Assembly: GCF_932294415.1 (NCBI RefSeq)
Contig: NC_065545.1
Coordinates: forward strand, 43,314,327 to 43,378,326
Length of the DNA: 64,000 nt
Direction of reading: 5' to 3'
Source: Quercus robur
Lineage: Eukaryota; Streptophyta; Magnoliopsida; Fagales; Fagaceae
Translations under genes and position numbers: made by a program
Shown: positions 1-64,000 of the stretch, one piece after another
How the letters are laid out: every line of letters begins with the position of its first letter
Numbering within the stretch: position 1 is the stretch's first letter
Notes under the pieces: generated by a model
What the model was told of the DNA's origin: nothing
What the model saw: only the letters and a program-made list of their open reading frames with translations
Database searches by the model: none

Positions 1-285
1 AAGGTAGAGAAAGAATGATATTAAGGTAGAAAGTATGGGGAGATAAAGAGGTAAAAGGGAAGGAGAGTTTTGGAAAATTAATAATAAAAATAATGGTTAA
101 AAGATATTGTAATTTTTAATTAATGGAGTTTTTAAGTCACCTTAAATGAGAAATTTTTAAAATATATATATATATATAAGAAAAATTGGAAACAAAAAAT
201 GATGACATGGCTGCTGATGTGGCTTAACGTGAGCTTAGCAACATTAAATGCTACGTTTCAGCTTTTAGTAATATATAGATATAGA
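1..285 (-). mobile_element. Probable Helitron 5' end (cut by window edge)
   Basis: Read on the minus strand, the segment begins TCTATATCTATATATTAC at 285 and is flanked by a host A, as expected for a Helitron, which starts with TC and inserts between A and T. The following bases (GAAACGTAGC, then CCACATCAGC) resemble the start of the better-supported Helitron at 12872. The 3' terminus would lie left of the window, so the hairpin and CTRR end cannot be checked. No coding region is visible. It could instead be another AT-rich non-autonomous element. Confidence 0.45.
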
Positions 286-870
286 TGAGTGTGTACCGTG
301 TGTTCATTAGGCTAAAAGGTCCACTCTGATGTGGTTATTAAAGCTAGTCTTGGAATCTAATAAAATGGTTGACTGGGATTTTAGTTGATACTGATATCTT
401 AAGCATGAAATATGTTGGAAATACTAAAAAGGTCTTGATTCTTTTTTGTTGGGGGGGAGGGGGGTTTGTATGTGTTACAAAAAATTTTGGCTGTGTATGT
501 GTTACAAAATTATATGATATATCTTTTGCAATTATTTAGTCCCCCATTATCTTTTGCAATTTTGTATGTGTTACAAAAAATTGTGTTTGCAATTATCTTT
601 TGCTTTACATGTCTTTGCCTCTCATACCATCCTACTGTAATTAGCTTCTTGTATATAGGAAGGACATATGGATTTGTATATGTCCAATTGTTAAATATAG
701 TCGTACTACAGCCAAAATTTTAGAAAAAAATGTTCAGTTTGTATCATGAAAATCAAATTAAAAAAATTTCTTGGCCGCTTCTTTTTATTAGAAAGTTAAA
801 GACTTGCTTCAAGTTTCTTTTAGATCAGGGAACTTGAAAATGTTTTTTAACTAACATAGTAACTTGACTT
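286..870. other. AT-rich spacer, no gene seen
   Basis: It contains short repeated phrases (a 'tatgtgttacaaaa' motif occurs three times between about 468 and 580) and a G-run near 450-463. I see no gene. The segment immediately before 883 (ctttacag) could be a splice acceptor for the MULE transposase that follows. Confidence 0.5.
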
Positions 871-882
871 TACAGGTTCATA

Positions 883-2948
883 ATGCCTGAAATTGATATA
901 ATCCTATACCACGGTGGTCCATTGAAGAATGCCAATGCGAACAAGGGATTGCCATTTGAAGGGCCAGGTATAAAGACCTATTATACCCAAATTGATCGTA
1001 GGTTGAAGACCCTTGACGAATTGAAGATGATGGTTATGGAATAGTTGTATGAGAATCCTGTTGTGCACAACATACAAATTACTTATCGTATGCCAAATGA
1101 AATCCTGAAGCACTGAATTAATTACAAGTATATGGCGATAGAAACAGACAAACATGTGAAGATCATGTTTGACAAGTTAGAGAGAATACCTAAAGTAATT
1201 AACATTGAGTTGTACATACAGTTGGAGCCACGTGCAAAAGTTGGTATTGAGGAAATCCAACAAACACAAACAAGTTTACAAGTTACAGTTCCGGATGCTC
1301 AATATGAGTATTTTACACATGTAGAGCATGATGATGTTCATACCGATGATGATGATGATGAGGATGAGGATGATGATGATGATGACGATGAGGATGATGA
1401 TGATGACGATGACTATGTTGATGAGAGTATTGCCATTGATGGTGAAGATTTTGTCGATAGAGATGAGATTGAAGACAAGATTGAACAAGGGGACTTTAGG
1501 GACTTTGAGAGGGACATTGATGACGATGAGACATTGGACGGTAGTGAACCTGATGCAGACAATGTTCGTAGTGTCCAAAACATTACAGACACAATCCCTG
1601 CCTACTCACCTCCTGTCTTGTCATTTTCTAAAAATACTTGGGAAAATATGGTTGATCCTTCACATATTGAGACATCATTTGTGTCTACTTGGAGAGAGGG
1701 GATGAATTTGTGCAAAGGCTTGACTTTTGCCAATAAAGTGAAGGTGCAGCACGTATTAACAAAGTGTGCCCTCAAGGAAAACAAACATTTTATGATCAGT
1801 AGATCGACCACGACAAAACTTTGTGCGAAATGCATGGATGAGTTATGCAAGTGGTATGTCTGCGCAGTCATGAAGCCCAAGTTCCACAGACTATGGATGG
1901 TCACTGTGTACAAGGGTCCTCACACGTGTATACGGATTGGGGTACGAAATGATGGTAGAATAATGAGTTATAATTTTATTGCAGATGACATCCTTAAGAA
2001 GTTATGTAAGGATCACACTACCCCAATTAAGCATCTCAGATCTATGATAGAGTCGAAATATAAGGGTCATAAGCCTTCTTACTACAAGGTATGGGATGCG
2101 AAACAAAAGGCGATTGGGAAGATGGTTGGGAATTGGGAAGAGTCTTACCAAAGGTTGCAAAAGTTGCTAATGGCATATATTGATTAGGATCCGACTACCT
2201 AGGTGTTCTATCGTACCGCATCCACCGGTGAAGATGACACAGTATTTTTGAATTATGTGTTTTGGTCTTTCGGTCCAAGCATTGATGGATTCAAATATTG
2301 CAAGCCGGTTATCAGTATTGATGGGACCCATCTGTATGGTAAATATCAGGGAAAGTTGTTGGTTGCAATGGCAACCGACGCTAACAACAAGGTATTCCCT
2401 CTCGCCTTTGCTATTGTGGATTCTGAGTCAGGGTCTAGTTGGAGGTGGTTTTTACAATGCCTCAGAGATGCGATTGGCCACGTGATACCTAACGAAGGCA
2501 TTTGCATAATTTTTGATCGACATCTCAGTATCAAAAACGCCATTGCAAACTGGCCTAGAAGGGATGATGGAAGACCACGGGTATTTCATAGATATTGCCT
2601 TCGACATGTTGCTAGCAACTTCAACACACATTTTCAGAACTCGACTCTAAAGTCAGCGGTGTTGAAAGCGGGATATGCTACTCAGGTAGTTAAATTTGAT
2701 ATCATAATGCAAACCATTAAGCAGGTGGAAATTGAGGCCATTAGAAATAAGAAGAAGGTGATGGGGAAGGATGGCAAGGAAAAGAATGAAGATTATCTTC
2801 CATACACATACTTAATGAGGGAGTCTATGGATATGTGGACCCAGTCACATGATGGTGGGAGACGTTTTGGGGGCAATGATAATCAATATATCAGAGTGCT
2901 TCAATGGTGTATTGAAAGGTGCACGGGGCCTTCCTATTGCCGCGTTGT
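883..2948 (+). pseudogene. Mutator-like (MULE) transposase, decayed and 3'-truncated
   Basis: DNA transposon protein. Reading from the ATG at 883, the N-terminal MuDR-like region (residues MPEIDIILYHGG) is in the same frame as the open segments 1132-2187 and 2203-2870. A very acidic Asp/Glu run (about 1345-1420) is followed by the DNA-binding-like region and then the MULE catalytic domain (SIDGTHLYGKYQG, followed by FPLAFAIVDSES and IIFDRH). Stops interrupt the frame at 1042, 1114, 2185 and 2200. A G-run near 2870 shifts the frame; the other frame then continues with the family's SECFNGVLKGARGLP motif to about 2948. There the homology stops and a hairpin block begins. The C-terminal SWIM zinc finger and the terminal inverted repeats are not visible, so it cannot be autonomous. 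Confidence 0.85.
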
Positions 2949-2962
2949 AATTAGCTTCAATA

Positions 2963-3208
2963 GGGAAATTTTTTTTCCTCCATGCTCTGTTTAGGTCGAG
3001 AGTCTACCTAAACAGAGCAAATTTTTTTCCCTCAATGCTCTGTTTAGGCTGAGAGTCTACCAAAACAGAGCCTTGAGGAAAAAAAAATTTCCCCAGTGGA
3101 ACTCGAGTCTTTGAAACTCGAGTTCCACTGGGGAAATTTTTTTTCCTCAATGCTCTATTTAGGCCGAGAGTCTACCTAAACAGAGCATTGAGGGAAAAAA
3201 ATTTCCCC
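2963..3208. repeat. Array of three ~70-80 bp hairpins joined by a CTCGAG palindrome
   Basis: Three monomers (2963-3031, 3029-3094, 3130-3208) each read: GGGGAAATTTTTTTTCCTC, then a GCTCTGTTTAGG stem, a loop near 'cgagagtcta', and the complementary stem and flank. Monomers two and three are joined by a further palindrome, a perfect 17-bp arm pair (3091-3107 and 3117-3133, CCCCAGTGGAACTCGAG and its complement) around a 9-base loop. Arms differ by only a few bases. It directly abuts the broken end of the MULE. It may be a foldback element or a transposon terminus. Confidence 0.85.
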
Positions 3209-3624
3209 AGTAGAACTCGAGTTTCACAACAAAATTCTTCAAAATCCATTTTCTGTATTGACTAGAACTAATCTGTAACATGTACTAGTAGATAATCAGC
3301 CACCATTCTTATCAGTACATACTTTTTTAGGAAATACATTAATTAAATTAAGGAAATCAGTAGTAACAAACTTATGATTTTTTTATAGCATTACCATGTT
3401 GGCATAATCTAGGGCCCAGGAATCCTTCATTGCATCAGTGGAGTTCTTTACCATACCTTGCTAAATCCACCAATATTTATAATGGCTCCATAGAGTATTA
3501 AAATAAGAAAATATAAGATTACGAAAAGAGCTGACTGTCTTAAAGTTCTGCATGAAGATGAATCCATTTTTGTTAGGACCTAATAATGTGAATTGTTCTC
3601 GCACACTTGCAAGCTGAGCTATAG
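3209..3624. other. No gene recognised
   Basis: The first bases repeat the 'actcgagttt' phrase of the hairpin block. The stretch just below 3660 is probably the decayed continuation of the XS-domain gene fragment on the minus strand. I see nothing else. Confidence 0.4.
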
Positions 3625-4340
3625 TTAATGTCTTTGCAAGAGTTTGTTCAATTCTTTGCTCCATGAATCAAGTCTCCTCTTCTTGGTCTCCAAGAGTTTT
3701 TCTTGTTCTTCAAATATCCTATGAACATTATCACGAGGAAGCCTGTCTTTCTCTTCAAGCATCCTACTTAAGGACATAGTCTTTTCATTGTATTTATACT
3801 GTAGCTCATTCAGATTTTCATTTGTAATATCGATTTCATTGGCCAGGTCTACCACAACATTGATTCTGCTTTGTGCTGCTTCCCTGTCAATGTCAGAAAC
3901 TGTTCTTAACTGCCCTTTAGTGCGAAGGAAATCACCAATCGGCCCTTCAACATCGTAGTCATCAGCGCGTGCACACCACCCATAGTAGTTAGGGCCAAGA
4001 TTTGTTTTTTGAGCATTCCACTCCTTTTTGCCATGATGCTCAGTTTCAAACAATTTCTCAAATTCAGCACAATTCATGAAACGTCTCCAATCATTACTAA
4101 AATTTACAATGGCCTGTCCCATGAGGTCCTTCTCATCCGGGAATACTACAATTTCCACCGGTTGAAATTTCCTGAACCTTATCAACCAGTGTTGAGAACC
4201 AAGTAAACTGTCTTTATTCTCATTGGTACATACAATGTTAACAACAATGCCCATCCAAGGCCATACGTACAGATCATCAAGCTTTGGAAGCAGAGCAACA
4301 AGTTGTGGCAAAACTGGACGTTGAAAGAACTTGCTAACTA
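3625..4340 (-). pseudogene. FDM/IDN2-like XS-domain protein, fragment
   Basis: Factors of DNA methylation (FDM/IDN2 family) bind RNA and act in RNA-directed DNA methylation; full proteins have a zf-XS, an XS domain, a long coiled coil and an XH domain. Here an open stretch of 228 codons encodes a recognisable XS domain (residues WPWMGIVVNI, later VNFSNDWRRFMNCAEFEK, HHGKKEW, YGWCARADDYD and IGDFLRTKG) followed by the start of the coiled coil (EEKDRLPRDNVHRIFEEQEK). An acceptor-like 'cttttag' lies just upstream of the domain, near 4331. The frame stops at 3625, where family members continue through the coiled coil. No zf-XS or XH domain was found nearby. It therefore looks like a gene fragment, though a long-intron gene cannot be fully excluded. 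Confidence 0.7.
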
Positions 4341-4344
4341 AAAG

Positions 4345-5020
4345 TCAAAGACAACGTAAAAATTAAAGCGGTTGTTAGAACTAGAAATTTCACCTCGCCA
4401 TTCCAAATGGCCTCTGATCGATGATATGGTTGTCGCGTCAACAATGACGTCTGAAGCAGACCAGGGTGCAAGATCTCTAGCTCCTCATCGATCCGAGGCT
4501 CCATACTGCAAAGAGTGCTACTGTGAGATCATTAATAGTGTGGGGGCAAAGGAATGCTATTCTACATGCAAGGAAAATCTATACTGAAGAGCAGCTTATT
4601 GGCATTATTTAAAAAGGGATGCTAAAAGAATGGAAAGCAAGAAGAAGTACATCTATAACTCGTGATTAAATAGAGTACTTTGTTGTAATTGGGGATTCAA
4701 TCCAGCCTTGATCTTTGCTGTTCCTATGTAATTGCTAAGTTATTTTTAAAAATAATACCTCAATCCAAGTGGAATCCTTTATTTCTCTAGCCTTTTTTGA
4801 CACACACATACACATGTAATATGCTATAATGGATTTGACCAGGAGCCTTTATATATCTCTCTCACACACACATACACATATAAATATCTACATGAGAGAT
4901 GGGTTTGAAATTTCACAGCTAAATCATGAAGAAAAAGCATTTAAAACAGTAAAAAAAAAGAAAACAAGAGAAAAAAAAAATCGTAAGGATAATAATTTCC
5001 AAACAATTCAAGAAATCAGC
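4345..5020. other. No gene recognised; CA-rich stretches
   Basis: A 71-codon open frame at 4372-4587 shows no family I recognise and may be chance or the remains of the gene to its left. CACACA microsatellites occur near 4800-4820 and 4862-4880. Confidence 0.35.
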
Positions 5021-5023
5021 TGA

Positions 5024-5092
5024 TCCTACATAAAGCACATTATTTTTCTCCATTAACAAATCCTACATAAAGCACATTATTTTTCTCCATTG
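5024..5092 (+). repeat. 37-bp tandem duplication
   Basis: The phrase starting TCCTACATAAAGCACATTAT occurs at 5024 and again at 5061, with a 37-bp period and almost no divergence over the shared part. This suggests a recent local slippage or duplication. Confidence 0.85.
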
Positions 5093-5099
5093 ACATTTG

Positions 5100-6611
5100 G
5101 AGTAGATAAAGGCATAAGCTATTATACAAGCAATCTCCATGCTAAAAGCAATTAAAAACTTTTACCATTGGATGATTTCCATCCCAATTTGGGAAGCAAT
5201 ACAGATTATTTAAACAATAATCAGGCAACAAATTGTTCTTTAAAGGGTGGTGAATGACACAACATAAAAATATCAAAGGATCTTAAGTAATTTAGTTAAA
5301 CATATAAGTGAAAAAATGAGATGCTGACTTGGTCTTGAAGCAAAGCACGAAGGTACAAAGTAAGAATCTTGCATGCAAATATTTCACTCTTTATAATGCA
5401 TCCTTGCGATATAGGTAATAAATTTGCGAGGCATGGCTCTTGAAATGCTTGTTTGCTAGAATATTTTGGTATTGGTTGTTTAGAGGGCAGGGCAAACAAA
5501 GAATATGCAGCATGCAGGTAACAATACTTCTCTTTCAAGCTGTTAGGCTTCTTAGATCTTACTGAACAACTTAGTCAACCATTATCTATTTCACAAATAC
5601 CTAAAGATAGCACTATTAAAGTATGAAGGATAAGCTTTCTTCTCCTTAACAAAGAAAAACCTCCTTTCAAAGAGACTTATTCCTTTGAAACTTATTTTAA
5701 ATTATTTGGACTTTCATCCATTATGTATGAGATTAGAAAATAAAATGATATTCATCCCCACAAGTGCAAGGGTTACCTTGCAAAAAACAAGATATTGTGG
5801 GAATATCCATCAATGTGTTACACATATATGTGCACTTGCTTTTTATGTATCATTTTAGGGATAATATTTGAATTATATTGGATGTATATAGCATAAGGAG
5901 AATATAAAGCAAACTAAGTAACCCATAGTACACTCAGCCCTAGAACATGCTTCACAAACCAGAGGCGACTAGTTTGACTCTCCCCATTTCCCCTTCCCTT
6001 TAGGCCACTCACTTATCCAAAAGAAAGGCAATCTCTTCGGAACACTCGCTCAAAAAAAAAAAAAAAAAAAAACATAAAAAGGATAGAGTTAAAGAAAACA
6101 AAGTAAGGATAAAAGTCTAAGGAAGCTTATCCATAAACAAAACTATAGATTTGTAATGGGCTCCCTTAAAAGGAAGCTTATCCATAAACAAGTCTAAGGA
6201 ATTTACAGTAAAGGGCACCCTGATTGGAATTGAAGAATGAAACTTTATGTGTTGTCTAATCAAGTGGGCCTCATATTTTTCAACATATTTACAAAAGTGT
6301 CGTTGAGCAACATTGTTTAAAAACTAAAAACTGGTAAGATGAGTTTTCTAAATTTAGTGTTTAAACACCTTAAAATGAGCAACATAATTCAAACACTCCA
6401 AAAAAACACATTTACCAAACACGTTGTTTTTTGTTACAAGCTAGGGCGTTTGCACACTGGTTAACTTGTTGTAAGCAATGATTAATCCTCAATCCTATAC
6501 TATCTAACCAATGCATGAGAACTGCTACAACAAGAAAGCCCACAATGCATTACACAACCACTTAATTTAGCATCAATCTCAGCTTCTAAGGCCAAGAACT
6601 TTAGGCACATA
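5100..6611. other. Intergenic, no gene seen
   Basis: It contains a poly(A) run at about 6052-6072 preceded by a segment with a tRNA-like B-box phrase (gtttgactctcc near 5970), possibly an old SINE. A short partly repeated phrase (ggaagcttatccataaacaa) occurs near 6122 and 6171. No convincing coding sequence was seen. Confidence 0.4.
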
Positions 6612-6629
6612 CTAAGGCCATATCTATGG

Positions 6630-8100
6630 GCCGAGAACTCCATATCCAAACTAGAAGCTACAATAATGGCAGGTGTGTACCCTATAATCCATAGTCCTCC
6701 ATGGTCTCAGATATCACCCCCAACCACTACCACTAGCTACACTCAATTTGCCCAAGTAAGAACCAGCCATGTTGAGTTTATGCCAATTATACTCAGGGTA
6801 TTTCAATCAATTTTTGACTGAGTGCTTTGTCTTACGCTTGTGAATGACCAACACAAAGGAAATACTCAACTTTAAGTTTAAATCTGTAGCCAAGGCAGCA
6901 ACCCAAATGTATTTTTTTATTTTTTTATTTTTCATATGCTCAACTTCTTAAAACATGTAATATGGTCTGTGTTCCTTCACACATAACATCCCTAGACAAT
7001 CTCCTAACCTTAATTAAGATTGGTTTTCATTGGGATACTATTTATGAAACTTGAAACATTTCCAAATAAAATTTTGTATTTTTGTTAAGGTGTAAGCTTT
7101 CCAAATCCATTTCTCTATGAACAGAGGGACTCAAGTCAGGACAACCACTTGGCATTCTTGGCTAAAAATCACTTTAAGATGATGAGGCCCAGCACAATCT
7201 ATATTAACTAGCAAAAAACATAGGAATGGGAGCAGCTTTTAGAAGGAGCACCAGGTCTATACTCTATAGGGAGGATAAATGAGCAAACATTAAAATTCCT
7301 AAGGCTACCATATATGCCACTTCCTTAACTAGCAGATTTTCCTCTCCAGGAGATAAGAGGTACAGCAATCAAGCTCCTCAATGACCAATCAACAAGCCGT
7401 TCATTAAGTTAGAAATTCAGAAAGTTATTAAATCCAACCATCCATTTAGGCCTGATTTTCTTCCAACAAAAAAGATGTAACTGGTGTTTCTCCTCAGTTT
7501 ATCCCAAAAAAAAAAAGAACTCTTACAAATTTTTATATGGAAGGAATCAAGGATTCTCCCCAGAAGGACCCTTACATCACATAGGCAAGCTGATGATGAT
7601 ATAGGAGCCCGTAAAGGAGATTCTGATGATGATGAAGAAGAAGAAATACCACATTTAATTTTTTTTTTTTTTCAATTCTAACAATCACATAAAAACTAAT
7701 GTCATTGCCAAAACAAAACCATATTCTCAGAACACCAACAAAAAAAACACATAAAAAAAAAACCTAAAAAGATCCGAAAAACCCTAGGTCACGGTGGAAT
7801 TCCAAAATCTAAAATTGGAGAAAGAGAGAGAGACAAAGGAATCTAAGAAGCAAAAACAACAAAGTATTGAGAAGAAACAGAGAGTACCTTCGTCACAATG
7901 GGCTACGAACGGCGACAATGAGCTACGATTGCTTGAGAGACTACCTTCGTGATAGTGGGCAACGAATTTGCTTCAGCACTGGGCTACAGATTTGCTTTAT
8001 GAATGAGTGAGTGAGTTTGAGAGTGAGTTTCAAAGGGTGGTGCGAATGGGTGTACAAGTGAGACAATACTTTGAGATTTTGTAATGAGCTGTTTGAAATT
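6630..8100. other. Copy A, left part: no gene recognised
   Basis: Non-coding in both copies as far as I can see (counterpart about 19300-20790). It includes GAGAGA-rich and GATGAT-rich short runs near 7620-7640 and 7815-7840. Indels in homopolymers separate the two copies. Confidence 0.5.
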
Positions 8101-8124
8101 GTGGAAGTGTTTATATTTTGAACA

Positions 8125-8265
8125 TTTCGAGTTTTATAAACTCGATTTCCACGTGGCTCCATGTGGCAATTTTGTCCAGCTAAGGGTGGCACATAAACAT
8201 GAACTTGAGCTTTAGAAACTCGAGTTCTAATTGAATCTCAAGTTTCTAAAACTCGAGATGCTAGT
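8125..8265. repeat. CTCGAG-rich inverted-repeat segment (copy A)
   Basis: Repeated short palindromes of the type ACTCGAG and AAACTCGAG occur at about 8128-8150 and 8205-8260, with a CCACGTGG-like phrase between. The same CTCGAG core is part of the hairpin block at 2963-3208. The counterpart in copy B is at about 20808-20945. It may be the terminal part of a transposon family common to both places. Confidence 0.55.
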
Positions 8266-8339
8266 TTCACAGATTCTTTCAAAACCGAGCAACTAACGAA
8301 AATGTTAAAATATTATTGTTATTTGGAAAGGGTGTTCTC

Positions 8340-8806
8340 TGTTTGTTTTCACTTAAAAACTTGCCTAGGAAAATCAACATATTAAAAAAAAAGAAAAAAG
8401 AATTGCAATGTCACCAACTTGAAATTCAACCAAATTAAGTTATAGCAAGATGTTAGTCCACACTTTCTATATAAGCCAATATCCCTAGATAAACCCAATG
8501 AAACCGCTTACTATTACAATAAGAACATGTATATATGTTCATGAAGTGCACACTTATTTTACTTTTTATGAAGTTTTGTTAGTTGAATAGGATCTATACA
8601 TTGAAGTTGGAAATGAGTGCATTTGAAAGCAGAATTATTCCCTCCAAAAGCACCAAAAAAGTATTTAAGTTGTCGCTTAATTGGATGGCATTTCATGGTG
8701 TTCCAATAGAGATATCTAGAGTTCAAATCCCCTCACCCCCCATTATAACTATTTACCAACAAAAAAAAAAAAGTAAAAAGGAATGTGCCTTGTGTCATAT
8801 CCAAAA
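8340..8806 (+). repeat. Dispersed repeat R1 (copy A), with SINE-like tail
   Basis: About 465 bp here match copy B (about 21022-21494) and a third, more diverged locus at about 52500-52956. The last 110 bases (8666-8771) look like a tRNA-derived SINE, with an A-box-like cgcttaattgg, a B box gttcaaatccc and then an A-rich tail. In the third copy the A box is better preserved (tagctcaattggt). Since all three loci share the whole 465 bp, the SINE probably sits inside a larger repeat. Confidence 0.65.
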
Positions 8807-9600
8807 TTAATTCAAGATGGGTCCATAATAAGCCCCATGAGATCAGCTTCAAAGCCCATCCATATGGGCAATAAAATCCTAAAGCCATTCGATGGAATCA
8901 ACCAATTGAAGCCGACAAAAGATCAGCAACAGCCCATGAAAGCCCACAGCTGTGACAAATATCAAGCTTAAGTTCAAGTATTTCCCTCCATCACTAGTGA
9001 ACCATGCTTACTGAGGAGAGCAACAAGCCAGATAAGGGAAATAGAAGAGCAATGGGTTGAAGGGCAAAATGGCCGTTTCGTGTCAACTTGGGCCCACCCA
9101 AAATTTGACAAAATGATCTTGGAGCACTAAGACCATTGGGTCTATAGTTTGATGCCATTTGTATGGGTTTCGTCTACTCATAGATTCCAAATCCATAAGT
9201 TTCCTTGTTGAAAATTTGGTTCTTTAGAGTTTAGACTACCCATCTCAATTAATTATAATTTATATGTTATGAAATATTAGTTCATGTCACCATCTAAGGA
9301 ATAATTTAATTTCAATGCTCAGTTATATTTAACAGTTAAGAAATAAGTTTCATTAGAAAGTGACGATTATCTCTAAAATTACTTGTGACGCTTTTTGTAA
9401 ACCCACTTATTTGTTGGAAAGTTTTATACAAAGATTTGATCCTAGATTCAATCTAAAATAGAGAAGATTATATATTTTTTAGTTGCAATATAAGTTGGGA
9501 AAAGTGAGTTATGCTAGGATAGTGTATTTGAGGATCCCAAATCCAAATTCATTTTGTTGGGAACAGTATGATCTATGAATACTCCAAATTGTATTGGGTG
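8802..9600 (+). repeat. Dispersed repeat R2 (copy A), two modules
   Basis: Two modules: 8802 to about 9150, and about 9163-9592. The same pair is found at 36483-37316, but there the first module is inverted and the second is direct. Copy B repeats the copy-A arrangement at about 21495-22290. No coding potential is evident. Confidence 0.75.
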
Positions 9601-10300
9601 GAAATGGCTTTTGAAATGTTCAACTAGATGCTTGAATGTGACTTTGTGTCTTGGAACACAATGTTATCTATCTTCTCTCAACATTACTTTTGGGTTCAGA
9701 GCCTTATTACTTGTGCTGAGATGTGGAGTCAAGGTGTTGGACTGAATTCCATGACCTATGCCATTGAACACAACACAGTTTCATATATATATGATCTTCA
9801 ATGGGGGCATTAATTTGCATGATTGGATTGTTCAAATTGAACTACACTTGATGTTCTAGTTGGTAGTAGTCTTACCACCGCTCCCCCTTGGTGTAGTGGT
9901 CACTCTACAAGTATAAATGCTTATGAGGTGTAGGGGGCAAGGACCGGGGTTCAAGTCTCTAGGAGAGAGCTTCACACATATATATACTTAGATTAGGCTA
10001 GAGTAAAAATTATATCTTGTATAAATAAATAAGAAAAGGTTGTTAGTAGTCTTGTTGATAGCTTAACAGAACACAATGCAGATTTGTAGACTTATTTAAT
10101 CAGTGGACTTGCATATTTTGAGTTAGAGGAATAAGCCTTGGAATGGTTTAATCAAATGACTATTGTCTTGGATGAGTTTTCTCTTGCAACAATTCTTTGG
10201 CGTTAGTTCAGGTGAGAAATATGTTTCAAAATTCAATTGGGAATAGCTATATGGATGTACAATTAAGACTGGAATGGGTTCCTCTGTTGCTGCAAGATAT
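9560..10300 (+). pseudogene. PPR gene remnant interrupted by a SINE (copy A)
   Basis: The plus strand encodes pentatricopeptide-like pieces: DFVSWNTMLSIFSQHY and AEMWSQGVGLNSMTYA (9628-9756), then a stretch ending in LDVLVGSSL at about 9873. After the SINE, the frame resumes with VDSLTEHNAD and later FNQMTIVLDEFSLATI. Several stops and frame changes are present and both ends are missing, so this is a pseudogene fragment. No parent copy is in the window; the intact PPR gene at 53311 is a different protein. The same remnant is in copy B. Confidence 0.75.
9874..10039 (+). mobile_element. tRNA-derived SINE in the PPR pseudogene (copy A)
   Basis: An A box (ggtgtagtggtca near 9891) and a B box (ggttcaagtct near 9949) are followed by an AT-rich 3' tail ending in ataaataaataagaaaagg. 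A 14-bp target-site duplication with one mismatch (ttggtagtagtctt 9860-9873, ttgttagtagtctt 10040-10053) brackets it. The target lies in the PPR-derived reading frame. Confidence 0.88.
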
Positions 10301-10309
10301 TAGTCGCTA

Positions 10310-10947
10310 ACATGCAATATGCAAAGGAAAGTCTTAAATAAATGTAATATATATAATTTCTATTGTACCAAAAATGAAATCAATACATTTTTCATAGAAA
10401 TTCAAAAGGTAAATTTGTGAAAATATTCATTTTTTTTATTAAAATTTATTTATAACATTTGTGCATTATTAAAAGGTATATAAAATTTGAAAATTATGCT
10501 TTCAGTTTTAATAAACTTTCTCTCAAACCTATTTTTTTTTTCACCCTACAATACAAAACATCAAAAAACTTATCCCCAAAATTAATAAAACTACAATTCA
10601 AAATAAAAAGAAATGAAAAAAAAAAAAAAAAACTCTAATAAAAATCAAACTCCTTCTTCCAAATGTATAAAACATATCAAATATGATGTAATGAAGCAAA
10701 ATATCCAATGCATAATCAAACTAAAAAATTTCAATAAAACATTGAAGTCACACAATAGAAAGAGGTGGCTGATCCCAAGTAAAAGTGTTCGTGCCCCCCC
10801 CCCCCCCCCCTCCTCCCCTAAGCAAAATTTCTAGTTCCGCCATTGACAGGATCGATATCTTGATTTTATTAACATGGCACACAATCTACCCAATTTACTT
10901 AGATATGGCACACAATCTACCCAATTTACTTAGATTGGAATTAATAG
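10310..10947. other. AT-rich spacer (copy A), no gene seen
   Basis: Low-complexity A/T stretches, a poly(A) run near 10617 and a C-run at about 10795-10812. A 40-bp phrase (atggcacacaatctacccaatttacttagat) is doubled in tandem at about 10873-10935. Same layout in copy B. Confidence 0.5.
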
Positions 10948-13900
10948 TGTAACGTCTCGTCAGTTTAAAAAAAAAAAAAATGTAAGGTCAAATTTTAAGT
11001 TCCCACATGCCCCACCTAACCCCATTACCCATCAATCTCAACCACTCATTTTCACCCACCTCTCTTCTCTCTTTTGGCTTGCTCTCTCTTTTCTTTCTTT
11101 TCTCTTTACTTAAACACACACACACACTCAATTCCACACTCACCCGCCGGCCTCCACTCCAAACCACACCATCTCACCATCATTTTTCTGGCAAGATCAT
11201 CGGAAAAATACTTAGGAACCCAAAAGCATCTTCATCATTTTATTTGAGGTAAAAATTTCTAATCTTTTTTGTGGGTTTTACACTTTTGCTTGAGGTTATT
11301 TTTATCTAAGCTTTAGTAATGATACTCATGTGATTTATAAGCATTGGAAGTGATATTTATGTGTTTTATGTATGGGTTTTGTATTGGTAGAATTATTTGA
11401 TGAGTGGGTATATATTTTGTGCTATTGATGACTACTTAAGGTTTATGTATGGTGGAAAAATTTAGGGGTTTTAAGTTATAACATGTGATGGTTGGTAAAA
11501 TTAATTTTTCTATTGCCATTGGGTTTATTTGGAGTTAGTTGAGGTTCCAAATTTCTTATCTTGGAGGATATATTGATTTTGCTTTTATGGGTCTCTTAAT
11601 GATGTAGTGTAAATTTTATGGAAACTAGTCATAATGTTGGAGATGATATTAAATGGGTTAACTTTATAATTGGAGTTTATGCCTTGTGAATCATTTTGTT
11701 GAGAAACTATGGGAGTGGAATATATTATTATTGATGAGGTTAGATGCTAGGCTTGCCTAATTAAGTGATTATTTTTGCAATTCCCTAAATTGTGGCTAGA
11801 TGCAATTTCAAGCTCTATACTCATTATGATAGGTTTACTTGATATTGTTTAGGTTCTAGCTAATCTCCTTGGAGCTTGGAGAATTAGGATTTTTAATGGG
11901 ATTTTGAAAAATAACCATGTTGTATAAATGTTGTTTTTGGGTTAGACACGCTTTTGGAAACTACTTATAGAAACTATATTTTTCTAAAAACTATTGTGTC
12001 ATAACCTTAATATGTATATATATATATATATATTTATTTATTTATTTATATATGATTATATATGAAAATGCATCATATTTGGTATTGCGTTTGGGGAAAT
12101 GCATGAATTGTTGATATGGAAAAATGAGCATCTTTTATTTAATCTTTGATAAGGAAATCTTGGATGTTATGGTATATTAGAAAATTTAAAGATGCTTATC
12201 TTGTCTTAGTACTTGGGAAATTGATAGAAAATCCGTTTGACAAGAATGAAGTTGAAACCTCACAAACTTTGTAGAAGTGAGTTTATTTAAGGTTTTTTTT
12301 TTAAAAACTACCTAGATATTAACTATATGTTTCAAAGTAATGTAACATGTGAGTTGTTTTAACACCATGCCATGTGTGATTTCCCGGTGATCACCCGATT
12401 TGGTTTCCGAAATCTTTGTGACAATGGAATCAAATCTAGGTCAGTGCCCTTTCACTTTGGATGACGCGTTCTTCCCTGCTGTCCATGGGGGGAAGAGGTT
12501 CCTTGATTGTGTGTGGGTGAGGCTGCTGTCCATGGGGCCAAGAGACCACATGCAAGAGAGGTCCTATTTGACGCGCTCTCTCTATTGCTCATGGGGGGAG
12601 AGAAAAACCTTGAGGGTATGGGTGAGGCTGCTGTCCATGGGACCAAGAGTCTGCATACCAGAGAGGACAATATCATGCTAGTTGTAAATGGGTGGATCCT
12701 CTGACCGGTTTATGTGGTAGTATGATATATTTATGATAAATTACCGTATGTTAGATTTTATGGCTTTGGAAATTATATGGTTAGTGCTCACAGATTATAG
12801 TATATAGTTTCAAGGTATTTACTTTGAGAAACTTTGTGTTTCATTATTAAATCATTCTTGTCATATTATTATCTATATATATATATAAAACCGAAACTTT
12901 TGAAGCTCTCACAATTTTCCACGTCAGCACAATATTTAAACCGAAACTTTTGAAACTCCCACAATTTTCCACGTCAGCACAATATTTAAATTAAATTAAA
13001 TTTTCCACCTCATCACTGTTTTCTTTTTCCAATGCAAATTAGACTTCTAGCCAAATAAGGATACTCTCCCACCGCCTCTACTCTCTCCTATTTAAAAATT
13101 GGTTGCGTAGAAAACCTAAGTCCCAAAAACTATTCGCGGAGAAGATGATGTTTGAGGACCCTCACCACAAAGTGAATATTGAAACTGACATCTTTTTATA
13201 AAGGTTGGTCAATATCTTATATTTATATGTATGGCCGTTGGTCACCACTATTTTTTTATTATTTTTATTTTAAATTCTTTTTATTTTAGATTTTATGATT
13301 AGATTTGCTATTATCTTCTTTTGCTGCAACACAATTTTCTCCTTAAAACTTATTTTTCTTCAAGAGTTTTTTTGAGGGCGGCTCATGCTTCAGAATTCAC
13401 ATATTCCACTTATGTATTGGACTCCTCTCCTTCTTCGGTCAATGTATCAAGGTTAGGGTTATTTGATTTGTTCAATAAAAATTATAGATTAGTTGCTTTT
13501 TCTTATAAGTTTGTCAATTGTTGTTTTGTTTATTTAATTGCTAGGCCTGAATCTTTTAATTAAATCTTCAAATTTTTTTAACCTTTTAATATTTTTTTTG
13601 TTTATTATATTTCTCCATTGTGTAGTCACATAATTTTTGTTTTGTTTTAATAAATTCTTGGCTCAAAATCTTCTAATTGTTTGGTTTACATATGAATTTT
13701 TAAGTTCATTTTTTGCAATACATTTAATTGTCTGGCCAATTTCAATAGTAGAAAAGCTATAATCATAGATTCCCTTCTTTCTATTGTATTTCTCTATTGC
13801 ATAATTATATATATATATATATATATATTGTTTTATTTCATAGCGCATTTCTCTATTGCTTTTGTTTTTCTTATTTTTACTTTCATAGCGTATGTACATG

Positions 13901-14902
13901 TTGTGTATCTGGGTACTTAGGCAAAATCTATAAAGACTAAAGATGTTTTTTTTTTTTTTTTTTTTTTTTTATAATGAATCCTGTGTTTTTCATGACTTTA
14001 GTGAGTCATATTCTTAATGATCGAAATGGTTTTGTTTGACGTGGATTTTGTTCATATTGGTTTCAAAGTTTATTTCTTGGCTTATATTATAGATTGTAAT
14101 ATATTTATTCATCAAACTGTTTAGTTGAGTTTGTTTTCGAAATTGTTTTCAGTGTTGGACATTTTCTTGAAGCATGTTGGTATCATATATTAAAATATTG
14201 TTAAGTTGATAATAATAATAATAATAATAATATAGTTTAATAAATGTCTGAAACGTATAGCTGTTAACAAATGTTTTAGCTATATGATTTTATTTTACAA
14301 ATTCAATTTTGGTGTTGTAGTAAAATAAACAAAGATTAAATTATATATTGTACTCAATACATTTCCTGTGCATCGCACGGGTTAGCGACTAGTTATTATT
14401 ATTGAAGATAAAACTTGCATTTCCCCCACCCCCATTAAATATGCTACTTACTGGGCTCTAGCTCATCCCATTATTTTATAAACTTTTCAGAGTAGGCAAC
14501 AATCTTTTAAGACAGCTTTTTGGTGGCTAATAGTAGTTAGACTAACTTCTGATGGAGGTTGAACTTTTGTAATGGATATATTAGATGGTGTACATCTTAG
14601 ACTAGGCTTGACTCATTCTTTTGTATATTATAGTGGTTATGACTGTATTTCCTTTGATGGGACAAGCTGTTGATATGTAATTATTTATTCAGACCTCTAT
14701 TCTTTTGTGGCCAATGGTCCTTGTAATTAATGCTTAGAGCTCTGACTTACTCTGAGAGTATATTCTATGGGATTATTATGATAATTCTTGATGTTGGTAC
14801 TTGATAGGATTTATATGGATTAAATTGTCAAAAAGGAAAATTTTACAGGTACTTGAGACATCTTTCTCATGCTTTGGACCCTTTGGGGTTTGGGGCGTGA
14901 CA
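10948..14902. mobile_element. Solo LTR with nested Helitron (copy A)
   Basis: The element begins TGTAACGTC and ends GCGTGACA, within the TG...CA rule for LTRs, and is flanked by the 5-bp target duplication AATAG (10943-10947 and 14903-14907). No internal retrotransposon region, second LTR, or gag/pol reading frame is visible, so this is a solo LTR fossil of an LTR retrotransposon of undetermined superfamily. Without the nested Helitron it is about 2.43 kb. It predates the segmental duplication, since copy B has the same LTR at the same site with the same flanks. Confidence 0.85.
12872..14392 (+). mobile_element. Non-autonomous Helitron, 1,521 bp
   Basis: The 5' end TCTATATATATATATA follows a host A. 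The 3' end is CTAG followed by a host T, with a short hairpin just before it (CCTGTGC-atc-GCACGGG, 14365-14381). The paralogous position in copy B (around 25480) lacks the insertion with no base gained or lost, and no target duplication is present, both diagnostic of Helitrons. The 5' region holds a 50-bp tandem duplication (12891-12940, 12941-12990). An (AAT)n run lies near 14210. No Rep/helicase coding was seen, so movement would have needed a helper. The short open frames inside show no recognisable domain. Confidence 0.92.
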
Positions 14903-15155
14903 AATAGGCTTTGTTCATTATTTCCTCAAGTTTTTAAATTTAAAACACAACACCATTTTATCATTTATTACAAAACCAGGGTCACCAAAAGGAAAAGGTG
15001 CTATAAGAATAGCACCACAAAAACATATTACATTGAGTAGACAACAAACATTATCTAGTACGATAAATTATCAAATACACCTCTCAAACTCCTGAAATAA
15101 AATGGAAAAACTAGTAATGGAACATATGCATGGGTTTATTTATAAGGGAAAATTC

Positions 15156-18065
15156 TTACCCAACTAAATTTTTTTTTTGATGTCTCCTCGACTTCACCCT
15201 TCCTGTCAGATGGCCAATTGCAAAAGACTTTATAAACCAACCACTCTTCCGTGTGATTATAATTTGTCCAACAAAAACACCAACTATAAATCCAGATCCA
15301 TATCCCATCGCAACTACCTTCCAGCCAAACTCAAATGAAAACTTTGAGCCTTGGTTTGCTTCAAAATTTGAAGGTGGTGTTGGTGGGTCATCCGAATTGG
15401 CACATCTTTTGGACAATGGGCTTCCACACAATTCAACATTTCCATCAAATGAACTGTTTTGAAATGTGAGAAATTGTTTCCCTTGTGGTATAGGTCCAGT
15501 AAGATTATTATGAGACACATTCAAGAAAGTAAGGAAGGTGAGCTCCACTAGTTGTGGAGGAATCTCTCTAACTAGCATATTTTGAGAAAGGTCTAGTGAT
15601 TCTAGGTTTGTTAAGGTTGCCAAGGATGAGGGGATAAAACCAGTAAGAATATTGTTGGAAAGGTTAAGCATGTGAAGCGCTTTTAGATTCCCTAAATTTT
15701 TTGGAATTTCTCCTTCAAACTTGTTGCCTGATAGATCAATGGCCATGAAGAAATCTTGGATTTTCAAATATTTTGTCTTTATACCTTTGTTTGTCAATGC
15801 CATTGAGTAGGCATATGACGTCATTGACCAACCATTGCTTACATGTTTTTGCAGCTGACCATTTGCTTGCATATACGTTAAGTGACTTGCATCAAAGCTT
15901 TGCATGGCTTTCCAAATTTGGAAATATTCAGATGGCAACTTACCACTAATACTATTGTTCGAGACATCAATTACTTGTAATTTTGGAAAATTTTGAATTG
16001 TATCAGGTTTTCCAATAAAACCATGGATTCCATTTGATTGCAAAATGAGAACCCTTAGCTCTGGAAGAATGCCCAACCAAGAGGGGAAAAAATCAATTAT
16101 ATGATTGTTTCCAATATCAAAAAATTCCAGCATTGTACAATTAGCCAATGACCTCGGTAAAGACCCCTCAAAACGATTTTGACTCAATTGGATCATCTCC
16201 AATTTGCATCCTTCTATGAATATTTGAGGAATGCTACCATGAAAGTTGTTGTATTGGAGATTAAGAACGGAAAGGTTTCTCAAGTCTCCTAAACAATGGG
16301 GAAGGAAGCCACTCAAATTGTTGTATGAAACATCAAGATAAGAAAGAGAACTTAGTTCACAAATCATTTGAGAGATGTCTCCAGTCAACATATTGTTAGA
16401 GACAGAATAGGCTAAGATGGACGGAGGTGGAATTGGCAGTGCCCCTTGAAGCTTGTTGTTTAGAAGGTTCAAAATTTGTAGACTACGCCAAGGGAAAGTA
16501 TTTGGGGTTTGATCAAACCCTGTGAGTGAGTTTCCTGACATGCTTAAAAACATGAGAGTGTTTATACTCATGTTAGAGATCCATTTTGGTATATGGCCAT
16601 GAATGTTGTTTTGAGAAAGTTCCAAAACTTCCAACTGATCTTGGTTTCGAAGGAATTCTGGGAAGTCACTTAAGTTGCAAGAACCCAGTCCTAATACCTT
16701 AAATTTTTGAAAGGTAGAATTGGTACTAGGATCAATAACCAATGAAAGATTGTTATAAGATAAATCGAGATTGGAGAGGTTATTGAGCTTTCGAAACAAG
16801 TCAAATTCTATTGTGCCACTCAAGTTATTTGAATACAAATCTAAAATATGAAGATTCAGAAGGCTGGAAATAGATGTTGGAATTGGACCACACAATTTAT
16901 TGTATGGAAACCATAGAGTATTTAGTTGGGTGAGGTTTGCTAGCCACGATGGGATAGAACCGGTTAATTCATTCCGACCAAGTACTAATGATGTAAGTTT
17001 AGTCAGGTTTCCAATAGAAAACGGGATATCACCATATAAACTAATATTTGCTAGAAGTAACATGGTGAGTTTGGTTTGCTTACCAACCCAAGAGAGAGTC
17101 CCACGGTTGAAACTGTTTTCTGAAAGATCTAGATACGAGAGCTTTGTCAGGTTAGCAAATGACGATGGTATTGGTCCAGAGAAATTGCAACTTCTAACAT
17201 CCAATTCATATAAGGACCGGAGGTTACCCATTGAATCTGGTAGCTTTCCAGAGAAACTTGCGCCCGCAAGTCTCAAAACTTCAAGGGGGCTACTTCTATT
17301 AAACTCTGGTACACGACCAGTGAGTTTTGGATTGGAACGCACATTGAGAGACTTGAGATTTGGTAGCTGAAAAATTCCAGTTGGAAACTCACCATGCAAA
17401 CCGCAATCTCTAAGAGAAATAGTTGTTAAAGAAGATAAGTTTGCCAAGATACTGGGTACAGTGGACGATATGTCCACCTCACTCAGAATTAGTTCTTCTA
17501 AGTTTGTTAACTTCTCAGCTATACTTTTGAGACCAGGCTTGTGGAGCTTCAATGGATTCAGAGCGAGGTTTAGGGAAACCAACTTAGAGAGTTGTAAAAT
17601 TTCTGATGGGATCTTACCTGAAAATCCAGAATAAAAGAGGTCAAGGTAAGTAAGCTTTGAAAGCCGTCTTACTCCAACAGGGATTTCAGAGTGATTGAAG
17701 TTGTTGATGGAGAGATTAAGCTTTTGAAGGTGAACAAGCTGGAAGAGGCTGCTACTGGAGTTGATAGAACCATAAAGAGAACTGTTACTGAGGTCAAGGC
17801 TGATCACATGACCCGTGTTTTCATCACATTGAATACCATCCCACGTGCAGCAATCACTACTTTGTGCCATCCACGACGAAATCTTTGAATAAGCGGAAGT
17901 GGATTGATTGATGATAAGGCTTTCTTTGAATTGCAACAAGGCAAAGCTCTCATCATCATGACATAGTGGCTGCACCGAAGAAAAAGAGCCAGCAGAAACA
18001 AGAGAAAGCAGAGACAATAGAAAGAGAAACTGCGTGAACATCACGAAAGAAAGTGATAAACTCAT
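15156..18065 (-). CDS. LRR receptor-like protein (RLP), intact copy A
   Basis: Cell-surface receptor-like protein of the Cf-9/RLP type: an extracellular LRR receptor without a kinase, which in this family usually works with SOBIR1/BAK1-type kinases in immunity or development. The single-exon ORF of 969 codons starts with a signal peptide (MSLSLSFVMFTQFLFLLSLL, to about residue 25). An LRRNT_2 cap follows (LCHDDESFALLQFKES, CCTWDGIQC), then about 25-28 LRRs of the LxxLxLSxNxLxGxIP type. A non-LRR island (about residues 715-785, around YMQANGQ and TNKGIKTKYLKIQ) precedes the last four repeats. Then come an LCG cap, an acidic/proline stretch (DDPPTPPS), a single TM helix (about 917-938) with GxxxG spacing, and a basic 31-residue tail. 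The ligand is unknown. Compared with copy B it has Arg where B and the LRR consensus have Gly (LVREIPP). Confidence 0.93.
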   Translation of the reverse strand: MSLSLSFVMFTQFLFLLSLLSLVSAGSFSSVQPLCHDDESFALLQFKESLIINQSTSAYSKISSWMAQSSDCCTWDGIQCDENTGHVISLDLSNSSLYGSINSSSSLFQLVHLQKLNLSINNFNHSEIPVGVRRLSKLTYLDLFYSGFSGKIPSEILQLSKLVSLNLALNPLKLHKPGLKSIAEKLTNLEELILSEVDISSTVPSILANLSSLTTISLRDCGLHGEFPTGIFQLPNLKSLNVRSNPKLTGRVPEFNRSSPLEVLRLAGASFSGKLPDSMGNLRSLYELDVRSCNFSGPIPSSFANLTKLSYLDLSENSFNRGTLSWVGKQTKLTMLLLANISLYGDIPFSIGNLTKLTSLVLGRNELTGSIPSWLANLTQLNTLWFPYNKLCGPIPTSISSLLNLHILDLYSNNLSGTIEFDLFRKLNNLSNLDLSYNNLSLVIDPSTNSTFQKFKVLGLGSCNLSDFPEFLRNQDQLEVLELSQNNIHGHIPKWISNMSINTLMFLSMSGNSLTGFDQTPNTFPWRSLQILNLLNNKLQGALPIPPPSILAYSVSNNMLTGDISQMICELSSLSYLDVSYNNLSGFLPHCLGDLRNLSVLNLQYNNFHGSIPQIFIEGCKLEMIQLSQNRFEGSLPRSLANCTMLEFFDIGNNHIIDFFPSWLGILPELRVLILQSNGIHGFIGKPDTIQNFPKLQVIDVSNNSISGKLPSEYFQIWKAMQSFDASHLTYMQANGQLQKHVSNGWSMTSYAYSMALTNKGIKTKYLKIQDFFMAIDLSGNKFEGEIPKNLGNLKALHMLNLSNNILTGFIPSSLATLTNLESLDLSQNMLVREIPPQLVELTFLTFLNVSHNNLTGPIPQGKQFLTFQNSSFDGNVELCGSPLSKRCANSDDPPTPPSNFEANQGSKFSFEFGWKVVAMGYGSGFIVGVFVGQIIITRKSGWFIKSFAIGHLTGRVKSRRHQKKNLVG

Positions 18066-18099
18066 AATGTTCTATTGGAGTTTGTATTGTTGTAACGCT

Positions 18100-18120
18100 G
18101 GAGAAGCAAATAAATAGAAA
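18100..18120 (-). promoter_or_regulatory. Possible TATA-like element for RLP copy A
   Basis: On the minus strand a CTATTTATTTG stretch lies about 45 bases upstream of the start codon, in a pyrimidine-rich leader. The spacing is short for a TATA box plus 5' UTR, so this is only a candidate. The identical bases are present before copy B (about 29190-29210). Confidence 0.3.
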
Positions 18121-18181
18121 AGAGAATAGGGATTTTCTAAACCAATCTCTACGTCGCCCTCACACACTATTCATTTCTTAT

Positions 18182-18925
18182 CCAAATGCTCCATTCAGTC
18201 CTCCTTAACATTTTCCATAAGAAATTGCCATCCATGTTAAACGATAAATGTGTCATTCTCAATGATGAAAGTCTTGGTCCGGTAGACTACAATCACTTTT
18301 CCGCGTGAGTGTACTGTAGACAGTAGACTCCATCATTCTCAATGACAGCAGTCTTCTGTGGAATTTGTCTTAGTACGATAGAAACCAAGACAGAGACTGT
18401 TGAGGAGAAAATCTGGCATCTATCTATGTAATGAAGAAATAGGAATTGTATTATTCTTTCATAAGTTGTTTGGTGTGAATGAAACGATAGCTGAGAGCTG
18501 GCAAAATGTGGGCTTGGGCGACAATACTGGAGTAAATGGACCACCTAAATTATTTCTTAGCCAAATGCTCCATTCAGTCCTTAACATTTTCCATAAGAAA
18601 TTGCCATCCATATTAAACGATAATTGTGTCATTCTCAATGATGAAAGTCTTGGTCGGGTAGACTACATTCACATTTCCGCGTGAGTGTACTGTAGACAGT
18701 AGACTCCATCATTCTCAATGACAGCAGTCTTCTGTGGAATTTGTCTTAGTACGATAGAAACCAAGATAGAGACTGTTGAGGAGAAAATCTGGCATCTATC
18801 TATGTAATGAAGAAATAGGAATTGTATTATTCTTTCATAAGTTGTTTGGTGTGAATGAAACGATAGCTGATAGCTGAGAGCTGAGAGCTGGCAAAATGTG
18901 GGCTTGGGCGACAATACTGGAGTAA
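18182..18925. repeat. ~380-bp tandem repeat upstream of RLP copy A
   Basis: Two units, starting at 18182 and 18561 (both ccaaatgctccattcagtcc) and ending with the same phrase (ggcgacaatactggagtaa) at 18534 and 18925. They differ by a few substitutions and short indels. They sit about 120 bp beyond the RLP start codon, in its promoter position. Short open frames within the units repeat only because the DNA repeats. Confidence 0.9.
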
Positions 18926-19282
18926 GAGTGAGTTTGGTTCAGCTTTTTGTAAAAGTGCATAATGAAAAAATTGAGTTTTCAAAAAGTGCATAATAAAAAA
19001 GTGCATTTTCAAAAAGCTGATTGTTTAGTAAAATCTGTTAAAAAGTGCTTTTTAAAAAAGCTGAGTGTTTGGCTAGCACTTATAAAAGTGACAGTTTGAG
19101 GGATAAATTATCAAAAATGACAATGTATATATAAGGGAGTTTATTTCATACTTTTTTTTTTTTTTTTTTTTTTTATGTGAGTTTGGTTCATACTTAAAAA
19201 TCAACTACTTCATCATACTTAAATCAATTTTTCTCTTTCTAAAAAAATCATTTTTTTCTCACCAATATTAGCTAATAATAAC
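18926..19282. repeat. A/T-rich repeat at the right end of copy A
   Basis: It starts gagtgagtttggttcagctttttg and contains several 'aaaagtgcat' and 'aaaaagctgagtgttt' phrases typical of the ends of hAT-like MITEs, then a poly(T) run near 19150. The tandem-duplication junction lies at its right edge. The counterpart is at 30016-30376. Whether it is a complete MITE is unclear. Confidence 0.4.
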
Positions 19283-19299
19283 CTAAGGCCATATCTATG

Positions 19300-20800
19300 G
19301 GCCAAGAACTCCATATCCAAACTAGAAGCTACAACAATGGCAGGTGTGTACCCTATAATCCATAGTCCTCCATGGTCTTAGATATCACCCCCAACCACTA
19401 CCACTAGCTACACTCAATTTGCCCAAGTAAGAACCAGCCATGTTGAGTTTATGCCAATTATACTCAGGGTATTTCAATCAATTTTTGACTGAGTGCTTTG
19501 TCTTACGCTTGTGAATGACCAACACAAAGGAAATACTCAACTTTAAGTTTAAATCTGTAGCCAAGGCAGCAGCCCAAATGTATTTATTTATTTATTTATT
19601 TTTCATATGCTCAACTTCTTAAAACATGTAATATGGTCTATGTTCCTTCACACATAACATCCCTAGACAATCTCCTAATCTTAATTAAGATTGGTTTTCA
19701 TTGGGATACTATTTATGAAACTTGAAACATTTCCAAATAAAATTTTGTATTTTTGTTAAGGTGTAAGCTTTCCAAATCCATTTCTCTATGAACAGAGGGA
19801 CTCAGGTCAGGACAACCACTTGGCATTCTTGGCTAAAAATCACTTTAAGATGATGAGGCCCAGCACAATCTATATTAACTAGCAAAAAACATAGGAATGG
19901 GAGCAGCTTTTAGAAGGAGCACCAGGTCTATACTCTATAGGGAGGATAAATGAGCAAACATTAAAATTCCTAAGGCTACCATATATGCCACTTCCTTAAC
20001 TAGCAGATTTTCCTCTCCAGGAGATAAGAGGTACAGCAATCAAGCTCCTCAATGACCAATCAACAAGCCGCTCATTAAGTTAGAAATTCAGAAAGTTATT
20101 AATTCCAACCATCCATTTAGGCCTGATTTTCTTCCAACAAAAAAGATGTAATTGGTGTTTCTCCTCAGCTTATCCCCAAAAAAAAGAACTCTTACAAATT
20201 TTTATATGGAAGGAATCAAGGATTCTCCCCAGAAGGACCCTTACATCACATAGGCAAGCTGATGATGATATAGGAGCCCGTAAAGGAGATTCCGATGATG
20301 ATGATGATGAAGAAGAAGAAATACTACATTTAATTTTTTTTTTTCAATTCTAACAATCACATAAAAATTAATGTCATTGCCAAAACAAAACCATATTCTC
20401 AGAACACCAACAAAAAAAACACACAAAAAAAAACCTAAAAAGATCCGAAAAACCCTAGGTCACGGTGGAATTCCAAAATCTAAAATTGGAGAAAGAGAGA
20501 GAGACAGAGGAATCTAAGAAGCAAAAACGACAAAGTATTGAGAAGAAACAGAGAGTACCTTCGGCACAATGGGCTACGAACGGCGACAATGAGCTACGAT
20601 TGCTTGAGAGACTACCTTCGTGACAGTGGGCAACAAATTTGCTTCAGCACTAGGCTACAAATTTGCTTTATGAATGAGTGAGTGAGTGAGTTTGAGAGTG
20701 AGTTTCAGAGGGTGGTGTGAATGGGTGTACAAGTGAGACAGTGTTTGAACTTTGAGATTTTGTAATGAGCTGTTTGAAATTGTGGAAGTGTTTATATTTT
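19300..20800. other. Copy B, left part: no gene recognised
   Basis: Counterpart of 6630-8100. Same low-complexity blocks, with a slightly longer GAT-repeat near 20290-20310. No coding region supported. Confidence 0.5.
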
Positions 20801-20807
20801 GAAGATT

Positions 20808-20945
20808 TCGAGTTTTATAAACTCAATTTCCACGTGGCTCCATGTGGCAATTTTGTCCAGCTAAGGGTGGCACAAAAACATGAACTTGAGCTTTAGAAAC
20901 TCGAGTTCTAATTGAATCTCGAGTTTCTAAAACTCGAGATGCTTT
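20808..20945. repeat. CTCGAG-rich inverted-repeat segment (copy B)
   Basis: Counterpart of 8125-8265. The palindromic CTCGAG phrases at about 20895-20940 are retained; one outer copy has changed (actcaattt instead of actcgattt). Confidence 0.55.
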
Positions 20946-21021
20946 TTTCACAAATTCTTTCAAAACCGGGCAACTAACGAAAATGTTAAAATATTATCGT
21001 TATTTGGAAAGGGTGTTCTCT

Positions 21022-22290
21022 ATTTGTTTTCACTTAAAAACTTGCCTAGGAAAATCAACATATTAAAAAAAAAAAAAAGAATTTCAATGTCAACAACTTG
21101 AAATTCAACCAAATTAAGTTACAGCAAGATGTTAGTCCACACTTTCTATATAAGCCAATATCCCTAGATAAACCCAATGAACCTGCTTACTATTACAATA
21201 AGAACATGTATATATGTTCATGAAGTGCACACTTATTTTACTTTTTATGTAGTTTTGTTAGTTGAATAGGATCTATACATTGAAGTTGGAAATGAGTGCA
21301 TTTGAAAGCAGAATTATTCCCTCCAAAAGCACCAAAAAAGTATTTAAGTTGTAGCTTAATTGGATTGCATTTCATGGTGTTCCAATAGAGATATCTAGAG
21401 TTCAAATCCCCTCACCCCCCATTATAACTATTTACCAAAAAAAAAAAAAAAAAAAAAAAAAGTAAAAAGGAATGTGCCTTGTGTCATATCCAAAATTAAT
21501 TCAAGATGGGTCCATAATAAGCCCCATGAGATCAGCTTCAAAGCCCATCCATATGGGCAATAAAATCCTAAAGCCATTCGATGGAATCAACCAATTGAAG
21601 CCGACAAAAGATCAGCAACAGCCCATGAAAGCCCACAGCTGTGACAAATATCAAGCTTAAGTTCAAGTATTTCCCTCCATCACTAGTGAACCATGCTTAC
21701 TGAGGAGAGCAACAAGCCAGATAAGGGAAATAGAAGAGCAATGGGTTAAAGGGCAAAATGGTCGTTTCGTGTCAACTTGGGCCCACCTAAAATTTGACAA
21801 AATGATCTTGGAGCACTAAGACCATTGGGTCTATAGTTTGATGCCATTTGTATGGGTTTCATCTACTCATAGATTCCAAATCCATAAGTTTCCTCGTTGA
21901 AAATTTGGTTCTTTAGAGTTTAGACTACCCATCTCAATTAATTATAATTTATATGTTATGAAATATTAGTTCATGTCACCATCTAAGGAATAATTTAATT
22001 TCAATGCTCAGTTATCTTTAACAGTTAAGAAATAAGTTTTATTAGAAAGTGACGATTATCTCTAAAATTACTTGTGACGCTTTTTGTAAACCCACTTATT
22101 TGTTGGAAAGTTTTATACAAAGATTTGATCCTAGATTCAATCTAAAATAGAGAAGATTATATATTTTTTAGTTGCAATATAAGTTGGGAAAAGTGAGTTA
22201 TGCTAGGATAGTGTATTTGAGGATCCCAAATCCAAATTCATTTTGTTGGGAACAGTATGATCTATGAATACTCCAAATTGTATTGGGTGG
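21022..22290 (+). repeat. Dispersed repeats R1 and R2 (copy B)
   Basis: R1 (about 21022-21494) and R2 (about 21495-22290) lie in the same order and orientation as in copy A. The poly(A) tail of the SINE-like part of R1 (about 21437-21461) is longer here than in A. Confidence 0.7.
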
Positions 22291-22990
22291 AAATGGCTTT
22301 TGAAATGTTCAACTAGATGCTTGAATGTGACTCTGTGTCTTGGAACACAATGTTATCTATCTTCTCTCAACATTACTTTTGGGTTCAGAGCCTTATTACT
22401 TGTGCTGAGATGTGGAGTCAAGGTGTTGGACTGAATTCCATGGCCTATGCCATTGAACACAATACAGTTTCGTATATATATGATCTTCAATGGGGGCATT
22501 AATTTGCATGATTGGATTGTTCAAATTGAACTACACTTGATGTTCTAGTTGGTAGTAGTCTTACCACCGCTCCTCCTTGGTGCAGTGATCACTCTACAAG
22601 TATAAATACTTATGGGGTGTAGGGGCAAGGACCGGGATTCAAGTCTCTAGGAGAGAGTTTCACACATATATACACTTAGATTAGGCTAGAGTAGAAATTA
22701 TATCTTGTATAAATAAATAAAAAAAGGTTGTTAGTAGTCTTGTTGATAGCTTAACAGAACACAATGCAGATTTGTAGACTTATTTAATCAGTGGACTTGC
22801 ATATTTTGAGTTAGAGGAATAAGCCTTAGAATGGTTTAATCAAATGACTATTGTCTTGGATGAGTTTTCTCTTGCAACAATTCTTTGGCGTTAGTTCAGG
22901 TGAGAAATATGTTTCAAAATTCAATTGGGAATAGCTATATGGATGTACAATTAAGACTGGAATGGGTTCCTCTGTTGCTGTAAGATATTA
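22250..22990 (+). pseudogene. PPR gene remnant interrupted by a SINE (copy B)
   Basis: Counterpart of 9560-10300, with the same stops and frame changes and the same SINE position, so the decay predates the duplication. The open piece at 22317-22502 differs from A by two residues (DSVSWNTM, LNSMAYA). Confidence 0.75.
22563..22727 (+). mobile_element. tRNA-derived SINE in the PPR pseudogene (copy B)
   Basis: Counterpart of 9874-10039, flanked by the same 14-bp imperfect target duplication (22549-22562, 22728-22741). The internal promoter boxes have a few substitutions relative to A (ggtgcagtgatca, ggattcaagtct). Confidence 0.87.
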
Positions 22991-22999
22991 GTCGCTAAC

Positions 23000-23633
23000 A
23001 TGCAATATGCAAAGGAAAGTCTTAAATAAATGTAATATATATAATTTCTATTGTACCAAAAATGAAATCAATACATTTTCATAGAAATTCAAAAGGTAAA
23101 TTTGTGAAAATATTCATTTTTTTTATTAAAATTTATTTATAACATTTGTGCATTATTAAAAGGTATATAAAATTTGAAAATTATGCTTTCAGTTTTAATA
23201 AACTTTCTCTCAAACCTTTTTTTTTTTCACCCTACAATACAAAACATCAAAAAAACGTATCCCCAAAATTAATAAAACTACAATTCAAAATAAAAAGAAA
23301 TGAAAAAAAAAAAAAAAAAACTCTAATAAAAATCAAACTCCTTCTTCCAAATGAATAAAACATATCAAATATGATGTAATGAAGCAAAATATCCAATGCA
23401 TAATCAAACTAAAAAATTTTAATAAAACATTGAAGTCACGCAATAGAAAGAGGTAGCTGATCCCAAGTAAAAGTGTTCATGCCCCCCCCCCCCCCCTCCT
23501 CCCCTAAGCAAAATTTCTAGTTCCGTCATTGACAGGATCAATATCTTGATTTTATTAACATGGCACACAATCTACCCAATTCACTTAGATATGGCACACA
23601 ATCTACCCAATTTACTTAGATTGGAATTAATAG
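23000..23633. other. AT-rich spacer (copy B), no gene seen
   Basis: Counterpart of 10310-10947, including the poly(A) run, a C-run near 23482-23497 and the doubled 'atggcacacaatctaccca' phrase. Confidence 0.5.
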
Positions 23634-25988
23634 TGTAACGTCCCGTCAGTTTTTTTAAAAAAAAAATGTAAGGTCAGATTTTAAGTTCCCACATGCCCCA
23701 CCTAACCCCACTACCCATCATTCTCAACCACTCATTTTCACCCACCTCTCTTCTCTCTTTTGGCTTGCTCTCTCTTTTCTTTCTTTTCTCTTTACTTAAA
23801 CACACACACACACACTCAATTCCACACTCATCCGCCGGCCTCCACTCCAAACCACACCATCTCACCATCATTTTTCTGGCAAGATCATTGGAAAAATACT
23901 TAGGAACCCAAAAGCATCTTCATCATTTTATTTGAGGTAAAAATTTCTAATCTTTTTTGTGGGTTTTACACTTTTGCTTGAGGTTATTTTTATCTAAGCT
24001 TTAATAATGATACCCATGTGATTTATAAGCATTGGAAGTGATATTTCTGTGTTTTATGTATGGGTTTTGTATTGGTAGAATTATTTGATGAGTGGGTATA
24101 TATTTTGTGCTATTGATGACTACTTAAGGTTTATGTATGGTGGAAAAATTTAGGGGTTTTAAGTTATAACATGTGATGGTTGGTGAATTTAATTTTTCTA
24201 TTGCCATTGGGTTTATTTGGAGTTAGTTGAGGTTCCAAATTTCTTATCTTGGAGGATATATTGATTTTTCTTTCATGGGTCTCTTAATGATGTAGTGTAA
24301 ATTTTATGGAAACTAATGATAATGTTGGAGATGATATTAAATGGGTTAACTTTATAATTGGAATTTATGCCTTGTGAATCATTTTGTTAAGAAACTATGG
24401 AAGTGGAATATATTATTATTGATGAGGTTAGATGCTAGGCTTGCCTAATTAAGTGATTATTTGGCAATTCCTTAAATTGTGGCTAGATGCAATTTCAAGC
24501 TCTATACTCATTATGATAGGTTTACTTGATATTGTTTAGGTTCTAGCTAATCTCCCTGGAGCTTAGAGAATTAGGATTTTGCGGTTGCGAGGTAAGTAGC
24601 TTTTTAATGGGATTTTGAAAAATAACCATGTTGTATAAATGTTGTTTTTGGGTTAGACACGCTTTTGGAAACTACTTATGGAAACTATATTTTCCTAAAA
24701 ATTATTGTGTCGTAACCTTAATATATATATATATATATATATATTTATTTATATATGATTATATATGAAAATGCATCATATTTGGTATTGCGTTTGGGGA
24801 AATGCATGAATTGTTGATATGGAAAAATGAGCATCTTTTATTTAATCTTTGATGAGGAAATCTTGGATGTTATGGTATATTAGAAAATTTAAAGATGCTT
24901 ATCTTGTCTTAGTACTTGGGAAATTGATAGAAAATCCGTTTGACAAGAATGAAGTTGAAACCTTACAAACTTTGTAGAAGTGAGTTTATTTAAGGTTTTT
25001 TTTTTTTTTTTTTTTTAAAACTACCTGGATATTAACTATATGTTTCAAAGTAATGTAACCTGTGAGTTGTTTTAACACCATGCCATGTGTGATTTCTCAG
25101 TGATCACCCGGTTTGGTTTCCGTAATCTTTGTGATAATGGAATCAAATCTAGGTTAGTGCCCTTTAACTTTGGATGACGCGTTCTTCCCTGATGTCCATG
25201 TGGGGAAGAGGTTCCTTGCTTGTGTGTGGGTGAGGTTGCTGTCCATGGGGCCAAGAGTCTGCATACCAGAGAGGACAATATCACGCCAGTTGTAAATGGG
25301 TGGATCCTTTAACCGGTTTATGTGGTAGTATGATATATTTATGATAAATTACCGTATGTTAGATTTTATGGCTTTGGAAATTATATGGTTAGTGCTCACA
25401 GATTATAGTATATAGTTTCAAGGTATTTACTTTGAGAAACTTTTTGTTTCATTATTAAATCATTCTTGTCATATTATTATTATTATTATTGAAGATGAAA
25501 CTTGCATTTCCCCCACCCCCATTAAATATGCTACTTATTGGGCTCTATCTCATCCCATTATTTTATAAATTTTTCAGAGTAGGCAACAATCTTTTGAGAC
25601 AGCTTTTTGGTGGCTAATAGTAGTTAGACTAACTACTGATGGAGGTTGAACTTTTGTAATGGATATATTAGATGGTGTACATCTTAGAGTAGGCTTGACT
25701 CATTCTTTTGTATATTATAGTGGTTATGACTGTATTTCCTCTGATAGGACAAGTTGTTGATATGTAATTATTTATTCAGACCTCTATTCTTTTGTGACCA
25801 ATGGTCCTTGTAATTAATACTTAGAGCTCTAACTTACTCTGAGAGTATATTCTATGGGATTATTATGATAATTCTTGATGTTGGTACTTGATAGGATTTA
25901 TATGGATTGAATTGTCAAAAAGGAAAATTTTACAGGTACTTGAGACGTCTTTCTCATGCTTTGGACCCTTTGGGGTTGGGGCGTGACA
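23634..25988. mobile_element. Solo LTR (copy B)
   Basis: The same solo LTR as in copy A, with TGTAACGTC and GCGTGACA ends and flanking AATAG (23629-23633 and 25989-25993). About 2.36 kb, without the Helitron. Fossil of an LTR retrotransposon, present before the segmental duplication; no coding region remains. Confidence 0.85.
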
Positions 25989-26241
25989 AATAGGCTTTGT
26001 TCATTATTTCCTCAAGTTTTTAAATTTAAAACACAACACCATTTTATCATTTATTACAAAACCAGGGTCACCAAAAGGAAAAGGTGCTGTAAGAATAGCA
26101 CCACAAAAACATATTACATTGAGTAGACAACAAACATTATCTAGTACGATAAATTATCAAATACACCTCTCAAACTCCTGAAATAAAATGGAAAAACTAG
26201 TAATGGAACATATGCGTGGGTTTATTTATAAGGGAAAATTC

Positions 26242-29155
26242 TTACCCAACTAAATTTTTTTTTTGATGTCTCCTCCACTTCACCCTTCCTGTCAGATGGC
26301 CAATTGCAAAAGACTTTATAAACCAACCACTCTTCCTTGTGATTATAATTTGTCCAACAAAAACACCAACTATAAATCCAGATCCATATCCCATCGCAAC
26401 TACCTTCCAGCCAAACTCAAATGAAAACTTTGAGCCTTGGTTTGCTTCAAAATTTGAAGGTGGTGTTGGTGGGTCATCCGAATTGGCACATCTTTTGGAC
26501 AATGGGCTTCCACACAATTCAACATTTCCATCAAATGAACTGTTTTGAAATGTGAGAAATTGTTTCCCTTGTGGTATAGGTCCAGTAAGATTATTATGAG
26601 ACACATTCAAGAAAGCAAGGAAGGTGAGCTCCACTAGTTGTGGAGGAATCTCTCCAACTAGCATATTTTGAGAAAGGTCTAGTGATTCTAGGTTTGTTAA
26701 GGTTGCCAAGGATGAGGGGATAAAACCAGTAAGAATATTGTTGGAAAGGTTAAGCATGTGAAGCGCTTTTAGATTCCCTAAATTTTTTGGAATTTCTCCT
26801 TCAAACTTGTTGCCTGATAGATCAATGGCCATGAAGAAATCTTGGATTTTCAAATATTTTGTCTTTATACCTTTGTTTGTCAATGCCATTGAGTAGGCAT
26901 ATGACGTCATTGACCAACCATTGCTTACATGTTTTTGCAGCTGACCATTTGCTTGCATATACGTTAAGTGACTTGCATCAAAGCTTTGCATGGCTTTCCA
27001 AATTTGGAAATATTCAGATGGCAACTTACCACTAATACTATTGTTCGAGACATCAATTACTTGTAATTTTGGAAATTTTTGAATTGTATCAGGTTTTCCA
27101 ATAAAACCATGGATTCCATTTGATTGCAAAATGAGAACCCTTAGCTCTGGAAGAATGCCCAACCAAGAGGGGAAAAAATCAATTATATGATTGTTTCCAA
27201 TATCAAAAAATTCCAGCATTGTACAATTAGCCAATGACCTCGGTAAAGACCCCTCAAAACGATTTTGACTCAATTGGATCATCTCCAATTTGCATCCTTC
27301 TATGAATATTTGAGGAATGCTACCATGAAAGTTGTTGTATTGGAGATTAAGAACGGAAAGGTTTCTCAAGTCTCCTAAACAATGGGGAAGGAAGCCACTC
27401 AAATTGTTGTATGAAACATCAAGATAAGAAAGAGAACTTAGTTCACAAATCATTTGAGAGATGTCTCCAGTCAACATATTGTTAGAGACAGAATAGGCTA
27501 AGATGGACGGAGGTGGAATTGGCAGTGCCCCTTGAAGCTTGTTGTTTAGAAGGTTCAAAATTTGTAGACTACGCCAAGGGAAAGTATTTGGGGTTTGATC
27601 AAACCCTGTGAGTGAGTTTCCTGACATGCTTAAAAACATGAGAGTGTTTATACTCATGTTAGAGATCCATTTTGGTATATGGCCATGAATGTTGTTTTGA
27701 GAAAGTTCCAAAACTTCCAACTGATCTTGGTTTCGAAGGAATTCTGGGAAGTCACTTAAGTTGCAAGAACCCAGTCCTAATACCTTAAATTTTTGAAAGG
27801 TGGAATTGGTACTAGCTAGGATCAATAACCAATGAAAGATTGTTATAAGATAAATCGAGATTGGAGAGGTTATTGAGCTTTCGAAACAAGTCAAATTCTA
27901 TTGTGCCACTCAAGTTATTTGAATACAAATCTAAAATATGAAGATTCAAAAGGCTGGAAATAGATGTTGGAATTGGACCACACAATTTATTGTATGGAAA
28001 CCATAGAGTATTTAGTTGGGTGAGGTTTGCTAGCCACGATGGGATAGGACCGGTTAATTCATTCCGACCAAGTACTAATGATGTAAGTTTAGTCAGGTTT
28101 CCAATAGAAAACGGGATATCACCATATAAACTAATATTTGCTAGAAGTAACATGGTGAGTTTGGTTTGCTTACCAACCCAAGAGAGAGTCCCACGGTTGA
28201 AAATGTTTTCTGAAAGATTTAGATACGAGAGCTTTGTCAGGTTAGCAAATGACGATGGTATTGGTCCAGAGAAATTGCAACTACTAACATCCAATTCATA
28301 TAAGGACTGGAGGTTACCCATTGAATCTGGTAGCTTTCCAGAGAAACTTGCGCCCGCAAGTCTCAAAACTTCAAGGGGGCTACTTCTATTAAACTCTGGT
28401 ACACGACCAGTGAGTTTTGGATTGGAACGCACATTGAGAGACTTGAGATTTGGTAGCTGAAAAATTCCAGTTGGAAACTCACCATGCAAACCACAATCTC
28501 TAAGAGAAATAGTTGTTAAAGAAGATAAGTTTGCCAAGATACTGGGTACAGTGGACGATATGTCCACCTCACTCAGAATTAGTTCTTCTAAGTTTGTTAA
28601 CTTCTCAGCTATACTTTTGAGACCAGGCTTGTGGAGCTTCAATGGATTCAGAGCGAGGTTTAGGGAAACCAACTTAGAGAGTTGTAAAATTTCTGATGGG
28701 ATCTTACCTGAAAATCCAGAATAAAAGAGGTCAAGGTAAGTAAGCTTTGAAAGCCGTCTTACTCCAACAGGGATTTCAGAGTGATTGAAGTTGTTGATGG
28801 AGAGATTAAGCTTTTGAAGGTGAACAAGCTGGAAGAGGCTGCTACTGGAGTTGATAGAACCATAAAGAGAACTGTTACTGAGGTCAAGGCTGATCACATG
28901 ACCCGTGTTTTCATCACATTGAATACCATCCCACGTGCAGCAATCACTACTTTGTGCCATCCACGACGAAATCTTTGAATAAGCGGAAGTGGATTGATTG
29001 ATGATAAGGCTTTCTTTGAATTGCAACAAGGCAAAGCTCTCATCATCATGACATAGTGGCTGCACCGAAGAAAAAGAGCCAGCAGAAACAAGAGAAAGCA
29101 GAGACAATAGAAAGAGAAACTGCGTGAACATCACGAAAGAAAGTGATAAACTCAT
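26242..29155 (-). pseudogene. LRR receptor-like protein, disrupted copy B
   Basis: Near-identical to the gene at 15156-18065: I count nine amino-acid differences. The upstream 447 codons (29155 down to 27812) keep the signal peptide, cap and roughly the first half of the LRRs, then hit a TAG created by a 4-bp tandem duplication of CTAG (27812-27819; copy A has a single CTAG). The rest of the protein, including the island, final LRRs, TM helix and tail, stays open in the shifted frame to 26242. As written, the gene could only give a soluble N-terminal LRR fragment. It is a young pseudogene or a truncated paralogue; a sequencing or assembly error at this 4-bp site is the main alternative. Confidence 0.88.
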
Positions 29156-29271
29156 AATGTTCTATTGGAGTTTGTATTGTTGTAACGCTGGAGAAGCAAA
29201 TAAATAGAAAAGAGAATAGGGATTTTCTAAACCAATCTCTACGTCGCCCTCACACACTATTCATTTCTTAT

Positions 29272-30015
29272 CCAAATGCTCCATTCAGTCCTCCTTAACA
29301 TTTTCCATAAGAAATTGCCATCCATGTTAAACGATAAATGTGTCATTCTCAATGATGAAAGTCTTGGTCCGGTAGACTACAATCACTTTTCCGCGTGAGT
29401 GTACTGTAGACAGTAGACTCCATCATTCTCAATGACAGCAGTCTTCTGTGGAATTTGTCTTAGTACGATAGAAACCAAGACAGAGACTGTTGAGGAGAAA
29501 ATCTGGCATCTATCTATGTAATGAAGAAATAGGAATTGTATTATTCTTTCATAAGTTGTTTGGTGTGAATGAAACGATAGCTGAGAGCTGGCAAAATGTG
29601 GGCTTGGGCGACAATACTGGAGTAAATGGACCACCTAAATTATTTCTTATCCAAATGCTCCATTCAGTCCTTAACATTTTCCATAAGAAATTGCCATCCA
29701 TATTAAACGATAATTGTGTCATTCTCAATGATGAAAGTCTTGGTCGGGTAGACTACATTCACATTTCCGCGTGAGTGTACTGTAGACAGTAGACTCCATC
29801 ATTCTCAATGACAGCAGTCTTCTGTGGAATTTGTCTTAGTACGATAGAAACCAAGATAGAGACTGTTGAGGAGAAAATCTGGCATCTATCTATGTAATGA
29901 AGAAATAGGAATTGTATTATTCTTTCATAAGTTGTTTGGTGTGAATGAAACGATAGCTGAGAGCTGAGAGCTGAGAGCTGGCAAAATGTGGGCTTGGGCG
30001 ACAATACTGGAGTAA
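29272..30015. repeat. ~380-bp tandem repeat upstream of RLP copy B
   Basis: Counterpart of 18182-18925: units start at 29272 and 29651 and end at 29624 and 30015. The two-unit structure is shared, so the internal duplication predates the large one. An 'gctgagagctgagagctg' stretch near 29958 shows small repeat-number variation against copy A. Confidence 0.9.
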
Positions 30016-30317
30016 GAGTGAGTTTGGTTCAGCTTTTTGTAAAAGTGCATAATGAAAAAATTGAGTTTTCAAAAAGTGCATAATAAAAAAGTGCATTTTC
30101 AAAAAGCTGAGTGTTTAGTAAAAACTGTAAAAAAATGCTTTTTAAAAAAACTGAGTGTTTGGCTAGCACTTATAAAAGTGACAGTTTAAGGGATAAATTA
30201 TCAAAAAGGACAATGTATATATAAGAGGGTTTATTTCATACTTTTTTTTTTTTTTTTTTTTTTTTTATGTGAGTTTGGTTCATACTTAAAAATCAACTAC
30301 TTCATCATACTTAAATC

Positions 30318-30700
30318 AATTTTTCTCTTTCTAAAAAAATTATTTTTTTCTCACAAATATTAGCTAATAATAACCTACCACTTAAGATTTATTGTGAAAA
30401 TATTGTGATAAAAATTGATACTAATTTCAGTTTTAACGTGCTATTAAAATTATGTTTTTCTCTTCTTAAAAAATTATTTTTTTCTCACCAATATTAGCTA
30501 ATAATAACCTACCACTTAAGATTTATTGTAAAAATATTGTGAAAATATTATGATAAAAATTGATACTAATTTTAATTTTAACATATTATTAAAATTATTT
30601 TTTTCTCTTTCTAAAAAAATTATTTTTTTCTCACCAATATTAGCTAATAATAACCGACCCCTTAAAATTTATTGTGAAAAAATTGTGATAATATTTCATT
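30318..30700. repeat. Three-copy ~140-bp minisatellite
   Basis: Units starting near 30320, 30457 and 30600 share 'ctctttctaaaaaaattatttttttctcac', 'aatattagctaataataacc' and 'cacttaagatttattgtgaaaatattgtgataaa' phrases. The right breakpoint of the segmental duplication falls inside the first unit, directly after taataataaccta. Confidence 0.8.
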
Positions 30701-31185
30701 ATTCTTTTTTCCTTTTTTTCCCCTCTTTTTTTATCCTCCACACGGCATTTCTTTCTTCTTCTTTTTTTTCCTTTTTTTTTTCCCACTAAATTTCTCCTCC
30801 ACACACGTACCCGTTCTCTTTTCTTTTTTATCCTTCTTTCCTCCCTTTTTTTTTCCTTCCCTGCCATTCCTCCAAACACCAAAACATTCAGAGCTCTCCT
30901 TCTTCGTCTTTTTTTTTTTTTTTTTTCCTTTTCTCTTAGCACTTCGTCTGTTGGTTCTTGGCAGAATCGATAGCATTCCACTCAAGTTCTGGCGATGTAG
31001 AATCCATCGGAGTGCGCGACGAAGATGAGGCGGTGGAGTTCGGAGACGGAGAGTGGCTAAGAGGGAAGGGCTTGGAGATTGAAAATGGGGTCGGAGTCGG
31101 AGTCGGAGTCGGAGTCAGAGTCGGAGGGTTTGATTGGGAAGGGTTCGCTGATTTGATCGAACCCAGAGCTCGGTGTTGTTGACGC
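30700..31185. other. Pyrimidine-rich tract and GTCGGA hexanucleotide repeat; gene status uncertain
   Basis: 30700-30950 is strongly C/T-rich on the plus strand. 31086-31124 is a (GTCGGA)n-type hexanucleotide array of about six units. Open frames cover it on both strands (plus 30958-31182, minus 30936-31187), but both are driven by the repeat and match no family I know. It could be an old first exon or CpG-like leader. Confidence 0.35.
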
Positions 31186-31740
31186 ATTCGGCTTCAATTT
31201 TGTCCTGTAATTCTATCATTTTTCTATATTCTGATGTTTTTTTGTTTTGCATTTTGAGGAATCCTAATTTGCAAGGGATTGATTTTTTTTTTTCCTTAGT
31301 TGATTTGGGAATTTGTTATAGATTTTTTTGTGTTTGGATTTGGAAATTTGTTGGGAGAGCAGAGAGATGAATTGGGAATTTGTTATAGATTTTTTTGTGT
31401 TTGGATTTTGAAATTTGTTAGGAGAGCAGAGAGATGAGATGAGAACTGATGATTTATCAAGGGTAATTTGGTAATTTTTGGAAGAGCCCAACGAATCAAA
31501 ATCAAAACGCGCATGAGCTTTTTGTTTATGGACCTCCAGAGCTCCATAAACTCAAACGCGTGTTTCTTCACAAATATAAAACGCAACTTTTTCCAAAAAG
31601 TTGCGTTTTATACTTACCAAACACTATTTTTGGACTGGCTTTTTTGAAAACGCTCGTTTTGGGCTTCAAACGCTGAAACAAACGGACACTAAATGGGCCA
31701 CCTAAATTATTATTAAAGCCCTCCTCTTTTTCTTTTTTTT
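31186..31740. repeat. Tandem ~75-bp duplication and a perfect palindrome
   Basis: A 'gatttttttgtgtttggatt…gggagagcagagagatga' unit occurs twice (about 31321-31372 and 31388-31437). A perfect palindrome with 18-bp arms (31575-31592, 31595-31612, TATAAAACGCAACTTTTT) surrounds a CC centre. The phrases around 31620-31690 (cgctgaaacaaacggacac) look like the end of a hAT-type MITE. No gene seen. Confidence 0.6.
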
Positions 31741-31760
31741 TTCTCTTTTTTTTTTTTGTT

Positions 31761-32577
31761 GCTTTTCTCTACTTCTTTCTTTCTTCTTCATACCCACTCC
31801 ACTACCAACAACATTTTTGTCTTCTTCATTCTTTCTTTTCCTTTCTTTCTTCTTCAATTGAGTTCCACTGGCTTCCTTCCTTTTTTTTTTTTTTTTTTTT
31901 TTTTTGCTTTTCTCTACTTCTTTCTTTCTTCTTCATACCCACTCCACCACCAACAACATTTTTGTCTTCTTCTTCTTCATTCTTTCTTTTTCTTTCTTTC
32001 TTTCTTCTTTTACTGAGTTCCACCAGCTTCCTTTTTTTTTTTTTGCTTTTCTCTACTTCTTTCTTTCTTCTTCATACCTACTCCACCACCAACAACATTA
32101 TTGTCTTCTTCTTCTTCATTCTTTCTTTTTCTTTCTTTCTTTCTTCTTCTACTAAGTTCCACCAGCTTCCATTTTTTTTTTTTTTTTGCTTTTCTCTACT
32201 TCTTTCTTTCTTCTTCATATCCACTCCACCACCAATAACATTTTTGTCTTCTTCTTCTTCAGTCTTTCTTTCTTATTCTATTGAGTTCCACTGGCTTCCT
32301 CTTCTTTCTTTCTTCTTTTTTTTTTTTTTTTTGCTTTTCTCTACTTCTTTCTTTCTTCTTCATACCCACTCCACCACCAACAACATTTTTGTCTTCTTCT
32401 TCTTCAGTCTTTCTTTCTTCTTCTACTGAGTTCTATCGACTTCCTCTTTTTTCTTTTTCTTTTTTCTTTTTTGCTTTTTCTCTACTTCTTCTTCCTTTAA
32501 TCTTCATACCCACTCCACCACCAACAACATTTTTTTTTCTTCTTCTTCATCATACCCACTCCACCACCAACGGGATA

Positions 32578-32608
<31 letters not shown>

Positions 32609-32610
32609 TC
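31761..32610 (+). repeat. Polypyrimidine minisatellite, six ~143-bp units
   Basis: Units begin with gcttttctctacttcttt at about 31761, 31906, 32045, 32188, 32333 and 32473 (spacings 139-145 bp). Each continues through 'cttcatacccactccaccaccaacaacattt', CTT-rich runs, and 'gagttccacc/tggcttcc', ending in a poly(T) spacer. Nearly all bases are C or T on the plus strand. Long open frames across it are artefacts of this composition. It ends in a (TA)n run near 32576-32600. Confidence 0.9.
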
Positions 32611-33215
32611 TCTGTTCTTCCTAGTTTTGTCTTTCTTTCTTTCTTTCTTCTTCAAACCCACTCACCATGTTCATCCACGCATAAATATATACATAGAAAC
32701 AGAAACAGAAACCCATTCCTCATTTTCATGATTTTGGACTTCGATCTCAGGATTCCTGGGTTTGGATTTGGGTTTTCTGTGTTTGTGAGTTTAAGTTGGC
32801 AATTTTAGATCACCAATCTGAAGATTTTGTGTCGATGTGTTTAGGTTTTCTGTGTTTGTACTTGTGGTTTGAATGCGTTGACTTGTAAATAATTACTTTA
32901 CCCAACTTTTTGACCAAAATAATTATAGTGGATCTATAAACATTACCTACCAGATGAGAAATTAAGCTAGCTGAGTGCAAAAAAAGAAAAAAAAAAGATG
33001 GTTTATGCAAGAAGCAAATGGGACTCACAAACAGTACATAATTTAAGTAAAATGCTAGCTTATAATCAATAGACAAAAGCACATTAAATTTAAAATACAT
33101 TAGTCGTAGACCACGCATTCTTAGACCCATGTGATGCGTCGGAATAAATAATTATTTTATAATTGTGATTGTAATATAATGTATAATTTGTTCTCCCTAA
33201 AAATTAAACAATTGC
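32611..33215. other. No gene recognised
   Basis: C/T-rich start, then ordinary AT-rich sequence. No coding evidence on either strand. Confidence 0.4.
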
Positions 33216-33220
33216 TATTC

Positions 33221-33290
33221 GGTCCAATTAAGTCTACTTCAGTCCACTTTGGTCCCATTCGGTCCAATTTCGATCAATTTCAGACAAATT
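33221..33290 (+). repeat. Degenerate 10-bp tandem repeat
   Basis: Seven consecutive decamers of the pattern (g/a)gtccaatt(t/c): ggtccaatta, agtctacttc, agtccacttt, ggtcccattc, ggtccaattt and two weaker units. It ends right beside the SINE at 33294. Confidence 0.75.
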
Positions 33291-33293
33291 GAG

Positions 33294-33452
33294 ACTTTTT
33301 TAGAGAGTTTCAACCTATGGCATTCGCTCCTGATGATAGCTCTTTATCATCAAACCAAGACACCAATCTGTTTTTGGTGTAGGCGGGGATTGAACCCCAG
33401 ATCTCTTATTCAACCATCAGAGACTTTACCAGTTGAGTTAACTGGAACCCAC
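33294..33452 (-). mobile_element. tRNA-derived SINE, minus strand
   Basis: On the minus strand, a well-preserved A box (taactcaactgg, complement of 33429-33440) and B box (ggttcaatccc, complement of 33387-33397) have tRNA-like spacing. A unique body and a short A-run at the 3' end (33296-33301 on plus) follow. Flanking phrases (aaattgaga and aaattggga) may be a decayed target duplication. It lies just upstream of the RIF1-like fragment. Confidence 0.8.
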
Positions 33453-33670
33453 AAAAAAATTGGGATTTAAATTGATTCTTTTGTAGGTTTCCTTTTCAAG
33501 TTTAGTTCAAAAATTCTTTTATAAAAAAAAAAAAAAAAAAAAAAATGGGTTGAAAAGTATGAGATTTTATTATATCTGAGCTAAACTCTTTAGTTTTGAA
33601 TTAAAAAATACAAACAAAATAAACATTAGAAATTAGAAATACAAGCCCTAACTGATTTAATCTAAAACAG

Positions 33671-35079
33671 AACTCTCACTATCCAAGTGTTTTGTCTCTT
33701 CCATCTGCCATTGCTCATGTTTCCAAATGTCTTCATACAGATATTTGAAGGTGTTATGTACAAAGTTAGCAACAGAACCCCCAACTGGTCTTCTTGTGAC
33801 ATCAAGGTAACTTTATAGCTGGCTTCTTGCCCTTTGTGCTTGAGTCATTACATATGTGATCTCCTTTTGCCTGTATAACTTTGCCATGAAATCCCAGGTT
33901 ATTTTCTGCATTAGCATGCGTTATCAGTTGTCTTCACATGAAGCAAGATATCCTCTTGTTCATTGAGGTAGTGCACTAGCTAGGTTTTTGCATCGAACTT
34001 TATAATTAGATCATGCTTTCAGTCAAAACTGAAGCAATTTTATATACTGTTACTATAGTGAAACTCATGATCTCTAATAATTCATTGAAGTTACATATGA
34101 ACGGTGGCTAAAGTAAGCATGTACTATGCTCTTTTATTTATTTTTTCCCTTAAGTTGAACCATATGTTGAGGGTGTATGCTTTTAAAGTCTTACTCCTGC
34201 TTTTAACTTTCTCTCCCTCAATTTTCCTTCTCTTTTTTGGGAAGGGGGGTCTGTATAGAAAACATGTTTGCATAAAAGAAAGTGGAGTGAACATTTGGAG
34301 TCATCTTCCTTGAAAGTTTCTTTAGAACATTTCCAATGGAGTTGGTGATCAAGATCTTGAAGTTTCCTTCTTTTGTTTCATATTTTCACACATAGATTCT
34401 ATTTCTTGAAAATTGCTATCCTGTTTAGATATGGGATGAAAGCACCAAATATCAACTTCAACTCTTGTGGACTGAAATCCGTAATTGTTTGCGAAGTAGT
34501 CAGCCACCTATCATCTTTGATTCTGTACTCCTCAAATTGCAGGCACCCCTTCTCGAAAAAACTCTTGAACACCCAAATCCATCCATTTCAGAGCCTACCA
34601 TCACCTTCTGGAATTCCACTTATGGTGAGCAAATCAAGTTGGATTACCCTCAAAGCTTGCTTCATGTCATAGACAAGCTCTCGAGAAATGGAAAAATAAA
34701 CCTCCGCAAGAGAAGCTTATCATATCTTGAAAGATGTTGCTCTAGACTAGGAGTCAACACTGCTTTACAAAGATACAGGGTGACTGCAACCCATAACATA
34801 AGCTCCAAAAGAGTAGAGTTTGTGGAGGATACAGTGAATCAACTTCAACACGAGGAGAAGCTGTCTCGAAGGTTAAAAAGAAAAAGTTTGGAACTAACTG
34901 AGCATCAAAAGGAAGTAAGACGAGCACAGCAAGGAAGGGAGAGGGATTGTAGTGGACGTGGCCCGGGGATCCAGACTTACACTAATGTTGATTTTTCACA
35001 GGGGAATGAGGATTCACAAGAAAGCCAGGAAATCCGGGATCCAGAATCCATTATGGAGATGTTAAAAAGAGCTACTTAA
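33671..35079 (+). pseudogene. 3' fragment of a gene resembling plant RIF1-like protein
   Basis: Three exon-like segments join in phase with GT-AG borders: about 33671-33806, 33898-33967 (residues LFSALACVISCLHMKQDILL) and 34429-35079 (IWDESTKYQLQLLWTEIRN, later EPTITFWNSTYGEQIKLDYP, to a TAA). The last 200 residues have a basic stretch (RRLKRKSLELTEHQKEVRR) and an acidic, serine-rich end (NEDSQESQEIRDPES). The series resembles the C-terminal part of plant RIF1-like HEAT/ARM proteins, which act in replication timing and telomere/DNA-break control; this identity comes from memory. In the first segment the reading (LSLPSAIAHVSKCLHTD) and the following residues (LKVLCTKLATEPPTG) lie in different frames, so a one-base shift is present. 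No upstream exons exist within the window, so it is a 3' fragment. Confidence 0.55.
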
Positions 35080-36240
35080 TTGTTTTTATCTGCATGCTTT
35101 GATTTGAAAAATGGAATTCTGGATGGGGCACCCAACTTAACGAGGCATGCTAGATGATCCTGACCACCCAGTTATTTCTTTGGTCTTGTATGTCACCTTG
35201 TTATCAGCCTTGTTATTGTAATGATTTTGTGAGTTGTATCAATTATTTTAGAAGTCCCCAAATGGATGTATTGTATATAATATTTATATTGATCTTCTGT
35301 ACAGAATGTACAATAGTATTTCATTAGCATTGTGCCATTGTATAGCGGTATGCTATTTTGAGTTATAGAGCCCTTTATTCCTAGTTTTGAAACTTACTGT
35401 TGTTTAAAGGAGCAAAGCAATACCAAATGTTCAAGTACCCACAAAAGAAGAAAAGAAAAACGTTTAAGCTGCTGGAAATCTATTTGGTTCCCAGAGCTTG
35501 CTATTGCAGAACAATCAATTGATACAGAATGAAGTAATTGATCACTGTGGTTTCTTCTTCTTTTCACACAATAGTTTGCTCCTCACAATCCTCACATTGT
35601 AGCAACGCCTTTTTTCTATTCTTCACTTCACAACATGAATCAAAACCTCACAATTTTTCCTTGTTTTGTGTGCTTTAGAAAACTCAAACCTTGTTGTTTC
35701 TCTTCTTGGGGTACCTCCTAAGCAAAAATCTCATTTATCTCTTTTGGTTTCATGCCCAATTCTATTATTTTTCTCCTCGTTTCATAGGGGAGGATCATTG
35801 GACCAAAACCATCAAATTCTTTGCAACAGCCTATTTATAAGATTTCAAATCAAATTCCTTGATACACAAGGAATGTATTACTTCTTTGATAAGAAATAGA
35901 CTTTTCTTAAATTTTAAGGAATAATATTTCCTTCTACACCAAGGAAATTCAAGAAAATAACCAAATTTAATTTTTTCTTCTTCAATAAGTAAATCTAATT
36001 ATCTTTCCAAGTCACTATAAGAATTTGAGTCAATTTCTCAATAGATAGTGTTCCTTCGTAAAAGGAGGCATTGCTTATGTCTTGTTTTCAGGGACAACAA
36101 CGTGGCTAACTAATCACCCTAAAAATTGCTTCCTTAAGAGGAAGACCCCATGTTGAACTTGATGAAATCAAGGGTTGCAGCAGCTTTGCATTAATGATAA
36201 TTGGCCCTTGTTTTTATGGAGGTAAAGATGAAATTGGCTG
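35080..36240. other. 3' flank of the RIF1-like fragment; no further gene
   Basis: Ordinary AT-rich sequence, possibly including the old 3' UTR to about 35350. Nothing else recognised. Confidence 0.4.
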
Positions 36241-36244
36241 AAAC

Positions 36245-36425
36245 TTTTTGTGTGTTTCGGATTAGATTATAAGCTAGTTTTTTATATTTTATATTTTATA
36301 TAAAACTTTTTAAAACCTCACTTTTTTTTTCTTTTTTCATTTTTTCAAAGTATAAGTATATTTTAGTACACTTTTAACAAAAAATTTTCATTAAAAAAAA
36401 AGCTAAGTTACACCCAAACGTAGAC
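36245..36425. mobile_element. Possible MITE
   Basis: It begins tgtgtgtttcggattagattataagc and ends aaaaagctaagttacacccaaacgtag, an imperfect inverted-repeat pair like hAT MITE ends. The target duplication is not clear. Confidence 0.3.
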
Positions 36426-36482
36426 AAATCTTTAACACAATATATGCATTATTGCTTTAATGAGTTCTTTTACTTACCCATG

Positions 36483-37316
36483 GCATCAAACTATAGACCC
36501 AATGGTCTTACAGGTGCTCCAAGCTCATTTGTCAAATTTTGGGTGGGCCCAAATTGACACGAAACGACCATTTTGCCCTTCAACCCATTACTCTCCTTAG
36601 TGATGGAGGGAAATTCTTGTACTTAAGCTTACTTGTTATAGCTGTGGGCTTTCATAGGCTGTTGCTAATCTTGTGGGCTTCAATTGGTTGATTCCATGGA
36701 ATGGCTTTAGGACTTTATTATTCGTATGGATGGGCTTTGAAGCTTATGTCATGGGGCTTGTTATGGACCCATCTTGAATTAATTTTGTATGGCTATTTCA
36801 AGTGTGTGGGCTTTACTTGCGGCCAGTGGGCTTGGATGGCTCGTGAGTTAATAATAATGGGCTTTAGGTTGATTGTATGAGTTTTATCTACTCACAGACT
36901 CAAAATCCATAAGTTTCCTCCTTGAAAATTCTGTTCTTTAGAGTCTAGACTACCCATCACAATTAATTAGAATTTATATGTTACAAAATATTAGTTCATG
37001 TCACCATCTAAGGGATAATTTAATTTCAATGCTCAATTACTTTTAATAGTATAGAAATAAGTTTCATTAGAAAGTGACAATTATCTTTAAAATTACTTGT
37101 GATGCTTTCTATAGACCCACTTATTTGTTGGAAAGTTTTTTACAAGGTTTTGATTCAATTTAAGATAGAGAAGATTACATAACTTTATTTTCTAGTTACA
37201 ATTACAATATAAGTCGGGAAGAGTGAGTTATGCTAGGACAGTGTATTTGAGGATCCTAAATCCAAATTCATTTTGTTGGGAACAATATAATCTATGGATA
37301 CTCCAAATTGTATTGG
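36483..37316. repeat. Dispersed repeat R2, rearranged copy
   Basis: 36483-36787 matches the reverse complement of 8802-9150, while about 36880-37316 matches 9163-9592 directly. About 90 bp between the two modules are not found in copy A. It is visibly more diverged than A and B are from each other. Confidence 0.75.
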
Positions 37317-37680
37317 AAAAAAAGAGAGGAGAAAGTCAGAGGCGAGATAGAGAGTGAGAGACGAGACATTGAGACAGACTTAGAGAGTAGTACAAAGAGA
37401 AACTGAGAGGCAAGAGAGACCATCTTGCTGTCGCTCACGTTGTGACGCTGCCACCACGCGAGCGAGACCCATCTCGCAGCCCATGCCGCCATCACGCGAG
37501 ACCCATCTCGCAAACCCATCCCAGTCTCTGCCAGCTGTCGCAAACCCAAACGGCCACTCACCAATGCCACCACGCCAACGTGAGACCCATCTTCCCACCG
37601 ATTGCTTGATCTACCCAACCCAGCTTCGTTGCTCCAGCACAAGTATTTAATCTATCCTTCAAAACCTAATATAATGTTTG
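37317..37680. other. GC-rich repeat-like segment, no gene supported
   Basis: It contains repeated 'gagacccatctcgca' phrases. Overlapping open frames exist on the minus strand but in two competing frames with low-complexity content, typical of repeat-derived sequence. Confidence 0.35.
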
Positions 37681-38475
37681 ATTGTTTGTGAATCTCAGAA
37701 TCTAACAACCTGTGCTTGTGAACTTGTGGTGTTTGTGTTTTTACTAATAGTGATGAACTGATATTGATGATTATGAATTGAATTTGTGCTTGTGGTTTTT
37801 TTTTTTTTTTTTTTTTTGGGCTTTTTGGCTTTGTGACTCTGTGTTTGTGACTCTTTCTCTTATATTATATAGATAAGAGAGAGAGAATATATCGGTGTAG
37901 TGTTTGATTGTTTGGTGACTGGTAGTTGGGCAATAACAGGGACAAGCCATAGAAGAAAAAATGGTAAAGTTAGGAAAAGTTTTTGGCGGTAGTCCATAAC
38001 AAATTCGTAGTGTTGGTAGTGGGAGTGGGTGAGTGTCAGAAATATGGAGACAAGACCAAGACAAAGAGATAAATAAAAGCAGAGATACAAAGACCAAAGA
38101 CAAAAGACAAAAACAAATCATATAATATAGTAAATTGTCACACAAATTTAAAAAAATAACAATGATTCACTTGTGCTTATTGTTAACTCATAATGCTAAA
38201 TTAGATAAATTTATAAATTGAAAAGAAGTGAAAAATACTAAATTTATACATTGAAAAGGATGTAGCTTTGACATTTAGTTTGGATTCAATTATAAATGAT
38301 TTTGAAGATTTAAAAGAGCATCGAGTTCCCTTTTCATAGATGATTGTATTAAGAAACAATAGTGTTTCATGTCTTTTGTTTTTGTTGATAGATGATTGTA
38401 TCTTAATATATTAAAAAACAATGATTTTTGTGTATTTATTTTAGTTGATAGTTTTTTAATACTATATGAATGTGT

Positions 38476-38518
<43 letters not shown>

Positions 38519-40100
38519 TATCTCCACCCCCAGCTTGAAATCCTGAGTCCTTCCCTAGCAGTATATTAAGTATGATTTTTCCATATGCTTTCTCTAACAT
38601 GACTAATATGATAATAATGGAAATCACTCAAGTCCATGAACAAATAGTGCAAACGTCTTCTCTCATTCTCATACTCTGCTCTTGTGGGTTTCACGCAACA
38701 CGATAATCTTCCTCTTCATGGTACTCGTTAGTTGTTATCCCCTCCAATTTTTGGTTTTTTTTTTTTTATGGAAAAAGTTAATGGATATCATAATTAAAAG
38801 TATTGATCTAGGAACTATTTTTAAAAATATTTTATGGAAAAAGAAAAAAATTAACTAACTTTTTCTTTATAATTTTTATATATTTTTTATGAAAATGGTT
38901 TCAAAATTTTTCTTACAATGGTTTATCAACAAACGTCCTTAGAGCACTAATTATCGGGACCCTTTTTCAGTTATTCATTCTTTTTTCTTTATTTTTTTTT
39001 TTTGAGAAAACGATTAAGCGTTCAATCCTTTAATTTTTTTTTTATAGCTCTTGTCACATTTTATTTTTATGACATGCACTACATAGTATCAATACATGAA
39101 AAAGGCGAAATTGTATATTCACTGATTTTATAAAAGTCCAAATTATATAAACTATATAATGGATAAATCTTTTTCTTTCAATCTTATTATTAAGCCTAAC
39201 TTTGATGTAATACTGTAATTAAGTTTCCACTTTAAGATTTCTTTATATACAGGTTTATATTAACTACAATCATTAATTTTTTTTTATATATAAAAAAACC
39301 ATTTTTTTAGTGTGCTGATTGCTGAAAAGTTATTTTATTTTATTTGTTTTTATTTTATAAATGAAAGGATATAAAAAATAGAGAAGGAAATCCAAAAAAT
39401 ATTTATTTTGCAAAGCTAAGAGAATTCTAACTATAGTTAAAAAGTTGAAGCATAAATATAAGAAAAAAAAAACAATAAAAATAGAATCCAAAATATCAAA
39501 TTTTGAATACTTATTTTTTCCTTATGATAATAGGGGAAGGAAAATGAACCCAACTTTTGTAAAACTAAAGGAATAAAATAGTTACAAATATGTAGCATAA
39601 ATGGGAAACAAAAATAGAAAACAACTTGGGTGAGATCGAATATGGAGATTTTTATTGACATCATCTTTTATAAAAAAAATGTCTTGATCTCGTTAATCCT
39701 CGGTGATACCAAATATGGGGATGGCCGGTGGTGACATGTCGTCCTTTGGAAATTCAACATCTTCTGACCTTCCTTCCATAACCTTACTACTCAACCAGAT
39801 ATAGCTATAGCTCTTCAACATCTTACATATTTAGTATATTTGTAATTTATAGAAAATATCTCACAAAGTTTAAAACACAAATGTTGTAGGCTTTTATTTT
39901 TATTTTCTTATAATTATAATTCAATAGTTATAATAGGGAAGTGGAAATTTGAACTTTTGATATCTTCATTAGAAACATCATAATGTGTAAATGATGTAAT
40001 TTTGAATAAAGAAACTATTTCATCTTGAGTTGAAGTGACACTAAACGAATTATTTCAGCACAAGACATAGACAAAAAGACTTTAATCCAAAAGCTATGTA
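37681..40100. other. AT-rich intergenic, no gene seen
   Basis: Poly(T) runs at about 37797-37818 and 38488-38515. The open frames are short and unconvincing. No RNA gene recognised. Confidence 0.45.
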
Positions 40101-40107
40101 ATGTTAG

Positions 40108-40338
40108 GGTCCGGTTGGATACAACTTATTTTTGCTGAAACTGAAAACATTGTAGCAAAATAATTTTTAAATGGGTGAATAGTATCGTGGGATCCGTGAA
40201 CAGTATGTGAACATTGCTTTTTGTCTCCTGCACAATATTCACATGTGATATTACTGTTAACACGCTAAAAAAAAAAAAAATGGATGGCAGAAAATGCAAA
40301 CGTGGATTTGGAAACGCGAATCCAAACCCACACTTATA
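40108..40338. mobile_element. Probable MITE
   Basis: It starts agggtccggttggatacaac and ends gaatccaaacccacact, an imperfect terminal inverted repeat. The internal phrases (ctgaaactgaaaacattgtagcaaaataatttttaaatg, gtgggatccgtgaacagt) are typical of a very abundant non-autonomous family in woody plants. No clear target duplication. Confidence 0.5.
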
Positions 40339-40339
40339 G

Positions 40340-42440
40340 GCGTGGATTAAAACTTTGAAAATTTAAGAGATAATATTAAAACTATCTCAAACTTTATGAG
40401 TATAAATTATAATTTACATTATTAATTATTAATTATCAATTTTTAAAAATTTGTAAGTTTACCTCAACTACGTCATTTGAAAGTATGAGAATTTGTAATA
40501 AAGGTCACAATTAGTGGTTGGAACAAGAAAAAGGCTAATGAGTCTTCTATTCTTAAAAAACAGGGGTTAATGATAGGGCAGGGCCAAGAAATAAAACCAA
40601 GTAAAAAAAGAGAAAATCTGTGGACACAATTTTAATTACACCACAACTTTTGTCATGATTCTGATGTGACAAACTATAAAAAGAGTAAATATGACGACTC
40701 TAAATAATGTTATAATTAGCTATACTTATGATTTCTCATGTCAAAGTTTTAGCATAAAAGTTGTGCCTGGGAAAAACTTTAAAAATAAAAGCCCTGTCTG
40801 TCACCATCTCCTTATGCCTCAGCGATCTTGAAGCAACTTAGCCCTTAAGCTAGCTTTCACCAATCACTATACTGCAGTAGCTTTTTATTTTTATTTATTT
40901 CATAAGTTGGAACCTCCCCCTCCATTGTAGTTATTCAATCAAATCGTGAAGCCAAAATGACATTTTCGGGCTATTTTTATTTAGGCCTATATATTCAATT
41001 CAATTCCATGAAGGTTTTATTTATTAATTTTTTTCCTATGCATTCAACAACATGAAACAGCAGAATCTTGAATAGTATTTCCTTGTGGAGTCATAATTAT
41101 GTGAAGCATTTTTTTTTTTTAGAGATAATTACAATATGCTGCTAACCCTGCAGCTCGAATCATTTCTTCCCTAAACCTCCAAGCACTTTGTGTATAGGGG
41201 GGTGTCAATTCAGCTACAAGATTCTTGACAATTATATGAAGCTAGTAGTACAAAACTTTGTGAGTTAAGCATTAAACCACATTCATGATCACATAGTAGA
41301 AGGAAGGACAGTCAGATCCCAATTAGAAATAAAATATGGTAAAAATTCATTACGCAATCCTTTTTCAAAAACTCATCTACCATTTGATGGATAATTATGA
41401 ACCAACCAAAAGTCAGGTAAGGGGTATATTCATGAAAGAAAACATATGAATTTTTTTTTTTTTTAAGAAATAATTTTAATACGTTGTTAATTCTTTAGAT
41501 TCAACCTTTTTTTTCTCTAGACTTCTAAGGTCCTGTTTGGTAGTTTAGTTCTAATACACATTTTCATATTTTAAACAACATTACATACATTTTCACTTAT
41601 ACGTATATCAAAAATACCCAAACAACATTATTCAAACTCCTCTACCAAATATTTTGTGCATAAAAAGATGTCAAAATTCAAATATAAAACCCTTGGCAAG
41701 AAGGCATGTATCTGAGCTAATGGCCATTGTGATGCGCAAAAGTACAACAAAGCCAGCTCAATAGTCAATATACTTGTCTCACTCTCACCGCAAAAGAAAA
41801 GAAAAAAAAGGGTAATGACACAGTATATTTATCACATTATTTTTTAACAATGATTTTTTAAACATTTAACTATGTACAAATTGTCACATTATTTAATTAC
41901 CATATAATTTAATAAATTTATTTTTAAACGACATAACAGTAGATTCATGAAAATAAAGAGGATTGTGATTGATATAATTATTAAGTTGGAACCTTCATCT
42001 CCCTTTCTCCTTCCATTGTGCTTAGATACTAGTTATTATTATACAATAAAAGTTAAGTCAACACTATTTCAAATTTATGATATTAATTTTACAAGATAAA
42101 CTAATTGGAAATTTGGAACTTATGACGTGTAAAATACTTATATACTGTAGGTGTAATAAATTATAAGTGTTTTCAAATTAGATTCAATCACCTAACTGTA
42201 ATTGTAATGAATTTAATTGAGATCATATTTTGAATTTAAATGAAGAATTTTGTACTCATCTCATGCTCATGCTATGCTGAAACCTTGTGTAGCAAGTAAT
42301 AATTTGCCACGTCAGAGAGAAACATGCAATTGTAATTTGAAAACAAGCAAAGTAAGGGCAATGAACGTAAATATAGAAAACTCGGAGGGCAAATGCAAAA
42401 AAAAAATTCTAAAACTTATCCCGCGTAGCATAGAAGCAAA
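40340..42440. other. AT-rich intergenic, no gene seen
   Basis: A short segment at about 41529-41655 starts with tgtttggtag and ends with ctaccaaat, possibly another MITE. The last ~120 bases before 42560 (pyrimidine-rich, tctctctctcactgactgtg) fit the 5' UTR and promoter-proximal region of the next gene. Confidence 0.4.
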
Positions 42441-42559
42441 AAATTTGGCTGTCTCTTTTTCATTCACTCACTGCCCTGTATCTCTCTCTCACTGACTGTG
42501 TAAAATCAAAAAAATCTGAAATTTCGGAGCATTTCTCTGCAAAAATTAGGGATCTGAAG

Positions 42560-45500
42560 ATGAATAGGCACCACGACCCGAATCCGTTTGACGAGGAAGA
42601 AGTGGTTAATCCTTTCTCGGTAATTATTTTCTCTCTCTTATCTCTTAACTATCAAATATTTTTTCACTTTTTTCTCAGATCTGCACTCGTTGTTTTATCT
42701 CTTAATAATTGTATACTATTTTTAGACCTTGTTGTTTGATCACTCAGCTTAGCTTAGCTTAGCGCGGTATTGTTTGATTTATTTGGTATTTATTTAAATA
42801 CTCCATTCGGGTTCTGGATCTGTAACTGAAACTGAAACTGAAACTGTCGGTTTAAATTGAGGAAGAATAAGGAAATACTATAAGTTTTTTAAAATTTGAC
42901 TGAAAAGGAAACTCATTTAAAGAAGTTTGTAATTTCTGACATGGTTTTCACTGTTTTTAATGCCTAATTCCAATGATTTTAATATCACTTTTTCATTTAC
43001 CAATAATCATGTTTGTTAATTTGTATCTTTAACATTATTCAATTCGAATTCTTTAAAATTTGGAAAATATTTTTTACGGCTTTTTTTAATTGCGCTAATA
43101 TAACGAGTGAAGAATTTTCATGAAAAACTTCCCCTTCCCTTTCCCTTTCCAAAAAAAAAAAAAAAGAAAAAGAAATCATGAAAATTTGGAAAGTATTCAC
43201 AAATGCAATTATTAAGTTTTTTATTTTTATTTTTTTATTATTATTTTTTATAATTAATAAGGGAAATGTTATGAAGTATTTTTAGAAATTTATTATGGAA
43301 AAAGAAAAAAGTAACAGATTTTTCTATTTCTCATAAAAGTGGTATTAAAACTTTCTTAAAATGACCTATTAACAAATGCCCCAAGGGCATCCGTTATCAG
43401 AACCAAATTGAGAGCTTCACTACATTATACTTTGATTGTTGCTCTCCTGCCATATTTGTGGTATCGGCACTATATTCCAACCTCAGGAACTTTTATGTCA
43501 ATCAAATTAGACCCGCCACTCAAATAGAATGTCAACAACTTGCTTGGGGATCAGCCAATGAACCCCTGCTAGTCCCATTTGTCATGTTAAAATACACGGA
43601 CGCTAGGATTTGTACAAGAACTAAATAATAGTGTAGGTGATAACACTCCCCCTCCCCACCCCCAAAAAAGAGAAAATGAGCAAAATCTGTTGCTTTGATT
43701 TTGTGTATGTGAACCATTCTCCACTTGGGCTTCCGTAATAGGAGTTAAGGGGGGTGGGGCAGAGTTCTGATAGGTTCTAATTTCAATTTATTGATAACGT
43801 AAGTCTTTTTTGAACCCGAATTCCCCGATGTCTGAGCCAAACAAAAGCTTCATACAATCCCACAGGTTTCTACTTGTCATGAAAGTTTAAAGTTTGAATT
43901 GAAATCATAGGATGTCAATGAAATGATCTTTTGATGGATTTGATGATCATTAGTATTGTGGTGATATTGTAGTTATTTTGACATGTTGTACTTTTTTGGC
44001 TTCATGAATCTAGAGATTACAATTGAATGCAATGCATTGTATTGCTTGAGCTGCTTATTATTATTATTATTTAAAAATTTATATATAAATAAAATTTTAG
44101 AACTTTTTTTTTTATAGGAAAAAATGATTTTATTTAAGAAAGACTACTTCATGTATAATAGACATGAAGGAGCCTAAAGCATTACAGAGAGAGAATTATG
44201 TACAACAACTCAAAAAACGTTGCAATTGAATCACTATTTGTAAAACCCAATGTGTGAGACCAATCAAATAAGGAGCTAGCAAAATTTGCTAACAACTTAT
44301 TCCCCCTACTCTTTGCATTGTTAAATGTATGCCGATTGCATTCCCTCTAAATGGTCAACTTCAAACATAATGGAATCATGTTCCAAATTTCCGAAGTTGC
44401 TTACCCGCACAATTTGTTCAGCCAAACATAAGATCAATCATGTTATTTAGTGAGATTTAAAGGATCTAAAAAACAAAGTTCCACAAATCATATGCAACCA
44501 TAAAATGTATCAAAAGATGATCTCCCGTCTCCCTGCAATACTAACACATGCTACTTTTGTATAACCTCTTTTTATAAAGTTATATAAAGTAAGTATTTTC
44601 CCCCCACACCACCTTCCATACTAAAACGGAGACCATCAGTGGGGCCTTCACACCCAAATACCTTTCCAGGGGAAAAAAACATAATTGGATCCCCTCAAAA
44701 TATTATAGAAGGAATGAATATTGAATTCCCTACTCATCTATAGTGCCTCCACCTCACCCGATCGCAAACCTCTCCATGAGGGATATAGAGACCAAGAAGA
44801 TGGAAAAAAACAGGCCTTGAAGTTTAAGTCCCAATCATTAAATTTCCGAATAAATCTAACATCTCAACTCCTCTTCGCCCCTCAGTCTGCCTTAACAATA
44901 GAGAGTCCACTGAAGCCTCTCTATTTGTGGAACTATCATACTCATCATCACACCAACAGTCTTGCCAGAACCAGATATGGTTACCAAAGTTGGCCTCAAA
45001 TTGAATGTACTGTAAAAAACCTTTACCATCCCATCCTGATACTCTTCCACAAACTACACCAATGAGTATTGTACTCCATAAATGTGCTTCCTCTACCCCA
45101 AACCGCCTTATGATTGTAGACGTTTGCATGTATGATTTGGACTGCAAATGAACAAAACTACTCATTTATTGCCACTTCATTTACAAAGTAAGCCACACCA
45201 GTGTTCTTATGACTTCACATTGGGGCATGCTTGTAGGACCATTGCTAATTTCAGTGTTGATTATTTGTTTTGTTATCACACACACACACGTGCGTGAACA
45301 CACATATTTGAATGTTGAACATTTCTTTATTTGTCATTTATTCATTGTGTCATTAATTAATGATTGGGAACCTTTGAAGAATGGAGCTGCTGGTCCCAGA
45401 TCAAAGCCACACATTTCACCTTTGGGATCTGAAACCCTAGGCTTTGGGCAGAAATATGATGCAACAGTGGATATACCATTGGATACATTGAATGTAGTGA

Positions 45501-48500
45501 AGTTGCTATTTCCTTCTCTATTCCTTTTCTGTCCTTTGATATTTTTGAGAGAGCTGAGTTATGTTCTTGATGGTATGGTTTTTGTAGGATTCTAAGAGCA
45601 AAGAGAAAGAGCTTGCATCTTGGGAAGCAGATCTCAAAAGGAGGGAAAAGGTTTGCATTGCAATTCGATGATTGAGTACTTGTCTAGAATTGAATTTTTA
45701 TTATTTATTTTTCTACATTGAAAACCACTTCTGTTAATTCCTAGAAATGGGGATTTTGTTGCTTTACATAACAATGAATTAGTTACAATATGTGATGCCT
45801 ACTTGAAATGATTGTATTGGTTATTCTTACTCTTAAATAGAATATATTCTTTGCCTTTGATTCTGTTTTTCATTGTACTCTTTAACTGCCTTCCACAGGA
45901 AATAAAGCGGAGAGAAGATGCTGTTGCTAAAGGTAAACTATGAGGTCACAACCTACAACTTAATATATTTTTGTGAACTTGTTTTGCTGTTTTCTAAACT
46001 GTTTTTTTATTTTTTTTATTTTATATCAGTTGGTGTTCCCAATGATGGTCGAAATTGGCCTCCATTTTTCCCCATAATTCATCATGATATAGCCAACGAA
46101 ATACCAGTCCATGCACAAAGGCTGCAATATTTGGCTTTTGCAAGTTGGTTAGGTATGAGAGATCATATATATAAAACATTTTACATTATATTACTTGTGT
46201 AAGTTGGTTCTGCTCAGGATTTTTTTTTTTTTTAATCTCGATAAATCTAATGATATGGAGCTCTTTGTGGAGTATAGTTTCTTTAATTTAGGTGTCTTCA
46301 CTTGGTCCCTTAGAGAATTGGCTACTGAAATTTAAGAAGGAAAAAAAAGGTCTAAATTTTAGATCAGAATTACCCATGTTAGGTTTTCAGTTTTGTTTTG
46401 CTTGCTGTAATCTTGATTTAAAAGGTCTCACTGTAAAATCCTTCTGCAATATCTGATACTCTTGTAGTACTGTTTGTGCAGGTATAGTTCTTTGTCTTGT
46501 TTTTAATGTAATCGCTGTGATTGCATGCTGGATCAAAGGCGGGGGTGAGCTTCTCTTTTTCAATGTTGTTTCTGCATTCAAGATATAATAGGCATTGGTT
46601 TCAATGTAATTTGTATCTTCTCATAAGCTCCACTCTGGGCAGGTGTCAAAATTTTTTTCCTTGCAACAATCTATGCTCTACTTGGATGCCCCCTTTCGTA
46701 TGTGCTGTGGTATCGGCCTCTCTATCGTGCTATGAGGTTAGTATTTTGTAATGTAGAGAAAGAGAAGGTTTTCTTGTAGGCTATCTTAAGTTGAAGAGAA
46801 AGAGAAGGATTTCAGTGACCTTAGCCCCCCAATTCCTCCCCCTTTCTTCTTTTTCTTCTTTTTTGGGTGTGTTCCTGTGTGCATCTCAGTGTTTTTGTGC
46901 ACGTGTGCCTTTGTACATGCATGTATATTGTATAGCTAGTGGCACCTGCTTGTTTGGGTGGCATCAATGTTACATTTATTGTTTAACTGGTGAGAGAAAG
47001 CTCTTACATTAACCTATTAGAGGAAAGATATTCATTTATTTTTGTATTTGAAAGAGTTTCTGTAGTGATAGCATAAAAAAATGTCATATTATGTGTGCTG
47101 ATGGGTGTTGAAAATTGCTTTGTTTCCAATTGCAGGACAGACAGTGCCTTGAATTTCAGCTGGTTTTTCTTGTTCTATCTGGTATGTGATATATAATTGT
47201 GTCTTAGCTATGCTTCTCATGAATAGGTGGCCTATTTTTCTGTCTATTGATCAATGTGGCACGATGCAGCTTCATATCGGTTTTTGTATTTTTGCTGCTA
47301 TTGCACCCCCAATCGTCTTTCATGGGAAGTCATTGACGTAAGTACTAGTATCTTGAGCTATTAGAATTAAAGTTTGAAGTGGTTGATTGCCATTACTAAA
47401 GCTTACAAATTTATTTGTTATGCTGTATGTTTTGAAAGAGCATTGAGTAAAAAAGAAAATAGATCAAGCACTTTAGTTGTTGTCTCGCAGATGTTTAGTG
47501 ACTGGTAAACATATGTGAATTTGTAGTCAAAGGGTATAATGGTATAATTTTGTTCAATGTTAACTAAGCTTAAGTAAATCAGTAATCTCTCAGAAAAAAA
47601 AATGTAAATCATTAAATAACTTGTTCTTGCCGAGAATAAGACCCTTTACTCTGACCCTTAGGTAAGGTAAATAGTATGGGAACTGGATTCTGCTATGGGA
47701 TTTTAAGGGCCTTGATCATCTTTCTGTGTAAGGAATTGGATTATTTTGTTGAAGGTTCTTTCACAGATTATTGATTTATATAAAGCAGTGAACTAATGTC
47801 AATCATTAAGAAATTGTAGCATGTAGAGTACAATGTTCAACTTTTTTGTAACTTCCATAGTATCTTTCTAAATCGATTTAGGCTTGTTGATGAGCATAGG
47901 GTCTTGCAACAGTTGTTATGATCACGTTTCAGTTGTTTCTGGCCTATACATTAGAACCTACTAATATAATTTTTTCATTCTTGTTTTTGTGATTCAGGGG
48001 AATCCTTGCAGCAATTGATGTCTTCTCTGACCATGCATTGATTGGGGTAAGTTTTTTAATGTATTCATGTCATTTTGGCTTTTACTTTTTGCCACTAAAA
48101 TTTCAGTCATGAAGATGTTCTTATGGTTTAGTAGGACAATAGTCAATGAAATGTTTGTGTATTCTTTTTTCTCTTGTTCAGAAATATGATGGTAGGAGTA
48201 GAAGTTTTCTCTTTTGTCAAGTTCCATTTTTAAGTGCCATGTAGTTTGAAAAAGGATATAATACTTCAGCCTGCCTTAGATTTTATTGAAAGTACATGGC
48301 CTTGCCCTTATTTCTAAATATTATTTAGATTACCCATACGTGTCGAAAGTGTTGCTATTATGAGTCCTGTTAACTTTTTCTGTAATTTTGAGACACTCAA
48401 ATTTGTACTCTATGTCCCCTATATGTACCACACATTCTTTCCCCTCCCCTCAAAATGAACCATAATGCGAATATCCAGCTCAACTTAATAAGTTACTAAA

Positions 48501-51460
48501 AATTAAGTAAAAATACTCAACTCAACTCAGTCCTATTCCCAACAGAATGGGATTGACTACATGAATTCTTCTATGCCAACTCAACTCTGTCTAGTGGGTT
48601 ATGGGTACCTTTTACCATAAAGCATGATGCTAATCTTTTGTCAAAAAATGATATGGATTTTCAATTTATTATTTATGGACAGAATCCTATGACATGGTTA
48701 ATTTTAGAAAACGCGAGGGAGATGGTAGTATTTTTTGTATTCCCTTTGAAAAGATCTTGAAAGGTAATCGAAATGTTAAGACAATGAATTATATTATAAG
48801 TGCATACCAAACTGAAATTTCATTTTTGTTTGAAGAATGAAACTGTAGATCCAAGAGGAAGAGATATTAAAATTGAGAGAGAGAGATCAAAGTTGAAACC
48901 ATAAAACTTGAATAAGTTAAACCCAAATAATTTATTTAGAGTGTTTAAAATTTTAAGCCCATGTTCCATTGAATAGGTCAAACTTTAACCAAATAAGTCC
49001 AATAAAAATATATACTACGTATCTCTTGAATAAAGAAACAAAATTAATTAAAATTTAAAGTAAATTAGATTTGGCACATGGAAATGTGGAAGGCTCAAAA
49101 TGAAATTAATCATAAGGATGGCATAAAACAAAAATAGGACGGAAAGGTATGACTGTACTAAATGTTATCGAAATATCTCATTTCTCTAACCAAACTGAAA
49201 CGGCCTCTGGTACTTTTTGTTACAACACATGGTAAGAGGCCCATGAGCTCTAACTCAAATGACAGTTACTCTTTGCACAATTATGGGATGGAGGGTAAGG
49301 TGTCTGATTCAAGACCCAATTAGTGCTTGTGTACCTTACCAGTAAAAAATATGGTTAGAGTTATAGGCTTCTATAATGCTTGCTTTTTGATGCCTTCTCT
49401 CTGAAAAGAAAATTTGCCCTCTTATGGCCTTGAACAATGAAGACCAAAAATGCTATTAGGAACATAGTAAGAGGTCCGTGCTTACATTCATTTCATTTGG
49501 ACATAAGATGTGATTAACATTAACTTGTTCTCTCTTGTATGTTATTTGACTGAGCATTTGGTTTCTCTAACGTTTATTTTCACTGCAGATATTCTACTTA
49601 GTTGGCTTTGGCTTGTTTTGCTTGGAGTCACTTCTAAGCTTATGGGTACTTCAGGTCAGATTCAGATTATATGCATTCTCTTTCTTAAAGTAATAAAAGT
49701 GATTGTGGTGGCCCCTAATTTATTTAATTAAGAATTTATATACCTCATCCCTTCCTTCTGTGAGAGTTTTGTGTATACCCTTTCTCTCTCTGGGTTCAGA
49801 TACAATCCTAATTAATTTCTTCACTTGTCGTGGCATATGCAGTTCTCTTTTCTTTTTTCTGTTTCCACCTTGCTCTATTTTAGTTTCTTTACCAACTTTG
49901 CTGCTGTACTTGTTGTGGACAGCATCAATAAAAGTAGAAAACTTGGTGCCTTACATATGTGAATGTAAATCAACTTATTTAAATTGTTGATTCATGTAAA
50001 TCTGAATTGCAATAGACATGCATTAAAGGTATTATATTGATCCCCCTCTGCCCTCTTTTTTTTTTCCTTCTTATGATATTTCATTTGTAGTATGGATTTA
50101 GTTGATATGAATAGATAAAAATTGTGATAGAATAGAAACACTTCAGAATGAGAGATGCTTCATGATAAGTGTTTCTTCTGTGGACTTGACATTTTGAAGA
50201 GAGTTCCTTTGAAGGCTTGTGGAATATTGTAAGTTGCTGTTGGAAGTTGGCAGAATTGTGGGCTTGGAGAGAGGTTTAATTGGAGACATTGCTCAATTGA
50301 ACCTTAAATATGAAAATAAACATTGTTGTGATGAAAATCATTCCTTGGGACCTGGATTATGGTGATTTTTTTTTTTGTTGAGAGAGTTTAATGTCTAGCA
50401 GCATTGGTGCAGCATCACTGAAATGCTTCTGATGTTCTTCCTTGCAATTTCTTTGTCAAAGTAGGAAAATGAAGTGGAAGGGTTTCCTAAGTTTTGGTTT
50501 GTTATTGATGGTAGATTTGATTGAGACTCTTCTCTAAAAAAACTGATCTTTGTGGCTTTTAGCTAGCTATATTTGCTTCCATCAATTTTATTCTGTATTA
50601 ATATTTAAGAGAGCCGGGGCTAATCTTGTATCGCTCACACTTGTTTATCAAACTCATTTTAGGAGTACCACTTCGTTTGATGTTTGTCTTATGTAAAGTA
50701 GCTGCCAAATTCGTTATAGGGTGTAAACTGTGATGGAAAGTATGGATATTCCTAGGTGAAGGATGTTCTTAACTGATTTGTCTAATTGGACGCACCAGTT
50801 TATGCATCGGCCTTTCCAAATAATAGACTGATTATGAGGTTTTAATATTTAAATCATTAATGATTTTATTTATTAATTGCTAATGAGGGTGTCCATAACT
50901 CTTTGAGCACTTGACCATTTTCTTAGGTGTATGTATTCCCTTTGTATCACACACACACACGGTAATTACAGAGAAAAAATCCCCTGGGGATGACCTCAAT
51001 ATACTTGCTAGAAGTTTCGAACCCAAGATCTTATGGATCTTAAGAGGTCTTGGGTTTGATTTCTATAGTCAGATTGGACACTTTGTACTATGAAATGTAC
51101 TAAGATTATACAATTCATTGGTTGAGTAGTCCTGAAACTCTACTTATCTGAAATAAGTACCATGTTATATTCCCTAATCTCTACTTTATCTGAAACAAGT
51201 ACCATTTTATAGTCCCTGAAGAAAATATTATTAGCATTTAAGAGTGCTCCAAGAAATCGTTGAAGGTTGTCTGCATATATGCAACTTAATTATCAATGTT
51301 TAGATTGTATTCTTGGGAACAGGCATGCAGGGTACTTATTATGCACATTGCTGAATTTTATAGTCTCTTCTTCCTTTTCTCTTTCTATGACACAGTTCGT
51401 CTCCTGTTTGTTCTTTGGTTTGTGCAGAAAATCTACATGTACTTCAGGGGGAGCAAGTGA
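42560..51460 (+). CDS. SCAMP: Secretory carrier-associated membrane protein, 12 exons
   Basis: SCAMPs are four-helix membrane proteins of the trans-Golgi, endosome and plasma membrane that help vesicle traffic. CDS exons: 42560-42619, 45380-45493, 45588-45650, 45899-45932, 46030-46152, 46482-46544, 46643-46736, 47136-47181, 47270-47337, 47998-48046, 49589-49654, 51428-51460. All have GT-AG borders and matching phases, giving 813 nt and 270 residues, a normal family length. Features: two N-terminal NPF motifs ([15 protein letters not shown]) for EH-domain binding; a charged coiled coil (about 59-90, KRREKEIKRRED); the conserved [13 protein letters not shown] stretch; helices at about 125-148, 154-177, 191-217 and 239-259; and a short cytosolic end ([10 protein letters not shown]). 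Exon 2's acceptor has a weak pyrimidine tract. Intron 1 carries a LINE piece and intron 10 a SINE. It looks intact. Confidence 0.95.
44105..45170 (-). mobile_element. L1-type LINE fragment in SCAMP intron 1
   Basis: On the minus strand an open piece (44824-45165) reads like the region between reverse transcriptase and the zf-RVT domain of plant L1 LINEs (residues [12 protein letters not shown], then [14 protein letters not shown]). Further down, FPWKGIWV and [14 protein letters not shown] pieces of the zf-RVT region appear with stops and frame changes. A poly(A) tail (ten T on plus, near 44106-44115) marks the 3' end. It is 5'-truncated, like most LINE insertions, and antisense to the host gene. 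Confidence 0.8.
49239..49350 (+). mobile_element. tRNA-derived SINE in SCAMP intron 10
   Basis: An A box (tctaactcaaatgaca near 49249) and a B box (gattcaagacc near 49305) are followed by a short A-run end. A 10-bp flanking duplication with one mismatch (atggtaagag 49229-49238, atggttagag 49351-49360) supports retroposition. Confidence 0.75.
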
Positions 51461-53310
51461 GATGTGATTCTGGGGTTGCTGCTTGTCAACATGGCTTAGT
51501 ATATTCATTGGTTGTTTCATTGTGATTGTGAATTAGATTCAAAGATCAATATTCTAGTAGGTAAAGTGGTTTGAGTTTAGGGAGAGAAAGGAAGTGGTGA
51601 GGAAAGAGAGAGTATGTGAGAAAGAACGTGGCTTTTCTTGATTCAATTAGTTTATTAATGATATTCCCAAATAATAATAGATTGTTACCAATTGATTTAG
51701 AATTTAAAGAATCAAAAATAACTTTGGCATCCAATTCTCTATTTCCATGTATGTGAAAAAAAGAAGAATCTAGGTTGTGACTCTCTAAAAACAATAAAAA
51801 GAGAGACCCGGTTATGTAGAATCACAACTTGCTAAAGTTTTCGACGTGTATAAATAAATATCTCCTCTTTAAACATTAAACTATATAGAATAAAAAATAC
51901 TTCCAACTGTGTGATAGAGAAAATGTATACATCAAAAGAATTTGCTAATTATTCCACTTCTCCACTAGGGTTCTTTCAATCTAACTAGAGAAACACAATG
52001 GCCAATGTCTCTTAGTCATCTCCGGCGCTCATAAAATATGGCTTTCATCATGTGTAGGCTGGTGGCTTCAAAACCTTTTTACACATGCAATAATTGTTCT
52101 TCATGTGATGGCGATGTTCTTATTGCCGTGGACTTAAGCATCTGACCAAAGATTTTCATGTCAAGATCATTGTTCCAATTGTTGTAATAGAATTAGCCAT
52201 ACATAGACATGCATGCTTTCTGCAAACAAACTGGAAAGTTTAAGGAGAAAGACTGAATCCTTTTTTGAAAACATAATTGCCAAAAAAAAAAAAAAAAATC
52301 CCCTTCCACCTAATGTTAGAACTTTTTAAAATTCTAGTACTAGGACTTCTTGCTCATGATACATGCTAAGAAAACAGCTAAGGAACCGTATGCGAACTTG
52401 CGATGTAAGCATCTAGAACATATTATGATTATCATATCAACCAACTCCTCACTCATGATACATGCTAAGGAAAAAATATATTAAAAATAAAGAATGTATT
52501 TGTTTGTTTTCACTTAAAAACTTGCCGAGGAAAATCAGCATATTAAAAAAAATATTTTTGCATTGTCTCCAACTTGAAATTCAACCAAATCAAGTGACCA
52601 GCAAGATGTAAGTCCACACTTTCTATATAAGCCAATATCCCTACATAAACCCAATGAGCCCGCTTACTATTACAATAAGAACATGTATTTATGTTCATGA
52701 AGTGCGCACTTATTTTACTTTTATGTAGTTTTGTTAGTTGAATAGGATCTATGCATTGAAGTTGGAAATGAGTGCATTTGAAAGAAGAATTATTCCCTCC
52801 AAAAGCACCAAAAGAGTATTTATGTTGTAGCTCAATTGGTTGCCATCTCATGGTGTTTCAATAGAGACATCTAGAGTTCAAATCCGCTCACCCCCATTAT
52901 AACTATTTACCAACAAAAAAAGAAGAAGTAATAAGGAATGTGCCTTGTGTCATATCTTCTTAGAATGGTGTTGCAGAAAGTTAAAATTCAGACAGCTATT
53001 ATATGTTGCATTCTTTTATCTGATGCTAAAATTGTTTCTTTACATTGTCCTATGCTCCCTTATTTACTCATGTTACATTCTGATTTTTGCAAGGTTAAAC
53101 TAGAATAGAATGGAATATAGAGTTCAAGAACATGAATGAAAGAATGAATGAATGGTGTACAGCAGAGGAGAAATGCTATTTTGACACTAATTTAGTGTCA
53201 ATACAAATTTGTGGACTGAAGCAATAGAATGACAATGTTTTGAATATGATACATATTAATATTCTTTTGAATGGTAAAGATGGCTTTCCCTAATTAACCG
53301 TTTCATCAAT
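51461..53310. other. Intergenic between SCAMP and PPR genes
   Basis: It holds the SCAMP 3' UTR region (to perhaps 51540), unremarkable AT-rich sequence, and the third copy of repeat R1 at about 52500-52956. No gene recognised. The two genes converge here. Confidence 0.5.
52500..52956 (+). repeat. Dispersed repeat R1, third copy with SINE-like tail
   Basis: About 455 bp match 8340-8806. The SINE-like part (about 52820-52922) retains the clearest A box (tagctcaattggt) and a B box (gttcaaatccg), ending in an A-rich tail. It shows that R1 moved or was copied independently of the segmental duplication. Confidence 0.7.
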
Positions 53311-55605
53311 CTACCAATAATCCCCACAAGAACAAACTCCATCTTTGAAATGATGAAACCGATTTGTGTCCCTTACAGAAATCTCCCTCCCTTCAAAGTT
53401 GGAGATAAATTTTATAACAGCATGGCAGTCACCACATATTCTGAGATTCTTAATGACCCGAAGAGGAGAACCTGGACTTGTGTTCAAAAGCCCAAAAACT
53501 ACTGCTAACTTCTCACTGTGCCCACATAAAATCTGCTCCTTGTCCTGTTCCTCCACATCTTGGAGAACAAAGTCAGTATTAGGAGAGTAACCTAATTTTT
53601 TCATCTCCATGCTCAATTTATCCAACTTTTCAATAATTTGGTCTATTTGAGGATGTGACTTGTCTCCTGCAAGTAGCATGTGTACCTTGTTCTTTAACTC
53701 AATCCAACTGCAGCCAGGATTCTTCCTCAAACCTAAACTCTTCATCATATTCCTCACTTTATCCACTTCAATCCACTTGCCCTCGGAAGCATAAATGTTT
53801 GATAGAAGTATGTAATTCCCTGGATTGCTTGGTTCTAACTTAAAGAGTTCTCTGGCAGCAATCTCACCTAAAGTCACGTTACTGTGAACTCTACAAGAAC
53901 TAAGTAAAGCTCCCCAAACACAAGCGTCAGGTTCAAAAGGCATAGTCTTAATCATAGAATAAGCCTCTTCAAGTTTTCCAACCCGACCAAGAAGCGTTAC
54001 CATGCAAGCATAATGCTCCATCCTAGCTTCCATATCATGCTCTTGTGAGATGCTATTAAAGTAATACCACCCTTCTTCAGTTAGGCCATTCTGGCTGCAT
54101 GCAGATAATACACAAGTGAAGCTGATAAAATCAGGCTTCTGTCCATTAGTCTGCATCAAGTTGAATGTTTCCATAGTTTCCTTAGCCTTGCCGTGCATTG
54201 CATATCCACCCATAATTGCATTCCAGCACACCAAATTTTTTGTGGGCATTTTCTCAAAACAAAGCCGAGACAACTGGATTTTTCCACAGTTTGCATACAT
54301 GTCAATTAATGCACTACCTACATACACATCATTAGAGAATCCCCTTCTAAGAGAGAAGCAATGGGCTGCCTTCCCATGCATTAGTGCCGCAATATTGCCA
54401 CAAGCTGGAAGCAAGCAAGGAATTGTCACGGAGTTTGGCTTCACTCCCACAATTTGCATCTCTCTGAAAAGTTCTAAAGCTTCCATGTCTTTCCCATTTT
54501 GAGAACAACTGCCGATCATTGATGTCCAAGAAATAACATTCAATTCCATCCCTTGGCCTTTGAATTGCCGGAATACCTCCAGTGCATTGTTAACTTGACC
54601 ATTTCGCGAGAGACCTGTAATGAATGCATTGCAAGCACCTATGTCCATCTCATTTATTTCATGAAAAACTTGTGACATTTCTAAGGTGCAGGCACACTTG
54701 CCATACATATCGATAAGTGCGGTGACCACACACTTGTCCGAATTGAAACCCTGCTTGATCACATAACCATGAATTTGGATCCCCAAAACTAAATCCTCTA
54801 GGTTTCCTATAGCCGGCAGAACACTAGAAATACTAGACCCATCAGGCTGGAAGCCTTCAAAATGCATTTTTTGGAACATGAAAACCGCCTCATTATATGA
54901 CCCACTATGGTTAAAACCGGCAATCATACCATTCCAAGACACTAAGTTGGGTTCCACGCCCATAGACCTCATCTCATAAAAGAGCTGTTCCACCTCATGT
55001 ATGCATCCACGTCTTGAATAACTAGCAATCAAAGCACTCCATGTAACAACATCCCGTTGGGCAATTTTATCAAACAAATTGTGGGCATCTCTAAGACGGT
55101 CACATTTGAGATAGAGATGAAGCAAAGAGGATTGGACAAGAGAATCAAAAGCAAACCCAGATACGGATGCAAAGCTATGAACCTGTTGGCCGAGTTTGAA
55201 GGCCCGTAGTCCAGCACAAGCCTTGAAGACACTAGGGAAAACATGAGCATCAGGCAGAAGGCGGGCATGAGATATCATACGAGAAAAAAGTCGGAGCGCA
55301 TCAGCAAAGCGACTGAGTTTTGAATAGGCATGGATGAGAGTAGAGAAGGTAAAGACGTTGGGGTCGGAGACGGAGTCAAGGATGAGGCTGGCTTCATGGA
55401 AGCAATGGTTGTTGGCGTAGAGAGAGAGGAGCTTGGTGGTGAGATTAGCATGGTTGGATAGGCCAGTTTTGAGGATGTGGGCATGAGCCTGTCGTGCATG
55501 GCATGTAGTAGTAGTAGTCGAACCGAGGCATTGGAGGATTATATTTATATTTGAATGGGGAAATTTGTCCAACACATTCCTCAGAGCTTGCTGCTGCTTC
55601 GTCAT
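53311..55605 (-). CDS. PLS-class PPR protein with DYW domain, intronless
   Basis: Organelle-targeted RNA-binding proteins of this class direct C-to-U RNA editing; the DYW domain is the cytidine deaminase. The single exon of 764 codons starts MTKQQQALRNVLDKFP. Repeating P, L and S motifs fill residues about 60-600 (e.g. DVVTWSALIASYSRRG, NLVSWNGMIAGFNHSG, NLVCWNAIMGGYAMHG). E and E+ motifs follow (GCSWIELKNKVHMLLAGD), then a DYW domain with the HSE zinc/catalytic signature (H696, E698), CGDC (C724, C727) and a C-terminal CSCGDYW. The architecture is complete. It resembles Arabidopsis At1g20230 from memory. The editing target and organelle cannot be told; no strong transit peptide is obvious. 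Confidence 0.93.
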   Translation of the reverse strand: MTKQQQALRNVLDKFPHSNINIILQCLGSTTTTTCHARQAHAHILKTGLSNHANLTTKLLSLYANNHCFHEASLILDSVSDPNVFTFSTLIHAYSKLSRFADALRLFSRMISHARLLPDAHVFPSVFKACAGLRAFKLGQQVHSFASVSGFAFDSLVQSSLLHLYLKCDRLRDAHNLFDKIAQRDVVTWSALIASYSRRGCIHEVEQLFYEMRSMGVEPNLVSWNGMIAGFNHSGSYNEAVFMFQKMHFEGFQPDGSSISSVLPAIGNLEDLVLGIQIHGYVIKQGFNSDKCVVTALIDMYGKCACTLEMSQVFHEINEMDIGACNAFITGLSRNGQVNNALEVFRQFKGQGMELNVISWTSMIGSCSQNGKDMEALELFREMQIVGVKPNSVTIPCLLPACGNIAALMHGKAAHCFSLRRGFSNDVYVGSALIDMYANCGKIQLSRLCFEKMPTKNLVCWNAIMGGYAMHGKAKETMETFNLMQTNGQKPDFISFTCVLSACSQNGLTEEGWYYFNSISQEHDMEARMEHYACMVTLLGRVGKLEEAYSMIKTMPFEPDACVWGALLSSCRVHSNVTLGEIAARELFKLEPSNPGNYILLSNIYASEGKWIEVDKVRNMMKSLGLRKNPGCSWIELKNKVHMLLAGDKSHPQIDQIIEKLDKLSMEMKKLGYSPNTDFVLQDVEEQDKEQILCGHSEKLAVVFGLLNTSPGSPLRVIKNLRICGDCHAVIKFISNFEGREISVRDTNRFHHFKDGVCSCGDYW

Positions 55606-56801
55606 TTGCTTGCTGCTTCACATTCCCAATATTTTGATAAATTTCTTACACAAACCAAATGGTAAACTTGGATTCTTAGAAGAAGAATCATTCTTCTAGT
55701 CTAGTCTAGTCTAGAAAATAATAAGAAATCATCTTCGAGTGTTGTTCTCCTTGTATATATATTTTTTGATGAATATTTACATGATACATATTATTTTCCA
55801 AAAAACGAAAGAAAGTCATTCCTCTGTCTGTCCAATTTGCAGTTTCTGTACTGTACGAACTACGAACCCCAATATTAATATTATTAATTAATTAATAATA
55901 TTATTTGGAATTGGAAGGTCCATGGCTCCACCTCCAACAATTTGTACAACATAGAGAGGGCTCATTCTGTCTACTTATATATGTTAAGAAAAAACACTTT
56001 TCTATATATATATATATATATACACACTATAAGTAATAAAATATCCCATTTCTTTCTTGCGAAAAGTTTTGAGATAGTTTGATAATTTCGGAAGGAATAG
56101 GAAAATAGAGAGGAAGAGGGAAGAGGGAAGGAGAAAAAATATGGTGTTTTAGATACATGCATCCAAAATACCTTATACCACCTCAAAGGGAAGAGGGAAG
56201 GAATCATTTTTCTTTGCAAAATTTCTTCACGTAAAAGTCTTACATCATTTACATTAACTTATCCAAAAAATCATATCTATTCTACCTTCTATTTTAATTA
56301 AATAATAAATTATTATTATTTTTAATTGTTATTTCTCTAAGCCTACCCCACCTTCCAGACATTTTTTGTGTTACTTTTTTTTAATCAAATAAAAGTATGA
56401 GAGTAAATTTATATAATCTACATTTTCTATTATATTCTTAATCAAACAAATTTTTTTGTTTAATCTCTTCATTTTTCTACCCACCCAACCAAACACCATG
56501 AGAAAACTAAAATTTTTTCTATTTTTTCACTTGTTCGTCACGCAACCAAATGCAATCTTGTCAATACAATGTTGACATAACATAATCTTAAACACTTGTA
56601 TCATAAAAGAATATTTAGGATTTACGGAACTCTAGAGGATCTTGTGATTCTCCTTTCCATTTCCTTTCTAAATCAAATAGAAGAAATATATATTATTCTT
56701 TCCTTTCTTTCCTATATCCACACAAGAAACTAATTGATAAAACTTCTTATATATATAATTTTTTTATTAAATGTAAATTTTAAAAATTAAACTATTAAAT
56801 T
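55606..56801. other. Upstream region of the PPR gene; AT-rich
   Basis: It includes a (TA)n run near 56007-56022 and pyrimidine/purine-rich stretches. No gene recognised. It ends at the target duplication of the solo LTR. Confidence 0.45.
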
Positions 56802-56806
56802 ACATG

Positions 56807-59111
56807 TGTAGGGACACGATTTGCAGCCCAAGCCCAAAATGTATGGGATTTTGGCCTAGTGAGCCCAGTACAATAAATTTGTAGAGAATGGGTCAAAGAA
56901 CTAGGCTTTAGTGAATTGGACAACGGCTAATATGGATGAACTCCTTGTCCGAGGAGGCAAGTGCTCATATAAATCAAGTAAACAGAGTACAAGTGCAATT
57001 GTGATTGCTACAGTGTTCTTTCTCTGTTTTCCGATCCCCTTCCTCTAATGTCTCTATTCTTATTTATACTACATTTTTTCCTTCACCTTTACCTTACATG
57101 TGGATAGTTAATGGCTTAAGCTGATACTTGTCCCATCAGCCTCCTCTAGAAGTCTTTGGAGGATGGTTATAAGGCTGGAAAAGTTCTGTTCAGAGGCCAC
57201 TTCCTCATTAATGCGGCTAGGGAATTAGCTATAGACCATTCAATGTTGTGGTAGCAGTTTTCCCTTAGATATTTTTGGGTTCCCATCTTTCTTGTACGTT
57301 TATGGTACACGTCCCTATCACTTGAGTTTTTTGGAAGGTCACTTTGATCATTAGGATCTATACCCGATCTGCGTTTAGCTTATCCGAGGAGATATTCCTC
57401 CTCGGATTCAGACTTCTCACACTCTCAACCAAAGCCCAAAATCCAATTGTATGATTTGGGCCAATGACCCCATAATAGCCCCTCAAAACTCCGGTTTTTT
57501 CCTCTCATCCGAGGAGAAAAGTGGGGTTTTGAATTCTTTAAGAGTTAATTCTACTTGATCCCTTGATTTACACCCGTGGGAGTGCCGTTTTACATGCCCC
57601 ATATTTGTATTGTAAATTGCTCCTTTCAGAGCTACCAATCTGAGGAGTTGGTTATGATCTTGGTTTTGTCTTGACACTTTAGTAAGAAACAAATAGATAG
57701 CATAGAATGTTAACTTCCCCACATCATCTAGTCCGAGGACCAAGGCATGACTGAGGCTCAGTTTAAACACTTGTAGAGTTGTCATGGAGTGTTAACTTCC
57801 CTTATCATCTGGTTCGAGGACTGAGGCATGATTGAGTTTTCGTTTAAACACTTGTAAAGATGCCCTTGAGTGTTAACATCCCCTTAGCATCTGGTCCGAG
57901 GACTACAGGCATGACTAAGTTTGAATTTAAACACTTGGAAGATGCCATTGTGTATTAATTTCCCCAAAACAGGAGGTCCGAAGGACCCAACATAGCTAAG
58001 GTTCTGTTTAACCCCTTCAAAAGATGCCAGTGTGTGTTAATTTTCCCAAAGTAAAAGGTCCAAGGGACTCGACATAGTTGAGGTTCTGTTTAACCACTTC
58101 AAAAGATGTCAATGTGTGTTAATTTCCCCAAAGCAGGAGATCCGAAGGATCCGACATAGTTGAGGTTCTATTTAACCACTTCAAAAGATGTCAGTGTGTG
58201 TTAATTTCCCCAAAGTAGGAGGTCCAATGGACCCGACATAGGTGAGGTTCTATTTAACCACTTCAAAAGATGTCAGTGTGTGTTAATTTCCCCAAAGCAG
58301 GAGGTCCGAGGGACCCGATATAGCTGAGGTTCTGTTCGAACACTTATAGTTGAACGAGGAGAAAGGCCAATTTGAGGACATTAGCTAATCTGAGGATGGC
58401 CAAATGAGGTTATAAAGGGAATGATATAAAGAGAAAAGTAAATATAGTACGAGATAAGTCCAACGAACGTCCGAGGAGAAAGGCCATCTCGGGAACGAGG
58501 GTCCGAGGTTAGTAAGAGTGCCATATCACCCTAAACTTTCTTCAAAGTTACATCATAACTAAGAGTTGAACATTGGATAAAGGGTAAGAAAAGGAGGGCA
58601 ACAAATATCTCCAAAAAACTGCTACCTCCACATTAAATGTCTTCCAACTAACTCTCTGGCAGCATTAATGTGGAGGTGATACCTGAACAGTAGTCAAGCA
58701 ACCTTACAGCTACTAGTTGATGGTTCTGAGAGGTGTTGGATGAGACAAGAAAGAGTTTCCAGAGTCTAATCTACACGTGTGTGGTAGGGATGATACCAAG
58801 GTTGTAGTATATAGCATGAGAAGATGGACTAAAGGGGAGGATCGGAGAATATCAAACAATTTTTGTAATAAGACTATGAACTCTTGTAACTTTGTTCACC
58901 AACAAGACATTATAATATAAGTTCCTTAGGCCACGCCGAGGACGGACTTTCTTATCTCATTAGTGTTTCATGATCTTAAATCAGCAAATTTTATTGTTTA
59001 TCTTCTAGAGTAGATCTAGTTCTTTCATTCACGCTCTACAAATTCATTGTTTGGGCTTATTGGGCTAAAACTCCATCCTATATTGGGTCCAATCCAAATT
59101 CAGTCCTTACA
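56807..59111. mobile_element. Solo LTR, 2,305 bp, with internal 82-bp tandem repeats
   Basis: It starts TGTAGGGAC and ends GTCCTTACA, and is flanked by the 5-bp duplication ACATG (56802-56806, 59112-59116). There is no internal retrotransposon region or coding sequence, so it is a solo LTR fossil, different in sequence from the one in the duplicated units. It contains a tandem array of about 7.5 units of about 82 bp between 57734 and 58345, and 'tccgagga' phrases throughout. The superfamily cannot be assigned. The intact target duplication and readable ends suggest moderate age. Confidence 0.87.
57734..58345 (+). repeat. 82-bp tandem array inside the solo LTR
   Basis: Units begin (t)ccgaggac/ccgaaggac and contain gtttaaccacttcaaaagatg and gtgtgtgttaatttccccaaa. 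The last four units are very alike and the first three more diverged, so the array seems to have grown at its right side. Confidence 0.85.
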
Positions 59112-59449
59112 ACATGTTTTTAATATGCATGTCAAATTTCGTTTAAGTCAGATGTTAGTTACTATTTGCTCAATAAAATTATTTTTTATGCTTATTTTTA
59201 AATTACAAAAACTTAAAATTTAAAAATTTTATTAATAATATAGTTATTGATTTTTCGATCTTTTTAAATTTTGTATGCAATATGATAAGAATATACAATT
59301 TAACTATTAAATTTTCAAAATTAATATCAAATAAAAAAAAAGTTGCGTAGAAAAACTTTTTCCCAAATAAACTAATTTATCATTGGATTTCGTTTGCCTT
59401 TCCGTCGTCCTCCCTAACTACAACCAAACAAAGTAGTCTATAGTGTCCA

Positions 59450-59458
59450 AAACCCTAA
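59450..59458 (+). promoter_or_regulatory. Telo-box (AAACCCTAA) upstream of the RH5-like helicase
   Basis: AAACCCTAA lies 76 bases before the start codon. In plants this element is common in promoters of ribosome-biogenesis and translation genes, which fits a nucleolar-type DEAD-box helicase. Function here is inferred only from the motif and position. Confidence 0.5.
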
Positions 59459-59533
59459 CCCCTACTAGTAAAAACTAAAAACTAAAAACCTTTGGCTTTG
59501 GCTTTGCTCTGCCGTTCAGCTACAAAGTCAAAG

Positions 59534-62500
59534 ATGGGTCGGAAACTCGAGGACTCCACCACCACCGGCGTTCTTCCTGGCGATTCAGAACCCCCACAAA
59601 ACCCAGAAAATAAGATAAAGAAGAAGAAGAAGAATAAGAATAAGCAAAGGAACAAGGACAAAGCCGAAGAACCTGAAGCTAGTAATCCCAAGCGAAAGCA
59701 CGAAGAAATCGAGCTCAAGGAGAAGAAGAGCAAGAATAAGAAACCGAAAGAGGATGAGAAGGAAAGCAAAACCCACCAAGGAAAAGAAGAGGGTGAAGCT
59801 GTGGAAGATGGTCTGGTCGTGGTGAGTGGGCATAATGTGAAATTGGGTAAGTATGCTCCTTTGAAGTCCTTCGCCGAGTCGGGTCTGCCCCAAGAGGTTT
59901 TGGAGTGCTGCAAGAACTTCCAGAGCCCCTCTTCCATTCAGTCCCGTGCCTGGCCTTTCTTATTGGACGCTCGTGACTTTATCGGCATTGCCGCCACCGG
60001 CTCAGGTACCCTACTTACTTTTCTTTAGTTTCAGTTTCAGAGGATGAATAGTAGTAGTTATACATCGTCCATAACCGAACCCAGAAAGTTTGGGACAGAG
60101 GGTTTGTTGTATATATTCATTTTGTGGATATTTCTTTTTTGGTGTGTGTGTGTGTGTAGGTAAGACACTGGCATTTGGGGTGCCGGCAATTATGCATGTG
60201 TTGAACAAACGAAAAGGAAAGATGTCGAAGGGGCGTAATCCGCTTTGCCTCGTGCTTTCACCAACTAGGGAGCTAGCTCAACAAGTATGTTGTCAATGAC
60301 AATTTGTATAACCTATTTGTATTGAGTGATGTGAATTCTTTATTACGTGTTGAATATTTTTGTTAATGTAACTATTTCTGAGATGGCATAGTTCCTTGTC
60401 ATGATTGAGTGTGAATCAGCTTTGGAAGACCATGTTATTGGCATATTAATTAAGAATTCCATGTGGTGATGCTTGGGTCTAAAATGCTTTGGGAATGGGA
60501 TCATTTTCCAATCCCTATACTAAAATTTTAAGTAACATGTTTGAAAAAATAGAACATTGCCTGAATGAGGTTATTGGGTAATTGCTAATCTGTTTAGTCC
60601 ATTCTGTATTTTGTTATTTTCCCTTATTGAATGATTTGCTGCTAAAATAAATATTATCATCACTAAAATGCATGAAAAAAAACTTGAATAACAGGTGACA
60701 ATTTGTTATCAAGCCACTTTAGATTTCACTCTTTGATATTTAGCACTTTTTCTTTTTTTTGGTAAGAAAGTGAGGAGGGAATTAATCTGGTACTCTGGGA
60801 ATGTCAAGGAGTTTTATTATCTATCCAAAATAATAAATACAATAATTTATTACTATTATTATAGCAGGAACAATAACAATTTGAATAATAAGGAACGCAC
60901 ATTTAGTTATCTGAATGAAGAATGTGGGGGAAAAGAAGAGGAAGAAAATTTTCTCATCATTGGTTGTAAGAAACCAACATGAATAACAAAGCACTTGTAT
61001 TTTCAGAGAGAGAGCTGATGGTATGCACTAAAAACAAGAACTCTAGAACCGTAAACATGAACTAATGCCAGCACATATTTGCTTGAATAAAAAAGGGCAA
61101 TTGGAGAAACTTATGGATTATGTGATGATAGCATTTCCACTTTTTATGTCTGTCTACTATTATTACTGTGCTGATTCTGTTATGGTTTTCATCTTTTTAT
61201 CTTCTCTCCAGCAATATCTTTTCTATATTTTCATTTGGTTTTGTGAAGGTTTTTGTTGTCTAAAAACGTAACCAATAATTGGCTTTATTTTTTGTTTGTA
61301 GATTTCAGATGTTCTGTGTGATGCTGGGAAATCTTGTGGTGTGGAATCAGTTTGTCTATATGGAGGAACCTCAAAAGGACCTCAGATAGCTTCTTTGAAG
61401 TCTGGTGTTGTAAGATATTCTGTTCCTAAGTCTGGCTGTATTTATATGCCAATTGTAAAAGTCACACATTAATTACTCTGTCCTGTACACAGACACACAC
61501 TAATAATGTTTTGATTGTTTGCTTTATACATTTATTTAGAAAGACAATATGGTGTGCTACATTTTCTTATAGTTGGATCACTGGCATATTTCTTCTGTAC
61601 ACTCAGGACATTGTCATTGGAACACCTGGTCGTTTAAAGGATCTGATTGAAATGGGAGTGTGCTGCCTTAAGGAGGTGTCATTTGTGGTAAGTTTTTTCT
61701 TTGTAAAACTTGGCTTATCAAAAATTTTCTTATTGTGTTTAACAATCAAATCCCAGTTACTTATCATGTCTAATAAACTAATTTGTGCCAACAAGATCCA
61801 TTTCAAATAGCACTTCTTCTTCCCACATCAGTCTCTTGGGAAATCGAATTCCTCAAAACATATTGTCCACTAGTATTTTTTCAGTGAACTTCATTGAAAT
61901 GGCAACATTGGTTGGCATGGGACTTCCTGAAGACCATGGTAGTAAATCTTTCCCCTGCAACACCCAACTTGGACAAAAGAAAAAACCAATATTTCGTTGA
62001 ACTTGAAGATGCGTCCCTGTCTATTATCTATATGTTGCTTCATGGAGCTATTTAAATTAATATCATTGAGGCTAGGGCAGATGTTAGGGATGAAAAAGTG
62101 ACAAGCTTTTATGGTAATTTCAATTTGATTTAGAGCTATGTGGGAAAGGTCAGCTGACAGCCTCACACTGACAGTAAAGTGCACATGACAATAATGGTAT
62201 CTTAAAAATCTTATTCAGCCATTCTTAAGCAGTCCTTCCTAAGTGGTCATCCTAATGTGCATCACTTTCCAAATGGGTATCCATTTGTCGAAATGCTTTC
62301 TCAATGGCTGCATGCTTGAGACTCCAAAACTCAGCCATAAATAATCATGTATCTCCAGTAGCTGTTCCTTTTCTGACTGAACCTATAAATTCATTTTAGC
62401 AGAAGAGAATTCATTTTAAAATGATGACTGCAACGGATTGATGAAAATAGAAAATCTTATGGGACAGGGTCCTTCTCTCTCTCTCAGAGAGCAAACAACA

Positions 62501-63250
62501 GCTTTTCCCCCTCCAATTAGATTAAAAGAGAATCCTTCTGTACCCTATTTGTTAAAAGTGAACATCTTGCAGATAAGGTCCACAATATCCATTTTCTGAG
62601 AGAGAACTTTTTAAAGTATTGCCTCTAGTGCATTATATGTTTCCTCTCAAACAAATGGCTGACTTTAGCATCCTCCCACCCTAGCACTGCCATTTCCCTC
62701 CAGAACCCATCATTTTGGGTGGGCTCTTAGTGTAATCTTCATTTGGATGCTAACATCGTTTTCTTTGTTTGTACTTCTAGTAGTGGGCATTTGAAACAGC
62801 AAATGTTACAATTAGGTTGGGAGGTTTATATGTGTACATGGGATAGCCATATGACTCTTACCCTCCATTAATAGTTAAAAATGGACAGATGGTTCATATT
62901 TGCATTAGGGTAAAACTTGTAGGTTAACATTGTTTCAGTTCAAAAGTTACAAACCAAATAGAACTCCAAAGTTAGTAGGTGTAGTTTGTTATAATTTTTA
63001 GCACTCTCTCTCCCTCCCTCCCCAAGAACATTGATATCACTAGTACGCCTATGTCATTGTTGCACTTTGCAAGTTGCAACTATCAATTAATTGCCTGTTG
63101 AGTATAGCTTTTTGAGAAGACCCACAATGTAGTTTGCGCTCTTAATAAAAATGAACATTAATTTTCTGTAGGTTCTTGATGAAGCCGATCGAATGCTGGA
63201 TATGGGATTTGAGCAAGAAGTTCGCTCTATTCTGGGTCAGACCTGTTCTG
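59534..63250 (+). CDS. RH5: DEAD-box ATP-dependent RNA helicase, RH5-like, 5' part
   Basis: ATP-driven RNA unwinding enzyme; RH5-type proteins are nuclear/nucleolar and linked to rRNA processing and stress responses. The first five coding exons are seen: 59534-60005, 60160-60284, 61302-61409, 61607-61687, 63172-63250, with in-phase GT-AG junctions. A Lys-rich N-terminal region (MGRKLEDSTTTGVLP, then long KKKKK/KNK runs, to about residue 95) suggests nuclear/nucleolar targeting. The helicase core follows: Q motif region (FQSPSSIQ), motif I ATGSGKT (154-160, split by intron 1), Ia PTRELAQQ (192-199), GG (220-221), Ib TPGR (241-244) and II DEAD (265-268). It runs off the window in intron 5 (motif III SAT and the C-terminal RecA domain not visible). 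The ATG at 59534 is chosen because the upstream in-frame extension has no ATG. Confidence 0.93.
61688..63171 (+). other. Long intron 4 of the RH5-like gene
   Basis: 1.48 kb without recognisable coding or element ends; a (TC)n-like run with adjoining agagag occurs near 62475-62492. It separates motif Ib from motif II. Confidence 0.5.
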
Positions 63251-64000
63251 GTACGCAGAGTATTAACAATGGTTTCTTTGTTAGTTATGCTTCTTATGTT
63301 TGTGTTGAAATTATTTGTTTATTTATATGTTCCCTTTATTCTTGAATGCTCATCTACTCTCTGTTTTGTTCATTCCTATAAATAAATATCTTTGATAGCT
63401 GATGTGCTGAGCATGTTATCTTCCTCCAATAGCTCCCACTTGAATTTCCTAGTCTAGTTTCTGCCTTCCTAGTCTCTTGATGCAGTAACTACAGCTAACA
63501 GTTTGTAGTGTTCAAATGAGAGTGTTGATGCCTGATATTGGTAATCCTGGAAAGGCAGTGCAAGGTCTGGTAATGCATTATAAGTCTGATGTATTATGTC
63601 AAAGAATTAAAAAGTCAAAGTCAGGATATTGGTACCCCTTCAAAGCCATTTTTTCAATTCTCTAAAATTGAGGGAGTTTGAAAGGAGAGGATATAAGGTT
63701 AATTGAATCAATCTTTACTTCCACTTTACTCTTAATTTATGAAAATTAACTCTATCTGAACAACTTATCATTTATTTCTTCCTATTGTCAATTGACATCA
63801 TCTATTATACATTCATTATTTCTTCTCATTCCCACTATGCAACCAAACAGATCTGTTCCCCTCTCCGATCCTAATATTTATTAGAACATCCAATTGAAGG
63901 GATACTTATTCCTTCTGTTCTCCTCTTCCTCCCCCATGAATTGTCTCCCTCCAAATTCCCATACGTGGTAAATTGATGGGAAATTATAGAGGGTCATTGT
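63251..64000 (+). other. Start of RH5-like intron 5, to window end
   Basis: No next exon (expected to encode a SAT motif) was seen before the edge, so the gene continues beyond the window. Confidence 0.5.

Follow-up and report, generated by a model that had tools for sequence, protein, structure and literature searches.

A tandem duplication of about 11 kb in Quercus robur with one open and one frameshifted receptor-like protein gene

The window, that is the whole stretch of 64,000 nucleotides of Quercus robur that was analysed, contains two copies of one segment, A (12,671 bp) and B (11,095 bp), which lie head to tail without a gap as found by self-BLAST and global alignment. Each copy carries a receptor-like protein gene, and the coordinates of the features are collected in Table 1. 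The left flank is filled by a MULE-type transposon, recognised by its transposase domains, with transposase frames at 1117-2994 and an apparent right end at 6439. Between these frames and the right end lies an XS-domain open frame (3628-4344, minus strand; Pfam XS 2.1e-32). The XS domain is found in plant RNA-directed DNA methylation factors, and the frame is perhaps a transposon-captured gene. For two short frames at the left end no Pfam family was found; a retrotransposon RNase H remnant was considered as a presumed candidate. Inside the duplicated unit, the blocks 8340-9597 (also 21023-22286) are 78-91% alike to 52501-52956 and 36480-37316 and have many further matches in the genome; to judge from these matches, they are dispersed repeats. 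Elsewhere in the window are an uninterrupted frame of 768 codons for a DYW-type pentatricopeptide repeat protein (53314-55617, minus strand), an array of period 82 at 57701-58345 and a second, pyrimidine-rich array of period 145 with 5.6 copies (31746-32550), which follows shortly after the complete transposon on its right side.

Table 1. Features of the duplicated segment, with positions given in the window.
Feature	Position	Strand	Remarks
Copy A	6612..19282	+	Left end continuous with the old flank
Copy B	19283..30377	+	Right end runs on through the remainder of the transposon into the right flank
CTA, 3 bp common to left end, junction and right end	19283..19285	+	
Two diverged tandem units of ~100 bp in A	12462..12666	+	78% alike; one fused unit in B
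Helitron-like element, 1,521 bp, A only	12872..14392	+	Perfect empty site in B
Low-divergence segment (A coordinates), gene and flanks	14861..19020		17 differences in 4,159 sites; putative conversion tract
Receptor-like protein gene, A (P0001)	15156..18065	-	Single open frame, 969 codons/aa
~375-bp tandem repeat upstream of receptor gene, A	18173..18925 (18173-18535, 18552-18925)	+	Units 93.6% alike
Truncated left part (357 bp) of dispersed transposon, end of A	18926..19282	+	TAA at 18923-18925
Receptor-like gene, B	26242..29161	-	Frameshifted into two overlapping open stretches, 551 + 449 aa
4-bp tandem repeat CTAGCTAG in B (single CTAG in A)	27812..27819		Shifts the frame near residue 447
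~375-bp tandem repeat upstream of receptor gene, B	29263-29625 and 29642-30015		Units 93.9% alike
Complete dispersed DNA transposon, end of B	30016..31689	+	TAA at 30013-30015 and 31690-31692

In the global alignment, A and B differed by 173 substitutions over 11,022 aligned sites (1.57%), of which 121 were transitions and 52 transversions. Two large gaps were present, one of 105 bp and one of 1,521 bp, both with the bases in A only, and all remaining gaps were 24 bp or shorter. The copies are adjacent, have the same orientation and have their outer ends in the ancestral context, as in a direct tandem segmental duplication. The tandem duplication described in the initial annotation was thereby borne out, A directly adjoining B, and at the level of the sequence the feature is confirmed as genuine.

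The larger of the two gaps corresponds to an element that starts with TC, ends with CTAG and sits between A and T. Helitrons have a 5′ TC and a 3′ CTRR, insert between A and T without a target duplication and carry a hairpin near the 3′ end. A 7-bp hairpin near the 3′ end of the element (z -1.9, with 11 of 200 shuffles folding as well) is by itself modest evidence. A genome search with 12873-14392 as the query, which is one base short, scored 40 of 2,488 candidates, and 32 of the 37 matches listed elsewhere to the 3′ part ended at the last base of the element. With this common last base in a dispersed family, 12872-14392 has the features of a non-autonomous Helitron. Since Helitrons do not as a rule excise cleanly, its insertion into A is most likely younger than the duplication, which puts the founding unit, on the alignment, at about 11.1 kb. 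The 12.7 kb given initially as the size of the unit does not hold, as A contains 1,521 + 105 bp that are missing from B, and with the Helitron-like insert present in A only it was ruled out as the founding size. The 105-bp gap is probably the deletion of one unit in B, because A has two diverged tandem units that are fused to one in B. The ~375-bp tandem repeat upstream of the receptor gene is common to A and B and is therefore older than the large duplication. In relatives on the contigs C38 (L023), C5 (L031) and C40 (L059), both ~375-bp units match one same place, and these relatives seem to carry a single unit.

The protein encoded in A contains LRRNT_2 (Pfam, 5.2e-10) and leucine-rich repeats (LRR_1, 8.7e-49, and others), two of the eight listed families being below the curated cut-off, and no kinase family was found among these eight Pfam hits. 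By hydropathy, a hydrophobic segment peaks near residue 919 and is followed by a short tail. The LRR cap and array without a kinase, the predicted transmembrane segment and the short tail are those of an LRR receptor-like protein, and its solved relatives include receptor kinases and others, 7drb among them. The duplication had been described as carrying a whole receptor-like protein gene with its upstream region; this is true of A, with its open frame and upstream DNA, but not of B, in which the gene is frameshifted. At residue 833, A has Arg and B has Gly. Among 22 relatives (25 loci less the three that represent A and B), Gly was found in 20, Arg in one and Glu in one, and the soundness of A is therefore not assured either. 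Coding changes special to A and to B numbered 9/3, 8/2, 9/2 and 3/3 with four outgroups (p 0.15 for 9/3). So far, the duplication has left a receptor gene whose frame is open beside a pseudogene, and no sound second gene was gained.

A search for relatives of the receptor gene, in which 47 of 2,691 candidates were scored, gave at least 91 matches. Among the matches listed, none but A and B lies on their contig, C41, and the nearest others are found on C38 (69-86% alike in protein by piece and about 80-92% in DNA); the C38 relatives at 50.27-50.40 Mb carry stops. Because of this distribution, the locus does not at present look like a growing cluster, and membership in a local receptor cluster was rejected. 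The view that the duplication exemplifies a classic way in which such clusters grow finds no footing here, with the B gene frameshifted and no other relative on the chromosome among the matches listed.

At the left breakpoint, three loci on C35 match across position 6612, from 6517 and 6526 to 6870 (about 75-77%) and from 6439 to 6688 (67%), so the sequence there was continuous before the duplication. A 98% match on C4 to the MULE-type transposon of the left flank ends at 6439, 172 bp from the breakpoint. On C35, the left end of the unit is matched twice, by a set of matches at C35:41309849-41310245 and by another, with the order unchanged, 12.8 kb away at C35:41322666-41323068, which suggests an independent tandem duplication of similar size.

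The right end of B runs on into a complete dispersed DNA transposon of 1.67 kb, of which the end of A holds the truncated left part. The terminal inverted repeats of the complete element are imperfect (14 of 18 positions by eye), and an internal ~145-bp tandem array lies within 30320-30695. In the genome search for this transposon 40 of 920 candidates were scored, which makes the copy numbers lower bounds. Two of the eight relatives fetched match end to end in one piece, a third in two pieces and the others partially; TAA or TTA is found left of six of these eight other copies, and the repeated ~145-bp unit is carried by other copies too. PIF/Harbinger elements are characterised by a 3-bp TAA/TTA target duplication and terminal inverted repeats, and the element is putatively PIF/Harbinger-like. 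The right breakpoint had been placed inside a unit of a ~140-bp minisatellite. It does fall in the first unit of the ~145-bp array, but this array is internal to the transposon and does not stand alone. Since A begins in C35-homologous sequence and B continues into a complete transposon, the outer ends are ancestral and the inner junction alone is new, which is what a tandem duplication would lead one to expect.

The left flank reads ...GCACATA/CTAAGG, the junction ...ATAATAAC/CTAAGG and the right end ...ATAATAACCTA/CCACTT, the slash marking the breakpoint. Of the proposal that the copies were joined through 3-bp microhomology, the CTA common to the three ends remains, but three or more shared bases occur in 6.9% of random position pairs in the window and in 7.7% of pairs near the breakpoints. 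The microhomology is near chance and is therefore no proof of template switching or end joining, with which the junction is compatible without demonstrating either. In the 500 bp on each side of both breakpoints no alignable homology was found at the ends. The best match there, 21 bp at 90% to a T-run, lies more than 100 bp from both breakpoints, 18 of 60 bases around the breakpoints agree in register, and in the 30 self-matches that the window gave at E 1e-10 there was none between 1-6611 and the transposon. The absence of a long repeat flanking the unit was thus upheld by the search around both breakpoints, and with it the argument against unequal recombination as the founding event.

Unequal homologous recombination between flanking repeats that were lost later would find partners in the genome, the right end being in a high-copy transposon. 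It is nevertheless very improbable here: a copy of this transposon is absent from 1-6611, the breakpoints have no mutual homology, and the C35 relatives are continuous across the left breakpoint, so that seemingly nothing was deleted there. A product of homologous unequal recombination has a long repeat at both ends of the unit, and none was found at these ends; homologous unequal crossing over was accordingly ruled out. Slighter still is the probability that the duplication was made by alternative transposition of the kind described for reversed Ac ends in maize. Transposons do lie near both ends, and tandem direct duplications from 8,157 bp upwards are produced by this process according to the maize study (PMC3744419). 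By the same account, element ends and target-site duplications should be left at the junction (PMC3744419), whereas the junction here is 357 bp inside one element, with its other side 172 bp off another, and the signature is absent. Alternative transposition was ruled out as a candidate, the junction having no element end.

The possibility was also considered that A and B are two alleles of one locus which were placed end to end in the assembly. A ends inside a dispersed transposon and the start site of B lies 172 bp from another, where contigs may end; assemblies also go wrong at dispersed repeats, one of which contains the right breakpoint while another is close to the left. The divergence between the copies is patchy, as between haplotypes, and in the account of the Chinese cork oak genome this oak is called highly heterozygous (PMC10652414). 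That account gives two haplotypes of 789 and 768 Mb with 12 chromosomes for Quercus variabilis (PMC10652414). Against an artefact, the window is without N and the join is gapless, and the contig, whose telomere-bearing end is 233 kb from the right end of the window, finishes in 1,500 bp of TTTAGGG telomere repeat (213 units counted). Chromosome-sized sequences dominate the 42 contigs of the 786-Mb assembly, with eleven of 43.6 to 98.2 Mb and a twelfth, C6, in which matches reach 40 Mb. These sequences make it likely that the assembly was built from long reads, which would extend across the junction; tandem copies in a 12-kb pair that differ by 2% are as a rule told apart in this way. With the telomere-ended contig and the window without N, an artefact is improbable.

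The divergence between A and B is unevenly distributed along the unit. It amounts to 0.41% in 14861-19020 (17/4,159) and 2.27% outside this segment (156/6,863), a contrast that was not equalled in any of 200 random placements. The word recent, taken as a single uniform age for the duplication, does not fit these two values. For transversions alone the difference persists (7/4,159 inside and 45/6,863 outside the tract, p 1.5e-4), the excess divergence outside being strongest for transitions. The upstream noncoding stretch 18066-19020 contains two differences in 955 sites against the 156/6,863 outside the tract (p 4.5e-7), and the next 262 sites beyond its end at 19020 contain 11. In the coding region there are four synonymous differences (647 sites) and nine nonsynonymous codon differences, giving a Ks of about 0.006 and a Ka of about 0.004. 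A and B are identical over a run of 1,156 aligned bases, 494 bp of which are noncoding DNA; within this noncoding part, at 18066-18490, the C38 relative differs at 29 of 366 sites and the C40 relative at 52 of 402. A later exchange of the gene-conversion type between A and B would likely have made the gene and its upstream region near identical, and the same pattern would be seen in a mosaic that unequal crossing over had left from an array once longer than now.

Outgroups were used as a yardstick, the ratios being those of A-B to A-outgroup differences. With the C38 paralogue at 50.39 Mb the ratios were 9:85 (10303-10904), 2:20 (14861-15155), 13:239 in the coding region and 0:29 upstream (18066-18490). 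Comparison of 9:85 with the 15:288 of 14861-18490 gave p 0.13, and with the upstream part alone p 0.11. The C38 paralogue at 50.27 Mb gave 13:234 in the coding region and 2:6 at 10303-10904 (63 sites), and that at 48.65 Mb gave 13:555 in the coding region. With the C40 relative, 8:211 was found in the coding region and 0:52 upstream against 10:34 at 9860-10060 (165 sites), the last two differing with p 0.0002. The C35 relatives gave 4:59 and 7:81 at 6612-7600, outside the tract, and 10:48 at 9860-10060. Normalised in this way, a clear contrast comes from the C40 relative only and the divergence step is weaker with the paralogues; the left end of the unit is not clearly faster than the gene, while the middle is.

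These ratios bear on a different account of the low-divergence segment, in which constraint and a lower mutation rate kept the gene and its flanks alike without conversion, and which is otherwise compatible with the history preferred here. It is favoured by the p of 0.13 with the C38 paralogue, by the 4:59 and 7:81 of the left end, which come near the 13:239 of the gene, and by the prevalence of transitions in the excess outside the tract. Synonymous and upstream noncoding differences and transversions are, however, low as well, and the long identical run extends over noncoding DNA in which the C38 and C40 relatives differ. As a full replacement for exchange this account is somewhat unlikely, although some of the divergence step could be due to constraint or mutation rate.

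The history of the locus may be depicted as follows. Very probably, a direct tandem duplication of about 11.1 kb arose between sites without useful homology and was followed by an insertion, a frameshift, a conversion-type exchange and a loss. One of the joined sites would be old sequence with diverged C35 relatives, 172 bp right of the MULE-type transposon, and the other would lie 357 bp into the PIF/Harbinger-like transposon. They could have been joined equally well by template switching during replication or by end joining of sister chromatids. Both the Helitron-like insertion in A and the 4-bp repeat in B would have come after the duplication, a later gene-conversion-type exchange probably brought the gene and upstream region to 0.4% while the rest stayed at 2.3%, and B would have lost the 105-bp unit. 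At assumed substitution rates of 6.5e-9 to 1.5e-9, as used for dating, the 2.27% divergence corresponds to 1.75 to 7.6 million years, and the age of the duplication is probably a few million years. A further reading, rather doubtful, is that the broken B is more than a dead copy. Having traded sequence with A over the receptor gene and its promoter, and perhaps still doing so, the frameshifted B would be a sequence reservoir for, or a threat to, receptor A, which is otherwise alone on its chromosome arm, near the chromosome end.

Duplication, pseudogenisation, insertion of a mobile element and partial re-copying are all ordinary in plant genomes, and the knowledge of gene clusters is unchanged by this duplication. 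It shows plainly how a tandem copy of a receptor gene can originate where no repeats flank the unit and can later decay. For a duplication of this kind, overall identity or the raw length of the copies would give a wrong age and a wrong size.

Several known systems may be compared with the locus. In oak, 35.6% of the gene repertoire was reported as recent local duplicates, and an orthogroup of LRR-receptor-like proteins was among the nine most expanded (PMC6086335). That study of tandem duplicates also set out to exclude alleles and artefacts (PMC6086335). The present duplication resembles the oak tandemly duplicated genes in being a local duplication of cell-surface receptor genes; it differs from the survey in being a two-copy unit with one pseudogene, described at base resolution (PMC6086335). 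By this analogy it may be one more case of the oak type of local receptor duplication. The duplications at reversed Ac ends in maize are likewise direct, tandem, of kb size and close to DNA transposons, but the junction here has neither an element end nor a target-site duplication (PMC3744419). The protein of A resembles plant LRR receptor-like proteins without a kinase in its LRRNT_2, its leucine-rich repeats, its second hydrophobic segment and its short tail, and its solved relative 7drb is named a membrane-localized LRR receptor-like protein. Unlike most of its relatives, A has Arg at residue 833, where 20 of 22 have Gly.
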